Shown: piece by piece, positions 1 to 64,000 of the stretch
How the letters are laid out: each line of letters begins with the position of its first letter
Position numbering within the stretch: the stretch's first letter is position 1
Source of the DNA: Pseudomonas fulva 12-X
GTDB taxonomy: Bacteria; Pseudomonadota; Gammaproteobacteria; Pseudomonadales; Pseudomonadaceae
Assembly (NCBI RefSeq): GCF_000213805.1
Contig: NC_015556.1
Coordinates: 2,867,001-2,931,000, forward strand
DNA: 64,000 bases
Direction of reading: 5' to 3'
Translations under genes and position numbers: made by a program
The notes under the pieces: model-generated
The model's input: the letters and a program-made list of their open reading frames with translations, nothing else
Told to the model about the DNA's origin: nothing
The model's database searches: none

Positions 1-17
1 CTTTGCGCGCTAATAAA

Positions 18-42
18 GCTCGGGGCTAAAGCCCCTCCTACG
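18..42. repeat. short REP-like inverted repeat
   Basis: GGGGC-TAAA-GCCCC forms a perfect 5 bp stem (22-26/31-35) inside sequence of the common Pseudomonas intergenic type. It lies downstream of the itaconate-type operon read on the minus strand and may help end transcription. There is no clear T-run, so it is called a repeat rather than a terminator. Confidence 0.5.
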
Positions 43-82
43 ATTTACGCGACCGGCCGTCTTCACCACAAACCGACCAACC

Positions 83-1285
83 TCAAACCACCCCACTCAC
101 CTTCAATCCCGCTATCTGCGCCTCGCCATAACCCAGTTCGGCCAGCAGCGCTTCGGTGTGCTCGCCGAGCGCGGGCACGGGGTCCATGCGGGGGGCGAAG
201 GCGCTGTTGCTGCCCGGCGGCAGCAACGCGGGCAAGCTGCCGGCGGGGCTGTCGACCTGGCGCCAGCGGTCGCGTGCCTTGAGCTGCGGATGAGCCCAGA
301 CGCCGGCCATGTCATTGACGTGGGCATTGGCGATCTGCGCCTGTTCCAGCCGCTCGATGACTTGCTCGGCACTCAGCGCCGCGAAGGTCTCGACGATGAT
401 GCCGCGCAGCACCTCGCGGTTGGCCGAGCGCTTGAAATTGGCTGAAAAACGCTCGTCGCCTGCCAGCTCGGGCTGCAACAGCACCCGCTCGCAGAACGCC
501 TGCCACTCCCGTTCGTTCTGCAGGCCGAGCATCACCGTGCCGCTATCACCGGCAGGGAACGGGCCGTAGGGATAGATGGTCGAGTGGGCGGCCCCGGCAC
601 GCGGCGGCGGCGTGGCACCGTCGTACGCGTAATACAGGGGATAACCCATCCACTCGACCAGGCTCTCGAGCATGCTCACGTCGATGCGGCTGCCCAGACC
701 GGTCTTGCCGCGCAGCAGTAGGGCCGAAAGGATATTGCTGTAGGCATACATGCCGGCGGCGATATCGGCGATGGAGCAACCGGCCTTGGCCAGCTGGTCG
801 TCACCCGCGCCGCCAGTCACCGACAGGAAGCCGCCCTCGCTCTGGATCAGCAGGTCATAGGCCTTTTTCTTCTCGTAGCTGCCGCCCTCGCCGTAGCCGG
901 AGATGTCACAGACGATCAGCTTCGGGAAGCGCTCATGCAGCGCTTCGAACGACAGGCCCATACGCGCCGCCGCACCCGGCGCGAGGTTCTGCACCAGCAC
1001 ATCGGCCTTGGCCAGCAGGCTGTCGAGCACGTCGCTGGCGTCGTCCTGCTTGAGGTCCAGGGTCAGGCTTTCCTTGGAGCGGTTGGTCCATACGAAGTGG
1101 GAGGCCAGGCCATTGACGCGCTCGTCGTAGCCGCGGGCGAAGTCGCCGCTGCCCGGCCGCTCGACCTTAATCACCCGAGCGCCCATGTCGGCGAGTTGGC
1201 GGGTGCAGAACGGCGCGGCGATGGCATGTTCCAGGCTGACCACGGTGATGCCGTCCAGTGGCCGGGGTTGTTGTGCGTTGTTCAT
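83..1285 (-). CDS. ict: CaiB/BaiF family CoA transferase, probable itaconate CoA-transferase
   Basis: A 400-residue family III (CaiB/BaiF) CoA transferase. These enzymes move CoA between an acyl-CoA and a free acid through an aspartyl-CoA anhydride; the likely nucleophile is Asp144 in AYDLLIQ. The family N-terminus (LDGITVVSLEHAIAAPF, GARVIKVERPGSGD) is intact. The internal ATG at 1285 was chosen because the upstream in-frame extension has no family similarity. It is the last gene of an operon with MmgE/PrpD, acyl-CoA dehydrogenase and a MaoC-like hydratase, the combination known from the P. aeruginosa itaconate cluster, hence the proposed substrate (succinyl-CoA plus itaconate). Substrate assignment rests on context. 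No citramalyl-CoA lyase gene follows within the window. Confidence 0.72.
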   Translation of the reverse strand: MNNAQQPRPLDGITVVSLEHAIAAPFCTRQLADMGARVIKVERPGSGDFARGYDERVNGLASHFVWTNRSKESLTLDLKQDDASDVLDSLLAKADVLVQNLAPGAAARMGLSFEALHERFPKLIVCDISGYGEGGSYEKKKAYDLLIQSEGGFLSVTGGAGDDQLAKAGCSIADIAAGMYAYSNILSALLLRGKTGLGSRIDVSMLESLVEWMGYPLYYAYDGATPPPRAGAAHSTIYPYGPFPAGDSGTVMLGLQNEREWQAFCERVLLQPELAGDERFSANFKRSANREVLRGIIVETFAALSAEQVIERLEQAQIANAHVNDMAGVWAHPQLKARDRWRQVDSPAGSLPALLPPGSNSAFAPRMDPVPALGEHTEALLAELGYGEAQIAGLKVSGVV

Positions 1286-1299
1286 GTGCGCGTCCTCGG

Positions 1300-2649
1300 T
1301 CAGGCCAGGTTGCTCAGGTCGTCGGTCTCGCGCAGGCGCCAAACCCTGGCGATCAGCTCGCCCGCCTCATCGCTGCCGCGTTTGCCGGCGAAGGCCAGCA
1401 GGCGGCGGAACTTGTCTTCCAGCTCCGTGCGGCTGAGGGTGTTGCCCGGATCGCCCTTGGGCTCGTCGATGGCGCCATGCAGGGTGCGACCGTCGGTGGT
1501 GACCACCTCGACGCGCCCCAGCCAGCGCGCCGGATAGGCGCCGTCCACCTCGGGGTCGAGGCGCATGCTGACCTTGTCGCGAAACTCGGCGACATCGTCA
1601 TCGTTGAGCGACAGGTTCTCGAACTCGGTGAGCTGCGCCTTGCCATGCACGGCGATCAGGCCGAGCACGGTGCCCATGGAAAACTTGGCCTGGTGCACGG
1701 TCTGCGGTACCACCACGCGACCGAGCACATCGATGGCGCCCTGGTGCACATGGGTGATGACCTTGGCGATATCGCAATGGCGCAGGCCTTCGCGCTGCAT
1801 GAGATCGAGCAGCGCATCGGCGGCCGGATGGGTATGACGGCAGGAGGCGTGGAACTTGAACGAGGTTTCGACCAGCGCCCAGCGGCTGCCGAGGCGATCG
1901 GACAGCTTGCTCGGATCGGCGTCGCTGGACATGCCGGCGGCCATGCCCTGCTCGCCCTCGAGAATATTCTGCGCGCCGGTCAGGCCATGGGCGGTGAAGT
2001 ACGCGGCCAGCAGGCCATCGGCGGCAGCCTTGGCGGTGTGCAGTTGCTTGGAGTCGGCGGCGTCGCGCAGGAACTCCCACAGCCCGGCGGCCTGGGTGCC
2101 GGCATTGCCGAGCAGATGCACGAACTGCTTGTGGTCGAAGTTCAGCAACTTGCCCACGGCCACGGCGGCGGCCAGGGTGCCGACCGTCGCCGTGGTGTGG
2201 AAGATGCGGTAGTGCGAGCGGCCGAGGAATTCGCCGATGCGGATGCCCGCCTCGTAACCGGCCACCGAGGCCAGCAACAGCTCGCGGCCGGACTTGCCGA
2301 GATCCTGCGCAGCCGCCAGGGCCGCGGGGAACACCACGGTGGCCGGGTGCAGCACCGAGCTGTTATGCAGGTCGTCCTGCTCCACCAGGTGCGACGACGC
2401 GCCGTTGACCAGCGCGGCGAAGTACGCCGAGGTGCCGCGCCCGTTGACCAGAATGCGCGCTGGGCCATCGGCCGGGCCCATCTTCTGAGCGTAGGCCTCG
2501 AACAGCGGGATCGGCCTTGCACCTTCACTGGCCAGGGCCGAGCCGAGCCAGTCGAGGAACAGGTCTTCGGTGCGATCGAGCACGTAGTCAGGCAGATCGT
2601 CGTAACGCAACTCGGCGAGGAAACTTGCCAAGGCTTGGGTATGGCTCAT
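1300..2649 (-). CDS. MmgE/PrpD family protein
   Basis: A 449-residue cytoplasmic protein of the MmgE/PrpD fold, which includes 2-methylcitrate dehydratase and cis-aconitate decarboxylase relatives. The family's large helical domain is recognisable (LFLDWLGSALAS near the N-terminus, then SSVLHPATVVFPAALAAA and SFKFHASCRHTHPAADALLD). It ends 14 bp before the CoA transferase start and begins 10 bp after the acyl-CoA dehydrogenase stop, so it is cotranscribed. A homologue sits in the P. aeruginosa itaconate cluster, but I know of no firm reaction for it. Hydration or isomerisation of a branched C5 dicarboxylate is plausible; the call is confident only at family level. Confidence 0.82.
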   Translation of the reverse strand: MSHTQALASFLAELRYDDLPDYVLDRTEDLFLDWLGSALASEGARPIPLFEAYAQKMGPADGPARILVNGRGTSAYFAALVNGASSHLVEQDDLHNSSVLHPATVVFPAALAAAQDLGKSGRELLLASVAGYEAGIRIGEFLGRSHYRIFHTTATVGTLAAAVAVGKLLNFDHKQFVHLLGNAGTQAAGLWEFLRDAADSKQLHTAKAAADGLLAAYFTAHGLTGAQNILEGEQGMAAGMSSDADPSKLSDRLGSRWALVETSFKFHASCRHTHPAADALLDLMQREGLRHCDIAKVITHVHQGAIDVLGRVVVPQTVHQAKFSMGTVLGLIAVHGKAQLTEFENLSLNDDDVAEFRDKVSMRLDPEVDGAYPARWLGRVEVVTTDGRTLHGAIDEPKGDPGNTLSRTELEDKFRRLLAFAGKRGSDEAGELIARVWRLRETDDLSNLA

Positions 2650-2659
2650 GACAGGCTCC

Positions 2660-3823
2660 TCAAAAGCTGCGCGGCAGCTCGAGCAAATGCTCGGCCACGT
2701 AGGACATGATCAGGTTGGTGGAGATCGGCGCCACCTGGTACAGGCGGGTCTCGCGGAACTTGCGCTCGACGTCGTATTCGTTGGCAAAGCCGAAGCCGCC
2801 GTGGGTCTGCAGGCAGGCGTTGGCCGCCGCCCAGGAAGCCTCCGCCGCCAGGTACTTGGCCATGTTGGCGCTGGCCCCGGCGTTCTCGCCGCGGTCGTAC
2901 TGCTCGCAAGCCCGCCAGCGCATCAGGTCGGCGGCCTCCACTTCGATGTGCGCCTTGGCGATGGGAAACTGCACGCCCTGGTTCTGGCCAATCGGGCGGC
3001 CGAACACCACGCGATCACGGGCGTAGGCACTGGCCTTCTCGATGAACCAGCGACCATCGCCGATGCACTCGGCAGCGATCAGCGTGCGCTCGGCGTTGAG
3101 GCCATCGAGGATATAGCGAAAGCCCTTGCCCTCGTCGCCGATCAGGCTGCTGGCGGGAATTTCCAGGTTGTCGAAGAACAGCTCGTTGGTCTCGTGGTTG
3201 ACCATGTTGGCGATCGGCTGCACGGTCAGGCCGTTGCCGATGGCCTCGCGCAGGTCGACCAGGAAGATCGACATGCCTTCGGATTTCTTCTTCACCTCGG
3301 CGAGCGGCGTGGTGCGTGCCAGCAGGATCATCAGGTCGGAGTGCTGGATGCGCGAGATCCACACCTTCTGGCCGTTGATCACGTACTTGTCGCCCTGGCG
3401 CACGGCGGTGGTCTTGATCTTGGTGGTGTCGGTGCCGGTGGTCGGCTCGGTCACGCCCATGGACTGCAGGCGCAGCTCGCCGCTGGCCAGCTTCGGCAGG
3501 TAGTAGCTTTTCTGCGCGTCGCTGCCGTTACGCAGCAGGGTGAACATGTTGTACATCTGCCCGTGGATGGTGCCGGAGTTACCACCGCAGCGGTTCACTT
3601 CCTCGAGGATCACCGATGCCTCGGCCAGGCCCAGGCCGGAACCGCCGTATTCTTCCGGGATCATCGCCGATAGCCAGCCGGCTTCGGTCATGGCGCTGAC
3701 GAAGGCCTCGGGAAAGCCCTTCTCCTCGTCGATCTTGCGCCAGTATTCGGCCGGGAATTCGGCGCACAGGCCACGTACGCCTTCGCGGATGAAATTCAGT
3801 TCTTCGCTCTGCTGCGGGGTCAT
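2660..3823 (-). CDS. acyl-CoA dehydrogenase family protein
   Basis: A 387-residue soluble FAD-dependent acyl-CoA dehydrogenase. The family signatures are clear: PEEYGGSGLGLAEASVILEE, GVTEPTTGTDTTKIKT (FAD and substrate binding), QTHGGFGFANEYDVERKFRE. The start at 3823 (MTPQQSEE) was chosen over an upstream in-frame ATG because the extra 25 residues do not fit the family. Oddly, the usual C-terminal catalytic Glu motif (YEGT) reads VAPIST at residues 364-369, so the catalytic base may be elsewhere or the reaction atypical. It sits in the itaconate-type operon between the MaoC-like and MmgE/PrpD genes. Electrons would go to EtfAB. Confidence 0.85.
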   Translation of the reverse strand: MTPQQSEELNFIREGVRGLCAEFPAEYWRKIDEEKGFPEAFVSAMTEAGWLSAMIPEEYGGSGLGLAEASVILEEVNRCGGNSGTIHGQMYNMFTLLRNGSDAQKSYYLPKLASGELRLQSMGVTEPTTGTDTTKIKTTAVRQGDKYVINGQKVWISRIQHSDLMILLARTTPLAEVKKKSEGMSIFLVDLREAIGNGLTVQPIANMVNHETNELFFDNLEIPASSLIGDEGKGFRYILDGLNAERTLIAAECIGDGRWFIEKASAYARDRVVFGRPIGQNQGVQFPIAKAHIEVEAADLMRWRACEQYDRGENAGASANMAKYLAAEASWAAANACLQTHGGFGFANEYDVERKFRETRLYQVAPISTNLIMSYVAEHLLELPRSF

Positions 3824-3898
3824 CTCAGTTCCTCGATTCTTGTTATTTTCGCGGCCGATAGCGGCGGATCGGTGAAACGTGATCCACCCTCGGCTCAA

Positions 3899-4726
3899 TC
3901 ATTCGAATTCCACTTCGGCCTGCTGGGCCATGCCCGCGGCATTACCCGCCCACAACTGCGCCCTGCCCGGCTCATCGACTCGCCCGGCCACCTCGAAGGG
4001 TTCGGGCGCAACCAGCGGGCGCAGGCCGCGGTAGGCGAAACGGCGCAGCCGCGCCTGGGGCTGGGCGCGGCAGAACGCGCGCAGGTTGAGGGTGGCGATC
4101 AGCGGGCCATGCACGACCAGGCCGGCGTAACCTTCGGTTTCGGTGACATAGGGCCAGTCGTAATGGATGCGATGGCCGTTGAAGGTCACCGCGCTGTAGC
4201 GAAACAGCAGCGTCGGGCTCGGCACCACGCCTTCTCGCCAGTCACCAGCTGGCAGCGCTTCGCCAGCGCCGCCCTTGGGTGGGCTCGGTTCGCGGTAGAC
4301 GATGTCCTGCTCCTCGCGGATCGCCAGTTCGCCGTCCTGCAGGTAGTCGTGCTGCACAGTGACGAACAGCAGCGCGCCGGTGCGCCCGTGCTTTTCCTCG
4401 ATGTGCTTGATGGTCGAGACCCGGGTGGCCTCGCCGCCGACCCGCAGGGGCGCGATGAACTCGACGCGCCCACCGGCCCACATGCGATTGCGGTTGTCCG
4501 CCGGTGGCAGGAAGCCGCCGCGTGCCGGGTGCCCGTCGCCACCCAGGCCGCTCTCGGCGATGGGGTCCTGGAAGAATGCCCAATGCCAGAGCGGCGGCAG
4601 CGCCTCACCATGGGCGGGGGTGTCCTCGCCCAGGGTCGCGGCGATGCGCTTGACCAGGTTACGGCTCAGTTGATCGTGGGCTTCTTCGGTGCGGCCGATC
4701 CAGGCTGCGAAGGCAGAGTCACTCAT
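3899..4726 (-). CDS. ich: MaoC-like/FAS1-type dehydratase, probable itaconyl-CoA hydratase
   Basis: A 275-residue double hot-dog protein. The N-terminal FAS1-like dehydratase half (about 1-140) precedes a MaoC-type half with the active-site context VTFNGHRIHYDWPYV and VVHGPLIATL. Its closest known class is mesaconyl-C4-CoA/itaconyl-CoA hydratase, converting itaconyl-CoA to citramalyl-CoA. It is the first gene of the leftward operon, 75 bp before the acyl-CoA dehydrogenase start and divergent from the LysR gene across a 128 bp gap holding an inverted repeat. Family membership is secure; the itaconyl-CoA substrate is inferred from the adjacent CoA transferase and regulator. Confidence 0.75.
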   Translation of the reverse strand: MSDSAFAAWIGRTEEAHDQLSRNLVKRIAATLGEDTPAHGEALPPLWHWAFFQDPIAESGLGGDGHPARGGFLPPADNRNRMWAGGRVEFIAPLRVGGEATRVSTIKHIEEKHGRTGALLFVTVQHDYLQDGELAIREEQDIVYREPSPPKGGAGEALPAGDWREGVVPSPTLLFRYSAVTFNGHRIHYDWPYVTETEGYAGLVVHGPLIATLNLRAFCRAQPQARLRRFAYRGLRPLVAPEPFEVAGRVDEPGRAQLWAGNAAGMAQQAEVEFE

Positions 4727-4805
4727 GGTCGATCCCGGCTTGTTCTTGGAGTGCAGGCAGCATGCAATCCGATGAACGTTCCGAGAATCCGCATTTATTT
4801 AAGCC

Positions 4806-4828
4806 GGCGTTCGGCTAAGCTGAACGCC
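4806..4828. promoter_or_regulatory. candidate LysR-type operator (T-N11-A)
   Basis: GGCGTT-N11-AACGCC is a perfect 6 bp inverted repeat of the T-N11-A form bound by LysR-type regulators (the complementary pairing extends to GGCGTTC/GAACGCC). It lies in the 128 bp gap between the divergent hydratase and LysR genes, 26 bp before the regulator start, as expected for an autoregulated divergent pair. Confidence 0.6.
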
Positions 4829-4854
4829 ATTTTGCAACTCGCCCCAGAGCCGCC

Positions 4855-5751
4855 ATGCACTTCGACCTGCCGGATTTGCGCCTCTTCATCCATATCGCCG
4901 AATCGCCAAGCCTGACCCAGGGCGCACGCCGTGCCTCCCTGTCGCCAGCGGCGGCCAGCGCGCGCATCAAGGCGCTGGAAGGCCAGCTGGATACTCGCCT
5001 GCTGTACCGCGACAGCCGCGGCGTGGAGCTGACGCCAGCCGGCCAGCGCCTGCTGCAGCACGCGCGACTGATCATGCGCCAGGTCGATTACCTGAAAAGC
5101 GAGTTCACCGAATACGGCAGCGATTCGGCCGGGCATATCCGCATCTTCGCCAACACCACAGCGGTGACCGAATTCCTGCCCGAGGTGCTGGCTGGCTTCC
5201 TTGCCGAGCGCCCCGGCGTGACGGTGGACCTGCAGGAGCGCCTGAGCCGCGATATCGTGCGTGGCGTGCTCGACGGCGGCGCCGACCTGGGCATCATCGC
5301 CGGCCCGGTGGAAGCGGCCGGCCTGCAGGTGCTGCACTTCAGCACCGACCGCCTGGTGCTGGTGGTGCCGGCCGGCCACCCGCTGGCCGGCCGCGAACGC
5401 GTCAGCCTGCGCGATACGCTGCAGTACCAGCACATCGGCCTGCACGACGGCAGCACCCTGCTGACCTTTTTGCGCGAGCATGTCGAGACGCTGGGCGGCA
5501 CTCTGTCGCTGCGCATCCAGATGTCCGGTTTCGAAGCCATCTGCCGCATGGTCGAGGCCAACGTCGGCATCGGCATCATTCCCGAGTCCGCCGCCAGCCG
5601 GCACCGTCGCACCATGAAACTGCACACCATCGAACTCGACGAGCCCTGGGCCGTGCGCGAACGCAGCATGCTGGTACGCGACCTCGAAGCCTTGCCGGGC
5701 AGCGTGCGGGCGTTGATCGCGACGTTGCTGCCGGAATCGACGGCGAACTGA
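4855..5751 (+). CDS. LysR family transcriptional regulator of the adjacent operon
   Basis: A 298-residue LysR-type regulator. The N-terminal winged helix-turn-helix (about residues 5-62, FIHIAESPSLTQGARRASLS through ARIKALEGQL) is followed by a periplasmic-binding-protein-like effector domain (about 90-290). It is divergent from the hydratase gene, the position of the itaconate-responsive LysR regulator (ItcR/RipR, PA0877) in P. aeruginosa. It probably activates the leftward operon when an itaconate-related ligand binds. The effector is inferred from context; the family is certain. Confidence 0.87.
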   Translation: MHFDLPDLRLFIHIAESPSLTQGARRASLSPAAASARIKALEGQLDTRLLYRDSRGVELTPAGQRLLQHARLIMRQVDYLKSEFTEYGSDSAGHIRIFANTTAVTEFLPEVLAGFLAERPGVTVDLQERLSRDIVRGVLDGGADLGIIAGPVEAAGLQVLHFSTDRLVLVVPAGHPLAGRERVSLRDTLQYQHIGLHDGSTLLTFLREHVETLGGTLSLRIQMSGFEAICRMVEANVGIGIIPESAASRHRRTMKLHTIELDEPWAVRERSMLVRDLEALPGSVRALIATLLPESTAN

Positions 5752-6004
5752 TCGATCACGCCAGACACGACGCGAAGCCGATCACACCTGTGGTCGGCAT
5801 TGCTGGCAAAACGCCTTGTCGATCTCTAGAATCGTCGCCGCAGGAAGCACCCCGCACCCGTCCAGGGTCAGCGTCATGGATAGACTCACCTAAGCGCTTC
5901 GCGCCGCCCGCGCGAAGCCATCCCATGCGTCATACCTCGTGAAAGTGCCGGCTGATTCCTGCCCGTTACAGGCTCGCCCTGCCCACTCTGCAAACGAGAT
6001 TCGT

Positions 6005-6673
6005 ATGAACAAGATGATTACCGCTGGCCTCGCAGGCATGCTCGTGCTGCTCGCCGGCTGCGCCACCGAAAGCTCGCGCACGCTGGAAGTCGCCAAGGTC
6101 AATACCGCCACCAGCCAGTACAGTGGCCCGCGCAGCCCGATCGCCGTCGGCAAGTTCGACAACCGTTCCAGCTACCTGCGCGGCATCTTCAGCGACAGCG
6201 TCGACCGCCTTGGCGGGCAGGCCAAGACCATTCTGATCACCCACCTGCAACAGTCCAACCGCTTCAACGTGCTCGATCGCGACAACCTCAGCGAGCTGCA
6301 GCAGGAGTCGGGCTTCTCCAAGCAGGCTCAGCAGATCAAGGGCGCCAACTTCGTGGTCACTGGTGACGTGACCGAGTTTGGCCGCAAGGAAGTCGGCGAT
6401 CACCAGCTGTTCGGCATCCTCGGCCGCGGCAAACAGCAGATCGCCTACGCCAAGGTGAACCTCAACATCGTCGATGTCGCTACTTCCGAAGTGGTGTATT
6501 CCAGCCAGGGCGCCGGCGAATACGCCCTGTCCAACCGCGAGATCATCGGCTTCGGCGGCACCGCCAGCTACGACTCCACGCTCAACGGCAAGGTCCTCGA
6601 CCTGGCGATTCGCGAGGCCGTCAACAAGCTGGTCAGCGGCGTCGACAGCGGCGCCTGGCGTCCGGTCAAGTGA
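6005..6673 (+). CDS. CsgG/HfaB-family outer-membrane lipoprotein
   Basis: A 222-residue lipoprotein. The lipobox LLAG-Cys19 follows a short hydrophobic signal, so it is probably lipidated and exported. The remainder shows a CsgG-like fold (IAVGKFDNRSSYLRGIF, LQQSNRFNVLDRDNLSEL, GANFVVTGDVTEFG). It is shorter than true curli secretin CsgG (about 277 residues), and no curli subunit genes are nearby. The start at 6005 gives the lipoprotein signal; a longer reading frame upstream does not. It is the first of three consecutive lipoprotein genes with 14 and 5 bp gaps. The same triad (CsgG-like, DUF4810, DUF799) occurs in Neisseria around GNA1162. Function is unknown; a periplasmic or outer-membrane assembly complex is plausible. 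Confidence 0.85.
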   Translation: MNKMITAGLAGMLVLLAGCATESSRTLEVAKVNTATSQYSGPRSPIAVGKFDNRSSYLRGIFSDSVDRLGGQAKTILITHLQQSNRFNVLDRDNLSELQQESGFSKQAQQIKGANFVVTGDVTEFGRKEVGDHQLFGILGRGKQQIAYAKVNLNIVDVATSEVVYSSQGAGEYALSNREIIGFGGTASYDSTLNGKVLDLAIREAVNKLVSGVDSGAWRPVK

Positions 6674-6687
6674 GCGAGGAGCGAACG

Positions 6688-7035
6688 ATGAAATCCCCAG
6701 TTCTGCTCACCACCGTACTGGCCACCGCCCTGCTGGGCGGCTGCGCGCAGCAACCCAAATCCCTCTACTACTGGGATGGCTACCAGCAGCAGGTCTACCA
6801 GCGCTTCGAGAACACCACCGGCACCGAGGAGCAGATCGCCGCACTGGAAGCCAGCGCCCAGAAGGCGCGCGCCGCCGACCGCACCCTGCCGCCGGGCTTT
6901 CACGCCCACCTCGGCATGCTGTACGCGGAGATCGGCAAGCCCGATCAGGTGCGCCAGCAATTCGAAACCGAGAAAGCCCTGTTCCCCGAGTCCGCGCAGT
7001 ACATGGACTTTCTGATGCGCAATATGGCCAAGTGA
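6688..7035 (+). CDS. DUF4810 domain lipoprotein
   Basis: A 115-residue lipoprotein with lipobox LLGG-Cys19. The mature part carries the DUF4810 hallmark SLYYWDGYQQQVYQRF and a short TPR-like helical stretch (PPGFHAHLGMLYAEIGKPDQ) that may bind a partner. The ATG at 6688 places the signal peptide at the N-terminus; an in-frame ATG six codons earlier would add a charged leader. It lies between the CsgG-like and DUF799 genes in an obvious operon, so the three products probably act together at the outer membrane. No enzymatic function is apparent. Confidence 0.85.
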   Translation: MKSPVLLTTVLATALLGGCAQQPKSLYYWDGYQQQVYQRFENTTGTEEQIAALEASAQKARAADRTLPPGFHAHLGMLYAEIGKPDQVRQQFETEKALFPESAQYMDFLMRNMAK

Positions 7036-7040
7036 CTGAC

Positions 7041-7703
7041 ATGCCTCTACTGACCTCTCTCAGAACCCTCGCGGCCCTGGCCGCCATCGCCCTGCTGGCC
7101 GGTTGCGTCACCCAGCAGCCCTACGACTACAGCGCCTTCAAGGAAAGCAGCCCGGCCTCCATCCTGGTGCTGCCGCCGGTCAACAAATCGCCGGACATCA
7201 AGGCCACCTACAGCATGTATTCGCTGATCACCGCGCCCCTGAGCGAGGCCGGTTACTACGTGCTGCCAGTGGCGGTGGTCAACGAGACCTTCAAGCAGAA
7301 CGGCATGGCCAACGCCGAGGAAATCCGCGAGGTGCCGCCGCAGAAGCTCTACGAGATCTTCGGTGCCGACACCGTGCTGTACATCGACGTGACCGAGTAC
7401 GGCAGCAGCTACAAGGTGATCAGCAGCGAGGTGGCGGTGGCCGCCAGCGCCACCCTGGTCGACCTGCGCACCGGCAAGGAACTGTGGAAAGGCGTGGCCC
7501 GGGCCAGCACCGCCGAGCAACAGCAGAACAGCGGCGGCGGCCTGGCGGGCATTCTGATCACCGCCCTGGTCAATCAGGTGATGAATAGCCTGAACGACCG
7601 CGGCCATGAGATCGCCGGCATCACCAGCTCGCGCCTGCTGAGCAGCAACGCGGTCAACGGCATTCTGCCCGGCCCTCGCGCGCGGCCCGTCAGCGCTCGC
7701 TGA
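7041..7703 (+). CDS. DUF799 (GNA1162-like) lipoprotein
   Basis: A 220-residue lipoprotein with lipobox LLAG-Cys22. It belongs to DUF799, whose Neisseria member GNA1162 has a structure resembling the periplasmic part of TolB-like proteins. Visible family features are SILVLPPVNKSPDIKATYS, LYEIFGADTVLYIDVTEYG and LVDLRTGKELWKG. The start at 7041 is 5 bp after the DUF4810 stop; a longer reading frame upstream overlaps the other genes and is not coding. It is the last gene of the three-lipoprotein operon, followed by a hairpin terminator. Precise role is unknown. Confidence 0.85.
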   Translation: MPLLTSLRTLAALAAIALLAGCVTQQPYDYSAFKESSPASILVLPPVNKSPDIKATYSMYSLITAPLSEAGYYVLPVAVVNETFKQNGMANAEEIREVPPQKLYEIFGADTVLYIDVTEYGSSYKVISSEVAVAASATLVDLRTGKELWKGVARASTAEQQQNSGGGLAGILITALVNQVMNSLNDRGHEIAGITSSRLLSSNAVNGILPGPRARPVSAR

Positions 7704-7717
7704 AACATGCGCAACAT

Positions 7718-7745
7718 GAGCCCGGATCCCCGGGCTCGTTTCGTT
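7718..7745 (+). terminator. intrinsic terminator of the lipoprotein operon
   Basis: GAGCCCGG-ATCC-CCGGGCTC is a perfect 8 bp stem (7718-7725/7730-7737) followed by GTTTCGTTCT. It lies between the convergent DUF799 and phhR genes; the T-rich side serves the plus-strand operon. Confidence 0.7.
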
Positions 7746-9299
7746 CTACTCCTTGCCCACCCCGTGTTCGCGCAGCTTGTTGGCGATAGTGGTGTGGGAC
7801 ACACCCAGGCGCTTGCCGAGCAGGCGGCTGCTCGGGAACTCGCCGTGCAGGCGTTCGAGTACGGCCTTCTCGAAACGCCCGACGATGGCGTCCAGCCCGC
7901 CTTCCAGCGAGAAGTCGCCCAGCGGCTGCGCCGCGCCGTAGCCCGGCAGACGAATATGCTCGGGCTTGACCACCGCGCCGTCGCACAGCGACACCGCCTG
8001 GAACAGCACGTTCTCCAGCTGCCGCACGTTGCCTGGCCAATGGTAACGGCCGAGTTTCTCCAGCGCGGCGGGCGCCAGGCCCGGTAGCGGGCAGCCGATC
8101 TGTCGGCTGGCACGGTCGAGAAAGTGTTCGGCCAGAGGCTGCAGGCCGTCCAGGCACTCACGCAGCGGCGGGATATGCAGGCTCAGCACATTGAGCCGGT
8201 GATAGAGGTCTTCTCGAAATTCGCCACGGGCGCACAGCTCTGAGAGGTCGACCTGGGTGGCGCAGGTCACCCGCACATCCAGATAGACCTCCTCGTCGCT
8301 GCCGACCCGCCGGAAGCAGCCATCCTGCAGAAAGCGCAACAGCTTGGCCTGCAGGCGCGGGCTCATTTCGCCGACGCCATCGAGAAACAGTGTGCCGCCT
8401 GCGGTCAGCTCCAGCAGGCCGAGCTTGCCTTCGGCGCGGGCGCCCTCGAAGGCGCCGGGGCCGTAGCCAAACAGCTCGGTCTCGGCCATCGACTCCGGCA
8501 AACCGGCGCAATTCAGGGCCATAAATGGTGACTGCCCGCGCGGGCTGGCCAGGTGGCAGGCGCGGGCCAGCAGCTCCTTGCCGGTGCCGGTCTCGCCTTC
8601 GATCAGCAACGGTGCATCCAGCGGCGCCATACGCCTCGCCTCGCGCACCACAGCCGCCATCACCCTGGAGCTCTGGAAGATGCTGTCGAAGCCGCGCAGC
8701 TCCTGCTTGCGCACCTGATAGATACGCTCGCCAACGCGATCGGCGCGATGCAGGGTCAATACCGCCCCGGCCATGGCTTCGCTATCGTCGTGCTCGCTCT
8801 GCAGCGGCGCGATGTCGGCGAGAAACACGTCGCCGCAGACCTTCACCCGCAGCCCGTTGATGCGCGAGCGATTGGCCCGCACCAGCTCCGGCAGATCGAA
8901 ATCCTCGACGTAGCGCGACAGCGCGATGCCCGGCACTTCGTCCACGCGCACGCCGAGCAGCGCTGCCGCGGCCCGGTTGGCGGCGACGATGCTGCCGCCC
9001 ATATCGACGGACAGCACCGGGAATTCCAGGGCGCCGAGCAGAGCATTGAGTTCCAGGTGCCTGCGCTCGCTGGGCATCAACCCCACACGCTTGACGCCGA
9101 ACACACCGGTGATGGCCTCGAACTTCGCGCGCAGGGCCTGGAATTGCAGATTGATCAGGTTGGGGCAATGCAGGTAGATGGCGTTGCCCTGCTCGCCGCC
9201 GACCTCGCCGCGGGCGACGTTGATGCCGTAGTCGACCAGCAGCTCGAGGATGTCGCGCAGGATGCCCACACGGTTCTGGCAATGGATCTTGATACGCAT
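7746..9299 (-). CDS. phhR: TyrR/PhhR family aromatic amino acid regulator
   Basis: A 517-residue regulator with an N-terminal ACT domain (MRIKIHCQNRVGILRDIL), a PAS domain (about 80-150), an AAA+ domain (Walker A GETGTGKE) and a C-terminal TyrR-type helix-turn-helix (RLLGKRLGVSHTTIANKL). The sigma54-contact motif GAFTGA reads GAFEGA and the Walker B site reads LFLDGVGEM rather than LFLDEIGEM. The protein is therefore unlikely to drive sigma54 open-complex formation, as for TyrR. The start at 9299 matches the family start (MRIK); an ATG nine codons upstream is possible. It is divergent from phhA, with a TyrR-like box between them. Expected role: activation of phhAB and other aromatic catabolic genes by phenylalanine or tyrosine. 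Confidence 0.92.
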   Translation of the reverse strand: MRIKIHCQNRVGILRDILELLVDYGINVARGEVGGEQGNAIYLHCPNLINLQFQALRAKFEAITGVFGVKRVGLMPSERRHLELNALLGALEFPVLSVDMGGSIVAANRAAAALLGVRVDEVPGIALSRYVEDFDLPELVRANRSRINGLRVKVCGDVFLADIAPLQSEHDDSEAMAGAVLTLHRADRVGERIYQVRKQELRGFDSIFQSSRVMAAVVREARRMAPLDAPLLIEGETGTGKELLARACHLASPRGQSPFMALNCAGLPESMAETELFGYGPGAFEGARAEGKLGLLELTAGGTLFLDGVGEMSPRLQAKLLRFLQDGCFRRVGSDEEVYLDVRVTCATQVDLSELCARGEFREDLYHRLNVLSLHIPPLRECLDGLQPLAEHFLDRASRQIGCPLPGLAPAALEKLGRYHWPGNVRQLENVLFQAVSLCDGAVVKPEHIRLPGYGAAQPLGDFSLEGGLDAIVGRFEKAVLERLHGEFPSSRLLGKRLGVSHTTIANKLREHGVGKE

Positions 9300-9382
9300 G
9301 ACGGCCGCTCTTGTTATTTTCGTCAAGGTTTCTTGCCAGTTTAGAGGAAGCGACCGAGCCAGGCACAGGCTTTCGCATGCGA

Positions 9383-9400
9383 CGTAATGCTTTCTTTACG
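9383..9400. promoter_or_regulatory. candidate PhhR/TyrR box
   Basis: CGTAAT-N6-TTTACG contains the inverted repeat CGTAA-N8-TTACG and closely fits the TyrR/PhhR consensus TGTAAA-N6-TTTACA. It lies between divergent phhR and phhA, 113 bp before the phhA start. Binding by PhhR is inferred from the motif and location. Confidence 0.65.
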
Positions 9401-9513
9401 AAAACCGCCATCCGCCCTCACTCGTCGGTCGCGCGCAGCCGCGCAAGGCACGCGTGCATGGGGCATGCTCAGGCCAGCCACGATCAGAACGGATGTGCAG
9501 GGAGATCGCCAAG

Positions 9514-10299
9514 ATGAAAGCCAGCCAGTACGTTGCCAGGCAGCCTGACGCGAACGGCTTCATTGACTACAGCGAGGTCGAGCATCGCACCTGGCAGACG
9601 CTCATCGAGCGCCAACTCAAGGTGATCGAGCCTCGCGCCTGCCAGGAGTACCTTGACGGCATCGACAAGCTCGACCTGCCCCGTGACCGGATTCCCCAAC
9701 TGCCGGACATCAACCGCGTGCTGCAGGCCGCCACCGGCTGGCAGGTCGCCCAGGTGCCCGCGCTGATTCCCTTTCAGCGCTTCTTCGAGCTGCTCGCCAA
9801 CAAGCAGTTTCCGGTGGCCACCTTTATCCGCACGGTGGAGGATCTGGACTACTTGCAGGAGCCGGACATCTTTCACGAGATCTTCGGCCACTGCCCGCTG
9901 CTGACCAACCCCTGGTTCGCCGAATTCACCCATACGTATGGCCGCCTGGGGCTGGCCGCCACCCCACAGGAGCGGGTGTTCCTGGCGCGTCTGTACTGGA
10001 TGACCATCGAGTTCGGCCTGGTCGATACCCCCGCCGGCCGGCGCGTCTACGGCGGCGGCATTCTCTCCTCGCCCAGGGAGGCGGTGTATTGTCTTTCCGG
10101 CGAGCCCGAGCATCAGAAGTTCGATCCAGTCGAAGCCATGCGCACGCCCTACCGCATCGACATCCTGCAGCCGCTGTACTTCGTGCTGCCGAACCTGCAA
10201 CGGCTGTTCGCCCTGGCGCAACAGGACATCATGAGCCTGGTGCACGAGGCCATGGCGCTGGGCCTGCACGCACCGAAATTTCCGCCCAAGGCGGCCTGA
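9514..10299 (+). CDS. phhA: phenylalanine 4-monooxygenase
   Basis: A 261-residue monomeric bacterial aromatic amino acid hydroxylase. It converts L-phenylalanine to L-tyrosine using O2 and tetrahydropterin. The non-haem iron ligands are His121 and His126 in HEIFGH and Glu166 in TIEFG. Length matches Pseudomonas PhhA (about 262). The ATG at 9514 is preceded by GGAGA; longer in-frame starts are not family-like. phhB follows after 104 bp, and phhR is divergent upstream with a candidate operator. The usual third gene, phhC aminotransferase, is not present after phhB. Confidence 0.95.
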   Translation: MKASQYVARQPDANGFIDYSEVEHRTWQTLIERQLKVIEPRACQEYLDGIDKLDLPRDRIPQLPDINRVLQAATGWQVAQVPALIPFQRFFELLANKQFPVATFIRTVEDLDYLQEPDIFHEIFGHCPLLTNPWFAEFTHTYGRLGLAATPQERVFLARLYWMTIEFGLVDTPAGRRVYGGGILSSPREAVYCLSGEPEHQKFDPVEAMRTPYRIDILQPLYFVLPNLQRLFALAQQDIMSLVHEAMALGLHAPKFPPKAA

Positions 10300-10403
10300 T
10301 AACCTGCTCACGATCTGCTGTGCGTCGGCACGTCTGCGCCAGCCAAGCCCGGGCGAGGCGCCGCCAGATGCTCATCTACCACCTGTGAACTCGAGGAAAC
10401 CCC

Positions 10404-10760
10404 ATGACCGCACTGTCGAAAGCCACTTGTGAAGCCTGCAGCGCCGATGCGCCCAAAGTCAGCGAGGCCGAACTGGCACAGCTGATCAAGGAAATCCCGG
10501 ACTGGAACATCGAGGTTCGCGACGGCGTGATGCAGCTCGAACGCGCCTATTCTTTTCGCACCTTCAAGCATGCGCTGGCCTTCACCAATGCGGTGGGCGA
10601 AATCGCCGAGAGCGAGAACCACCACCCGTCGCTACTCACCGAATGGGGCAAGGTCACCGTTACTTGGTGGAGCCATTCGATCAAGGGCCTGCACCGCAAC
10701 GATTTCATCATGGCGGCGCGCACCGATGAGCTGGCGAAGGTGGCCGAAGGGCGCAAGTAA
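10404..10760 (+). CDS. phhB: pterin-4-alpha-carbinolamine dehydratase
   Basis: A 118-residue PCD/DCoH family enzyme. It dehydrates the 4a-hydroxy-tetrahydropterin released by PhhA so that the cofactor can be recycled. The family active-site block is intact: [20 protein letters not shown] followed by SIKGLHRND. It is the second gene of the phh operon. An MFS transporter gene rather than phhC follows on the same strand after an AT-rich gap. Confidence 0.95.
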
Positions 10761-10898
10761 AATGCCCCGATAGCGGGAAAAACTCGCTCTTTGCGCACCG
10801 CGCTGGTGCCTTTCACTGCCCGCAAAAATGGCCATACCGTTCGTCGTAAAAATTAATATATAAAAATCAAATAGATATAAACCTCCATCAAGGGTCCG

Positions 10899-10913
10899 TG
10901 GCGCGCTTCCTGC
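10899..10913 (+). promoter_or_regulatory. possible sigma54 -24/-12 promoter
   Basis: TGGCGC-N5-CTGC has the invariant GG and GC dinucleotides exactly 10 bp apart and differs from the consensus TGGCAC-N5-TTGC at two positions. It would start transcription about 26 bp before the MFS gene. An AT-rich tract (10850-10882) lies just upstream. Prediction from motif only. Confidence 0.35.
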
Positions 10914-10950
10914 TTGCCATTACCGGCATAGTTCCCTAGGGTTGTTCGCC

Positions 10951-12240
10951 ATGTGGTCCTTGATTGCCCCTATCAGCTCGTTGCTGGGTGGGGTCGCGTT
11001 ACTCCTTCTCGGCAACGGACTGCTCAATACTCTACTGACTCTGCGTGGCGTCGCCGAAGGCTACTCCACCGGGATGCTCGGCCTGATCATGTCCGGGTAT
11101 TTCGTCGGTTTCCTGCTCGGCACCTGGCTGGCGATTCCGCTGGTGCGTCGCGTTGGGCATATCCGTGCCTTCTCGTTCTGCGCCGCCCTGGCCGCCATCA
11201 CCGCCCTGCTCCACGTGCTGCTCGTCGACCCCTGGGTCTGGCTCAGCTTGCGGGTGCTCTATGGCCTGGCGTTGGTCAGCCTGTACATGGTCATCGAGAG
11301 CTGGCTCAACGCCCAGGTTCCCAACGACAAGCGCGGGCAGATGTTCGCCGTGTACATGGCGGTCAACCTCGGCGCCCTGGCGGCCGCCCAGCAACTGCTG
11401 AACCTGGCCGATCCGGCTGACTTCCTGCTGTTCGCCCTGGCGGCGATGCTGATCAGCGCGGCCCTGATGCCCATCACCCTGACCCGCCAGGCGCAGCCCA
11501 ACGTGCCCGACACCCTGCACACCAACCTGCGCGCCATCGTCGGCATAGCGCCGCTGTCGATCGCCGCGGCCGGCCTTTCCGGCCTGGCACTGGGTGCGTT
11601 CTGGGGGATGGCGCCGGTGTATGCCAGCCTCAACGGCTTCGACGCGGCCGGCGTCGGCCTGATGATGAGCGCGACCATTCTCGGTGGCGCGCTGCTGCAA
11701 TGGCCGATCGGGCGTTTTTCCGATACCCACGACCGGCGCTGGGCGCTGTTCTGGGTGGTCAGCGCAGCGGTCATCGTCGCGTTGGTGATGAGCTTGCTGC
11801 CCGCTGGCCGCCCGCTGCTGGGATTGATGTTCCTGTTCGGCGGGCTGTCGTTCGCCATCTACCCCATCGCCGTGGCGCAGTTGATCGACCAGCTGCACAG
11901 CGACGAGATCCTGTCCGGCTCCAGCAGCCTGCTGATGGTCAACGGCATCGGCTCGGTATGCGGCCCGCTGCTCGCCGGCTTGCTCATGCAATACAGCGGC
12001 GCGGCGGCATTGCCGCTGTACTTCGCCGCCACCCTGGGCTTGCTGGCGGCCTACACCTTCTATCGCCTGCGCCATGTCAGCGACCTGGTCGCCGGTGAAC
12101 AGGCGCACTTCGTGCCGATGCTGCGCACCAGCCACACCGTGCTGGAGCTGATGCCCGATGCCCCGCCGTCTGCGGATGACGTCGATTCGGACAACGATCA
12201 CACCGGTGACGAGCGGGAGCCCGTCACCACTTCGTCGTAG
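10951..12240 (+). CDS. MFS transporter
   Basis: A 429-residue major facilitator with about 12 hydrophobic segments. It resembles the YcaD-like group (GYFVGFLLGTWLAIPLVRRV, with the loop motif GRFSDTHDRRW between the halves). The C-terminal tail is acidic and cytoplasmic (DDVDSDNDHTGDERE). The ATG at 10951 was chosen because a TTG nine bases earlier leaves no room for a ribosome binding site. A paralogue lies at 20409-21755. It sits 88 bp upstream of the glucosylglycerol-phosphate synthase gene, so it may be coexpressed. Substrate is unknown; osmolyte traffic is only a contextual guess. Confidence 0.85.
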   Translation: MWSLIAPISSLLGGVALLLLGNGLLNTLLTLRGVAEGYSTGMLGLIMSGYFVGFLLGTWLAIPLVRRVGHIRAFSFCAALAAITALLHVLLVDPWVWLSLRVLYGLALVSLYMVIESWLNAQVPNDKRGQMFAVYMAVNLGALAAAQQLLNLADPADFLLFALAAMLISAALMPITLTRQAQPNVPDTLHTNLRAIVGIAPLSIAAAGLSGLALGAFWGMAPVYASLNGFDAAGVGLMMSATILGGALLQWPIGRFSDTHDRRWALFWVVSAAVIVALVMSLLPAGRPLLGLMFLFGGLSFAIYPIAVAQLIDQLHSDEILSGSSSLLMVNGIGSVCGPLLAGLLMQYSGAAALPLYFAATLGLLAAYTFYRLRHVSDLVAGEQAHFVPMLRTSHTVLELMPDAPPSADDVDSDNDHTGDEREPVTTSS

Positions 12241-12328
12241 GCACACGCACGCCTACATAACAGAGGCGCCACCAAGGTGCCCGTTTTGCTCGCCGGTCGA
12301 TGCCGGCGTTTTGACAGGGAGACAGCCC

Positions 12329-14590
12329 ATGCTACTTGCTACCGATCTCGATGGAACCTTTCTAGCCGGTGATCCCGAGGATCGCCTGAGCCTCTACCAG
12401 ACCATCGCCGCCCACCCGGAAATCCAGCTGGCCTACGTCACCGGGCGCAGCCTCGAAGCGGTCCTGCCGCTGCTCGCCGACCCCACCCTGCCGCAACCGG
12501 ACTTCATCATCGCCGATGTCGGCGCCACCTTCGTGCATGGCGACAGCCTGCAGCCCATTCAACAGCTGCAAAGCCAGGTCGATGCCCGCTGGCCGGGTGA
12601 GAGCCAGGTGGCACAAGCCCTGGAAAGTTTCGGCCTGGAACGCCAGGACGTGCCCCAGGCGCGCCGCTGCTCGTACTTCTGCACGCCCGAACAGGCCGCC
12701 GACCCGGCCCTGGCCCAGGCTGCAGAAAGGCTAGGTTGCGATCTGCTGTATTCCGCGGATCGCTACCTCGACTTTCTGCCCAAGGGCGTCAACAAGGGCA
12801 CCAGCCTCAAGGCGCTGGTCGAATGGTTGGGGCTCGATGACGGCGAGGTGCTGGCCTGCGGCGACACCCTGAATGACCTGAACATGCTCGACGGCACCTA
12901 CAAGGGCATTTGCGTGGGCGAATCCGAGCCCAACCTGATCAAGGCCACCGAGCATCAGTCGTGGATCCTGCATGCGGACCGCCCTGGCTGCGGCGGAATT
13001 CTGCAGGCCTTCGTGCATTTCGGCTTTCTTGGCGAGCACGGCATCGCCGCCGAAAAACGCACCGCCACCAAGCCGGGTCGCGCCGAGCTGGTGATGGTCT
13101 ATCACCGCCTGCCCTACGAGGAACATCGCGGCGCGGACGGCAAGGTGCAGCGCCGCCGCCCGACCTCGCCCAACGGCATCATCCCCACCCTGATGAGTTT
13201 CTTCGGCGACTCGCGCCCGGGTTCTTGGGTCGCCTGGGCCGTCGACGAAGGCGGCGACGAGCCGTTCGAAACCCACACCACTGTGGATGCCGAGCGCTAC
13301 CCGAAACTCACCGCTGCCCGGGTGGCGCTGAGCAAGCGGGAAGTCGACATCTTCTACAAGCGCTTCTCCAAGGAAGCCTTCTGGCCGACGCTGCACACCT
13401 TCTGGGAGCGCGCGCGCTTTGACGAAGACGACTGGCAGGTGTTTCTCAAGGTCAACCGCGCCTTCGCCGAGCGTACCGCCAAGGAAGCCGCCGAAGGTGC
13501 CGTGGTGTGGCTGCACGACTACAACCTATGGATGGTGCCGGGCTACCTGCGCGAGCTGCGCCCGGACCTACGAATCGCCTTCTTCCACCACACCTACTTC
13601 CCGTCGGCCGACGTGTTCAACGTCTTGCCGTGGCGCCGGCAGATCATCGGCAGCCTGCTGCAGTGCGACTACATCGGCTTTCATATCCCGCGCCAGGTGG
13701 AGAACTTCGTCGACGTGGCCCGCGGCGTCACGCCGCTCAAGACCGTCAGCCGGCAGAGCTGCGCACCGCGCTTCGTCACCTACGGCTGCGCCGTTGGCTT
13801 GGAGCGCATGACCACCGCGGTGGACACCGGCAGCCGGGTGGTCAAGCTCGGCGCACACCCGGTCGGCCTGGATATCGACCGTGTACGCAACGCCCTGGCC
13901 CAGGACAAGACCCGCGAGCAGATGGCCAACCTGCGCGAGGAGCTGAGCGGCATCAAGCTGATCCTGTCGGTCGAGCGCCTGGATTACACCAAGGGCATCC
14001 TGGAGAAACTGCAGGCCTACGAGCGCCTGCTGGCCGACAACCCGGAGCTGCACAAGAAGGTCACCCTGGTCAGCATCTGCGTGCCGGCGGCCCGCGAAAT
14101 GACCGTCTACGACGAGCTGCAATCGCAGATCGAACAGGCGGTCGGGCGCATCAACGGTCGTTTCGCACGGGTCGGCTGGACGCCCGTGCAGTTCTTCTTC
14201 CGCAGTTTCCCGTTCGACGAGGTGGTGGCCTGGTACGCCATGGCCGACGTGATGTGGATCACCCCGCTGCGCGACGGCCTCAACCTGGTGGCCAAGGAAT
14301 TCGTCGCCACCCAGGGGCTGACCGACGGCCAGGGCGTGCTGGCGCTATCGGAATTCGCCGGTGCCGCCGCCGAACTCAAGGGCGCCCTGCTGACCAACCC
14401 TCACGACACCGCCGACCTGGCGCAAACCTGTTACCTGGCGCTGAACATGCCCAAGGCCGAAGCCCGGGCTCGGCTGCGCGAGCTGTTCGATATCGTCAGC
14501 TACAACGACATCCGCCGCTGGGGTGACGAGTTCCTGGCCGGCGTCGCCGAGCCGGAGAATGAGACGGTGCTGCAGCTGGCAGCGGGCTGA
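12329..14590 (+). CDS. ggpPS: bifunctional glucosylglycerol-phosphate phosphatase/synthase
   Basis: A 753-residue fusion. Residues 1 to about 250 form a HAD phosphatase (motif I LATDLDGTFLAG, then YVTGRS and CGDTLNDLNML). Residues from about 255 onward form a GT20 glycosyltransferase related to trehalose-6-phosphate synthase (WLHDYNLWMVPGYLREL, ERLDYTKGILEKLQ, TPLRDGLNLVAKEF). This order is that of the GgpPS enzymes that make the compatible solute glucosylglycerol from ADP-glucose and glycerol-3-phosphate. The ATG at 12329 follows an AGGGAG site, and the earlier in-frame reading overlaps the MFS gene. Trehalose synthesis is the alternative, but the phosphatase-first fusion favours glucosylglycerol. 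Likely induced by salt stress. Confidence 0.82.
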   Translation: MLLATDLDGTFLAGDPEDRLSLYQTIAAHPEIQLAYVTGRSLEAVLPLLADPTLPQPDFIIADVGATFVHGDSLQPIQQLQSQVDARWPGESQVAQALESFGLERQDVPQARRCSYFCTPEQAADPALAQAAERLGCDLLYSADRYLDFLPKGVNKGTSLKALVEWLGLDDGEVLACGDTLNDLNMLDGTYKGICVGESEPNLIKATEHQSWILHADRPGCGGILQAFVHFGFLGEHGIAAEKRTATKPGRAELVMVYHRLPYEEHRGADGKVQRRRPTSPNGIIPTLMSFFGDSRPGSWVAWAVDEGGDEPFETHTTVDAERYPKLTAARVALSKREVDIFYKRFSKEAFWPTLHTFWERARFDEDDWQVFLKVNRAFAERTAKEAAEGAVVWLHDYNLWMVPGYLRELRPDLRIAFFHHTYFPSADVFNVLPWRRQIIGSLLQCDYIGFHIPRQVENFVDVARGVTPLKTVSRQSCAPRFVTYGCAVGLERMTTAVDTGSRVVKLGAHPVGLDIDRVRNALAQDKTREQMANLREELSGIKLILSVERLDYTKGILEKLQAYERLLADNPELHKKVTLVSICVPAAREMTVYDELQSQIEQAVGRINGRFARVGWTPVQFFFRSFPFDEVVAWYAMADVMWITPLRDGLNLVAKEFVATQGLTDGQGVLALSEFAGAAAELKGALLTNPHDTADLAQTCYLALNMPKAEARARLRELFDIVSYNDIRRWGDEFLAGVAEPENETVLQLAAG

Positions 14591-14607
14591 GCCAAGGCAA
14601 TATATCT

Positions 14608-14659
14608 GTGGGAGCGGGCCATGCCCGCGAAGCTTTTCGGGCGCATGGCGCCCTCCCAC
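14608..14659 (+). repeat. REP-type palindromic repeat
   Basis: GTGGGAG (14608-14614) pairs with CTCCCAC (14653-14659) around GCGGGCCATGCCCGC. This is a Pseudomonas REP sequence lying just after ggpPS, where it may stabilise or end the transcript. A related copy in the opposite orientation lies at 15591-15614 on the far side of cobF. Confidence 0.75.
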
Positions 14660-14760
14660 AAATGCGGGTCTAATTCAAAATCGCGAAGCGCTGCTCTGCG
14701 AGGCAGCCAACAACCAGCACCTGATATGCTGCGCGCCATCGCAAGTACGAGACGCCCTGC

Positions 14761-15525
14761 ATGAACGACATTCTGATCATCGGTATCGGCGCCGGTGACC
14801 CCGACTACCTCACCACCCAGGCGATCAAGGCTCTCAACCGCGCCGACGTGTTCTTCATCCTCGACAAGGGCGAGGCCAAGGACAAGCTGATCGCCCTGCG
14901 CCGCCTGATCCTCGACCGCTATATCGCGCCGGAGCGCCAATACCGCGTGCTGGAGGCGACCAACCCGGAGCGCGAGCGCAACGTTGCGGACTACGATGCC
15001 AGCATCGACAACCTCAACCGCGACAAGCAAGCCGTATTCGAGCAACTGCTCGGTCAACTGAACGAAGGCGAAACCGGCGCTTTCCTGGTCTGGGGCGACC
15101 CGTCGCTGTACGACAGCACCATCCGCATTCTCGACGGCGTAATCGCCGCTGGCATGCCGCTCAACTACGAAGTGATCCCCGGCATCACCAGCGTGCAGGC
15201 CCTCACCGCCCGCCACCGCATTCCCCTGAACCAGATCGGTCGCGCCGTGCAGATCACCACCGGCCGTCGCCTTCGCGAAGGCTGGCCAGCGGGCGTGGAC
15301 AGCGTGGTGGTGATGCTCGATGCCCAGGACAGCTATCGCCACGTGATCGACGAAGACCTACACATCTACTGGGGCGCCTACGTGGGCACGGCGGACGAGA
15401 TCCTGATCTCAGGCAAGCTGGCCGAGGTGGCCGAGGAGATCGCCACGACCCGCGCTGTAGCACGCGAAGCCAACGGCTGGATCATGGACAGTTATCTGCT
15501 GCGCCGCGGCGGGCGCGAGGCCTGA
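14761..15525 (+). CDS. cobF: precorrin-6A synthase (deacetylating)
   Basis: A 254-residue SAM-dependent uroporphyrinogen-methylase-fold enzyme. The N-terminal GIGAGDPDYLTTQAIKALN and the GDPSLYDSTIRIL segment are the CobF signature. It methylates C1 of precorrin-5 and releases acetate in aerobic cobalamin synthesis. No other cob gene is in the window, so it is an isolated pathway gene, bracketed by inverted REP copies. Family assignment is strong. Confidence 0.92.
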   Translation: MNDILIIGIGAGDPDYLTTQAIKALNRADVFFILDKGEAKDKLIALRRLILDRYIAPERQYRVLEATNPERERNVADYDASIDNLNRDKQAVFEQLLGQLNEGETGAFLVWGDPSLYDSTIRILDGVIAAGMPLNYEVIPGITSVQALTARHRIPLNQIGRAVQITTGRRLREGWPAGVDSVVVMLDAQDSYRHVIDEDLHIYWGAYVGTADEILISGKLAEVAEEIATTRAVAREANGWIMDSYLLRRGGREA

Positions 15526-15590
15526 GCCCAAGCCGACCGCGCTAGGCTGTCATCGCCTATGCGCTCGGCTGCGGCCACGCCCGTGACCTT

Positions 15591-15614
15591 TCGCGGGCAT
15601 GGCCCGTTCCCACA
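15591..15614 (-). repeat. REP-type repeat, single copy
   Basis: Read on the minus strand this is TGTGGGAACGGGCCATGCCC followed by GCGA. It is nearly identical to the left arm of the repeat at 14608-14659 but in the opposite direction. The two copies flank cobF. Confidence 0.65.
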
Positions 15615-15651
15615 GGCAATACACCATTACCACTTGCATTCGCGTAACGGG

Positions 15652-15729
15652 CGTAGGGTGGATAACGCTTCACCCATCCACCGCTCTGCAATCGCAATGG
15701 TGGACAAAAAGAGCGTTGTCCACCCTACG
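15652..15729. repeat. 78 bp palindromic intergenic element
   Basis: CGTAGGGTGGATAACGC (15652-15668) pairs with GCGTTGTCCACCCTACG (15713-15729), matching at 16 of 17 positions. A second smaller repeat (ATCCACC and GGTGGA) lies inside. It sits between convergent cobF and prmB and carries no open frame. This is a non-coding inverted-repeat element of MITE or REP type; origin unknown. Confidence 0.75.
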
Positions 15730-15805
15730 GGAACGACCGGCTGCTTGCGCGATATGGCAGCCTGCCAAGGTGCCATGATTGGCGCTGATAGATAGGAAAT
15801 TCGCC

Positions 15806-16732
15806 TCAGAGGCGCTCGCGAAACAGCGCCTGGTGCTCGCGGCACTGCTCAGCCGAGAGCATGAACACGCCATGCCCGCCGCGGGCGAAATCCAGCCAGG
15901 CGAAATCCACTTCCGGATACAGCGCTTCGACGTGCACCTGGCTGTTGCCCACCTCGACGATCAGCAGGCCTTTCTCGGTCAGATGATCGGCAGCCTCGGC
16001 GAGCATCCGCCGCACCAGATCCAGCCCATCATCGCCGCAGGCCAGGCCCATTTCCGGCTCGTGCTGGTACTCGGCCGGCATGTCGGCGAAATCCTCGGCA
16101 TCCACATAAGGCGGGTTGGAGACGATCAGGTCGAAGCGCTGTCCCGGCAGGCCGGCAAAGCCGTCGCCCTGTACGGTGTAGACGCGTTCCTCAAGCCCAT
16201 GGCGCTCGATATTGCGATTGGCCACTTCCAGCGCCTCGAAGGACAGATCACCCAGCACCACCTCGGCGTCGAGAAATTCGTAGGCGCAGGCAATACCGAT
16301 GCAGCCGGAGCCGGTGCACAGGTCGAGAATCCGCGCGGGTTCGCCGGCCAGCCAGGGGCTGAAGCGCTGCTCGATCAGCTCGCCAATCGGTGAGCGCGGC
16401 ACCAGCACACGCTCATCGACGATGAACGGCAAACCGCAGAACCAGGCTTCGCCCAATAGGTAGGCGGTCGGTACGCGCTCCTCGATACGGCGCTTGAGCA
16501 GGCTCTGCAGATGCAGATGCTCGTCGTCCTCGAGGCGGCAATCCAGGTAGCCGTCGGCGATTTCCCAAGGCAGGTGCAGCGCGCCAAGCACCAACTGCCG
16601 GGCTTCGTCCCAAGCATTGTCGGTGCCGTGCCCGAAGAACAGCTCTTCGGCCTGAAAACGGCTCACCGCCCAACGAATGTAGTCACGCAGCGTGCGCAGG
16701 CGGGTGTTCAGGGCTGGGCGGGCATCGGTCAC
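15806..16732 (-). CDS. prmB: 50S ribosomal protein L3 glutamine N5-methyltransferase
   Basis: A 308-residue class I SAM methyltransferase of the PrmB/HemK family. It methylates the glutamine of ribosomal protein L3. Motifs seen are the SAM loop [16 protein letters not shown] and the catalytic [12 protein letters not shown]. The GTG at 16732 (reading VTDARPAL) was chosen because GGAG lies seven bases upstream and the resulting length fits PrmB; longer reading frames reach into the divergent gene. Convergent to cobF across a palindromic element. Confidence 0.92.
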
Positions 16733-16958
16733 AGAATGGCTCCGGGCAAAAGGCGTTAGTTTAGCAGGCCGGCCCAGGCATTCCAGCGCCCGGCAGAGGA
16801 TTGCCCGCCCTCCGCGCGCATCCGCATACCAGCAAGCTGAAACGATTTTGCTGGCACCGCTGCGCTCGCAGGCAGCAATACAACCAACAGAGAGGTTCAC
16901 AGCGGCGTCATAGAGGCGGACAATATGCACCGTTAACCGCGCCAGCAAGGAGTCGTAC

Positions 16959-17558
16959 ATGTCGTCCCACCCGCAAACGTTCTATCAGCTCACCGGCCGT
17001 GGCCATGCCCCCGCCAACCTGAGCAATGCGACCTTGCTGATCATCGACGCCCAGGAAGAGTATCGCAGCGGTGTGGTGAAGCTGCCTGGCCTCGACGCCG
17101 CCGTGAGCGAAATCGCCAAGCTGCTGGACGCCGTGCGCGCCCAGGGCGGCGCCATCGTGCACATCAAGCACCTGGGCATTCCCGGTGGTCTGCTCGACCC
17201 ACGCGGCCCGCGTGGCGATCACCTGCCGGAAGTAGCACCGCTGCCCGGCGAAATCGTCGTCGAGAAGCGCATGCCGAACGCCTTTTCCGGCACGGATCTG
17301 CACGAAAAGCTGCAATCCCTCGGTCATCTGGACCTGATCGTCTGCGGCTTCATGACCCACTCGAGCATCAGCACCACCATTCGCGCTACCAAGGATTACG
17401 GCTACCGCTGCACCGTGGTCGACGCTGCCTGCGCCACCCGCGACCTGCCGACGCCAGATGGAAAGGTGATCAGCGCCGCCGAAATGCACCGCGTGGAGAT
17501 GATCGCCCTGGCCGACAATTTTGCCGCCTGGGTGCCGGACGCCAACGCTCTGCTGTAA
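16959..17558 (+). CDS. isochorismatase-fold hydrolase with Ser at the nucleophile position
   Basis: A 199-residue isochorismatase-like protein. The Asp30 ([10 protein letters not shown]) and Lys103 (VEKRMPNAF) catalytic positions are present. The position of the nucleophilic Cys in cysteine hydrolases of this fold (MTHMCVSTT) is Ser136 here (MTHSSISTT). It may therefore act like true isochorismatases, which do not need the Cys, or on another substrate. AAGGA precedes the ATG by 8 bases. It is divergent from prmB and followed by a small membrane protein gene. Substrate unknown. Confidence 0.85.
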
Positions 17559-17636
17559 TCGTACCTGCACCGCATCGGTTTGAACCCGCTACTACACTGC
17601 CAGTCATAGCGAGAAGATCCTTCAAGGAATCAGCGC

Positions 17637-17957
17637 ATGAAGCAAACAGACGGTTTCAGTGCCAGCCTCCGCCCGCGACGCTCGTTCAGCTGGCGGCTGC
17701 GTTTTGCCGCTGCGCTAACGGCGCTGTTCGCGGTATTGGGCATTCTGCTGCTGATGGCGGGCGCGTCGACCCTGCTGGGGCGCCCGCCGGCACTGGGCAA
17801 CCTCAATGACTCGACCACCGACGCTAGCGTACTGCTGGTGCTCGGCATGGTGCTGCTCTGGGGTGGCGTGCTGGGCTGGCGCAAAGCCCGGCGTCGCATG
17901 CGCCAGCGCAGGGCTGACCTGGCGATGTCTCCGCACCTGATGAAGAAACGCGACTGA
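17637..17957 (+). CDS. small two-helix membrane protein, function unknown
   Basis: A 106-residue protein I do not recognise. A basic N-terminus (SLRPRRSFSWRLR) precedes a transmembrane segment (about 22-46), a short polar loop with NLNDSTTD, a second segment (about 63-80) and a very basic tail (WRKARRRMRQRRAD). This predicts both ends in the cytoplasm. It lies between the isochorismatase-fold and Smr genes on the same strand. Codon usage matches neighbours, so it is likely real. Confidence 0.65.
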   Translation: MKQTDGFSASLRPRRSFSWRLRFAAALTALFAVLGILLLMAGASTLLGRPPALGNLNDSTTDASVLLVLGMVLLWGGVLGWRKARRRMRQRRADLAMSPHLMKKRD

Positions 17958-18003
17958 CCCACCCCGCGCCGCTTGGTAAACTGGGCGCCCCTGCGGAGGC
18001 CCC

Positions 18004-18561
18004 ATGCAAGACGACGACCTTTCCCTGTTCAAAGCCCAGCTGCAAGGCGTTAAGCCGATCAAGCACGATCGTGCCGACATCGGCAAACCGAAGAGCGACC
18101 GCGCGCGACTGGCCACCCTGCGCCAGGCCGCCACGCAGCGTACCGACACCATCAAGGTCGACGGCCTGTCCGATCAGTTCGTCATCGACGTCGGCGCTGA
18201 AGATGCGCTGTTCTGGGCTGGCAACGGCGTGCAGGACGGCCAGATGCGCAAGCTCAAGCTCGGCCAGATTCCCTTCGACGGCAGCCTCGACCTACACGGC
18301 ATGAGCGTCGAGAAGGCCCGCGACACGCTCTGGGAGTTTCTCGCCGAAGCCACCAAGCTGGAAATCCGCTGCGTGCGGGTGACCCACGGCAAGGCGGTAC
18401 GCACCGATGGCCGCAAGCCGATGATCAAGAGCCACGTGAATACCTGGCTTCGCCAGCATCCGCAGGTGCTGGGTTTCGCCTCCTGCGTGGCCAAGCACGG
18501 GGGCACGGGGGCGGTCTATGTGATGCTCAAGCGCACCATGATGGATGGCCGTGACGAGTGA
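18004..18561 (+). CDS. Smr domain protein (SmrA/YdaL-like)
   Basis: A 185-residue protein with a C-terminal Smr domain (about 95-178). The domain begins at the LDLHGMSVEKARDTL motif and continues through CVRVTHGKAVRTDG and KHGGTGAVYVMLK. Smr domains are nucleases or nucleic-acid-binding modules; E. coli SmrA and SmrB act on RNA or ribosomes. The N-terminal third is variable and charged. It is convergent with efp, sharing a bidirectional terminator. Confidence 0.88.
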   Translation: MQDDDLSLFKAQLQGVKPIKHDRADIGKPKSDRARLATLRQAATQRTDTIKVDGLSDQFVIDVGAEDALFWAGNGVQDGQMRKLKLGQIPFDGSLDLHGMSVEKARDTLWEFLAEATKLEIRCVRVTHGKAVRTDGRKPMIKSHVNTWLRQHPQVLGFASCVAKHGGTGAVYVMLKRTMMDGRDE

Positions 18562-18603
18562 TCGCTCGATTGCCTTCCCCACGAAGCGCTGATCGCAGCG
18601 CAT

Positions 18604-18631
18604 AAAAAACCCGGCGCCAGGCCGGGTTTTT
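18604..18631. terminator. bidirectional intrinsic terminator
   Basis: An A-run, then CCCGGC-N5-GCCGGG (18610-18615/18621-18626), then TTTTT. It is positioned between the convergent Smr-domain gene and efp and can serve both. Confidence 0.88.
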
Positions 18632-18651
18632 CTGTACAGCGCAGCGCTGAA

Positions 18652-19224
18652 TCAGGCCGGCGCTTTGGCGCGGGACTTGTACTCGCCGGTACGGGTATCG
18701 ATCTCGATCCAGTCGCCGATTTCGCAGAAGTCGGCAACCTTCACTTCGGTACCGTTGTTCAGCTTGGCAGGCTTCATCACCTTGCCGGACGTGTCGCCAC
18801 GAGCGGAACCTTCGGTGTAGGCCAGCTGACGCACGATGGTGGTCGGCAGGTCTACGGAGATTACCTTGCCTTCGAAGAACACGGCTTCGCAGACGTCGTT
18901 CATGCCTTCTTCGATGAACGGCAGAACGCTTTCCAGGTCTTCGGCGCGCAGTTCGTAGGAGTTGTACTCCGGATCCATGAACACGTAGTCGTCGCCACTG
19001 ATGTAGGACAGGTTCACTTCCTTGCGCTCAAGGATGACCGGCTCCATCTTGTCGTCGGCTTTGTAGACGGTTTCGGTCTTGGAGCCGTTGATCAGGTTCT
19101 TCAGCTTCATCTTGACGATGGCGCTGTTACGACCGGACTTGGTGAACTCGGCCTTCTGGATCAGCCATGGCTGGCCATCAATCAGGGCCACGCTGTTAGG
19201 CTTCATTTCTTGTGCGGTTTTCAT
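18652..19224 (-). CDS. efp: translation elongation factor P
   Basis: A 190-residue EF-P, which relieves ribosome stalling at polyproline. The modified residue at the tip of domain I is Arg32 ([11 protein letters not shown]), not Lys, which is the rhamnosylated class used by Pseudomonas. The C-terminal OB domains end in [17 protein letters not shown]. The gene for its modifying enzyme EarP lies immediately upstream on the same strand, supporting this assignment. Confidence 0.97.
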
Positions 19225-19270
19225 ACGAATATCCGGATCTGAATGGATTTACAAAATTCGAGGCCGCGTA

Positions 19271-20395
19271 TCATAGCCAATTTCGGTAAAACTGCACCAG
19301 CGCTGCGGCAAGATCTGCACGTACCGCCTGGCGCCTGGCCCACGCCTGTGCGTGGGCAGCCAGTTCATCGGCGCATTGCAGCCAGGCTGCCCAGCCCGGC
19401 GTCATGTCCTCTCCCGCATTCCAGGCCTGCCACACTGCGCGCAAAGCCGCCTGGGCCTCGCCTGAAAGCGCCTGGCAGTAAAGGGCCATGAAAGCGTCGA
19501 GCTTTACCAGGTGCGCATCGTCCTGCTGCGGGTAGATGTGCCAGACCAGCGGTCGGCCCGCCCATTGCGCACGCACGAAGGAATCCTCGCCGCGCACCAG
19601 GTTGAGGTCGCAGCACCAGAGCAACGCGTCGTACTGCTCCTGCTGCATGAAGGGCAGCAGCTGCACGCTCAAGGCGCCGCGCCGCATGACCTGACCCGGC
19701 TCGAGCGGCGAGCCTGCCCAACGCTGCAAGTCGCCAAGGATCCGCCCCTCCGGCACCAGCAGATGGGTCGGGGTATCGGCGCTTGCCAGGGCATCCAGCC
19801 AGCCGGCAAGTGCGGCATTTTCATAGGCGAACAGGGAAACCAGGCGCGCCTCAGCAACCGGTCTGATGCCCAGTGAGCCAAGGAACTCGATGCGGGCCCC
19901 GGCGTCCTCTTGCAAACGGTCGCGGGCGGCAAGCAAGCCGCTCTCGCGTAGCAGCCCGCCGGTGCCGGTAGTGAAGCCCGGGAAGAAGAAGAACTTCTGC
20001 AGGCCATTGCCCTGCATCGACGGTAGGCCGTGGCAACCTTCGACCCAACTCTCGGCGCTCAGGTATTCCAGATTCAGCCAGAGCACCGGTGCTTCACGCG
20101 CCGCCATCGCCGCCACATACTCGGTGGGCAGCTCGCAGGCGAAGGCTTCGATCACCACATCGGCCGGCTCGACCGTCTGCCAGGCCTGCGCCCAGTGACG
20201 CACCTCGACGCCACTCAATAGCTGACAGGCTAACTCGGCATCGGCCTGCGGGCAGATGCGCGCCAGCGCTGCCAGGTCATCGACCCACAGGCGCACTTTG
20301 GCGCCCTGCTCGGCCACCAGCTGCCGCGCCAGGCGCCAGGTCACACCGATATCGCCGTAGTTATCGACGACGCGGCAGAAAATATCCCACCTCAT
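19271..20395 (-). CDS. earP: EF-P arginine rhamnosyltransferase
   Basis: A 374-residue DUF2331/EarP GT-B glycosyltransferase that attaches rhamnose from dTDP-L-rhamnose to Arg32 of EF-P. The N-terminus WDIFCRVVDNYGDIGVTWRL is typical. The C-terminal nucleotide-sugar site reads NLVRGEDSFVRAQWAGRPLVW. The ATG at 20395 has GGAAGG upstream. It precedes efp in the same direction, so modifier and substrate are linked. Confidence 0.94.
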   Translation of the reverse strand: MRWDIFCRVVDNYGDIGVTWRLARQLVAEQGAKVRLWVDDLAALARICPQADAELACQLLSGVEVRHWAQAWQTVEPADVVIEAFACELPTEYVAAMAAREAPVLWLNLEYLSAESWVEGCHGLPSMQGNGLQKFFFFPGFTTGTGGLLRESGLLAARDRLQEDAGARIEFLGSLGIRPVAEARLVSLFAYENAALAGWLDALASADTPTHLLVPEGRILGDLQRWAGSPLEPGQVMRRGALSVQLLPFMQQEQYDALLWCCDLNLVRGEDSFVRAQWAGRPLVWHIYPQQDDAHLVKLDAFMALYCQALSGEAQAALRAVWQAWNAGEDMTPGWAAWLQCADELAAHAQAWARRQAVRADLAAALVQFYRNWL

Positions 20396-20408
20396 AACGC
20401 CCTTCCCC

Positions 20409-21755
20409 TCAGGCCTGCAGCCCGCCCTCGCACTGACGCGCATTCATGTTGGCATCGACCAGCGGCTCGGCCACTTCGACGCCAGGCACCACATCGGAAA
20501 GATCTTCCTGGCGCTCGTGCTCCAGCGCGCCCTGAACCAGATCCTCGGTCACCCGCAGCTCCGCGCCGACCATCGAGGCGGGTGTCGCCGGCTCGAATGG
20601 TGCCACAGGCTGAGGCGCCGGGCGCAGCTTGCGGCGCCAGAAGAACAGCAGAACCAGACAGCCATTGAGCAGGCTGAAGGCCAGGAACAGTCCGGCGTCG
20701 CCGTCATGCTCCATCAGCGGTGAGATCATCAGCGGGCTGATCGCCGAACCCAGGGAGTTGATCAGCAGCAGCCCCTGCACCATACGCACCAGCGCGCCGG
20801 CAGGCGCGCGATCCGCGGCGTGGCTGACCGCCACCGGGTAAACGGCGAACACGCCGCCGCCGAGCAGGAATAGCAACACCATGAGCAGCAGCGGCGAGGA
20901 CGGCAGGATCATGATTGCCAGAGAGATCAGCAGGCAGAACAGGCTCAGTACGATCAGCACACTCTGCCGATCATGCTGGTCGGACCAGCGCCCCACCGGG
21001 TATTGCAGCAACATGGCGCCGAGAATCACGCTGGCCATCATCTGCCCGACCTCGCTGACGCTCATGCCGACGCGCTGCAGGTACAGCGGCAGCAGCGAAT
21101 ACACCGCAGCAATGGCGATGCCGGAACCGAAGCAGCCAATCACCCCGGTCGGGGTCATGCGGATCAACTGATGGGGCAGCAGCGGCTCGACCTTCTCCAC
21201 CAGCGGCGTGACCCGCGGAATGATGCCCATGGGCAGTACCGACAACGACGCCAAGAGCCCGGCCACCATGAATGGCGCGGTCTCGCCCCAGGCATCGATG
21301 GCACCCAGCTGCAGCTGGCCAAGCATGCCGGAGCCGTACAGCGCCATCATGTACAACGCCAGCAGACGTCCACGCACCTTTTGATCGCCCGCCAGGAGCA
21401 TCCAGCTTTCGACGACGAGAAACACACCAAGAATCGACCAGCCGGCGATCAGGCGGAAAACGAACCAGGCCCAGGGATCGAAGAACAGTCCTTGCAGCAG
21501 CACGCTCACCGCCGTCAGGGAGGCGAAACTGCTGTAGGCGCGGATATGGCCGATGCGCTGGATCAAGCGGTCGTTGAACAGCGCCCCCAGGGTCAAGCCG
21601 ATGAAGTAGGACGCTGACACGATACCGATCACCGTCGCCGACACCCCGGCCGCATCCAGGCGCAGTGTGGTCAGCGACGAAATGAAGCCGTTACCGATAC
21701 TGATGATGAAAAGACCGAGCAAGGGCCCCAGCGCCATGCCAAGCAGTTGCGACAT
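20409..21755 (-). CDS. MFS transporter, paralogue of 10951-12240
   Basis: A 448-residue major facilitator with about 12 hydrophobic segments and a long charged C-terminal tail. Segments such as ASYFIGLTLGALFNDRLIQR and GRWSDQHDRQS align with the MFS protein at 10951-12240, so the two are paralogues of the YcaD-like group. The ATG at 21755 is preceded by GAGG five bases upstream. It ends 13 bp before the earP start. Substrate unknown. Confidence 0.85.
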   Translation of the reverse strand: MSQLLGMALGPLLGLFIISIGNGFISSLTTLRLDAAGVSATVIGIVSASYFIGLTLGALFNDRLIQRIGHIRAYSSFASLTAVSVLLQGLFFDPWAWFVFRLIAGWSILGVFLVVESWMLLAGDQKVRGRLLALYMMALYGSGMLGQLQLGAIDAWGETAPFMVAGLLASLSVLPMGIIPRVTPLVEKVEPLLPHQLIRMTPTGVIGCFGSGIAIAAVYSLLPLYLQRVGMSVSEVGQMMASVILGAMLLQYPVGRWSDQHDRQSVLIVLSLFCLLISLAIMILPSSPLLLMVLLFLLGGGVFAVYPVAVSHAADRAPAGALVRMVQGLLLINSLGSAISPLMISPLMEHDGDAGLFLAFSLLNGCLVLLFFWRRKLRPAPQPVAPFEPATPASMVGAELRVTEDLVQGALEHERQEDLSDVVPGVEVAEPLVDANMNARQCEGGLQA

Positions 21756-22105
21756 AAAAACCTCGAAGCGGTGACGCCCTTGAGCGCATCGGAAAAAGAA
21801 TGCTGTGACCGTTACAGGCTGCGCACACCACGCCGCTCGACGCCAAATGATGCTTGGCCGAGTGGGAAATGCTTCAGGGAAAGACGCCGTGCAGAAAACG
21901 CGGACGCCATAGCCCAAAAACCTCGAAAGCCGGGGCGGCTCTGGTTTTTGATTTTGTAGGGCGAGGGAGCTGAAACGGTGAAACCAGACGGGCGCAGGTC
22001 GCCCATCAAAGGTCGCGGACGATACACGAGCAAGCGAGTGCGAACAATCGGCTCAGCCATGCAATCGTGATCGACTGCCCATCAACCGCAACAGCGGAAT
22101 ACGAC
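21756..22105. other. intergenic stretch without a supported gene
   Basis: Upstream of the MFS gene and downstream of the phosphatase gene on the minus strand. Short frames exist on both strands but lack ribosome binding sites or recognisable products. Presumably holds the MFS promoter; no clear -10/-35 pair was picked out. Confidence 0.4.
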
Positions 22106-22138
22106 GAGACCGTCGCCTGCCATGCAAGCGACGGCCTC
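22106..22138 (-). terminator. strong hairpin after the phosphatase gene
   Basis: GAGACCGTCGC (22106-22116) pairs with GCGACGGCCTC (22128-22138), 10 of 11 positions, starting 14 bp after the phosphatase stop on the minus strand. There is no T-run, so it may be a weak terminator or an RNA-stabilising hairpin. Confidence 0.45.
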
Positions 22139-22152
22139 ATTGCTCCGTGGGC

Positions 22153-22848
22153 TCAGCCTCGCTGGCGCTGAGACTGGTCATTCAGCGCACTCTTCCAGTC
22201 ATCGGCATCGAGAAAACCGATCACCTGCAGCGAGTCGGAATCATCCGGTTTGCTGAAAAACAGCGCGGTCCCGTATTCCGGCGTGTCGCTGTCATAACCC
22301 AGAGATTTCTCGAACGCTGAGATACAACTGCTATGGGTGACCAAAATCATATTCTTGCCCGGCACCTTGTGCTCGAGCGCATTGTCGAGCATCGATTCTC
22401 GACATTTGTACAGCCAGTCTTCGTCGATACCGAGATCATTGAACACGAGTTCCTCGGTCTGGGCCGTGCGGGTGAGCGGGCTGTTGTAGACGTCTGTTCT
22501 GCTCAGCCCCAACTGCCCGAAACCATCAGCCAGCCAACCACCAACAGGGAGTGATCGGGAGGTGATGCCCTCGGTTCCCTCCAGGCAGGGATAATCTTCC
22601 TTGTCGCAACGCTCCAGATGGCGCAGCAGAACGATCACATCACCCTCCTGCCACTGGGCCAGGAGACTGGGCAGCTCCCGGCTGCGCTCTTCGGAAAGGT
22701 CTTCGATCTCGGGTGGCTGCATCACGAACGCCGCCAGGGCGGTCGCGAAGGAAGCCGCCATGCAGACAGCCAATGCACCACGGCGTTGACGAGCGCTCAG
22801 CTTGCCGTACAAGCGCCGCGCGGGGCGTAGAAACAGGGATTGCGACAT
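22153..22848 (-). CDS. membrane-anchored histidine phosphatase family protein
   Basis: A 231-residue protein. An N-terminal membrane anchor (about 24-46, GALAVCMAASFATALAAFV) precedes a histidine-phosphatase domain. The catalytic motif is LLRHLERCDKEDYPCL, with Leu where the family often has Gly in RHG; the second histidine is in LVTHSSC. Related Pseudomonas proteins resemble the Ais/PmrG phosphatases that act on lipopolysaccharide heptose phosphate. A periplasmic location and an envelope phosphate substrate are therefore plausible but unproven. The ATG at 22848 retains the membrane anchor. Confidence 0.78.
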   Translation of the reverse strand: MSQSLFLRPARRLYGKLSARQRRGALAVCMAASFATALAAFVMQPPEIEDLSEERSRELPSLLAQWQEGDVIVLLRHLERCDKEDYPCLEGTEGITSRSLPVGGWLADGFGQLGLSRTDVYNSPLTRTAQTEELVFNDLGIDEDWLYKCRESMLDNALEHKVPGKNMILVTHSSCISAFEKSLGYDSDTPEYGTALFFSKPDDSDSLQVIGFLDADDWKSALNDQSQRQRG

Positions 22849-23044
22849 CTGAACTCCAGCTTGATCGCCTCTATAGGTTTTATAGGCGCGACCTGAGCTG
22901 ACTCCCTCGGTTGCGGATAGTTCGCAAATGGCGGCGAGGCAATCTGTAAGCTGATGTACCTGCAAGCAGCTGACGACGTATCGTTGGCTGCAAACTGCCG
23001 TTTTTAGCCCAAGACCGTTCCAAAACCTGAACGCCAGAAACACA

Positions 23045-23077
23045 AAACCCCCGCTTCGCTAGGAATGACGGGGGTTT
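23045..23077 (-). terminator. terminator of tRNA-Ser
   Basis: On the minus strand AAACCCCCG pairs with CGGGGGTTT, followed by TGTGTTT. It begins 15 bp after the 3' CCA of the tRNA. Confidence 0.75.
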
Positions 23078-23092
23078 GCGTTGATTCGAAAG

Positions 23093-23182
23093 TGGCGGTG
23101 AAGAAGGGATTCGAACCCTTGATACGGTTTCCCGTATACACACTTTCCAGGCGTGCTCCTTCAACCGCTCGGACACTTCACC
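23093..23182 (-). tRNA. tRNA-Ser (GGA)
   Basis: A 90-base tRNA ending in an encoded CCA. Acceptor GGTGAAG pairs with CTTCACC, the anticodon loop is CTGGAAA (anticodon GGA), a long variable arm (TATACGG...CCGTATC) is present as in class II serine tRNAs, and the T-arm reads GGGTTCGAATCCC. It reads UCC/UCU codons. Confidence 0.95.
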
Positions 23183-23218
23183 GGATCTCGCCAGACGTGC
23201 TGTCTGTCGAGGCGCGCT

Positions 23219-23247
23219 AATGTAATCGAAGGCTCTTCCAAACGCAA
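23219..23247 (-). promoter_or_regulatory. candidate sigma70 promoter of tRNA-Ser
   Basis: On the minus strand TTGCGT-N17-TACATT is followed by a GC-rich discriminator (AGCGCGCC), typical of stringently controlled stable RNA promoters. It lies 37 bp upstream of the tRNA. Confidence 0.5.
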
Positions 23248-23530
23248 AACTTTTTTCAAAAGATTCATGCGCTTAAGCCATTACGAGAGATTGGGGGACG
23301 TAAGCGTCATCACGCAGTGCGAGCCAAGGCGCCTATGTGCTGGCGAGGTCACCAGAGAAAAGCCGGTAGTGGTGATCCGTCCCATCCACCATCGGCCTGA
23401 CAGGAGAGCCGACCGCGCCGCCACACCCCGAGGTCGGTCAGCCAGCCTGACTCTACGGTCATCCTTCGTGCTTTACCAGAGCATGGCGGATGGGTAACGT
23501 CAGCCGCACTTTCACAACAAGGAGTCGACC
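23248..23530. other. intergenic stretch without a supported gene
   Basis: Between the tRNA-Ser promoter and the crotonase gene. No frame with a ribosome binding site and recognisable product was found; the crotonase promoter is presumably here. A ribosome binding site AAGGAG lies at its end (23519-23524). Confidence 0.4.
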
Positions 23531-24220
23531 ATGAGCGACCTGATCAGCTACCAACTCGATGACGGCATCGCCACGCTGACGCTCAACAACGGCAAGGTCA
23601 ACGCGATCTCGCCGGCGGTGATCGAGGCCTTCAACGCAGCGCTGGATCATGCCACCCAGGATAAGGCCATCGTCATCCTCACCGGCCAGCCCGGCATTCT
23701 CTCCGGCGGCTACGACCTCAAGGTGATGACTTCCGGCCCGCAGAACGCCATCGATCTGGTCGCCGCCGGCTCGACCCTGGCCCGGCGCATGCTCGCCCAT
23801 CCGTACCCGATCATCGCCGCCTGCCCCGGCCATGCGGTGGCCAAGGGCGCCTTTCTGCTGCTTTCCAGTGACTACCGTATCGGCGTCGAAGGCGCCTTTA
23901 CCATCGGCCTCAACGAAGTGCAGATCGGCATGACCATGCACCACGTCGGCATTGAGCTGGCCCGCGACCGCCTGCGCAAATCCGCCTTCCATCGCTCGGT
24001 GATCAACGGCGAGATGTTCGACCCGCAAGGCGCCGTCGATGCCGGCTTCCTCGACAAGGTGGTGCCGGCCGAGCAATTGATGGCTACCGCCCTGGCCGTG
24101 GCAGCGCAGTTCAAGAAGATCAATATGAGCGCCCATCGCAAGACCAAGCTCAAGGTGCGTGCCGCTCTGCTGGAAACCCTGGACAAGGCCATCGAACTGG
24201 ACAAGCAGCATTCGCTGTAA
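23531..24220 (+). CDS. crotonase/enoyl-CoA hydratase family protein
   Basis: A 229-residue crotonase-fold protein. The oxyanion-hole segments are visible (ILSGGYDLKVM and CPGHAVAKGAFLLLSSDYR). The acidic residues of classic enoyl-CoA hydratase (Glu144/Glu164) are only partly conserved (GLNEVQIGMTM), so reaction type is uncertain. AAGGAG precedes the ATG. It is a single-gene unit between tRNA-Ser and corA. Fatty-acid or aromatic acyl-CoA metabolism is likely. Confidence 0.85.
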   Translation: MSDLISYQLDDGIATLTLNNGKVNAISPAVIEAFNAALDHATQDKAIVILTGQPGILSGGYDLKVMTSGPQNAIDLVAAGSTLARRMLAHPYPIIAACPGHAVAKGAFLLLSSDYRIGVEGAFTIGLNEVQIGMTMHHVGIELARDRLRKSAFHRSVINGEMFDPQGAVDAGFLDKVVPAEQLMATALAVAAQFKKINMSAHRKTKLKVRAALLETLDKAIELDKQHSL

Positions 24221-24310
24221 CACCAGCCATAAAAAAGCCGCTCACGCGGCTGCTGAGTGCGGCGAAATAAGCAGGTAAGCTGCGACCACCAATCTGGCGT
24301 GGGGCACACC

Positions 24311-25282
24311 ATGGGCGAAGTGGTCGCAGCAGCGGTTTACAGCAAGGGTCGCAAGGTCCGCGATATTCACCTCGACGAAGGTCGGGAATGGGCTGCCAAG
24401 CCCGAGCACTTCGTGTGGATCGGCCTGCATGACCCCGGCAGCCAGGAACTCGGCAATTTGCAGCGCCAGTTCAATCTGCACGAGCTGGCCCTGGAAGACG
24501 CCCTGCAGCGGCATACTCGCCCCAAGCTGGAAATCTTCGGCGATGCACTGTTTCTGGTGCTTTATTCGCCAGTACAGGTGGGCGGTGAGCTGACCTTCGT
24601 GGAAACCCAGCTGTTCGCTGGCAAGGGCTACGTGATCAGTGCCCGCTACGGAGAATCGGCGCCCTATTCCAAGGTGCGCCAGCGCTGCGAAGCACGGCCG
24701 CTGCTGCTCGAGCACGGCGAGGACTTCGTGCTCTACGCGCTGATCAGCTTCATCATCGAAAATTACCGGCCGCTGATGGACACCTACTACGCCGAGCTGG
24801 AGCAGCTCGAGCAGACGGTACTCGAATGCGCCATGACCCACGGCGAGGTGGTACGTATTCAGCAGCTGCGTCGCGACCTGTTGCGCCTACGCCGCAATAT
24901 CGGTCCGCTGGCGGAGATCTGCCAGGAGCTGCAGCACCTGGACTTTCCCTTCATCGACAAGAACATGCGCCCGTACTTTCGCGACGTGGCGATTCACGTC
25001 AATCGCCTGCTCGAGGACCTGACCAACCTGCGGGAAATGGCCGATCACGCCATCGAAGTCGGCCTGCTGCTGGAGTCATCCCGGCAAAGCGTGGTGCAGC
25101 GCAAGTTCGCTGCGTGGGCGGCGATCCTGGCCTTTCCAACGGCCGTGGCCGGAGTCTACGGCATGAACTTTCACTACATGCCGGAGCTGGACTGGCACTA
25201 CGGCTACTTTGCCGTACTTGGCGTGATCGGCGCTGGCTGCGCCGGGCTGTACGCCAGCTTCCGCCATTACGGCTGGCTGTAG
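24311..25282 (+). CDS. CorA family divalent metal transporter
   Basis: A 323-residue CorA-type channel. A large cytoplasmic N-terminal domain with long helices (QQLRRDLLRLRRNIGPLAEI) is followed by two C-terminal transmembrane segments. The selectivity motif YGMNF is at the end of the first, and the loop MPELDW follows. It may carry Mg2+, Co2+ or Zn2+ (CorA versus ZntB not resolved by eye). The ATG at 24311 was chosen over a longer frame because of the family start. Confidence 0.88.
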   Translation: MGEVVAAAVYSKGRKVRDIHLDEGREWAAKPEHFVWIGLHDPGSQELGNLQRQFNLHELALEDALQRHTRPKLEIFGDALFLVLYSPVQVGGELTFVETQLFAGKGYVISARYGESAPYSKVRQRCEARPLLLEHGEDFVLYALISFIIENYRPLMDTYYAELEQLEQTVLECAMTHGEVVRIQQLRRDLLRLRRNIGPLAEICQELQHLDFPFIDKNMRPYFRDVAIHVNRLLEDLTNLREMADHAIEVGLLLESSRQSVVQRKFAAWAAILAFPTAVAGVYGMNFHYMPELDWHYGYFAVLGVIGAGCAGLYASFRHYGWL

Positions 25283-25313
25283 GGTTCGCCCACAGCCTGG
25301 CGCTGCAGACAGC

Positions 25314-26102
25314 TTACTGACGCATCCCGCGACCGCTGACCAGCAGACGCACGCAGACCACGTAGAGCACCGCCGTGGCGACCAGCATGAAGCCGATGGC
25401 GGTGCCGATGCGGATATCCGACACGCCGAGAATGCCGTAGCGGAAGGCGTTGACCATATGCAGCACCGGATTGGCCATAGACACCGTCTGCCATAACGGC
25501 GGCAACAGGCTGATCGAGTAAAACACCCCGCCCAGGTAGGTCAGCGGCGTCAGCACGAAGGTCGGGATGATCGAGATGTCGTCGAAGTTGCGTGCGAACA
25601 CCGCGTTGACGAAGCCGCCCAGGGAAAAGATGGTCGCTGTCAGCAGCACCACCAGCACGGTCAGGCCCAGGTGGTGCACCTGCAGGTGGGTGAAGAACAG
25701 CGACAGGATGGTGACGATGATGCCGACCGCCAGGCCGCGCAGCACGCCGCCGGTGACGTAGCCGATAAGGATGGTGTGCGGCGAGACCGGCGAGACCATC
25801 AGCTCTTCGACCGAGCGCTGGAACTTGCTGCCGAAGAAGCTCGACACCACGTTGCCGTAGCTGTTGGTGATCACCGACATCATGATCAGCCCCGGCACGA
25901 TGTACTCCATGTAGGTGAAGCCGCCCATGTCGCCGATCTGCCGGCCGATCAGGTTGCCGAAGATCACGAAGTACAGAACCATGGTGATCGCCGGCGGCAG
26001 CAGGGTCTGCGGCCAGATGCGCATGAAGCGGCGCACTTCGCGATAGACGATGGTGCGCAAGGCCACCAGGTTGGCGCTGAACTCGGACTGCTCGTGCATC
26101 AT
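25314..26102 (-). CDS. ABC-2 type transporter permease (YadH-like)
   Basis: A 262-residue inner-membrane permease with six predicted segments and the ABC-2 signature around LTPLTYLGGVFYSISLLPPLWQ. The start overlaps the ATPase stop (ATGA), so the two are translationally coupled. Together they form a YadGH-like exporter. An ATG one codon later is also possible. Substrate unknown. PAO1 has the same pair next to a GST gene, from memory. Confidence 0.9.
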   Translation of the reverse strand: MMHEQSEFSANLVALRTIVYREVRRFMRIWPQTLLPPAITMVLYFVIFGNLIGRQIGDMGGFTYMEYIVPGLIMMSVITNSYGNVVSSFFGSKFQRSVEELMVSPVSPHTILIGYVTGGVLRGLAVGIIVTILSLFFTHLQVHHLGLTVLVVLLTATIFSLGGFVNAVFARNFDDISIIPTFVLTPLTYLGGVFYSISLLPPLWQTVSMANPVLHMVNAFRYGILGVSDIRIGTAIGFMLVATAVLYVVCVRLLVSGRGMRQ

Positions 26103-27031
26103 ACGGCCACCTTCGACAGGTTCTTCTCGACCAGGGACACGAACAGCTCCTCCAGGCGGTTGCTCTTGTTACGCAGGCTCAGCACCTCGATGTCATGCGC
26201 CGCCAACTGGCGGAACAGATCGGTGACGCCCTGGCTCTTGTCGACCTGCACTTCGAGGGTGTGGCGGTCGACCAACTTGGCGGGGTAGCCGGCAAGAGCT
26301 GGCACGGCTGCCAGGTCGTGCTTGAGATCGAGCAGGAAGGTCTCGACGTGCAGCTTGCCCAGCAGCGCCTTCATGCTGGTGTTTTCTACGATCCGCCCAT
26401 GGTCGATGATGCCGATGTTGCGGCACAGCTGCTCGGCCTCTTCCAGATAATGGGTGGTGAGGATGATGGTGATGCCCTGCTTGTTGAGGTCGGTGAGAAA
26501 GCTCCACATCGAGCGGCGCAACTCGATGTCGACGCCCGCGGTCGGCTCGTCGAGGATCAACAGGCGCGGCTGGTGCACCAGCGCGCGGGCGATCATCAGC
26601 CGGCGCTTCATGCCGCCGGACAGCTCCCGCGACGCCACGCCGCGCTTTTCCCATAATCCCAGCTGAGTGAGATATTGCTCGGCGCGCTCCTTGGCCAGGC
26701 GCGCCGGAATGCCGTAGTAGCCAGCCTGGGTCACGACGATGTCGAAAACCTTCTCGAACTGGTTGAAGTTGAATTCCTGGGGCACCACGCCGATGCAGCG
26801 CTTGAGCGCGGCGGGCTGGGCATCCAGATCGTGGCCGAACACGTTCACCGTGCCGCTGGACTTGTTCACCAGGGTGGAAAGAATGCCGATGGTGGTGGAT
26901 TTGCCGGCGCCGTTTGGCCCCAGCAAGGCGAAGAAGTCGCCCTCGGCGACATCGAGATCCAGACCATGCAGGGCGGTGAAGCCGTTGCCGTAGGTCTTGG
27001 TCAGCTGTCGGATCGACAGAGCAGTACTCAT
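26099..27031 (-). CDS. ABC transporter ATP-binding protein (YadG-like)
   Basis: A 310-residue ATPase. Walker A is GPNGAGKSTT, the signature is LSGGMKRRLMIARAL, and Walker B is LLILDEPTAGVD followed by LTTHYLEEAEQLC. It energises the permease encoded immediately downstream. The ATG at 27031 (MSTALSIRQLTKTYG) fits the family; an upstream in-frame ATG adds a cysteine-rich extension with no family support. The ribosome binding site is weak. Confidence 0.92.
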   Translation of the reverse strand: MSTALSIRQLTKTYGNGFTALHGLDLDVAEGDFFALLGPNGAGKSTTIGILSTLVNKSSGTVNVFGHDLDAQPAALKRCIGVVPQEFNFNQFEKVFDIVVTQAGYYGIPARLAKERAEQYLTQLGLWEKRGVASRELSGGMKRRLMIARALVHQPRLLILDEPTAGVDIELRRSMWSFLTDLNKQGITIILTTHYLEEAEQLCRNIGIIDHGRIVENTSMKALLGKLHVETFLLDLKHDLAAVPALAGYPAKLVDRHTLEVQVDKSQGVTDLFRQLAAHDIEVLSLRNKSNRLEELFVSLVEKNLSKVAV

Positions 27032-27106
27032 AAAGGATATGCACCCATTAAAAAGACAGGGTTTAGAGGGGAATGCCGCGCAAACATTGCAACGCAATTG
27101 ACCTCA

Positions 27107-27261
27107 GGGGTGCCTCTAAAAACGTAGGCGAGGCAGGCAGCGCAAGGCCTAGGCGGCCCCGAAAAAACAGGCTAAAAAGCGGAGTTTACAGCTTGTAAAT
27201 GAGCATTTTTAGCCTGTTTTCAACGCTGCGATGACAACGCAGGTAGTTTTTAGAGGTGCCC
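27107..27261. mobile_element. 155 bp MITE-like element abutting the GST stop codon
   Basis: Ends are GGGGTGCCTCTAAAAAC and, read inward on the other strand, GGGCACCTCTAAAAAC. Flanking TCA (27104-27106 and 27262-27264) is duplicated; on the minus strand the right copy is the TGA stop of the GST gene. A large internal palindrome (ACAGGCTAAAAA...TTTTTAGCCTGT) and GTAAATGAGCA are shared with the element at 32761-32944. No coding capacity, so a non-autonomous element is inferred. Confidence 0.75.
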
Positions 27262-27885
27262 TCAGGTCAGGTCGGTCATTACCGCGCGCCGATAAGCCGG
27301 CCGCTCGCACAAGCGCGCGTACCAGGCCTGAAGGTTGGGCTGCAGCGGTCGCTCGATGGGCATTTCGAACCAGGCATAGATGAAGCTGCCCAGCGGGATA
27401 TCGCCCATGGCGAAGCGCTCGCCGGACAAGTAAGGCTGCTCGCCCAACGCTTTTTCGGGCAGCGCCAACAAGTCGATACAGCGTTGCCGGGCCGCTTCGA
27501 TCAGCGCTTCGTTACGCTGCTCGACCGGAGTACGCAAGGTGCCCCAGAACAGATCGCGAAACTCGCCGGCGAAGCTGGAAGTCGTCCAGTCCATCCACTT
27601 GTCGCCACACGCGCGGCTGGCAGGATCTTCAGGGTAAAGAGTGCCCGGCGCATAGGCTGCGGCCAGGTAACGCACGATGGCGTTGGATTCCCACAACACC
27701 AGATCGCCGTCTTCGATCATCGGCACGCGGCCGTTGGGATTGCGCGCTAGGTACTCGGGCTGGTCGACCACGCCGAAGGCGCCACCGGCCTCGAGCCGCT
27801 CGTAGGCGACACCGGCCTCTTCAGCGCACCAGAGTGCCTTGCGTACGTTACTGGAATTCTTGCGACCCCAAATTTTCAGCATCAT
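27262..27885 (-). CDS. glutathione S-transferase family protein
   Basis: A 207-residue GST. The thioredoxin-fold N-terminal domain (about 1-80) has the cis-Pro glutathione-binding region GRVPMIEDGDLVLWESNAIVRYL. The C-terminal helical domain includes ERFAMGDIPLGSFIYAWFEM. The likely catalytic residue is Ser11 or Ser12 (RKNSSNVRK). Two adjacent ATGs are possible starts. The stop codon coincides with the border of a MITE-like element. Detoxification or conjugation role; substrate unknown. Confidence 0.88.
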   Translation of the reverse strand: MMLKIWGRKNSSNVRKALWCAEEAGVAYERLEAGGAFGVVDQPEYLARNPNGRVPMIEDGDLVLWESNAIVRYLAAAYAPGTLYPEDPASRACGDKWMDWTTSSFAGEFRDLFWGTLRTPVEQRNEALIEAARQRCIDLLALPEKALGEQPYLSGERFAMGDIPLGSFIYAWFEMPIERPLQPNLQAWYARLCERPAYRRAVMTDLT

Positions 27886-28214
27886 CCATCGTCCTTATCA
27901 GAGTCCTGCCTACCAAGAGGCTGACAACCCTACCATTGTGCCGCCAAGAAGGAAGGCGGCAGCAATAATGTTGGCTATCGACCGGGTTCATAACGCAGGA
28001 AGTCGGCACCGTTGGGCACCTGACCAACAGGTCATCCGCGCAGACAATTTGTTATCCGAACTCGCCTGCCTGGCGCGGGGTCACTATCGGAACGTGACCG
28101 GCCGCATTCGTGCAAGAAGCGCCCTGTTACGCCCCTGTCGGCAGCTTCTACCCAAGCCGACTACGATTATGGCGGCGCTTGCCGTTCTGCTGTCGCCATC
28201 ACGGAGGATTCTGC
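27886..28214. other. intergenic region upstream of fadE
   Basis: 329 bp between divergent GST and fadE. GGAGG at 28203-28207 is the fadE ribosome binding site. No PsrA-type box, hairpin or small gene was recognised. Confidence 0.4.
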
Positions 28215-30662
28215 ATGCTCGCTGTCTGGTTGCTCGTCCTGGTTCTCGGTACGGCCTATCTGGCCCACCGCCGCACGGCTCCCCTGCCCGCCCTGGCCAT
28301 CGTTGCCGCCTACCTGCTGATCATGGGCGCCTATAGTCATGCCCCTGGCTGGCTGATGGTGATCTTCTGGCTGCTGTGGTTGGCCGTCGCCCTTCCACTG
28401 GCGCTGCCGGAACTGCGCCGCAAGCACTTCACCAAGCCGCTGTTTGCCTGGTTCCAGAAGGTGCTGCCGCCGATGTCCAAGACCGAGAAGGATGCCATCG
28501 AAGCCGGCACCGTCTGGTGGGACGGCGAGCTGTTCAGCGGCCGCCCCGACTGGGACAAGCTGCTGGCTTACCCGAAAGCCAGGCTGACCGAAGAAGAGCA
28601 GGCCTTTATCGACGGACCGACCGAAGAGCTGTGCGCCATGGTCAGCGAGTGGCAGATCGGCCAGCGCATGGACTTGCCGCCCGAAGCCTGGGACCACATC
28701 AAGCGGCACGGCTTCTTCGCCCTGATCATCCCCAAGGAGTACGGCGGCAAGGGCTTTTCGGCCTATGCCCATTCCCAGGTGGCGATGAAGCTGGCGACTC
28801 GCAGCGGCGACCTGGCGTCCACCGTAATGGTGCCCAACTCCCTGGGCCCGGCCGAGTTGCTGCTGCATTACGGCACCGAAGAACAGCGCAACCATTACCT
28901 GCCCCGTCTGGCGCGCGGCGAAGACATCCCCTGCTTCGCCCTGACCGGCCCGCTGGCCGGCTCCGACGCCGGCGCCATGCCCGACAGCGGAGTGATCTGC
29001 AAAGGCCAGTGGAACGGTGAGGAGGTCATTGGCCTGCGCCTGAACTGGGAAAAGCGCTACATCACCCTCGGCCCGGTAGCGACCCTGCTGGGCGTGGCCT
29101 TCAAGGCCTACGACCCGGAGCACCTGCTCGGCGACAAGGAAGAACTGGGCATCAGCCTGGCGCTGATCCCGACCGACACCCCCGGCGTGAACATCGGCCG
29201 CCGCCATGTGCCGCTAGGGGCGGCCTTCATGAACGGCCCGAACTCCGGCAAGGACGTGTTCATTCCACTCGATTACCTGATCGGCGGGCCGGACTACCTC
29301 GGCAAGGGCTGGATGATGCTGATGAACTGCCTGTCGGTCGGCCGCTCGATCTCCCTGCCGGCGGTCGGCACCGGCGCCGCCAAGTTCACCAGTCTGGTCA
29401 CCGGCCAGTACAGCCAGGTACGCGAGCAGTTCAACGTGCCACTGTCGGCCTTCGAGGGCATTCAGGAAGCCCTGGCGCGCATCGGCGGCAATGCCTGGCT
29501 GATGGACAGCGCACGCATCCTCACCGCCAATGCAGTCGACTTGGGCGAGAAGCCGTCGGTTTTGTCGGCCATCCTCAAGTATCACCTCACCGAGCGTGGT
29601 CGCGAATGCATCACCCACGCCATGGACGTGCACGGCGGCAAGGGCATCATCATGGGCCCAAGCAACTACCTGGGTCGTTCCTGGCAAGGCGCGCCGATCT
29701 TCATCACCGTCGAGGGCGCTAACATCCTCTCGCGCAACCTGATGATCTTCGGCCAGGGCGCCATCCGCTGCCATCCCTACGTGCTCAAGGAAATGGCCCT
29801 GGCCGGCCGCGAGGACCGCGACCAGGCATTGCTGGAGTTCGATGATCTGCTGATGCAGCACATCGGTTTTGCAGTCAGCAATGCCGCCAGCACACTGATC
29901 CTGAGCCTCAGCCTGGGCCTGCTCGGCAAGGTGCCGGGTGACCGTATCAGCCGCCCCTACTTCCGCGCCCTCAATCGCCTGAGCGCGGCCTTCGCCATGC
30001 TCGCCGACCTGAGCATGATGCTCTTGGGCGGCGAGCTGAAGCGCCGCGAGCGCCTGTCGGCGCGCCTGGGCGACGTGCTCAGCCATCTGTATCTGGCCTC
30101 GGCGGCGCTCAAGCGTTATCACGATCAGGATTACCCGGAGCACGTGCGACCGTTGCTGCACTGGGCATTGGAAGAGAGCCTGGGCAAGGCCGAAAGCGCA
30201 ATTGACGCGCTGCTCAGCAACTTCCCCAACCGCCTGCTGGGAAGCGCTCTGCGCGTGCTGGTCTTCCCGTTCGGTCGTCGTCATCAGGGCCCGGACGATC
30301 AGCTCGACGCTCAGGTCGCGGCGATCATCGGCCGCCATGCTGGCGACCCGGCACTGGAAGCCGTGCTCGAAGGCTGCTTCCGCCCCACCTCTACCGAAGA
30401 TCCGGTCGGCGCTCTGCAACACGCCTTCAACCTGCTGCAGGAAACCGCGCCGCTGCAGAAGAAGCTGCACAAGGCCGTCAAGGCTGGCCAGGTGCGTGAA
30501 ACGCCCGGGCAGAACGAGATCGAGACGGCGGTCGCCGCCGGCGTGCTCAGCGCCGAGGAAGGCCAACAGCTGCAGCGCGCCGAACAGGCACGCCGGGTGG
30601 TGATCGACGTCGACGACTTCAGCAAGGAGGAGCTGCTGCCCAGCGACGGCAAGGTGCGGTAA
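28215..30662 (+). CDS. fadE: FadE-type long-chain acyl-CoA dehydrogenase
   Basis: An 815-residue protein of the E. coli FadE type (814 residues), catalysing the first step of fatty acid beta-oxidation. Two or three N-terminal transmembrane segments (about 1-70) anchor it to the inner membrane. The FAD/acyl-CoA dehydrogenase core follows (PKEYGGKGFSAYAHSQVAMK, CFALTGPLAGSDAGAMPDSG, ITHAMDVHGGKGIIMGPSNY), then a long helical C-terminal domain of DUF1974 type. The ATG at 28215 has GGAGG eight bases upstream. Electrons pass to EtfAB/ETF-QO, encoded near the right end of the window. Confidence 0.93.
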   Translation: MLAVWLLVLVLGTAYLAHRRTAPLPALAIVAAYLLIMGAYSHAPGWLMVIFWLLWLAVALPLALPELRRKHFTKPLFAWFQKVLPPMSKTEKDAIEAGTVWWDGELFSGRPDWDKLLAYPKARLTEEEQAFIDGPTEELCAMVSEWQIGQRMDLPPEAWDHIKRHGFFALIIPKEYGGKGFSAYAHSQVAMKLATRSGDLASTVMVPNSLGPAELLLHYGTEEQRNHYLPRLARGEDIPCFALTGPLAGSDAGAMPDSGVICKGQWNGEEVIGLRLNWEKRYITLGPVATLLGVAFKAYDPEHLLGDKEELGISLALIPTDTPGVNIGRRHVPLGAAFMNGPNSGKDVFIPLDYLIGGPDYLGKGWMMLMNCLSVGRSISLPAVGTGAAKFTSLVTGQYSQVREQFNVPLSAFEGIQEALARIGGNAWLMDSARILTANAVDLGEKPSVLSAILKYHLTERGRECITHAMDVHGGKGIIMGPSNYLGRSWQGAPIFITVEGANILSRNLMIFGQGAIRCHPYVLKEMALAGREDRDQALLEFDDLLMQHIGFAVSNAASTLILSLSLGLLGKVPGDRISRPYFRALNRLSAAFAMLADLSMMLLGGELKRRERLSARLGDVLSHLYLASAALKRYHDQDYPEHVRPLLHWALEESLGKAESAIDALLSNFPNRLLGSALRVLVFPFGRRHQGPDDQLDAQVAAIIGRHAGDPALEAVLEGCFRPTSTEDPVGALQHAFNLLQETAPLQKKLHKAVKAGQVRETPGQNEIETAVAAGVLSAEEGQQLQRAEQARRVVIDVDDFSKEELLPSDGKVR

Positions 30663-30737
30663 TCGCAAGGCAGAGACGACAGCGGGCGCCATGGACCTTA
30701 TACTCCGGCGCCCGTTTTACTTTCAGGAACACCGGAC

Positions 30738-31148
30738 ATGGCCAATCCCCATCTCGACCATCACATCGTCCTGCTCAACCATCTGCGCACCATCCTGGTC
30801 GCCCTGGGTGAAGCCGAGCAGATTCTCGATGCCAGCCATGCCAACTTTCTCGAGCGCTACGACGAGTTGCTCGCCGAGCTGCCAGTGGACTTCGAACGCA
30901 GCCAGTACCTGGGCCAGGAGCTGATCAGCCAGATCTTCCAGCGCTACCCGCAGATCGCCCACCTGGTACCGCGCGACCTGCTGTGGTTCTTCGGGGGCGA
31001 TTGCCTGCACTTCATGCCGGACGAGGAAATCGAGCTGTACCAGCAGCTCGACGAGCGCCGCTTCTACGCCGGAAAGAACGACGAGCCGTTCGACTGGAAT
31101 CAGGAAAAGCAACTCTTGGCCATGCCTGCGCCGAGCAGCCGCCACTGA
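30738..31148 (+). CDS. conserved hypothetical protein (PA2817-like)
   Basis: A 136-residue acidic cytoplasmic protein with no signal or membrane segment. It is conserved after fadE in Pseudomonas (PA2817 family, from memory). Distinctive segments are HIVLLNHLRTILVALGEAEQ and DLLWFFGGDCLHFMPDEEI. It starts 75 bp after fadE and is followed by a strong terminator, so it is probably cotranscribed with fadE. No known domain was recognised. Confidence 0.75.
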   Translation: MANPHLDHHIVLLNHLRTILVALGEAEQILDASHANFLERYDELLAELPVDFERSQYLGQELISQIFQRYPQIAHLVPRDLLWFFGGDCLHFMPDEEIELYQQLDERRFYAGKNDEPFDWNQEKQLLAMPAPSSRH

Positions 31149-31150
31149 CG

Positions 31151-31189
31151 AAAAAGCCCGCCAGCATCAAAGATGCTGGCGGGCTTTTT
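31151..31189 (+). terminator. intrinsic terminator of the fadE operon
   Basis: A-run, perfect 13 bp stem GCCCGCCAGCATC / GATGCTGGCGGGC (31156-31168/31172-31184), then TTTTT. Bidirectional in form. Confidence 0.92.
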
Positions 31190-31210
31190 CCAAGCGCCGA
31201 AACGCAGATA

Positions 31211-31242
31211 CGAAAACGCCGCTCAATCGAGCGGCGTTTTCG
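31211..31242 (-). terminator. terminator of the tRNA cluster
   Basis: CGAAAACGCCGCTC pairs perfectly with GAGCGGCGTTTTCG around a 4-base loop, just beyond the last tRNA on the minus strand, with T-rich arms. Confidence 0.85.
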
Positions 31243-31248
31243 TTTATT

Positions 31249-31324
<76 letters not shown>

Positions 31325-31337
31325 ATTTACAACAAAT

Positions 31338-31413
31338 TGGCGTCCCCTAGGGGACTCGAACCCCTGTTACCGCCGTGAAAGGGCGGTGTCCTAGGCCACT
31401 AGACGAAGGGGAC
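31338..31413 (-). tRNA. tRNA-Glu (TTC), copy 1
   Basis: 76 bases with encoded CCA. Acceptor GTCCCCT pairs with AGGGGAC, anticodon stem-loop CCGCCCTTTCACGGCGG (TTC), T-arm AGGGGTTCGAGTCCCCT. Gene body identical to the copy at 31565-31640. Confidence 0.96.
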
Positions 31414-31459
31414 CTGGAACTTCTTATTGCAATCCGGCTGCCACACCGAACCTGAAATC

Positions 31460-31535
<76 letters not shown>

Positions 31536-31564
31536 AATCTTTGCTGCTCCACTTCTTCTGGAAG

Positions 31565-31640
31565 TGGCGTCCCCTAGGGGACTCGAACCCCTGTTACCGC
31601 CGTGAAAGGGCGGTGTCCTAGGCCACTAGACGAAGGGGAC
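31565..31640 (-). tRNA. tRNA-Glu (TTC), copy 2
   Basis: Same 76-base sequence as the tRNA-Glu at 31338-31413. First gene of the four-tRNA transcript; a strong promoter lies just upstream. Confidence 0.96.
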
Positions 31641-31701
31641 ATTGCCCGGAATTTCCGGCTTCCCCGCTGTGCTTTTCAGCATTACCGTGGAAGTGGCGCG
31701 C

Positions 31702-31730
31702 ATTCTATGGAGCCTTTCAACACTCGTCAA
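31702..31730 (-). promoter_or_regulatory. sigma70 promoter of the Glu-Gly tRNA cluster
   Basis: On the minus strand TTGACG-N17-TAGAAT is followed by a GC-rich discriminator (GCGCGCC). An AT tract at 31737-31758 upstream of the -35 could act as an UP element. All are hallmarks of a strong, stringently controlled stable RNA promoter. Confidence 0.75.
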
Positions 31731-31956
31731 CAGCTCATATAAAAATTTTTAAAATCAACGACTTCAATCTGATTCCAGGACCATCGAAAGCGTGCCGGGC
31801 GCGCATGCCTGCTTTAATGCGACAAGCGAAACGCGCAGGCGGCGTGCAAACCGCGCAATGATGGCAGAACGCGAGTAAGATGGCTGATATCGACAGGCAG
31901 CCACCACCTCGCGGGTCGCTGCGCCCCGCCCCGACAGCTTTGAAGAGGTTAAGACG
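31731..31956. other. intergenic region with AT-rich tract
   Basis: Between the tRNA promoter and the membrane coiled-coil gene on the plus strand. It holds the AT-rich upstream element of the tRNA promoter. Nothing else was recognised apart from the presumed promoter of the rightward gene. Confidence 0.4.
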
Positions 31957-32724
31957 ATGTCCTCGCTCGTTATCACCATGGCGATAATCGGCGGTATCAC
32001 GCTGTTGGTGCTGCTGGCCTACCTGAATCAGCTGGCCGAGAACAACAAACGCAAGAAAGCGCGCCTGAAGGCCGACCTGGCCGAACGTTACCGGCGCATC
32101 GCCGACCTCAACGAACAGTTCGTCGGCCAGTTCATGAGCCCCGAACTGAAACTGCTGCTGTGCCGCCTGCAGCTGCAGTTCGCCGAACGCATTCTGGAAG
32201 TAGACAAACAGGACACGGTTTACGCGACCATGGCCGAAGAACTGCGCAAGCTGATCGCCATGGGCCCGGACATCCCGGTTCGCAACGCCCCCTACGCCGT
32301 CACAGACGATGCCAAGGCCACTCAGGTTCGCGCCCAGCTGGAGGCACTGCATGGCCAGATCGGCAAACTGGCCCAGAGCGGACAGCTGCCGGCTGATGAA
32401 GCCAAGAAGTGGGCCAAGGACATTCGCCACATGCTCGTGCAGCTGTACATCGATCTGTACGGCAACCAGGCCAAGCAGGCACTGCAGCAGCAACAGAACG
32501 GGCACGCCCGCCTGGCCCTGGAGCGTGGCGTGCAGTTCCTGCAAAAGCAACCCGACACCGCCCGCTACCAGGCGACTTTGGCGCAGTTCCAGAAGCAGCT
32601 GGAGCGGGTCAATGCAATGCTGGTCAGCTCCCAGGCGCCCAGCGGCGAGGCCAATAGCGAGCTGACCGAAGGCCTCAAGTCGATGGAAGACGACGGCTGG
32701 AAGAAAAAGGCGCTGTACGACTAA
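31957..32724 (+). CDS. membrane-anchored coiled-coil protein, function unknown
   Basis: A 255-residue protein. One N-terminal transmembrane helix (about 4-26, VITMAIIGGITLLVLLAYLN) is followed by a largely helical, charged cytoplasmic part (KKARLKADLAERYRRIADLN; LYGNQAKQALQQQQNGHARL). It looks like a scaffold rather than an enzyme; no catalytic motif seen. It is conserved in Pseudomonas near sagS, as far as I recall. Its 3' end faces the MITE-like element and the fRMsr gene. Confidence 0.72.
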   Translation: MSSLVITMAIIGGITLLVLLAYLNQLAENNKRKKARLKADLAERYRRIADLNEQFVGQFMSPELKLLLCRLQLQFAERILEVDKQDTVYATMAEELRKLIAMGPDIPVRNAPYAVTDDAKATQVRAQLEALHGQIGKLAQSGQLPADEAKKWAKDIRHMLVQLYIDLYGNQAKQALQQQQNGHARLALERGVQFLQKQPDTARYQATLAQFQKQLERVNAMLVSSQAPSGEANSELTEGLKSMEDDGWKKKALYD

Positions 32725-32760
32725 GAGGCCTGCGCCTCCCAGACCTCACATCTCTTTTAA

Positions 32761-32944
32761 GAGCCTTTTCAAAGCCTCGCGAGCTAGAGCAATGCAAGGC
32801 ATAGGCGACCCCGTAAAAACAGGCGAGGACCGGTCGGAGTCGCGCTCGACTTTACGAGCTGTAAATGAGCAGTCCGACTGGGCTGGCAATCCAGCCTGTT
32901 TTTAACGCCGCAGTGCCGACGCGCAGCAGACTTTGAACAGGTTC
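32761..32944. mobile_element. 184 bp MITE-like element abutting the fRMsr stop codon
   Basis: Terminal inverted repeats GAGCCTTTTCAAAG and, read inward from the right, GAACCTGTTCAAAG. The flanking TAA is duplicated (32758-32760 and 32945-32947). The minus-strand stop codon TAG of the fRMsr gene is made of TA from the duplication plus the first G of the element. Internal ACCCCGTAAAAACAGGC and GTAAATGAGCA are shared with the element at 27107-27261. No coding capacity. Confidence 0.75.
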
Positions 32945-33426
32945 TAACAATCACTTGCGCGCAGCAGCACAGCGGCCAGTGCTTCGATACCGCGCTGATC
33001 CACTTCGCTGAAGCGCCCGGTTCGCGGGCTGTCCAGATCCAGCACGCCGATCAGCCGGCCCTCCTTGATCAACGGCACCACCAGCTCACTGTTGGATGCG
33101 CTGTCGCAGGCGATATGACCGGGGAAAGCGTGCACATCCTCGACCCGCTGAGTTTGCCGCGACGCCGCCGCGGCGCCACACACGCCGCGCCCGAAAGCGA
33201 TACGCACGCAGGCTACCTTGCCCTGGAACGGGCCGAGCACCAGCTCATCGTCCTTTACCAGGTAGAAGCCGGCCCAGTTCAGGCCCTCCAGTTCGTGATA
33301 GATGAAGGCGCTGAACTGCGCGGCGTTGGCGATGAAATCCCGCTCACCAGACAGCAGCGCTTCCAGTTGGGCGGTCATCAGGGCGTAACCGTCCAGACCG
33401 GAACCGGTCTGACTCAAATCGATCAT
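32944..33426 (-). CDS. msrC: free methionine-(R)-sulfoxide reductase (GAF domain)
   Basis: A 160-residue single GAF-domain enzyme that reduces free methionine-R-sulfoxide. The three family cysteines are Cys73 (GKVACVRI), Cys83 (GRGVCGAAA) and Cys107 (PGHIACDSAS), with the same spacing as in the E. coli enzyme. The ATG at 33426 overlaps the stop of the upstream ATPase gene (ATGA), so they are coupled. Its stop codon is partly supplied by the adjacent MITE-like element. Confidence 0.92.
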   Translation of the reverse strand: MIDLSQTGSGLDGYALMTAQLEALLSGERDFIANAAQFSAFIYHELEGLNWAGFYLVKDDELVLGPFQGKVACVRIAFGRGVCGAAAASRQTQRVEDVHAFPGHIACDSASNSELVVPLIKEGRLIGVLDLDSPRTGRFSEVDQRGIEALAAVLLRASDC

Positions 33427-34313
33427 TGCAAAGTCTCCAGTAACTGCAGCCCGACCCATTGGCGGGCAAACTGATAGGCGCAGCGGCCATTGCGGTTGCC
33501 GCGCCCGGTAGCCCAGCGCACGGCAAGTTTTTCCAGCTCCTCGCTCCACTGCCACTGCAGGCCGGCCTGCGCCGCCTGGACCTCGACCCAGTGACGCACC
33601 ACATCCAGGTAATGCTCCTGGGTGAAGGGATAGAAGGACAGCCACAGGCCGAAGCGGTCCGACAGGGCGATCTTGTCCTCGACAGCCTCGTTCGGGTGCA
33701 GTTCGCCGTCGACCATCTGGGTGTTGGCGTTATCGCTCTCGCGCTCCGGCACCAGGTGACGACGGTTGGACGTGGCATACAGCAGCACGTTCTCCGGCGA
33801 CCGCTCCAGCGAGCCGTCGAGCACGCTCTTGAGCACCCGGTAATCACCCTCGCCGGCCTCGAACGACAGATCATCACAGAACAGAATGAAACGCTGCGGC
33901 AGCGTCATCAGTTGCTCGACCACCCGCGGCAAATCGGCCAGGTGATCACGCTCGATCTCGATCAGCCGCAGCCCGGCGTCGGCATGCTCGGCCAACAGCG
34001 CGCGCACCAGCGATGACTTGCCGGTGCCGCGCGCGCCCCACAGCAGCGCGTGGTTGGCCGGCATGCCCTGCACGAATTGCCGGGTATTACGGGCCAGCTG
34101 TTCGCGCTGGGTATCGACGCCGATCAGGTCGGACAGATTCATGTCCAGGCTGACCTTGAGCGCCTGCAGATAGCCTGAACGGCCCTCGCGCTGCCAGCGC
34201 GCGGCCAGGGTTTGGCTCCAGTCCAGCGGTTCACGCTCGGCCGGCAATAACGGCTCCAGACGCGTCAGCACGCTCTCGGCGCGCTGCAGAAAATCGGTAA
34301 TACGGGAATCCAC
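33423..34313 (-). CDS. DUF815 family AAA ATPase
   Basis: A 296-residue P-loop protein. Walker A is LWGARGTGKSSL, Walker B is FILFCDDLSFE, and ATSNRRHLVPE resembles a sensor region. DUF815 members are MoxR/DnaA-like AAA proteins of unknown role. The GTG at 34313 has GAGGAG eight bases upstream and was chosen over a longer frame. Coupled to msrC; divergent from the SagS-like kinase gene. Confidence 0.85.
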   Translation of the reverse strand: MDSRITDFLQRAESVLTRLEPLLPAEREPLDWSQTLAARWQREGRSGYLQALKVSLDMNLSDLIGVDTQREQLARNTRQFVQGMPANHALLWGARGTGKSSLVRALLAEHADAGLRLIEIERDHLADLPRVVEQLMTLPQRFILFCDDLSFEAGEGDYRVLKSVLDGSLERSPENVLLYATSNRRHLVPERESDNANTQMVDGELHPNEAVEDKIALSDRFGLWLSFYPFTQEHYLDVVRHWVEVQAAQAGLQWQWSEELEKLAVRWATGRGNRNGRCAYQFARQWVGLQLLETLQ

Positions 34314-34414
34314 GTAGCAGCTCCTCGGGAATTTCAGTCTGTGCGGCAGGTGTGCCGAAAAGCAGGCCAGATCGACTATGCTTGGGCAGCGATCGGAACG
34401 AGACAGCGCCCCAT

Positions 34415-36724
<2,310 letters not shown>

Positions 36725-36740
36725 ACGGCGGGGCCACCGA

Positions 36741-37185
36741 CTAATCGGAGAGCTGCCCGGCGATGCGCCGTAGCAGCACGTCCAGTTGCGCGCGCAATGG
36801 CTCCAGCTGATCGCTGTCGACACCCTGCTCGCAAAGCAGCTGGCGCTTGAGAGCCGGTACGCGGTTGCGTAGTTCACGGCCCTCTTTGCTGAGGCACAGG
36901 TGCATCTTGCGTTCATCCGCATCGCTGCGCCGCCGCTTCACCAGCCCGGCCGCCTGCAGACGCTTGAGCAGTGGCGTCAGGGTGCCCGAGTCGAGCAGCA
37001 GGCGCTCACCGAGAGCCTTGACCGTCGGCTGTGACGGCGCCAACTCATCCCATTCCCAGAGCACCAGCATCACCAGGTACTGCGGATAGGTCAGCTGCAG
37101 CGCATCGAGCATCGGCTTGTAGGCCCGCACCACCTGACGGGACGCGGCGTACAGCTTGAAGCACAGCTGCCGGTCGAGTTTCAAC

Positions 37186-37193
<8 letters not shown>
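36741..37193 (-). CDS. ospR: MarR/OhrR-type redox regulator, OspR-like
   Basis: A 150-residue MarR-family winged-helix repressor. The N-terminal RQLCFKLYAASRQV places Cys11 at the peroxide-sensing position of OhrR/OspR. The DNA-binding wing reads LLDSGTLTPLLKRLQAAGLV and RRRSDADERKMHL. Other cysteines (about 105 and 125) could form the second redox partner. Its start overlaps the gpx stop by 8 bp, so it is translated from the gpx mRNA. Oxidation should release it from the operator upstream of gpx. Confidence 0.87.
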
Positions 37194-37674
<481 letters not shown>

Positions 37675-37716
37675 TAGATGACGCTCTTTTGATGAATAGA
37701 GCGCGAAGAATAGTTA

Positions 37717-37743
37717 GCAATTAAATTGCGTACAACTTAATTG
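37717..37743. promoter_or_regulatory. candidate OspR/OhrR-type operator
   Basis: GCAATTAAATTGC (37717-37729) is a perfect 13 bp palindrome, followed by a second partial half CAACTTAATTG (37733-37743). AT-rich TTAAATT palindromes are typical OhrR-family sites. It lies 43-69 bp upstream of gpx-ospR on the minus strand and would overlap its promoter. Confidence 0.62.
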
Positions 37744-37746
37744 ATC

Positions 37747-37776
37747 AAAAATAAGGCCCGTCATAAGCGGGCCTGA
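37747..37776 (-). terminator. intrinsic terminator of msrB
   Basis: On the minus strand AGGCCCG-N7-CGGGCCT is followed by TATTTTTG, 20 bp after the msrB stop. It separates msrB from the gpx-ospR promoter. Confidence 0.8.
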
Positions 37777-37793
37777 TTACTGACATACAGCAC

Positions 37794-38192
37794 CTACGCT
37801 TCGCGGGGCACGTGCTTGAGCGATACCGAGTTGATGCAGTAGCGCTGCCCGGTCGGCCGCGGGCCATCGGGAAACACATGGCCCAGGTGAGCGTCGCAAT
37901 TGCTGCAGCGCACTTCGATGCGGTGCATGCCGTGGCTGAAATCGTCCAGCTCGGTGATCACCTGATCATTGAGCGGCTGGAAATAACTTGGCCAGCCACA
38001 ACCGGAATCGAACTTGGCGTCCGAGTCGAACAGCGGCGTGCCGCAGCACACGCATTTGTAGATGCCCGGCACCTTGCTGTCGTGGTACTCACCGGTGAAC
38101 GGCCGTTCGGTGCCGCCCAGGCGGCAGACGTTGAACTGCGCGTCGGTCAGCTCCTCGCGCCAGGTTTCCAGTGGTTTTTCGAGCTTGCTCAC
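37794..38192 (-). CDS. msrB: peptide-methionine (R)-S-oxide reductase
   Basis: A 132-residue MsrB that repairs methionine-R-sulfoxide in proteins. The zinc site cysteines are Cys47/Cys50 (CVCCG) and Cys96/Cys99 ([10 protein letters not shown]); catalytic Cys119 is in RYCINSVSL. The GTG at 38192 has GAGGAGG upstream. The same frame stays open for another 424 codons antisense to the aminotransferase gene, but that stretch is not coding. Confidence 0.95.
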
Positions 38193-38339
38193 AGGCCGTC
38201 CTCCTCGGGATAAAAAAGCCCTATCTGTATCTTTGCCCGACTCAGGCTGACACGTATGATTCGACACCTCAACCCGCCACGGCGCGCAGCCGCCTCGGCC
38301 CATTGCAGGCCGCCCTTCTTCGATTCGGGATTCTTCACC

Positions 38340-39551
38340 ATGCAGGTCAGCAAATCCAACAAGCTCGCCAACGTCTGCTACGACATTCGCGGCCCGGTGC
38401 TCAAGCACGCCAAGCGTCTGGAAGAGGAAGGCCAGCGCATCCTCAAGCTGAACATCGGCAACCCGGCGCCGTTCGGCTTCGAGGCGCCCGAGGAAATCCT
38501 TCAGGACGTGATCCGCAACCTGCCCACGGCGCAAGGCTACAGCGACTCCAAAGGCCTGTTCAGCGCGCGCAAGGCGGTGATGCAGTACTGCCAGCAGAAG
38601 CAGATCGAAGGCGTCGGCATCGAGGACATCTACCTGGGCAACGGTGTGTCCGAACTGATCGTCATGGCCATGCAGGCGCTGCTCAACAACGGTGACGAAG
38701 TGCTGATCCCGGCGCCCGACTACCCGCTGTGGACCGCCGCCGTGGCGCTCTCGGGTGGCAAGCCGGTGCATTACCTGTGCGACGAGCAGGCCGGCTGGTT
38801 CCCGGATATCGCCGACATGCGCGCCAAGATCACCCCGAACACCAAGGCGCTGGTGCTGATCAACCCGAACAACCCCACCGGCGCAGTGTATTCGCGCGAA
38901 GTGCTGCTGGATATTGTCGAACTGGCCCGCCAGCACAACCTGGTGATCTTCTCCGACGAGATCTACGACAAGATCCTCTACGACGAAGCCCAGCACATCT
39001 CCACCGCCTCCCTGGCGCCGGACGTGCTGTGCCTGACCTTCAACGGCCTGTCCAAGAGCTACCGCGTGGCCGGTTTCCGCTCCGGCTGGGTGATCATTTC
39101 CGGGCCCAAGCACCACGCCAAGAGCTACATCGAAGGCCTGGATATCCTCGCCAACATGCGCCTGTGCGCCAACGTGCCCAGCCAGCATGCGATCCAGACC
39201 GCCCTGGGCGGCTACCAGAGCATCAATGACCTGGTGCTGCCCAACGGCCGCCTGCTGGAACAGCGCAACCGCACCTGGGAGCTGCTCAACGACATCCCGG
39301 GCGTCAGCTGCGTCAAGCCGATGGGCGCGCTGTACGCCTTCCCGAAGATCGACCCCAAGGTCTGCCCGATCCATAACGACGAGAAGTTCGTCCTCGACCT
39401 GCTGCTCTCCGAGAAGCTGCTGATCGTCCAGGGCACCGCCTTCAACTGGCCGTGGCCGGATCACTTCCGCGTGGTCACCCTGCCCCGCGTCGACGATCTG
39501 GAGCAGGCCATCGGCCGCATCGGCAACTTCCTCAAGACTTACCGCCAGTAA
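38340..39551 (+). CDS. alaA: AlaA-type pyridoxal-phosphate aminotransferase
   Basis: A 403-residue class I aminotransferase close to E. coli AlaA (405 residues), glutamate-pyruvate transaminase for alanine synthesis. The PLP lysine is in [14 protein letters not shown]; the substrate and cofactor loops [15 protein letters not shown] and [14 protein letters not shown] are intact. Divergent from msrB. The ATG at 38340 gives the family N-terminus ([18 protein letters not shown]). In vivo amino-acid preference is inferred from the family. Confidence 0.88.
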
Positions 39552-39610
39552 CCCGGCTGCGCGGATGCCCGCCCGGGCGTCCGCTGCCCTCGCCGCCAGA
39601 GCACGAGCCC

Positions 39611-40054
39611 ATGGACCTGCAGATAGACGACTTCTACAAGGACGCCGCCAGCGGTTTGCTGATGCTCTACCAGGCCTTTCCGCGCAAAGCCTCGCTGTAC
39701 GTGGAAGACCTGATCGGCCGTGAGGAGCCCGATGAATTCGGCCTGCCGAGCAAACGCCACCAGGCCTGCCTGGGCGCCCTGCTGTGGCTCGCCGACGAGG
39801 GCTACCTGCGCTACGAATCCACCATCGGTTACGACGCGCTGGATCAGGCGGTGCTGACCGAAAAGGGCTTTCTGCGTCTGTCGCGCGGCATTCCCCGGGC
39901 GATCAGCGAGGGCGAGGCCCTGCCGCCGGCGGTGGATCGGGTGCAGGCGACCCTGGCCTTTCAACTACGCGAAGCGCTCGCCCAGCAACATGGTGAACGG
40001 ATTGCGCGCCTCACCCGCCAACTGTTCGAACAACGCCCTGCTGCCCCTTACTGA
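39611..40054 (+). CDS. conserved hypothetical protein (PA2829-like)
   Basis: A 147-residue soluble protein. It looks like a small winged-helix-type domain ([23 protein letters not shown], then [11 protein letters not shown]), which might bind DNA or protein, though no family name is recognised. It starts 59 bp after alaA on the same strand and is conserved between the aminotransferase and htpX genes in Pseudomonas, from memory. Confidence 0.7.
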
Positions 40055-40194
40055 CTGCGCTCGGCGCAGCGAAAGCAGCGGTTTTTCTTGGCCCCGATTG
40101 AAATAAACGCGAAAAAGCTAATCTAAGCTTTGCCGCCCGTGCGAGGCCGCTTGCAGCCGCCGAGCCAGGCGACACAGTTTGAAATAGTGACTCG

Positions 40195-40225
40195 GTTGAA
40201 TCGCTACAGGGCGCGCCCTTATATA
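40195..40225 (+). promoter_or_regulatory. candidate sigma32 heat-shock promoter of htpX
   Basis: GTTGAAT-N14-CCCTTATAT resembles the RpoH consensus CTTGAAA-N11-15-CCCCATNT and ends 47 bp before the htpX start. htpX is a classic heat-shock gene, so motif and context agree. Confidence 0.6.
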
Positions 40226-40271
40226 GCCGCCGTATCGAGCCTGTCTTTCCCTTGAGGAGTTGTTTCACACC

Positions 40272-41144
40272 ATGATGCGCATTATGTTGTTCCTGGCTAC
40301 CAACTTGGCGGTACTGGTTATCGCCAGCATCACCCTCAAACTGCTGGGGGTTGATCGCTTCACCGGCCAGAACCACGGCAGCCTGCTGATCTTCTGCGCC
40401 GTCTTTGGTTTTGCCGGCTCGCTGGTCTCGCTCTTCCTGTCCAAGTGGATGGCGAAGATGAGCACCGGTACCGAAATCATCACCCAGCCGCGCACCCGCC
40501 ACGAGCAGTGGCTGCTGCAGACCGTCGAAGAGCTGTCGCGCGACGCCGGCATCAAGATGCCGGAAGTGGGTATCTTCCCCGCTTACGAATCCAACGCCTT
40601 CGCCACCGGCTGGAACAAGAACGACGCGCTGGTCGCCGTCAGCCAGGGCCTGCTGGAGCGCTTCTCGCCTGATGAGGTGAAAGCCGTACTGGCCCACGAG
40701 ATCGGCCACGTGGCCAATGGCGACATGGTGACGCTTGCGCTGATCCAGGGCGTGGTGAACACCTTCGTGATGTTCTTCGCACGTATCTTCGGTAACTTCG
40801 TCGACAAGGCGATCCTGAAGAACGAAGACGGCCATGGTATCGGCTACTTCGTGGCGACCATCTTCGCCGAGCTGGTACTGGGTATCCTGGCCAGCATCAT
40901 CGTCATGTGGTTCTCGCGCAAACGCGAGTACAAGGCCGACGAAGCCGGCGCACGGCTGGCGGGCAAAGGCGCGATGATCGCCGCGCTGCAGCGCCTGCGT
41001 GCCGAACAGGGCGTACCGGTGCAGATGCCCGACAGCCTGACCGCCTTCGGCATCAACGGCGGCCTTAAGAACGGCCTGGCGGGCCTGCTGATGACTCACC
41101 CGCCGCTGGAAGAGCGTATCGAAGCCCTGCGCCGTCTGGGCTGA
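40272..41144 (+). CDS. htpX: membrane protease HtpX
   Basis: A 290-residue M48 zinc metalloprotease of the inner membrane involved in quality control of membrane proteins. It has two N-terminal transmembrane helices, the zinc motif HEIGH (in [13 protein letters not shown]) with the third ligand Glu in [15 protein letters not shown], and two further hydrophobic segments between. The start MMRIMLFL matches the family; a TTG 12 bases earlier is too close to the GAGGAG site. A sigma32-like promoter precedes it and a terminator follows. Confidence 0.95.
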
Positions 41145-41156
41145 TCGAAACGCAAA

Positions 41157-41185
41157 GAAAAGGCGACCCGAGGGTCGCCTTTTTC
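41157..41185 (+). terminator. intrinsic terminator of htpX
   Basis: AGGCGACCC (41161-41169) pairs with GGGTCGCCT (41172-41180), preceded by an A-run and followed by TTTTC. Confidence 0.9.
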
Positions 41186-41204
41186 ATGTCCGCGATTCGC
41201 CTCA

Positions 41205-41354
41205 GAGCCTGTTCACGATCTTTACGCGCATGAAGCGGCAACTACAAAGCAAAAGCGAGCATCGGCGCTCCCACAATGGATCTGCGAAGGGCCGCTTAGC
41301 GCCACTTAGCAGCCAGAATCGACGAATCTGGACTGAAAGATTATGAACAGGTTC
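41205..41354. mobile_element. 150 bp MITE-like element abutting the tpm stop codon
   Basis: Terminal inverted repeats GAGCCTGTTCACGATCTTT and, read inward from the right, GAACCTGTTCATAATCTTT. The flanking TCA is duplicated (41202-41204 and 41355-41357); on the minus strand the right copy is the TGA stop of tpm. Termini are the same family as the element at 32761-32944. No coding capacity. Confidence 0.78.
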
Positions 41355-42005
41355 TCAGAGCAGGCGCAGGTGGTAGGCCCGCTCATCCATGCGCGTCAGG
41401 CCACGGGCCCTGAAACGATCTTCCAGGGCATCCTGGCTTTCCAGCAACTCGCTTTCCCAGATAGTGCCGTTCCAACTGCGCACCTCGGCGTCGCTCACCG
41501 AGAATGGCGGCCCATCCATCAGCGCCTGGTCGTAATCCAGGGTGACCAGCAGGCCATGGCTTTCCGGCAGCAGGATCTGCTGCAGGTGGCGCACATAGCG
41601 CTCGCGCATCTCGGCCGGCAACGCAATCAGTGCAGCACGGTCGTAGAACAGCGCGCAGCCCGGCATATGGCGGGCCTCGAAGGCGAAGAAGTCGCCGCAG
41701 AACAACTCGACTCGGCCGTGGCGATACACCTTGAAGGCATCCTCCTGGGTGATCACCGGCTCGACGCCCTGTTCGGCGAAAAACGCCGCCACCGCCACCT
41801 CGGCCAGCTCCACACCCACCACACGATGCCCCTGCGCCGCCAGCCAGGCCAGGTCCAGGCTTTTGCCGCACAACGGCACCAGCACGGCGGCGTCGCTCGA
41901 ACCGGCGACCGTCGTCCAGTGCCGCTGCAGCTGGCCATTGACCTGGCGGGCATGAAAGCCGATCTGGTTGGAATGCCAGCGTTGTAGCCAGAATGATTCC
42001 TGCAT
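41355..42005 (-). CDS. tpm: thiopurine S-methyltransferase
   Basis: A 216-residue SAM methyltransferase. The family N-terminus MQESFWLQRWHSNQIGFH and the segment VLVPLCGKSLDLAWLAAQGH are typical of bacterial TPMT, which in Pseudomonas methylates selenite, tellurite and thiol compounds. The start at 42005 is family-like; an upstream in-frame ATG adds 7 residues. Convergent with htpX; its stop codon forms the border of a MITE-like element. Confidence 0.93.
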   Translation of the reverse strand: MQESFWLQRWHSNQIGFHARQVNGQLQRHWTTVAGSSDAAVLVPLCGKSLDLAWLAAQGHRVVGVELAEVAVAAFFAEQGVEPVITQEDAFKVYRHGRVELFCGDFFAFEARHMPGCALFYDRAALIALPAEMRERYVRHLQQILLPESHGLLVTLDYDQALMDGPPFSVSDAEVRSWNGTIWESELLESQDALEDRFRARGLTRMDERAYHLRLL

Positions 42006-42110
42006 GTTTTGCTCCCAAGCCATCAAGAAAACAGATAATACCGAGCAGACTTTAGCCGTTGTTAGGCCAACTTGGCTGATGGATCATGAATGCATTATCA
42101 GGAGAACACC

Positions 42111-42878
42111 ATGCAACCCAGCCTGTTCATTTCCCACGGCTCACCCATGCTCGCCCTGCAACCCGGCGCCAGCGGTCCTGCCCTGGCGCGCATCGCCGCC
42201 AAGCTGCAAAGGCCGGACGCCATCCTGGTGGTCTCGGCACATTGGGAAAGCGAGGCGTTGCGAGTGATGAGCAACACACAGCCGCAAACCTGGCACGACT
42301 TCGGTGGTTTTCCGGCCGAGCTCTATCAGGTGCAGTACCCGGCGCCCGGCAACCCGCAGCTGGCCGCAGACATCGTACAGCGCCTGCAGGCCGCCGGCCT
42401 CGCCGCGACCACCGATGATCGCCGCCCGTTCGATCATGGCAGCTGGGTGCCGCTATCGCTGCTCTACCCCGACGCCGACATCCCGGTGGTGCAGGTCTCC
42501 CTACCCAGCCGCCAGGGCCCGGGCCTGCAGGTACGAATAGGTGAAGCATTGGCCGGGCTGCGCGAGCAGAACGTACTGCTGATCGGCTCGGGCAGCATCA
42601 CCCATAATCTGGGCGAGCTGAACTGGCGCTCCACCGGCGACGAAGCCGCGCCCTGGGCACTGGAGTTTCGCGACTGGATGGTCGAGCGACTGCAGGAGGA
42701 CGACCTGACTGCGCTGCTCGACTACCGCCGCCAGGCCCCGCACGCACAGCGCAATCATCCCAGTGACGAGCACTTGCTACCGCTGTTCTTCGCTCGTGGG
42801 GCCGGTAATGCCTTCGCCATCGAGCACCAGGGCTTTACTCTCGGCGCCCTGGGCATGGACATCTACCGCTTCGACTGA
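42111..42878 (+). CDS. LigB-type class III extradiol dioxygenase family protein
   Basis: A 255-residue DODA/YgiD-type enzyme. Metal ligands are expected in FISHGSPM, VVSAHWES and PFDHGSWVPL; a C-terminal histidine is in GSGSITHNLG. Bacterial members open catechol-type rings (4,5-DOPA dioxygenase activity in YgiD), though the natural substrate is usually unknown. The ATG at 42111 follows GGAGA. Convergent with pabB and overlapping it by 16 bp at the 3' ends. Confidence 0.9.
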   Translation: MQPSLFISHGSPMLALQPGASGPALARIAAKLQRPDAILVVSAHWESEALRVMSNTQPQTWHDFGGFPAELYQVQYPAPGNPQLAADIVQRLQAAGLAATTDDRRPFDHGSWVPLSLLYPDADIPVVQVSLPSRQGPGLQVRIGEALAGLREQNVLLIGSGSITHNLGELNWRSTGDEAAPWALEFRDWMVERLQEDDLTALLDYRRQAPHAQRNHPSDEHLLPLFFARGAGNAFAIEHQGFTLGALGMDIYRFD

Positions 42879-44236
42879 AAGGAGCATTCCAAGGTGCTGA
42901 GCAGCACCTGCACCTTGGTGATCGACTCCTGATACTCGGCCTGCCAGGCCGAGTCGGCGACTATACCGCCACCGCCCCAGCAACTGATCACCCCGTCCTT
43001 GGCCAGCAGGCTGCGGATGGCGATGGAACTGTCCATCTCGCCACGCACGTCCAGATAAAGCAGCGACCCGCAGTAAGGGCCGCGACGTGTCGGTTCGAGC
43101 TCGTCGATGATCTGCATGGCGCGGATCTTCGGTGCACCGGTGATCGAGCCTCCGGGAAAAGCGCCCAGCAGCAAATCCAGCGCATCCTTGTCGGCCGCCA
43201 ACTCCCCGGTCACCGCACTGACCAGGTGGTGCACGTTCGGGTAACTCTCTAGGGCGAACAGTTCGGGCACCCGCACCGAGCCGATGCGGCAGCTGCGCCC
43301 CAGATCGTTACGCAACAGATCGACGATCATCAGGTTCTCGGCACGGTCCTTGGTGCTGGTGAGCAGCACCTGGGCGTTGCGCGCATCTTCCTGCTCGTCA
43401 CGCCCACGCGGCTGGGTGCCCTTGATAGGCCGCGTCTCCACCTGCCCGCCACTGACGCGGATAAAGCGCTCGGGGGACAGGCTCAGCAAGGCACCGCCAC
43501 CAGGCAGTGTCAGGTAACCGGAAAACGGCGTCGGGCACGCACCGCGCAACATCCCATAGGCCTGCCAGGGATCGCCCTCATAGCGCGCCTGGAAGCGCTG
43601 GGCGTAGTTGACCTGGTAGCAATCCCCGGAGGCGATATAGGCCTGGATTCGGCCGATGGCTTCGGCATAACGCGCCTCTTCGACATCGGCCTTGAACGGC
43701 GCCAGCAAGGCGAACGGCGTCTGCCCTTCATAGTCTTTCGCGGGATGCTCGAACAGCGTCTGCAGGCGTGCCCGCTCGCCTCCCGGCAAGGCAGGATGGA
43801 ACACCAGTTGGCTGGTCTGCGCTTGGTGATCGGTAATCAATGCCCAGGCGTACAGGCCGAAAACCGCGTCGCCAAACCCCAGGTCGTGCCGAGCCTGCTC
43901 AGGCAACGCTTCGATACGGCGGCCGAAATCGTAGGACAGGTAACCCAGCAAGCCGCCGGCAAACGGCAGCTCGACGCCGGCGGGCAGATCCGCAGGCCCG
44001 AGTGCAGTGAGCTGTTCACGCAGGCGCGCAAAGAATGCGGCGCCCGACTCATCGTGCGCCGGCGTCAGCTCGGCCAGCGGCCAGGCACTGAGCAGGTCAT
44101 AACGCCCACGGCTTGCCGCTGGCCTGCCGGCATCCAGCAACACCGCCCCAGGCGCCTGGCGCACCACCTGAAAATACACGGCAGGATCGGCTTGATACGG
44201 CAGGCGGTGAACGAGACAGATAGGCATTCGGGGCAT
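42863..44236 (-). CDS. pabB: aminodeoxychorismate synthase component I
   Basis: A 457-residue chorismate-binding enzyme. With the amidotransferase PabA it makes 4-amino-4-deoxychorismate for folate. The C-terminal catalytic domain shows PFSGYLTLPGGGALLSLSPE, RPIKGTQPRG, KDRAENLMIVDLLRNDLG and GGSITGAPKIRAMQIIDELE. The lysine-containing motif PIKGT is typical of PabB, whereas anthranilate synthase has PIAGT. Two nearby ATGs (44236 and 44227) are possible starts, and neither has a strong ribosome binding site. Confidence 0.9.
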   Translation of the reverse strand: MPRMPICLVHRLPYQADPAVYFQVVRQAPGAVLLDAGRPAASRGRYDLLSAWPLAELTPAHDESGAAFFARLREQLTALGPADLPAGVELPFAGGLLGYLSYDFGRRIEALPEQARHDLGFGDAVFGLYAWALITDHQAQTSQLVFHPALPGGERARLQTLFEHPAKDYEGQTPFALLAPFKADVEEARYAEAIGRIQAYIASGDCYQVNYAQRFQARYEGDPWQAYGMLRGACPTPFSGYLTLPGGGALLSLSPERFIRVSGGQVETRPIKGTQPRGRDEQEDARNAQVLLTSTKDRAENLMIVDLLRNDLGRSCRIGSVRVPELFALESYPNVHHLVSAVTGELAADKDALDLLLGAFPGGSITGAPKIRAMQIIDELEPTRRGPYCGSLLYLDVRGEMDSSIAIRSLLAKDGVISCWGGGGIVADSAWQAEYQESITKVQVLLSTLECSFQSKR

Positions 44237-44321
44237 CACGAAAACGAGGACGGCCGATTGTAGAGCCGCCGGCAGGATCGTCCTAGGGCCGACACGCGAC
44301 GGTTCAGGTTCCAGAAACGAC

Positions 44322-44346
44322 TCGGGGGAGCCATTGGCTCCCCCGA
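44322..44346 (-). terminator. intrinsic terminator-like hairpin after deaD
   Basis: TCGGGGGAGCC-ATT-GGCTCCCCCGA is a perfect 11 bp stem beginning 19 bp after the deaD stop on the minus strand. The following T-run is short (GTCGTTTCT). Confidence 0.7.
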
Positions 44347-44365
44347 ATCGGTGTTGCATTGAGGA

Positions 44366-46039
<1,674 letters not shown>

Positions 46040-46267
46040 GGGTCTGCCTCTCGTGCATCCGCAAAGACCCATGTTCCAAAGCTGCACATGCCATGTAGGA
46101 CCTTGTGGGTCACCCTGGCAGCAATGTAGGCGGGGATTTGCGAAAACGTGGTGAAAAATGAATCGTCAAGATAGCCCGCTTGGCGGACTGGCTGCCGGAA
46201 AGCTTCCGGGCGATTTGCACTACTTGAACGTGGCCATGAATTGGCCGGCGCGTACTATACCGGAATT

Positions 46268-46296
46268 CATATAGACGTGTGCGCTTTTTCACACAA
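46268..46296 (-). promoter_or_regulatory. candidate sigma70 promoter of deaD
   Basis: On the minus strand TTGTGT-N17-TATATG lies about 230 bp upstream of the deaD start. A second TATA-like box (TATAGT) follows at 46254-46259. The long leader of about 220 bases that would result could hold regulatory RNA structure. Confidence 0.35.
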
Positions 46297-46367
46297 TAAA
46301 TAGGCCAAAAGCCGGCGGCGGCCATATCGCGACGCTATGTCGCAGCCGCCCGCCCCTGGTCGGTCGC

Positions 46368-46766
46368 TCAGGCTCTGCTGGCCAGCTGCGCCTCGATCGC
46401 CGCCTTGTCGACCACCGACCAGACTTCGGCGATCTTGTCGTCACGAAAGGCGTAGAACACGTTTTCGCTGAAGGCCACCTTTCGGCCATGGACCGGCACA
46501 TCGAGAAAGCGGCCCTTCGGGGTGCAGTGAAAATCCAACCGGCAGGCGATCATCGATTCTTCGCAGGTCAGCAGGCGAATGTTGAACTGCAGATCGGGAA
46601 TTTCCTGGTAATCACGCTCGAGCATCTCGCGATAGCCGCTCAAGCCAAGGCGCCGACCGTTATGCACCACATCGTCGTGAACGAACTGCCCCAGGTTGGC
46701 CCAGTCCTGCCGGTTGAGGCAGTCGAGATAGGCGCGATACACCGAAGGTAGATCTTGATCGGTCAT
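46368..46766 (-). CDS. NTF2-like/SnoaL-type fold protein (ester cyclase family)
   Basis: A 132-residue cone-shaped NTF2-like protein. The N-terminal helices SVYRAYLDCLNRQDWANLGQ precede a beta sheet (VHNGRRLGLSGYREMLERDY, ACRLDFHCTPKG, KVAFSENVFYAFRDDKIAEV) typical of SnoaL/ester cyclase relatives. Small-molecule binding or isomerase activity is possible; substrate unknown. Monocistronic as far as seen, upstream of deaD on the same strand. Confidence 0.8.
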   Translation of the reverse strand: MTDQDLPSVYRAYLDCLNRQDWANLGQFVHDDVVHNGRRLGLSGYREMLERDYQEIPDLQFNIRLLTCEESMIACRLDFHCTPKGRFLDVPVHGRKVAFSENVFYAFRDDKIAEVWSVVDKAAIEAQLASRA

Positions 46767-46886
46767 GACAGGGCTCCGTCGCAGTGGTCTTGAGGATTCG
46801 CAGGCTCAGGGGGTGCGCAGAGTCTGCGAGGCTCTAAAAGGACAGCGTCGGGGGCGGTTAATTCCTGGCGGGGCTGAAGCGACTTA

Positions 46887-47155
46887 GGGTCTGTTGCCGT
46901 TTCACGCCACGCCGGAGCCCGTTTTGCCGCGAGGCAAGGCACGAGCCGCGAAGCGGGCTAAATGAGCCGGCGAGAAACGCAGCATCGCGTCAAACCGGGC
47001 CCGGCCCATCGGGCTGCGCGAGAAATCTCGCCATGCGTTGTTGGAGGACTTGAAAAGGGAACGCCATTCCCTGCGTCCTCCGCCTAGCGGATCGCCGCCC
47101 GGCCTGGCGAGATTTCTCGCGGCAACGCGGCTCGCGTTGAAACGGCAACAGACCC
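46887..47155. mobile_element. 269 bp MITE-like element within the former stop codon of the next gene
   Basis: Perfect 18 bp terminal inverted repeats GGGTCTGTTGCCGTTTCA at both ends, flanked by TA on each side (46885-46886 and 47156-47157). An internal inverted pair (CGAGAAATCTCGCC / GGCGAGATTTCTCG) is present. No coding capacity; TA duplication and termini suggest mobilisation by a TA-targeting transposase elsewhere. The minus-strand stop TAG of the spermidine-synthase-like gene is TA plus the element's first G. Confidence 0.85.
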
Positions 47156-47991
47156 TAGGTCGCCATACGGACGGCATCGATCAATGGCTGCAGCGAATAG
47201 CCAAGCTGCGCCTGCAATGCCTTCGCGCGCTGGCTCACCGCCTCGCGGTCGAACTGCTGATCCAGATCGGCCGGCACCAGCACCACCACGTTGCCCTCCA
47301 CCACTGGGCATTCCCAGTAATGGCGGTGGTAGAGCCCTCGCAGCAGCGCAGCGCCCAGCGGTTTGCCGTCGTCGCCGGCCCACTGGTTGATGATCAGCCA
47401 GCCGCCGGGGTTAAGCTTGGCCCGGCAGTCGTCGAGAAAGCGCCAGGCCAGGTGGCCGACACCGGGGCCGGTGTCGGTGTAAAGGTCGACGAAGATCAGA
47501 TCCGCGGTTTCCGCGGTGGGCAGCAACTGCATGGCATCGCCGATGCGCACGGTCAGGCGCTCATCGTCTTCCAGCCCCAGATACTCCATGGCCAGGCGCG
47601 GCACGTCAGGGCGCAGCTCGATGGTCTCGACATCGTCCAGCGGCAGAAAACGCAGACAGGCCTGGGTCAGGGTGCCGGCGCCCAGGCCGAGGAACAGCGC
47701 GCTCTCCGGCGCCTCGTGGCACAGAGCGCCGACAAACATTGCGCGGGTGTAATCGTATTCCAGCCAGCTCGGGTCAGCGGTGAACACGCAGCTCTGTTCG
47801 ATCGCCTCGCCGAATTCGAGAAAGCGGTATTCACCGACCTCGACCACACGGATCACCCCGAAGGCGTCGCGCACCTCGGCCAGCACCACTTCGTCCTTCA
47901 TATCCTCCACCGGAGGCAAGCCAGGCATGCGCAGATTCTCCACCGTCGCGTTACCCGGCTGCCGCCGGGCTGGGCGCTGATTGTCGGCCAT
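47155..47991 (-). CDS. spermidine synthase-like protein
   Basis: A 278-residue Rossmann-fold protein of the spermidine/spermine synthase superfamily. Visible features are a SAM-binding-type loop LFLGLGAGTLTQACLRF, an acidic strand end ETIELRPDVPRLA and LIFVDLYTDTGPG. The polyamine-site signature GGGDG of true SpeE is replaced by LGAGT, so aminopropyl transfer is uncertain. An upstream GTG (48009) with GAGGGC would add six residues. Its stop codon is altered by the adjacent element (TAG in place of a likely TAA). Confidence 0.82.
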   Translation of the reverse strand: MADNQRPARRQPGNATVENLRMPGLPPVEDMKDEVVLAEVRDAFGVIRVVEVGEYRFLEFGEAIEQSCVFTADPSWLEYDYTRAMFVGALCHEAPESALFLGLGAGTLTQACLRFLPLDDVETIELRPDVPRLAMEYLGLEDDERLTVRIGDAMQLLPTAETADLIFVDLYTDTGPGVGHLAWRFLDDCRAKLNPGGWLIINQWAGDDGKPLGAALLRGLYHRHYWECPVVEGNVVVLVPADLDQQFDREAVSQRAKALQAQLGYSLQPLIDAVRMAT

Positions 47992-48100
47992 GGGGCACGC
48001 CGAGGTCACGCGCTAAATGCCCTCGGCGCCAGCGCGGCGGCATGCTTGGCGTTGCGCGGTGATCGGTTACCATGGCCAATCGCCAACAAGAGATGCCGCC

Positions 48101-49447
48101 ATGAGTCAGCCCTGGAGCCCCGACAGCTGGAGAAGCCGCCCCATCCAGCAACAACCTCACTACCCGGACGCCGCGAAACTCGCCCAGGTCGAGCAGACCC
48201 TGGCGAGCTTTCCTCCGCTGGTGTTCGCCGGCGAGGCCCGCGAGCTACGCCGACAGTTCGCCGAGGTGACCCAGGGCCGCGCCTTCCTGCTGCAGGGCGG
48301 CGATTGCGCCGAGAGCTTCGCCGAATTTTCCGCCGCGAAAATCCGCGACACCTTTAAGGTGCTGCTGCAGATGGCCATCGTCATGACCTTCGCCGCCGGC
48401 TGCCCGGTGGTCAAGGTCGGGCGCATGGCCGGCCAGTTCGCCAAGCCTCGCTCGGCCAATGACGAAACCGTCGAGGGCGTCACCCTGCCCGCCTACCGCG
48501 GCGATATCGTCAACGGCATCGGCTTCGACGCCGCCAGCCGTGCGCCGGACCCGCAACGCCTGCTGCAGGCCTACCACCAGTCCACCGCTTCGCTGAACCT
48601 GTTGCGCGCCTTTGCCCAGGGCGGTTTCGCCGACCTGCATCAGGTACATCAGTGGAACCTGGACTTCATCGCCAACTCGGCGCTGGCCCAGAAGTACCAC
48701 CAGTTGGCCAACCGCATCGACGAAACCCTGGCCTTCATGCGCGCGTGCGGCATGGACAGCGCGGCCCAGGTGCGTGAGACCAGCTTCTTCACCGCCCACG
48801 AAGCGCTGTTGCTCAACTTCGAGGAAGCCTTCGTGCGCCGCGACAGCCTGACCGGCGATTTCTACGACTGTTCGGCGCACATGCTGTGGATCGGCGACCG
48901 CACCCGTCAGGTGGACGGCGCCCATGTGGAATTCCTGCGCGGCGTGGGCAATCCGATTGGCGTCAAGGTCGGCCCGAGCATGACCGACGAGGACCTGATC
49001 CGCCTGATCGACATCCTCAACCCGGACAACGATCCGGGTCGTCTCAACCTGATCGTGCGCATGGGCGCCGACAAGGTCGAGGCCGGCTTGCCACGGCTGA
49101 TCCGCACCGTGCAGCGCGAAGGCCGCCAGGTGCTGTGGAGCAGCGACCCGATGCACGGCAATACCATCAAGGCATCGAGCGGCTACAAGACCCGCGACTT
49201 CGCGCAGATCCTCGCCGAGGTGCGGCAGTTCTTCGCCGTGCACCACGCCGAGGGCAGCTACGCCGGCGGCATCCATATCGAGATGACCGGCCAGGACGTG
49301 ACCGAATGCATCGGCGGTGCCAAGCCGATCACCGAGGCCGGTTTGTCGGATCGCTACCACACCCACTGCGACCCGCGGATGAACGCCGACCAGTCTCTGG
49401 AACTGGCGTTCATGATCGCCGAAACGCTCAAGCAGGTGCGCCGCTGA
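48101..49447 (+). CDS. class II 3-deoxy-7-phosphoheptulonate synthase
   Basis: A 448-residue type II DAHP synthase (plant/AroH-II type). It condenses phosphoenolpyruvate and erythrose-4-phosphate at the entry to aromatic biosynthesis. Motifs: [41 protein letters not shown] and [19 protein letters not shown]. The ATG at 48101 ([11 protein letters not shown]) is family-like. Divergent from the spermidine-synthase-like gene. In some pseudomonads type II enzymes serve housekeeping or phenazine supply; no phenazine genes are present here. Confidence 0.95.
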
Positions 49448-49551
49448 GCGGCGCGTTAACCTGAACCAAGCGGGTCGGCCAAAGGTCTTCAGAACAGGGC
49501 TTCGAGACACGGACAACGACGAAGCCCATCACCCGATAGAAGGAGTCGCAC

Positions 49552-49719
49552 ATGCCCTGGTATGCCTGGTTGATCCTGATTGTGGCGATCGGCTCCATCG
49601 TTGGTGGCCTGCTGATGCTGCGAGACAGTGCCAAGAAGCTGCCGCTCAGTGAGGAGCAGCTCAAGCGCATTCACGAGCGCGAAATCGAGCAGACCGCCAA
49701 GGACGCGCAAGATCGTTGA
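49552..49719 (+). CDS. DUF2897 family small membrane protein
   Basis: A 55-residue protein. One N-terminal membrane helix (about 3-22, WYAWLILIVAIGSIVGGLLM) is followed by a charged helical tail (KKLPLSEEQLKRIHEREIEQ). The AAGGAG at 49540 gives a good ribosome binding site. DUF2897 proteins are widespread small inner-membrane proteins of unknown role. It follows the DAHP synthase gene after 104 bp. Confidence 0.8.
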   Translation: MPWYAWLILIVAIGSIVGGLLMLRDSAKKLPLSEEQLKRIHEREIEQTAKDAQDR

Positions 49720-49779
49720 TCACAGCCGCACAGACTGACCCCACCGCGCTGTAAACTGCGCCTCCACCCAGGAGGCGCA

Positions 49780-50535
49780 ATGCCGCTACTTCCCCGCCTG
49801 CTACTGCCCTGCTGCCCGCTTCTGGCGGGTGTTGTCATGGGTCACATCCAGCCCATCGGTCTGTTGCTCGCCTGCCTGTTCATCGCCCTGGTGCTGACGC
49901 CAATGCGCCTGCCGCAATGGCTATGGAGCCTGCTGGTGATACTCGCCAGCGTGTTGCTGGCAGCGCACTTGCTACCTGGCTTTGCACCGTGGCAACTCGC
50001 CGAGCCACAGCGCATCAGCGCCGATGCGTCGCCTTACCTGCTGAGGCTTTCATGGGACAAGCTGCTGGTGGGTTGTACGCTGCTTGCCTGGTGGCTGGGC
50101 TTGCCGCCAAGACCGCCGCAAAGGCCCGCCTGGATCGCGCCAATATTCATCATCACGCTGCTGGCGGTGCCGGCCCTAGCGCTGCTGTTGGGCGTGGTCG
50201 CCTGGCAGCCGAAATGGCCAGACATGCTCGGCGCCTGGCTGGTGGTCAACCTTGCCGCTGCCGTGCTGGCTGAAGAACTGCTGTTTCGTGGTGTGCTGCA
50301 GCCGCGTCTGATCGGCTGGCTGGGTGTGTGGCCGGGAGTGCTGGTGACGGCACTGCTGTTCGGCGCCGTGCATATTCCTTTCAGCCCGACCTTTGCCGTC
50401 GTGGCCGCCGTTGCGGGCTTGGGTTATGGCCTGGTCATGCAGGTAAGCGGTCGACTGAGCATGGCGATCGCGCTGCACGGGCTGGTCAACCTGCTGCACT
50501 TCGCCCTGCTGAGTTATCCGTTGCGGATCAGCTGA
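49780..50535 (+). CDS. CPBP family intramembrane metalloprotease
   Basis: A 251-residue polytopic membrane protein (about seven segments) of the CPBP/Abi (CAAX protease-like) family. The catalytic motifs are EELLFRGVLQ (EExxxR), FGAVHIPF (first His) and IALHGLVNLLHF (second His). Bacterial members cleave or scaffold membrane proteins or lipidated peptides; substrate unknown. It follows DUF2897 by 60 bp and is convergent with the Pro/Ala-rich lipoprotein gene. Confidence 0.9.
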   Translation: MPLLPRLLLPCCPLLAGVVMGHIQPIGLLLACLFIALVLTPMRLPQWLWSLLVILASVLLAAHLLPGFAPWQLAEPQRISADASPYLLRLSWDKLLVGCTLLAWWLGLPPRPPQRPAWIAPIFIITLLAVPALALLLGVVAWQPKWPDMLGAWLVVNLAAAVLAEELLFRGVLQPRLIGWLGVWPGVLVTALLFGAVHIPFSPTFAVVAAVAGLGYGLVMQVSGRLSMAIALHGLVNLLHFALLSYPLRIS

Positions 50536-50550
50536 GATTAAGACAAGTGG

Positions 50551-51087
50551 CTAGCGGCGAAACTCGAATTGCAGCTGAGCGCCTTCCACGCTGTCCCAGG
50601 TCTGGGAACCCAGCTCGCCGGTGAGCAGCTTGCCGCTGACCTGGAAGGGATTGATCGACGGCTTACGCTCCTCGAAGAATGCCGGCAGGATGGGTGGAAC
50701 ACCGTCTTTCGCAGCCTTGTCTTCGGCATCCAGCGCGGCGGCGAGTTCGGGCGGCAGGCTCAGGTCCAGCTTGGTCTTGGGTGCTTCATGGGCCACTTTT
50801 TGCGCCGGCTTGCCCTGCGCCTTGGCGCGCTGAGCGGTCTTTTTCGGCTCGGCAGGCGCCGGCTTCTGTACCGCTTCGGTTTGCGGCTCGGCCGCCTGAA
50901 TTGGTACGGCGGGAGCGGCCTGGGGGGCTGGCTCGGGGCTCTGTTCGGCAGGCTTCGCAGGTACCTGGGTGGGCTCGACGGCTACTGCTGGCTCGGCGTT
51001 CTTGCGCGGCACATCCTTGCCCTGCTCATCGGAGCCACAGGCACTCAACAGCACGGCAAGACACAGCGGCAGCAACAGATAACGCAT
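50551..51087 (-). CDS. Pro/Ala-rich lipoprotein, function unknown
   Basis: A 178-residue lipoprotein with lipobox LLSA-Cys17. A long Pro/Ala/Glu/Lys linker (about 28-110) is followed by a C-terminal folded part (LDLSLPPELAAALDAEDKAA, INPFQVSGKLLTGELGSQTW). This resembles a surface or periplasm-spanning tether; no enzymatic motif. GAGGAG precedes the ATG at 51087. It lies 110 bp downstream of the anti-sigma gene and may belong to that transcription unit. Confidence 0.75.
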   Translation of the reverse strand: MRYLLLPLCLAVLLSACGSDEQGKDVPRKNAEPAVAVEPTQVPAKPAEQSPEPAPQAAPAVPIQAAEPQTEAVQKPAPAEPKKTAQRAKAQGKPAQKVAHEAPKTKLDLSLPPELAAALDAEDKAAKDGVPPILPAFFEERKPSINPFQVSGKLLTGELGSQTWDSVEGAQLQFEFRR

Positions 51088-51197
51088 CGAACTCCTCACC
51101 ACAGATTGATCAGTCGGTAACCCAGCATTCTAAAACGACTGCACGATAACGCCAGCCAGTCTGCCGAACGGCAACACCGCCCGTCGCGCTAACGTCC

Positions 51198-51746
51198 TCA
51201 GCGCTCGGGCAGGCGTCGCAGTTCGGCCTCGATATCCAGCTCAGGGTGCTCGGCCTGCAACTGTGTCTTGCGCCGCTCGGCCTCCTCGCCCTCCCCGGCG
51301 GCGCGCAGCTCGGCAATTTCCCGCAGCTTCGCCAGCACCTCGTCAGCTGGCGGCGCTGCCTTGGCGGCCATGCGCGCCATCACCCGCGGCGCCTCAGCCA
51401 TCTCGGTCATCGGTGCCGGGCTTGGCGGTGCCTGCAGGGCCATGGGCGCCTGGCGCTGCATCGCGGCGGCTGGTGCATCGTAGCGAGGCGGCGCCTGTTC
51501 CAGCGTGCGCAGACTCAGGCCAAGCCCCACGCCCAGCAGCGCCAGGCAGCCGAAAGCCGCCGACCAGCGCCCGCGCGCGGAAGCGCCACTCAGCGAATGC
51601 CGCAGGCGCTGCCAGAAACCGTGCGGCTGGCGACGCTTGGCTGCGTCGGCAGCGGCGGCCAGGATGCGCGCATCCAGCGCCGGCCCGGGCTCTGCGCGAC
51701 TATGCTCGCGCACGTGGCGTAGCAAGGCCTCGTCGTGATCGTTCAT
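51198..51746 (-). CDS. probable membrane anti-sigma factor
   Basis: A 182-residue protein. The N-terminal cytoplasmic segment (1-57) precedes one transmembrane helix (about 60-80, WSAAFGCLALLGVGLGLSLR) and a Met/Pro/Ala-rich periplasmic part ending in a charged helix. No His-x3-Cys-x2-Cys zinc motif is present. Its start overlaps the sigma gene stop (ATGA), so it is translationally coupled to the ECF factor, the main reason for the anti-sigma call. It may correspond to SbrR (PA2895) of P. aeruginosa. Confidence 0.7.
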   Translation of the reverse strand: MNDHDEALLRHVREHSRAEPGPALDARILAAAADAAKRRQPHGFWQRLRHSLSGASARGRWSAAFGCLALLGVGLGLSLRTLEQAPPRYDAPAAAMQRQAPMALQAPPSPAPMTEMAEAPRVMARMAAKAAPPADEVLAKLREIAELRAAGEGEEAERRKTQLQAEHPELDIEAELRRLPER

Positions 51747-52336
51747 GGTGCTACCTCTTCGGCCGCGCTGAGCAGGCGGCGCATTTTCTGCAGCGCATAA
51801 CGCAGGCGGCTTTTAACCGTTTCCGCCGGCGTGCGGGTCAGCTCGGCGATCTCGTGCAGTTCCAGGTCGCCATGGGCACGCATCAGGAACACTTCGCGCT
51901 GTTCGGCCGGCAAGTCGGCAAGCGCCGCCTGAATACGCGCCTGGTCCTGGCTGAGGCTGAGCTGGCGCTCGGGGTCCGGCTCGGCCATGGCCTGATCGTG
52001 CAGTTGCTCGTCGAAGACCTCCTCGCGCTGCAGGCGTTTGCCTTGCTTGCGCCAGTGATCGATCAGACGATTACGGGCGATCTGATACAGCCAGGTCTTG
52101 AACAGCACCGCCGCTTCTCGCTGCTGGGACTCGCTGCGAATCAGGCTCATCCAGGTTTCCTGGAACACTTCCTCGGCGACCGCCTGGTCGCCGCACAGGC
52201 CCAGCAAAAAGCGAAACAGCCCCAGGCGATGGCGCTCGTAGAGTTGCGTGAAGGCTGCAGCGTCGCCGGCCCGGTAGCGCCGCAACAGGTCGGCGTCGCC
52301 AGGCTCGGCATTGGAGGGATGGACAGTCACACTCAC
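51743..52336 (-). CDS. ECF subfamily RNA polymerase sigma factor
   Basis: A 197-residue extracytoplasmic-function sigma factor. Region 2 (LYERHRLGLFRFLLGLCGDQ, FQETWMSLIRS, FKTWLYQIARNRLIDHWRKQ) and region 4 (LPAEQREVFLMRAHGDLELH, TVKSRLRYALQKMRRLL) are both intact. It overlaps the VWA gene upstream and the anti-sigma gene downstream by 4 bp each, so all three are coupled. Possibly SbrI (PA2896); this identity is from gene order with the adjacent MocR gene. Confidence 0.9.
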   Translation of the reverse strand: MSVTVHPSNAEPGDADLLRRYRAGDAAAFTQLYERHRLGLFRFLLGLCGDQAVAEEVFQETWMSLIRSESQQREAAVLFKTWLYQIARNRLIDHWRKQGKRLQREEVFDEQLHDQAMAEPDPERQLSLSQDQARIQAALADLPAEQREVFLMRAHGDLELHEIAELTRTPAETVKSRLRYALQKMRRLLSAAEEVAP

Positions 52337-53991
52337 TCGGCTCCGGAGGTGCGGGAGTCGCCAGTTTGCAGGCTTTGCGCCAGTTCCACCAGTTGCACGA
52401 ATTCGTTGCGCAGGCCGAATGGATCATCGCCACGGGAGCCCCGCGCCAGCGCAGCGGTAGCTGCCCAGTCGAAGTCGCCGGTGTAACGGCCGCCGCTCGA
52501 CTGCTGCGCGAACGCGGCGACGGCGGCGGCAAAGCGCAGATCCTCGCTGGCCTTGGCGATTGGTGCGATGGACGCCGGTGCTTCGATGGCAGTCTCCAGC
52601 AGCCGACTGTCATTGCGTTCAGGTGCCTTGTAGCGAATGCGCAACCAGGCCAGCTCACCCGCGCCCGGCGCCGCCGCTGGTGCCGGACGATAGCGCAGCG
52701 GCTCCAGCCAACCCGGTTTGCCAACCGGCACGATTTCGTAGAGCGCCGTCACGCTGTGCCCGGCACCGATGTCACCGGCATCGACCTTGTCGTTGCTGAA
52801 ATCCTCACGTTTCAGAGCCCGGTTCTCATAACCGAGCAGGCGATACTCGCTGACCTGAGCCGGATTGAATTCGACCTGAATCTTCACGTCCCGCGCCACC
52901 GTGGCCAGGGTCGAACTGAGCTGCTCGACCAGTACCTTGCGCGCCTCGCGCAGGTTGTCGATATAGGCATAGTTGCCGTCACCGGCGTCGGCCAGTTGCT
53001 CCATCAGTTGCTCGTTGTAGTTGCCGGTGCCGAAGCCCAGAGTGGTCAGTGAGATGCCGGTCTTGCGCTTGTCGGCCGCCAGCGCCTTGAGGCTGTCGAA
53101 ATCGCTGACGCCGACATTGAAGTCGCCGTCGGTGGCCAGCAGGATGCGGTTGATGCCGCCCTTGATGAAACCCTGCTGCGCCCGCCGATAAGCCAGCTGA
53201 ATGCCCGACTCCCCCGCTGTCGAGCCGCCGGCCCGCAGTTGCTCGATCGCCGCACGAATCTGCGCCTTTTGCGAGCCAGCCGTCGGCTCCAGCACCACAC
53301 TGGAATCGCCGGCGTAGACCACCAGCGAAACACGGTCCTGGGCACGCAGTTGATCCACCAACAGCTTCAGGGTGCTCTGCACCAGCGGCAGGCCGTCGGG
53401 GCGATCCATCGAGCCGGAAACATCGACCAGAAACACCAGGTTGGCGGCCGGCAGCTGGGCGACCTGCATGTCGGAGGCCTTGATGGCGATGCGCAGCAGG
53501 CGGCTTTGCGAATTCCACGGCGTAACCGCCAGCTCGGTGCCGACACCGAAAGGCGCGCTGCCGGTGGGCAACGGATAGGCGTAGGGGAAGTAGTTGACCA
53601 GCTCCTCAAGGCGTACCGCCTCGGCGGGCGGCAGGCGGCCTTCGTTGAGGAAGCGGCGCACGTTGGCGTAACTGCCGGTATCCACGTCGATGCTGAAGGT
53701 CGACACCGGCGCCTCGGCAACCGACTGCACGGGGTTGGCGGCCAGGCGCTGATATTGCTCGCGGTTCACGTCTGGCTGCGGCAAATACGCGTATTCGCGC
53801 GCAGCCGGGGCGGCCATGCGACTCGTCATCGGTGCAGGAACGATGGCTGGCGCGATGGGACGCGCTTCAGCGCTCTGTGCCGGCTTGGCTGCGGAGTCTT
53901 GCGAAGGATTCTGCCCGGCACTGCAGGCGACCAGCGACAGCACTATGCTGCCGGCGAGGCTGTACGACACGAATTGGCAACGGCTGCCCAT
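52333..53991 (-). CDS. von Willebrand factor A domain lipoprotein (YfbK-like)
   Basis: A 552-residue exported lipoprotein with lipobox LVA-Cys23. An N-terminal VWF-associated domain (about 75-150, APVSTFSIDVDTGSYANVRR) precedes a VWA domain with an intact MIDAS (FLVDVSGSMDRPD), then a C-terminal DUF3520-type domain. Such proteins bind protein partners through a metal ion at the cell surface or in the periplasm. It is the first gene of the operon with the ECF sigma and anti-sigma, suggesting it is either a regulated target or a sensor component. Confidence 0.88.
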   Translation of the reverse strand: MGSRCQFVSYSLAGSIVLSLVACSAGQNPSQDSAAKPAQSAEARPIAPAIVPAPMTSRMAAPAAREYAYLPQPDVNREQYQRLAANPVQSVAEAPVSTFSIDVDTGSYANVRRFLNEGRLPPAEAVRLEELVNYFPYAYPLPTGSAPFGVGTELAVTPWNSQSRLLRIAIKASDMQVAQLPAANLVFLVDVSGSMDRPDGLPLVQSTLKLLVDQLRAQDRVSLVVYAGDSSVVLEPTAGSQKAQIRAAIEQLRAGGSTAGESGIQLAYRRAQQGFIKGGINRILLATDGDFNVGVSDFDSLKALAADKRKTGISLTTLGFGTGNYNEQLMEQLADAGDGNYAYIDNLREARKVLVEQLSSTLATVARDVKIQVEFNPAQVSEYRLLGYENRALKREDFSNDKVDAGDIGAGHSVTALYEIVPVGKPGWLEPLRYRPAPAAAPGAGELAWLRIRYKAPERNDSRLLETAIEAPASIAPIAKASEDLRFAAAVAAFAQQSSGGRYTGDFDWAATAALARGSRGDDPFGLRNEFVQLVELAQSLQTGDSRTSGAE

Positions 53992-54074
53992 GATGGTTCT
54001 CCTAGATCGAAAGAGCGCTTCGATCCAGTAGACGCAGGCCGCCGCCGATTCGGGTTAATGCGGTGCGATCTGCC

Positions 54075-55511
54075 TCAGCTCGCCTCGTGGCACAGCTGGG
54101 TTGCCAGCATGCCGAGGGTCATCACCGCGCGCTCGGCCTCGCGATTCCACGGAATGCCGCAGTTGATGCGCACACAGTGGTTGAACTGCTCGGTATTGCT
54201 GAAGATCAGCCCCGGCGCGATGCTGATGCCCTGCTGCAGCGCACTGATGTGCAGGTCCTTGGTATTGACCCGCGCCGGCAGACTCACCCAGAGGATGAAG
54301 CCGCCATTGGGCCGGGTGATCTGCGTGCCTTCGGGAAAGTACTGCTGAATGGCCAGTTGGAAGGCGCTGAGGTTCTTGCGGTACTCCTGGCGGATATGCC
54401 GCAGATGGCGATCGTAACCGCCGTTCTCCAGATACGCGGCCACCGCCATCTGGGTGACACTGCACGCCGAATGGGTGGTGAACATCTGCAGGCGCTGCAC
54501 CTCGTCCTGGTACTTGCCGGCGATGATCCAGCCAATGCGCACGCCGGGCGACAGGGTTTTCGAAAAGCTCGAGCAATACACCACTCGCCCTTCCAGATCG
54601 CCGGCCTTGAGCGCCTTGGTGCGGCCCTGCTCGAACATCAGTTCGCCGTAGATATCGTCCTCGACGATCTGGATATCGAAATCGCTGGCCAGGCGCAGCA
54701 GCTGCTTCTGTCGGGCTTCAGGAATGGTGCCGCCCAGCGGGTTGCTGAGGCGCGCGGTCAGCACCAGCGCCTTGATCGGCCACTGGCTGGCGGCCAGCTG
54801 CAGCGCCTCGACGCTGATCCCGGTGGTCGGGTCGCTGGGGATCTCGATGACCTTGAGGCCCAGCAAATCGGCCAGTTGCAGCAGGCCGTAGTAGGTCGGC
54901 GACTCGGTGGCGATCAGATCGCCCGGGCGCGTCAGTACGCGCAGCGCCATCTGCAGGGCATCCACGCAGCCATGGGTGATCACCACCTCGGACGGGTCGA
55001 CCAGCACGCCGGCATCACGCATGCGAATCGCCACCTGGCGGCGCAGCGGCTCGAAGCCCGGGCTGAACATGTAGCTGAAGGCGCGCGGGCTCTGGAAACG
55101 GGTGACCTTGGCGAGCTGCTGGTGCAGTGCACGCACCGGCAAATACTCAACGTGAGGCACTGCCGCGCCGAGCGGGAACACACCCTCGCGGCGGGCCTCG
55201 CCAAGCACCTGATTGATGATACTGCTGCGCGTCACCAGACCAGGCCGCTCGACCCGGGCGATCTCCGGGGTTTCGGCGGTCAGCGCAGGCGTCTGATGCA
55301 CATAGAAACCGGATTGCGGGCGGGCGCGGATCAGCCCGAGGTCTTCGAGATTGGCGTAGGCCTGCAAAACCGTGGCGTGGCTGACACTGAGCTGGGCGCT
55401 CATCTTGCGCACCGAGGGCACCCGCTCGCCGGGCTGATAGACGCCGCGGCGGATGTCATCCGCCAGTTGTTGGGCGATACGCTGGTAAAGCAACAGATTG
55501 GTCATGGCCAT
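54075..55511 (-). CDS. MocR-type GntR/aminotransferase-like transcriptional regulator
   Basis: A 478-residue fusion. An N-terminal GntR winged helix (1-75, IRRGVYQPGERVPSVRKMSA, SHATVLQAYANLEDLGLIRA) is joined to a fold type I PLP domain with the likely Schiff-base lysine in SSFSKTLSPGVRIGW. It binds PLP or an amino compound and regulates a nearby or distant gene. A perfect 14 bp palindrome lies 45 bp upstream of its start, but no divergent gene follows it. An ATG two codons later is also possible. Probably PA2897-like. Confidence 0.9.
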   Translation of the reverse strand: MAMTNLLLYQRIAQQLADDIRRGVYQPGERVPSVRKMSAQLSVSHATVLQAYANLEDLGLIRARPQSGFYVHQTPALTAETPEIARVERPGLVTRSSIINQVLGEARREGVFPLGAAVPHVEYLPVRALHQQLAKVTRFQSPRAFSYMFSPGFEPLRRQVAIRMRDAGVLVDPSEVVITHGCVDALQMALRVLTRPGDLIATESPTYYGLLQLADLLGLKVIEIPSDPTTGISVEALQLAASQWPIKALVLTARLSNPLGGTIPEARQKQLLRLASDFDIQIVEDDIYGELMFEQGRTKALKAGDLEGRVVYCSSFSKTLSPGVRIGWIIAGKYQDEVQRLQMFTTHSACSVTQMAVAAYLENGGYDRHLRHIRQEYRKNLSAFQLAIQQYFPEGTQITRPNGGFILWVSLPARVNTKDLHISALQQGISIAPGLIFSNTEQFNHCVRINCGIPWNREAERAVMTLGMLATQLCHEAS

Positions 55512-55555
55512 GTGATCCCGCTACTGAACCATAACAGTACTCTATCTAAATGTTT

Positions 55556-55569
55556 CTGTACCGGTACAG
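55556..55569. promoter_or_regulatory. candidate MocR operator
   Basis: CTGTACCGGTACAG is a perfect 14 bp palindrome 45 bp upstream of the MocR-type gene. A related half site CAGTAC lies at 55535-55540. Autoregulation is the simplest reading. Confidence 0.55.
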
Positions 55570-55717
55570 GACTGAAATATCTGGGTCATACAGGGATCAC
55601 GCTGGCAATAAAAATCGCCGGGATGGATTGTTGACCTAAGCCATAGGCTGGACGCGAGGCGCAGCGGGCCATAAGAACTCCAGGATAAGCGCTTGACCGC
55701 GCTTGGGATGGCAGGCC

Positions 55718-55757
55718 GAAAACAAACCCCACGCGGCTGCCTGCGCAGGGTTTTCAG
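55718..55757 (-). terminator. probable terminator after the OmpA-like gene
   Basis: On the minus strand AAACCC and GGGTTT form the base of an imperfect hairpin with additional CGC/GCG pairing, followed by GTTTTC. It begins 9 bp after the OmpA-like stop. Confidence 0.5.
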
Positions 55758-55765
55758 AGCACCAT

Positions 55766-56575
55766 TCAGCGCTTGGCGCCCAGGCGCCCCTGCTCGTCGG
55801 AGAACAGGATCTCAACCCGGCGGTTCTGCGCGCGGCCCTTGGCCGAAGCGTTTTCGGCGACCGGGAAGCTCTCGCCGAAACCCTGTACCTCGATGCGCTT
55901 GGCATCGACACCCAGATCGATCAGCGTGTCGGCGACGGTCTGCGCACGCGCCTTGGAGAGCTCCAGGTTTTCCTCGCGCTTGCCGCTGCTGTCGCTGTAA
56001 CCCTCGATGCGCACAGTGCGCCGCGGGTTGAGCTGGAGAAACTGCACCAGCTTGAGCACGGTACGGTTGGCGCTGCTCTTGAGGCGCGCCTCGCCGGCAT
56101 CGAACAGCACGTCACCGAGGGTCATCACCAGGCCGCGGTCGGTTTGCGCCGTGGCCAGGTTGACGATCTGCTCTTCCAGCCAGGCATTCTGCTCCTGCAC
56201 GCTGAGCAGCTTGGCTTCGCGCAAGGCCAGCTGCAGGCGCTGACGATCCAGCTCCAGGCGCGCCGCGCGTTCCTGATCCAGCGCGAGCTTGGCGTGTTCG
56301 CGGGCGATCTCGCTGTAGCGCTGGCTCAGGTAGGCATAGTGGGCAACGTCATCGGCGCTGCCCCAGTAGTCGGCCAGGCGTTCGGCACGGCCCAGGGATT
56401 CGCCAGCGCGAATCACGTCCTTGGGCGCACTGCGCAGCACCTGCGGATCTTCCTTCACGGATTGAAAGCTGGTGCGAGCAGCCTCGAGCTCAGCCCGTTG
56501 CTCATCGCCGAGCCCGGCGCATCCCGCCAGAGTCAGGCCCATCAGCGCCAGCGCGCCACCACGCAGCAGGCTCAT
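55766..56575 (-). CDS. OmpA family lipoprotein
   Basis: A 269-residue lipoprotein with lipobox LAG-Cys19. A helical coiled region (about 25-140, with LALDQERAARLELDRQRLQL) precedes a C-terminal OmpA peptidoglycan-binding domain (LGDVLFDAGEARLKSS, RIEGYSDSSGKREENLELSK, GRAQNRRVEILF). It probably tethers the outer membrane to peptidoglycan. Its start overlaps the stop of the DUF4398 gene by 4 bp, so the two are translationally coupled. Confidence 0.92.
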   Translation of the reverse strand: MSLLRGGALALMGLTLAGCAGLGDEQRAELEAARTSFQSVKEDPQVLRSAPKDVIRAGESLGRAERLADYWGSADDVAHYAYLSQRYSEIAREHAKLALDQERAARLELDRQRLQLALREAKLLSVQEQNAWLEEQIVNLATAQTDRGLVMTLGDVLFDAGEARLKSSANRTVLKLVQFLQLNPRRTVRIEGYSDSSGKREENLELSKARAQTVADTLIDLGVDAKRIEVQGFGESFPVAENASAKGRAQNRRVEILFSDEQGRLGAKR

Positions 56576-56925
56576 GGCATGGCTCCCAGCTGGTCACGCA
56601 GACGCCCGATGCGGCGATTGAGTTCGGTCAACTCGGCCTGGCTGCGCAGCGTCAACACCCGGGCCTCGGCCAGGCGCGCGTCCAGTTCGGCCTGTTCGGC
56701 CTGCACCCGGGCCGTACGGTAGGCGCCCGCGGCCATGGCAGCCTGAGCCTTGGCGAGTTTTTCTTCAGCCAGGCTCAATTCGGCCACGGTGTCGCCGGCA
56801 GCCACGGTACGTGCCTGCTCGATTTCCTGTTCGGTCAAACGCATCTGCTCGGTCGGCGCGGGATCGCTGGCACAACCCTGGAGCAACAGCAGCGCCAGGG
56901 CGGCGCTGGTATATCGATAGATCAC
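56572..56925 (-). CDS. DUF4398 domain lipoprotein
   Basis: A 117-residue lipoprotein with lipobox LQG-Cys18 and a single helical DUF4398 domain (AEEKLAKAQAAMAAGAYRTA-like, AEQAELDARLAEARVLTLRS). Such proteins usually pair with OmpA-like proteins; here the OmpA-like gene overlaps its stop. The upstream binding-protein gene ends 9 bp before its start, so the three genes form one unit. Confidence 0.87.
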   Translation of the reverse strand: MIYRYTSAALALLLLQGCASDPAPTEQMRLTEQEIEQARTVAAGDTVAELSLAEEKLAKAQAAMAAGAYRTARVQAEQAELDARLAEARVLTLRSQAELTELNRRIGRLRDQLGAMP

Positions 56926-56934
56926 GGGTACGTC

Positions 56935-57765
56935 CTACTGATTCGGAACACTGGCGGCCGGTGCGGGCTGTTGCTCCTTCCAGCGCTGCAAGTTGCGCTG
57001 CAGAAGGGTTTGCGGCATGCCGGCGGCGGTGAATTCTGTCATTTTTTTGGCCAGCTGTCCGCGCAGCCAGGCATCGTTGCAGGCCGAGTTGTGCGACAGC
57101 GCCAAGTGCAGGCCTTCGCTGGACACCGGCGGGTCGAGCACCTGCAGATCGTCCTGCAGGCCCAGCGTCGAGGCCAGCGCCTGGCCGGGGTAGCGCTCGT
57201 AGATCACGTAGTCGGTGCGTTCGAGCATCAGCTTCTGGAACGCCTGGGTGAGGCTGGAAACGCCTTCCAGGGTGAGGTTGTCACGGGCGTAGGCATCGAA
57301 GGCCTGGCCGAAGCTGTTGTTGACCAGCGTATCGCCGGTGCGGCCCTGCAGGTCGGCCCAGCTGGCATAGGGAAATTCATGACCCTTGCGCACCCACACC
57401 ACGCTTGGCGTGGAGAGAAAGGCCGGGTGCACGAAGTCCATGGTTTCCAGACGCGGCACGGTCACAAAGGCGCCAGCGAGCATATCGACGCGCCCGGTGC
57501 GCACTTCTTCCTGCGCCCTCGACCAGGGCCCGGCGTAGATCACGTCGATGCCGACGCCAAGATCGGTGGCCACCGCCTTGAGCAGATCGACCGTGGCGCC
57601 GATCAGCTTGTCCGGGTGCTGCGGGTCACGCCAGAGATAAGGCGGATACTCGGGATTGCCCGTGGCGACCAGCCGCTCGCACTTACCGGCGGCCTGCGCA
57701 CCGCCCGCCAGCAACATGGCGGCGCACGCCCAAAGCCCAACCCAGCTCAACCCTCGCTCACCCAT
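56935..57765 (-). CDS. periplasmic substrate-binding domain protein (SBP_bac_3-like)
   Basis: A 276-residue exported protein. A Sec signal (about 1-27, ending AGGAQAAG) precedes a bilobal binding-protein domain with the family blocks GNPEYPPYLWRD, IGATVDLLKAVATDLGVGID and GRVDMLAGAFVTVPRLETMD. No ABC permease is nearby, so it may act as an orphan sensor or feed a distant transporter. The ATG at 57765 has GAGAG at suitable spacing; an in-frame ATG two codons upstream is too close. Divergent from the PlaF-like gene. Confidence 0.87.
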   Translation of the reverse strand: MGERGLSWVGLWACAAMLLAGGAQAAGKCERLVATGNPEYPPYLWRDPQHPDKLIGATVDLLKAVATDLGVGIDVIYAGPWSRAQEEVRTGRVDMLAGAFVTVPRLETMDFVHPAFLSTPSVVWVRKGHEFPYASWADLQGRTGDTLVNNSFGQAFDAYARDNLTLEGVSSLTQAFQKLMLERTDYVIYERYPGQALASTLGLQDDLQVLDPPVSSEGLHLALSHNSACNDAWLRGQLAKKMTEFTAAGMPQTLLQRNLQRWKEQQPAPAASVPNQ

Positions 57766-57862
57766 TGGCATACTCTCGATTGCGATACGACCGGCGACCA
57801 CCGGCCAGAGATTCGTGACATGCTAGCTCATACGATCTCGATAATCAGCGATAAGACGCCGC

Positions 57863-58828
57863 ATGAAGAAATTGATCCTCGCCGTAATCCTAATCCTGGC
57901 CGCCGCCGGCGCCGTTCTGTACCTGTCGCCGGCGGCGCAGCTGACGGTCTACCAGGGCGTCGAACAGTGGCGCGCCGGGCTGCACGAGCGCAGCGTCAGC
58001 GTGAACGACCTCAAGGTCAGCTATTACGAAGGCGGCCCCCAAGGCGCCGACACCGTACTGCTCGTTCACGGCTTCGGTGCCGACAAGAGCACCTGGCTGT
58101 GGTTCGCCCGGGAGCTGACCGAGCGCTATCACGTCATCGCCGTGGACCTGCCCGGCTTCGGCGACAGCGACCGCCCCAACGGCAGCTATGACGTCGGCAC
58201 TCAGACTGAGCGCCTCACCGCCTTCGTCGACGCCCTGGGTATCCGCCGCCTGCACCTGGCCGGCCACTCCATGGGCGGGCATATCGCCGCACTGTACGCG
58301 GCCCGCTACCCCGATCAGGTGAGCAGCCTGGCGCTGATCGCCAACGCGGGGGTCACCGCGCCGCGACGCAGCCCGTTCTTCCAGCGCCTCGAGGAACAGG
58401 GTGACAATCCGTTGCTGGTGGACAGCGAGCCCCAATTCGACGAGTTGCTCGATTGGTTGTTCGTCGCCCCGCCGCAGTTTCCCGAGCGTCTGCATCAGTA
58501 CCTGGCGCAGCGCGCGGTGGCGGACAGCGCGCACCAGAGGGAGGTGTTCGAGCACCTGCTTGATCGTTATGTGCCGCTGGAGCCGGAGCTGCCGAGAATC
58601 CAGGCTCCTACCCTGCTGCTGTGGGGCGATCAGGATCGCATCCTCGACGTGTCCAGCATCGAGATCATGCAGCCGCTGCTCAAGGATGTGAGCGTGGTGA
58701 TCATCAAGGGCTGCGGTCACGCGCCGATTCTAGAGCGCCCCGAGGAAAGCGCTGCCGACTACCTGAAGTTCATCGATCAGGCCAGCCGGCAGACGGCCGA
58801 AGCTCGTAAGGCGGCCCCAAGGCAGTAG
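57863..58828 (+). CDS. plaF: membrane-anchored alpha/beta hydrolase, PlaF-like
   Basis: A 321-residue hydrolase. One N-terminal membrane helix (about 4-24) anchors it, with the enzyme on the periplasmic side. The fold motifs are LLVHGFGADKSTW and AGHSMGGH with nucleophile Ser136. Asp256 or Asp258 (LWGDQDRILD) and His286 (GCGHAPILERPEE) complete the triad. In P. aeruginosa, PlaF (PA2949), located next to the etf genes, is a phospholipase A1 that remodels membrane glycerophospholipids. Same neighbourhood here, so orthology is likely; the activity itself is inferred. Confidence 0.82.
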   Translation: MKKLILAVILILAAAGAVLYLSPAAQLTVYQGVEQWRAGLHERSVSVNDLKVSYYEGGPQGADTVLLVHGFGADKSTWLWFARELTERYHVIAVDLPGFGDSDRPNGSYDVGTQTERLTAFVDALGIRRLHLAGHSMGGHIAALYAARYPDQVSSLALIANAGVTAPRRSPFFQRLEEQGDNPLLVDSEPQFDELLDWLFVAPPQFPERLHQYLAQRAVADSAHQREVFEHLLDRYVPLEPELPRIQAPTLLLWGDQDRILDVSSIEIMQPLLKDVSVVIIKGCGHAPILERPEESAADYLKFIDQASRQTAEARKAAPRQ

Positions 58829-58844
58829 CGCTCTGGCAGCCAAT

Positions 58845-58872
58845 AAAAAACCCGCTCGATGAGCGGGTTTTT
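58845..58872. terminator. bidirectional intrinsic terminator
   Basis: A-run, CCCGCTC-GAT-GAGCGGG (58851-58857/58861-58867), then TTTTT. It serves plaF on the plus strand and etfA on the minus strand. Confidence 0.92.
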
Positions 58873-58890
58873 CGTTGCGGGAAAGCGTGG

Positions 58891-59820
58891 TCAGACCAGC
58901 TTTTCCAGCTCCGGTACGGCTTCGAACAGGTCGGCTACCAGGCCATAGTCGGCGACCTGGAAGATCGGCGCTTCTTCGTCCTTGTTGATCGCGACGATCA
59001 CCTTGGAGTCCTTCATGCCCGCCAGGTGCTGGATGGCGCCGCTGATGCCGACTGCGATGTACAGCTGCGGCGCGACGATCTTGCCGGTCTGGCCGACCTG
59101 CATGTCGTTCGGCACGAAGCCGGCGTCAACGGCTGCACGGGAAGCCCCCACTGCCGCGCCGAGCTTGTCGGCCAGGGTGTACAGGTGCTTGAAGTTGTCG
59201 CCGTTCTGCATGCCACGACCGCCGGAAACCACGATCTTGGCGGCGGTCAGCTCCGGACGGTCGGACTTGGCCAGCTCTTCATCGACGAACGCCGACTTGC
59301 CAGCGTCGCCACCTGCCGAAACGTTCTCGATGGCAGCGGAGCCGCCTTCAGCCGCCACGGCGTCGAAGCCGGTGGCACGCACGGTGATGACTTTCACGGC
59401 AGCCGACGACTGCACGGTAGCGATGGCGTTACCGGCATAGATCGGGCGCTTGAAGGTGTCCGGGCTTTCCACGGAAACGATCTCGGAGATCTGGTCGACG
59501 TCCAGCTGCGCAGCGACGCGCGGCAGGATGTTCTTGCCATTGCTGGTGGCGGCAGCCAGCACGTGGCTATAGCTCTTGCCAAGCTCGGCAACCAGCGGCG
59601 CGACGTTTTCCGGCAGCTGATGAGCGAACGCAGCGTTGTCGGCGACCAGCACCTTGGCCACGCCAGCGATCTTGGCTGCAGCTTCGGCAACGGCGCCAAC
59701 GCCCTGGCCGGCGACCAGCACGTGGATGTCGCCACCGATCTTCTGGGCAGCGGCAACGGTGTTCAGGGTGGCAGGTGCCAGCGCGGAATTGGTGTTTTCA
59801 GCGATTACCAGGATAGTCAT
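58891..59820 (-). CDS. etfA: electron transfer flavoprotein alpha subunit
   Basis: A 309-residue EtfA. The N-terminal domain (1-190) is less conserved. The C-terminal FAD-binding domain has [34 protein letters not shown] and [20 protein letters not shown]. It accepts electrons from acyl-CoA dehydrogenases and passes them to ETF-QO. Its ATG shares a base with the etfB stop (TAATG), indicating translational coupling. Confidence 0.97.
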
Positions 59821-60569
59821 TAGATCACCTTCGCTTCGGTTTTCAGTTTCTCGACCAGTTCGGCGACCGACTTGACCTTGATACCGGCACCACGTGCCGC
59901 AGGCGCCTCGACCTTGATGGTCTTGACGGTGGACGCAGTGGAAACGCCCAGCGCGTCAGGCGTCAGGGTTTCCAGCGGCTTCTTCTTGGCCTTCATGATG
60001 TTCGGCAGCGAGGCGTAGCGCGGCTCGTTCAGGCGCAGGTCGGTGGTGACGATGGCTGGCAGATTCAGGGCAACGGTCTGCAGACCGCCGTCGATCTCAC
60101 GGGTCACGTTGGCCATGTCGCCATTGATCTCGACCTTGGAGGCGAATGTGCCCTGGGCGTAGCCGGTCAGGGCAGCGAGCATCTGGCCGGTCTGGTTGTT
60201 GTCGCTGTCGATGGCTTGCTTGCCGAGAATGACCAGCTGCGGCTGTTCCTTGTCGACCACGGCCTTGAGCAGCTTGGCGACAGCCAGGGAGTTAAGCTCG
60301 TCGGCAGACTCGACCAGAATGGCACGATCGGCGCCCAGTGCCAGGGCGGTACGCAGTTGCTCCTGGGCCTGGGTCGGGCCGATGGAAACCACCACGATCT
60401 CGCTGGCCACGCCCTTCTCTTTCAGGCGCACGGCTTCTTCAACGGCGATTTCACAGAAAGGGTTCATCGACATCTTGACGTTGGCAAGATCGACGCCACT
60501 GTTGTCCGGTTTGACGCGGACCTTGACGTTGTAATCGACCACTCGTTTGACAGCTACAAGAACCTTCAT
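59820..60569 (-). CDS. etfB: electron transfer flavoprotein beta subunit
   Basis: A 249-residue EtfB that binds AMP and contacts dehydrogenases. The family N-terminus [20 protein letters not shown] and the blocks [18 protein letters not shown] and [20 protein letters not shown] are present. First gene of the leftward etfBA operon, divergent from ETF-QO across a 320 bp gap carrying a PsrA-type box. Confidence 0.97.
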
Positions 60570-60689
60570 GGATTCCTCGTTACTCTCCGGTGAATAGGAA
60601 TGTCGCCAGAGGCGAGCATGCGGGTGATGCAGACAAGCAGGACGCGAGCGACCTTCAGCCCAGACGGCGAGCGCAAAACCGCCCGTATC

Positions 60690-60715
60690 TTGACCGTACG
60701 ACCTAGCTCGGTCAA
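60690..60715. other. inverted repeat in the etfBA leader
   Basis: TTGACCG (60690-60696) pairs with CGGTCAA (60709-60715). It lies within the predicted untranslated leader of etfBA; function unknown. Nothing else was recognised between 60570 and 60740. Confidence 0.4.
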
Positions 60716-60750
60716 TACGACTGGCTGCGAGCCATTCGTGTTGTAGCCGG

Positions 60751-60778
60751 ATTCTAGCAGGCCTACAGAAAATTCAAA
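60751..60778 (-). promoter_or_regulatory. candidate promoter of etfBA
   Basis: On the minus strand TTTGAA-N16-TAGAAT, with the -35 overlapping the PsrA-type box at 60775-60788. Repression by a box-bound regulator would block this promoter. The leader would be about 170 bases. Confidence 0.5.
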
Positions 60779-60788
60779 CAAACGTTTG
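60775..60788. promoter_or_regulatory. PsrA-type operator
   Basis: CAAAC-N4-GTTTG fits the PsrA consensus (C/G)AAAC-N2-4-GTTT(C/G); the core ACAAACGTTTGT is also a perfect 12 bp palindrome. It lies between divergent etfBA and ETF-QO, which belong to the PsrA regulon in P. aeruginosa. Long-chain fatty acyl signals would relieve repression. Confidence 0.72.
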
Positions 60789-60790
60789 TA

Positions 60791-60819
60791 TTGGCCCTGA
60801 TCCGGGCTCGCTATATACT
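60791..60819 (+). promoter_or_regulatory. candidate promoter of ETF-QO
   Basis: TTGGCC-N17-TATACT on the plus strand, starting 3 bp after the PsrA-type box and ending about 70 bp before the GTG start. Confidence 0.55.
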
Positions 60820-60889
60820 GCGCGAGCGTGCCTCGGGAAGGATGCCGGCCCGCCATGAAAATTAGAGAGCCTTGATGAGGAGATAGCCC

Positions 60890-62554
<1,665 letters not shown>

Positions 62555-62559
62555 GTGCG

Positions 62560-62586
62560 AAAAAGGCTCCTTCGGGAGCCTTTTTA
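62560..62586 (+). terminator. bidirectional intrinsic terminator
   Basis: AAAAAGGCTCC-TTCG-GGAGCCTTTTT, a perfect stem between the convergent ETF-QO and DUF1285 genes. Confidence 0.93.
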
Positions 62587-62593
62587 TTGGGTG

Positions 62594-63160
62594 CTACTCC
62601 AGCGGGCCGATGGGAAAGAACACTCCGCCGCTCCACACGCCCAGCCAGGGTTGGCCATCGATTTCGCGAGTCTGGGCCAGCTCCACCAGTTGATAGAACA
62701 CGTTGCGGTGAATCAGTGCTTCCAGGTTGGCGCGCACGTGCACGTAGGGCGAAGGCTCCTGGGTTTGCGCATCCAGCTCGACCCGCAGCGGATGCTCGGC
62801 ACCTGCCTCGACCTCGTCGCCGACGTTGGTGACGAACTTCAGCACCTGGGTTTCGCCCTGCCCGCTCGCCTGCAGCGACACCGCCACGAAGGGCGCGTCA
62901 TCGACGGTGATGCCGACTTTCTCCACCGGCGTGACCAGGAAGTAATCATCGCCATCGCGGCGAATGATGGTCGAGAACAGCCGCACCATCGCCGGCCGCC
63001 CGATCGGCGTGCCCATGTAGAACCAGGTGCCGTCCCTGGCGATGCGCATGTCGATATCGCCACAGAAATCAGGGTTCCACAGGTGCACCGGCGGCATGCC
63101 CTTGCTGCCTGCCGGCGGGATTTGCGCCAGCAAGTTGCCGGCCTTGTCGCCCTCGCTCAT
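62594..63160 (-). CDS. DUF1285 family protein
   Basis: A 188-residue cytoplasmic protein of DUF1285. Characteristic blocks are [40 protein letters not shown] and [18 protein letters not shown]. Structural studies of family members show two small beta-rich domains of unknown role. The ATG at 63160 has GGAG; an in-frame ATG two codons earlier is less likely. Starts 12 bp after the DUF4823 gene, likely cotranscribed. Confidence 0.88.
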
Positions 63161-63172
63161 GAACACTCCGGG

Positions 63173-63778
63173 TTACTGACTGAAACCCAGGAGTGTACGC
63201 GCATAATCCTCGAGCGGCGCCCGGATCAGGTCTTCGGGTTTGGCGTCGTAGAAAGTCAGGAATCCGCCGCGGCTGCGAATGCGCGCGGTGTCCACTAGAA
63301 AACGAGTGTTGGTTTCAATCAGCATCAGTTGCAGCACGCTGCGGTCGGTGCCCAGGCGATCGAACTCCTCCTGATCCTCCCACTCCTCCATCGTACCGAT
63401 GCGATCGTCTGCATAGGCGAACCGGGTGTAGAGCAGATAGTGGGCGCCGGCGGCACGAGCCTCGCCCAGCGCCTCATCCAGGCCGACCGGCGCGCGGGCG
63501 CGGCGAACCATGGGGAAGTACTCCACGAAACCGCGGAACGCCTCCTCGGCAACCACATTGGGCCGCGGATAGGCATGCTTGCCGCTGGGGGTGAATGGCC
63601 CCTGGGCGATGTAGATGAACGAATCGGGCTGCAGGCGCCAGGAAGCCGAGCGGCGGATCTTGCTGTAGTCCAGCACGCCAGCATCGCGCAGGTGATAGGT
63701 GGCGCCATCGGCCATGTCGCTGACGTTCATGCAGCCGGTCAGGCTCAGCACAAAGGCCAGGACGAACAGGTTACGCAT
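63173..63778 (-). CDS. DUF4823 domain lipoprotein
   Basis: A 201-residue lipoprotein with lipobox LTG-Cys16. The mature protein matches DUF4823 (RSASWRLQPDSFIYIAQGPF, AGAHYLLYTRFAYADDRIG, DRSVLQLMLIETNTRFLVDT), a family of outer-membrane lipoproteins of unknown function. Two open reading frames (this and DUF1285) lie in one unit after the truncated gene at the window edge. Confidence 0.87.
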   Translation of the reverse strand: MRNLFVLAFVLSLTGCMNVSDMADGATYHLRDAGVLDYSKIRRSASWRLQPDSFIYIAQGPFTPSGKHAYPRPNVVAEEAFRGFVEYFPMVRRARAPVGLDEALGEARAAGAHYLLYTRFAYADDRIGTMEEWEDQEEFDRLGTDRSVLQLMLIETNTRFLVDTARIRSRGGFLTFYDAKPEDLIRAPLEDYARTLLGFSQ

Positions 63779-63850
63779 ATGAAATCTCCCGACACCGGCG
63801 ACGGAAAACCGGCGAATGACTGCTACAAGCAGATTTCGCGCCAGGAGATG

Positions 63851-63872
63851 TGCGCGGCCTGCGGGCCGCGCA
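63851..63872 (-). terminator. hairpin after the edge gene
   Basis: TGCGCGGCC-N4-GGCCGCGCA forms a perfect 9 bp stem just beyond the stop of the partial gene on the minus strand. No T-run follows, so termination is uncertain. Confidence 0.4.
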
Positions 63873-63877
63873 ATGGC

Positions 63878-64000
63878 TCAGGAATGCGGCGTTTCGCTGT
63901 CGCGCTTGCGCTTGTTGCCCATGCGCACGCCGATGTCCATCAGGAACTGGAAGAAGCCTTCCTGATCCTCGAGCACGTTGCTCCAGAACGGCGAGTGATA
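63878..64000 (-). CDS. C-terminus of a truncated gene, possibly TetR-type regulator
   Basis: The last 40 codons of a gene running off the right edge. The visible part contains PFWSNVLEDQEGFFQFLMDI and ends RKRDSETPHS. It is soluble, with no recognisable domain in this fragment. From gene order with PAO1 (PA2957 near DUF1285) a TetR-type regulator is possible, but this is a weak guess. Confidence 0.5.
   Translation of the reverse strand, partial: YHSPFWSNVLEDQEGFFQFLMDIGVRMGNKRKRDSETPHS

Follow-up and report, generated by a model that had tools for sequence, protein, structure and literature searches.

Small IS5-type MITEs have inserted repeatedly at stop codons in the genome of Pseudomonas fulva 12-X, and we consider it likely (roughly three chances in four) that a short target motif leads them there: the palindrome chosen often contains a stop codon, and insertion rebuilds it. 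The data are fitted better by motif choice combined with loss of harmful insertions than by recognition of the stop codons themselves. Four such elements lie in the window, by which we mean the whole 64,000-nucleotide stretch analysed, and the first-pass annotation had suggested that either the site is chosen or insertions at stop codons are selected for; choice there is, but of a short palindrome and not of stop codons in themselves.

Each of the four borders the stop codon of a minus-strand gene, as had been described. Element 1 (A-type, 154 bp, 27108-27261, with ends GGGTGCCTCTAAAAAC and GTTTTTAGAGGTGCCC) lies between copies of TCAG at 27104-27107 and 27262-27265, the right one containing the TGA stop (27264-27262, minus strand) of a glutathione S-transferase-like gene (GST, 27262-27885). 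Element 2 (B-type, 184 bp, 32761-32944, GAGCCTTTTCAAAG ... CTTTGAACAGGTTC) is flanked by TAA at 32758-32760 and 32945-32947, and the right copy together with element base 32944 forms the TAG stop of a minus-strand gene at 32944-33426; the name fRMsr for this gene is an earlier reader's label, our own domain match being GAF. Element 3 (C-type, 150 bp, 41205-41354, GAGCCTGTTCACGATCTTTA ... GATTATGAACAGGTTC) has TCA at 41202-41204 and 41355-41357, the latter being the TGA stop of the minus-strand thiopurine S-methyltransferase gene (tpm, 41355-42023). Element 4 (D-type, 269 bp, 46887-47155, GGGTCTGTTGCCGTTTCA ... TGAAACGGCAACAGACCC) is bounded by TA at 46885-46886 and 47156-47157, as previously noted, and the right copy plus element base 47155 gives the TAG stop of a minus-strand spermidine-synthase-like gene (47155-48009), whose product matches spermine synthase weakly. 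Duplications of 3 bp had been proposed for the first three elements, which is correct for elements 2 and 3; for element 1 we rejected 3 bp, since 4 bp (TCAG, or CTGA on the minus strand) fits better, and a 4-bp duplication is also seen in its orthologous copy in the related genome G001 and in two other copies in the genome (TACA and TGTA).

The insertions are silent because the stop is restored, by the duplication or by the first G of the element. At elements 2 and 4 the G of the TAG stop is indeed donated as the element's own first base, and none of the four window insertions alters a protein, in agreement with the earlier description. All 54 at-stop insertions that we recorded keep the stop at the same codon, although this is partly so by construction, as a stop within the duplicated bases leaves one copy with the gene; 52 of the 54 proteins are identical to the reconstructed ones, and in seven of the 54 the stop uses the element's terminal base. 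A local BLAST search of the window with the four elements and 81 genomic copies revealed a fifth copy, a B/C-type remnant extending from 10300 to about 10402, whose left end (TAACCTGCTCACGATCTGC) directly follows the TGA stop (10297-10299, plus strand) of a gene at 9493-10299. Its right end was looked for and not found, and it stands outside the 81 copies counted. The same search returned matches to internal element segments, without ends, at about 11-64, 14603-14663 and 15572-15745. Thus all four bounded copies in the window, and its sole remnant, touch a stop. The genome-wide bias described below bears out the suspicion that four of four is more than chance; nonetheless at the genome rate this outcome has P of about 0.04, so that the window was somewhat lucky.

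The four elements represent four families, A to D, with the outer ends of B and C nearly identical; these two are pooled as BC in our counts. All are non-coding, 150-269 bp long, have inverted ends and are too short to encode a transposase, and at least 81 bounded copies with target duplications are dispersed in the genome, as expected of MITEs. At the gathering threshold, Rfam reports four tRNAs between 26900 and 47400 and no RNA family at the elements. Searching plasmids with one B copy gave matches of 76-79% identity in seven records, one of which covers 81% of the query. The genome contains one full-length IS with ends that by eye resemble those of the C type, at 3414111-3414948 of contig C1; it begins GAACCTGTC, ends AAAAGATCGTAAACAGGTTC and is flanked by a TAA duplication. 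Its transposase gene lies in two overlapping frames and has the domains PF13340, PF01609 and PF13586, with NF033580 above cut-off for the second ORF and below it for the first. Judged by sequence, this IS is a candidate parent of the C-type elements; a PF01609 search (four matches, two stretches read) yielded no parent for A, B, D or E. The IS1031 and IS427 groups of the IS5 family generate TNA and TA target duplications, and likewise BC copies have mostly TNA and D copies TA.

The related genome G001 has none of elements 2, 3 and 4: their sites are empty, and the corresponding genes stop at the same position or close to it, but with different stop triplets or contexts at fRMsr and tpm. It does have element 1, at the same stop, and in G027 this site is empty and reads CTGAG. 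The site of element 4 is also empty in loci L439 and L447, while in P. straminea JCM 2783 (L438) and strain PA15 (L440) a C-like element occupies the very stop that holds the D-type element in the window.

A genome survey had been proposed as a check, and it reveals a strong excess at distance zero from stop codons that is repeated in relatives. Among the matches listed, 34 of 81 bounded copies in the genome overlap a stop (36 when a stop in either copy of the duplication counts), and in nine relatives 19 of 35 BC copies do so (17 of 32 independent ones). Only four of the 81 lie inside called genes (two with either duplicate copy), and selection against genic copies is therefore probably strong. 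The catalogue, with 40 first-look candidates scored per search, holds at least 81 copies, each counted on the basis of two recognisable ends and a duplication that is identical or has one mismatch. Inspection by eye eliminated nine candidate pairs as chance pairs or alternative borders, although that at 857344 could be a genuine C-type copy; a tenth, an alternative border at 4154112, was also dropped, and for the A type three manually placed rows took over from two automatic ones. The survey of relatives covered 89 loci, of which 60 were hand-chosen from the matches listed, and left out three of 38 BC pairs (L375, L385 and L390) that were judged to be chance pairs within genes. Restricting BC to perfect duplications leaves 17 copies at stops and 16 intergenic in the genome, and 14 and 5 in relatives. 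The larger share of perfect duplications at stops might be taken to indicate youth, a reading that we abandoned because selection on the stop holds one duplicate copy.

The flanks of the catalogued copies point to what is being recognised. They read CTNAG for BC, with TNA duplicated, CTAG for D, with TA duplicated, and YTAR for the related family E, with all 4 bp duplicated. Exact CTNAG is found for 16 of 23 BC copies at stops and 16 of 25 intergenic ones in the genome, and for 12 of 19 and 4 of 16 in relatives; the core weights are alike at stops and in intergenic DNA of the genome itself. In a sample of 20 evenly spaced 15-kb segments of this genome (64% GC), insertion-tolerant DNA has 36 of 211 CTNAG sites and 217 of 2,938 TNA sites at stops. 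We favoured this sample over a same-neighbourhood null (32% at stop, P 0.016), which we judged biased because it includes the insertion sites themselves. Conditional on the gaps that they occupy, 42 of 83 BC sites are at a stop, and the expected number is 26.1 with TNA sites, 31.0 with a PWM built from 21 intergenic sites, and 38.9 with strict C-TNA-G, under which the overall excess is not significant (P 0.17).

These observations suggest the following mechanism. The elements would be non-autonomous MITEs moved in trans by IS5 transposases that pick a short palindrome (CTNAG, CTAG or YTAR), and in insertion-tolerant, GC-rich DNA such palindromes are much richer in stop codons than ordinary positions are. 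Insertion there is silent by its geometry: the duplicated triplet is itself the stop, or the duplicated TA forms TAG with the G that begins the element. Copies landing within genes or on their promoter side would then be lost, with selection the probable remover of the missing promoter-side copies.

Another reading, which we regard as unlikely, is that the match between target palindrome and element ends is a safe-haven strategy: the outer base of the element completes CTNAG or CTAG so that every stop touched is rebuilt, whatever its frame or strand, stops have thereby become a harmless niche for these families, and 3' ends exert some attraction of their own in addition to the motif.

It is also improbable that 3' ends are truly targeted, the transposition complex being drawn to ends of translation or transcription besides the motif, for example to DNA exposed behind terminating ribosomes or RNA polymerase. 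Tandem gaps do have a surplus of BC copies at stops beyond the PWM (29 against 17.4 expected, P 3e-5), which persists under strict C-TNA-G (23.3 expected, P 0.02) and shrinks within 25 bp of the stop (25.0 expected, P 0.03), as it should if promoter-side insertions are purged. Convergent gaps have two gene ends, yet 13 of 18 BC copies there are at stops against 13.6 expected, and PWMs cross-fitted between the two sets also give no excess (9 against 8.8 in the genome, 4 against 3.7 in relatives). Over all gaps the cross-fitted expectations are exceeded, with 23 against 13.6 in the genome and 19 against 13.6 in relatives, the relatives' PWM deriving from five sites. This absence of a convergent excess is limited to BC, since D copies are in excess both overall (five at stops against 2.6 expected, P 0.04) and in convergent gaps (two of three against 0.5), and E copies exceed expectation overall (five of ten against 1.05, P 8e-4). 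The motif is present in 16 of 23 stops that were hit, but few stops carry it (36 CTNAG sites on 235 sampled stops; Fisher P 8e-8). Only two of 12 presumably young BC copies of the genome, those most alike, are at stops (or three of 13 when its second duplicate is used to place one copy), which speaks against such targeting. As a test of removal by selection, the age comparison is weak (Mann-Whitney P 0.14; two of 12 young against 21 of 36 older copies in a post hoc split, P 0.02). Exact CTNAG sites used by the genome's own insertions are also at stops more often than tolerated sites are (16 of 32 against 36 of 211, P 1e-4), and part of the at-stop excess beyond the motif model remains unexplained.

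It is unlikely that the insertions were kept because they are beneficial, a long hairpin just after the stop serving in mRNA stabilisation or termination. The three sequences tried (element 1 less four bases, a B-type copy, and element 3 on both strands) fold far better than shuffles (z from -3.0 to -9.1), but strong folding follows from the inverted-repeat build. Element 1 is identical to its G001 counterpart at 140 of 154 aligned positions, compared with 60 of 73 flanking columns, although this comparison covers one case only and its flank is short. These families have intergenic copies in equal numbers, and at-stop copies are no more alike to their nearest copy.

Random insertion followed by selection, with stops surviving as the sole harmless place, agrees with the scarcity of genic copies but is refuted as a full account, as uniform positions predict 9.7 BC copies at stops where 42 are seen, and 5.9 in convergent gaps where 13 are seen, and the motif is present at intergenic copies too. 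That the pattern is an artefact of gene calling or border choice is barely credible, for although the codon-usage gene caller was home-made, some duplications are imperfect and ten pairs were dropped by eye, the at-stop counts do not change with gene-score cut-offs from 18 to 40, the bias is kept with perfect duplications, and in G001 the orthologues of all four window genes terminate at the same position or close to it.

Motif choice with stop-restoring ends would provide a quantitative and testable account of why small mobile repeats pile up at gene ends. The same logic should extend to any elements whose targets are TNA, TA or YTAR, it predicts how repeats can spread in compact, GC-rich genomes without damage, and it means that in these Pseudomonas a mobile element contributes part of a number of stop codons. 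Among the papers listed in literature searches, no title or abstract opening reports a stop-codon bias in IS5-type MITEs.

To our knowledge the BOX repeats of Streptococcus pneumoniae are unrelated to the families in the window. In 36 of 58 BOX-overlapping genes the repeat lies at the very 3' end and supplies the stop, but, unlike for the window elements, the part of that report available to us gives no target-motif explanation or stop regeneration (PMC3049150). R178, R200 and other repeats of Pseudomonas fluorescens are described as MITE-like and intergenic, and in that description and genus resemble the window elements; the text available mentions no stop-codon bias (PMC2718517). MITEPsy1 of P. 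syringae pv. phaseolicola (100 nt, six genome copies, two interrupting genes) is listed as IS5 with a question mark; its insertions follow CTAG or YTAA and duplicate 4 nt. It is like family E as a short Pseudomonas MITE with a similar target and duplication length, but has other terminal repeats than the window elements, and the portion seen mentions no stop-codon bias (PMC3189936). An IS1031-like element in Leifsonia is reported to have 3-nt sites (PMC2516522). With IS1031/IS427-type IS5 elements the full-length IS shares the IS5 transposase domains and its TAA duplication, the window elements being non-coding.

Plant MITEs of the Tourist/PIF-Harbinger type are eukaryotic, but with their 3-bp TTA or TAA duplications and CTTAG-like core target they resemble the elements described here. 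They have been linked to the IS5 family (PMC12730594).

The four MITE-like elements described in the first-pass annotation each lie where a minus-strand gene has its stop codon, a claim borne out in all four cases by the sequence and its open reading frames. Each has inverted-repeat ends and a flanking duplication: element 1 (family A, 27108-27261) adjoins the GST gene with TCAG, element 2 (family B, 32761-32944) the GAF-domain (fRMsr-like) gene with TAA, element 3 (family C, 41205-41354) tpm with TCA, and element 4 (family D, 46887-47155) the spermidine-synthase-like gene with TA. The duplication at element 1 is 4 bp rather than the 3 bp proposed earlier, as the orthologous copy in a relative (genome G001) is flanked on both sides by CTGA; two other A-type copies also have 4-bp duplications, TACA and TGTA. 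A truncated B/C-type copy that the first-pass annotation did not list (10300 to ~10402) has its surviving left end directly 3′ of the TGA stop (10297-10299) of a plus-strand gene, and is outside all genome counts below. Internal segments of C-type copies are matched, without any ends, at ~11-64, 14603-14663 and 15572-15745; these stretches share a GTGGGAGCGGGCCATGCCCGCGA-like module that resembles a Pseudomonas REP sequence. Four tRNA genes on the minus strand at 31252-31640 score 69.1, 60.7, 69.1 and 60.7 bits, two alternating pairs, which suggests tandem duplication of a tRNA pair.

The genome is a single contig of 4.92 Mb, and the best named match to one window protein is from P. straminea JCM 2783 (96% identity), in a search that may omit records very near the genome itself. 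Searches of this genome with elements 1-4 gave 46, 41, 44 and 20 partly overlapping matches, with 40 candidates scored per search, and 121 blocks totaling 476 kb, window included, were assembled around the copies. Copies were recognized as end pairs with duplications, some candidate pairs being removed before counting, and genes were called by codon usage trained on the same DNA. At least 81 bounded copies were retained: 50 of families B and C, which have the outer end GARCCTGTTC in common and are counted jointly (BC), 16 of D, 12 of the related family E, and three of A. The survey of distance to stop codons that the first-pass annotation proposed shows a genome-wide excess: in 34 of the 81 reconstructed empty sites the duplicated bases overlap a stop (BC 23, D 5, E 5, A 1), with 43 intergenic and four within genes. 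Accepting either copy of an imperfect duplication gives 36 of 81 at stops and two in genes, and the at-stop counts are the same with a gene-score cut-off of 40 as with one of 18.

The pattern recurs in relatives. A typical 140-bp B element used as query in a genus-wide search had matches in 61 of 79 genomes, P. fulva 12-X included. Of the 89 loci examined among the matches listed, 34 contain bounded BC copies once three chance pairs are removed, with two copies at one locus and a single copy at each of the others. The resulting 35 copies, spread over nine genomes, divide into 19 at stops and 16 intergenic. Counting each of two pairs of shared insertions once and omitting one copy shared with P. 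fulva 12-X leaves an independent count of 17 of 32.

Judged by their flanks, BC copies have CTNAG as target, D copies CTAG and E copies YTAR. Among P. fulva BC copies with perfect duplications the core weights, symmetrical by construction, are alike at stops and between genes (C/G 0.74 versus 0.72, T/A 0.92 versus 0.92), and among all its BC copies exact CTNAG is found in 16 of the 23 at stops and 16 of the 25 between genes (in relatives, 12 of the 19 and 4 of the 16, respectively). In 20 evenly spaced samples of 15 kb, 235 stop codons carry just 36 CTNAG sites. Because this frequency is so far below that among at-stop copies (Fisher P = 8e-8), the hit site is marked by the motif, not by the stop codon. 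Of the site choice or selection proposed earlier, choice of a short motif fits the data better than choice of the stop codon itself.

The part of the bias attributable to the motif was estimated against several nulls. Within the sample, stops make up 705 of 58,498 bases of tolerated DNA (stops plus intergenic), and tolerated sites fall at stops in 36 of 211 cases for CTNAG, 217 of 2,938 for TNA, 16 of 126 for CTAG and 36 of 470 for YTAR. Against this null the at-stop shares are 16 of 32 for BC copies with exact CTNAG (P = 1e-4), 5 of 16 for D (P = 0.06) and 5 of 10 for E (P = 7e-4); a same-neighborhood null for CTNAG, itself biased, gives 87 of 271 (P = 0.016). A stricter test takes each gap between genes that received one of 83 BC copies and computes the expected frequency of choosing the stop: 9.7 at-stop copies are expected under uniform choice, 26.1 with TNA, 38.9 with strict C-TNA-G and 31.0 with a weight matrix from 21 intergenic copies, and 42 are observed. 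With this matrix convergent gaps show no surplus (13 of 18, 13.6 expected), divergent gaps have none of nine at stops, as expected, and tandem gaps have 29 of 56 where 17.4 are expected. Cross-fitted matrices give 23 versus 13.6 expected in P. fulva and 19 versus 13.6 in relatives, and in convergent gaps 9 versus 8.8 and 4 versus 3.7. With matrices from the genome's own copies, at-stop insertions number 23 versus 17.7 expected for BC, 5 versus 2.6 for D (convergent gaps 2 of 3 versus 0.5) and 5 of 10 versus 1.05 for E. Motif choice combined with loss of promoter-side insertions would shrink the tandem surplus near the stop, as is seen: the expectation for the 29 BC copies rises from 19.8 to 22.2 and 23.9 when gaps are limited to the first 100, 60 and 40 bp, and to 25.0 within 25 bp. 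Because a small surplus is left there (P = 0.03), and D and E also show one, there may be some extra attraction to gene ends beyond the motif.

As the first-pass annotation held for the window, insertion leaves nearly all proteins unchanged. The stop is kept at the same codon in all 54 at-stop insertions (34 in P. fulva and 20 in relatives, one of these E-type). To some extent this follows from how the sites are built, because a gene retains any stop that lies within the duplicated bases; orthologues in G001 that lack elements 2, 3 and 4, and that terminate at this codon or close to it, provide an independent check. The triplet is the same in 48 and another stop in six, and 52 proteins match their reconstructed counterparts exactly, the other two differing where an E-type duplication is imperfect. 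We infer that these insertions, counted as silent, are so because the geometry of target and element rebuilds the stop: TNA would overlap a stop only as the stop itself or as a TTA whose next base is A or G, where the element's first base, G, would yield TAG. The stop uses the element's own base in seven of 54, five of them D-type.

One stop is occupied by different families in different genomes. The spermidine-synthase-like gene, which ends at the D-type element 4 in the window, has a C-like element at that stop in P. straminea JCM 2783 and strain PA15 (loci L438 and L440, immediately beyond position 3352; left end eroded, CAA at the right border), and its stop is empty in G001, strain G34 and P. 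punonensis. Independent insertions are the simplest reading, though one element may have replaced another. Elsewhere (G000:C1:222070-222557, on the P. fulva contig) a C-type copy has a D element at its right border (222289/222293), inserted at CTTAG, a site that doubles as the stop codon of a neighboring gene. A-type (window 27108-27261) and E-type elements (e.g. G000:C1:667570-667709) have nearly all of the body in common (query 12-145 of 155) and differ in the outermost ~10 bases; the central hairpin is common to B-type copies too. It is as if ends had been exchanged around one core, which now has ends of several kinds and duplications of several lengths.

A single full-length IS5-type element of 838 bp (G000:C1:3414111-3414948; L192 912-1749) has C-like ends and a TAA duplication, its putative transposase split over two overlapping reading frames (90 and 182 aa) with DUF4096 and DDE domains, as in IS5 transposases; the own-genome search found no parent for A, B, D or E. 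Nearest-copy identity does not differ clearly between at-stop and intergenic BC copies (Mann-Whitney P = 0.14); in a post hoc split 2 of 12 very alike copies versus 21 of 36 others are at stops (P = 0.02), the direction expected from purging. One B copy, element 3 and a version of element 1 lacking four bases all fold strongly, as their inverted-repeat build leads one to expect, and no evidence here requires a benefit of insertion.

MITEPsy1, an IS5-like MITE with a target of this kind, is already known in Pseudomonas (PMC3189936). Among the literature titles and abstracts searched, none was found to report repeatable stop-codon occupancy by ~40-55% of copies with the stop rebuilt; the nearest precedent found is the BOX repeats, located at gene 3′ ends (PMC3049150).
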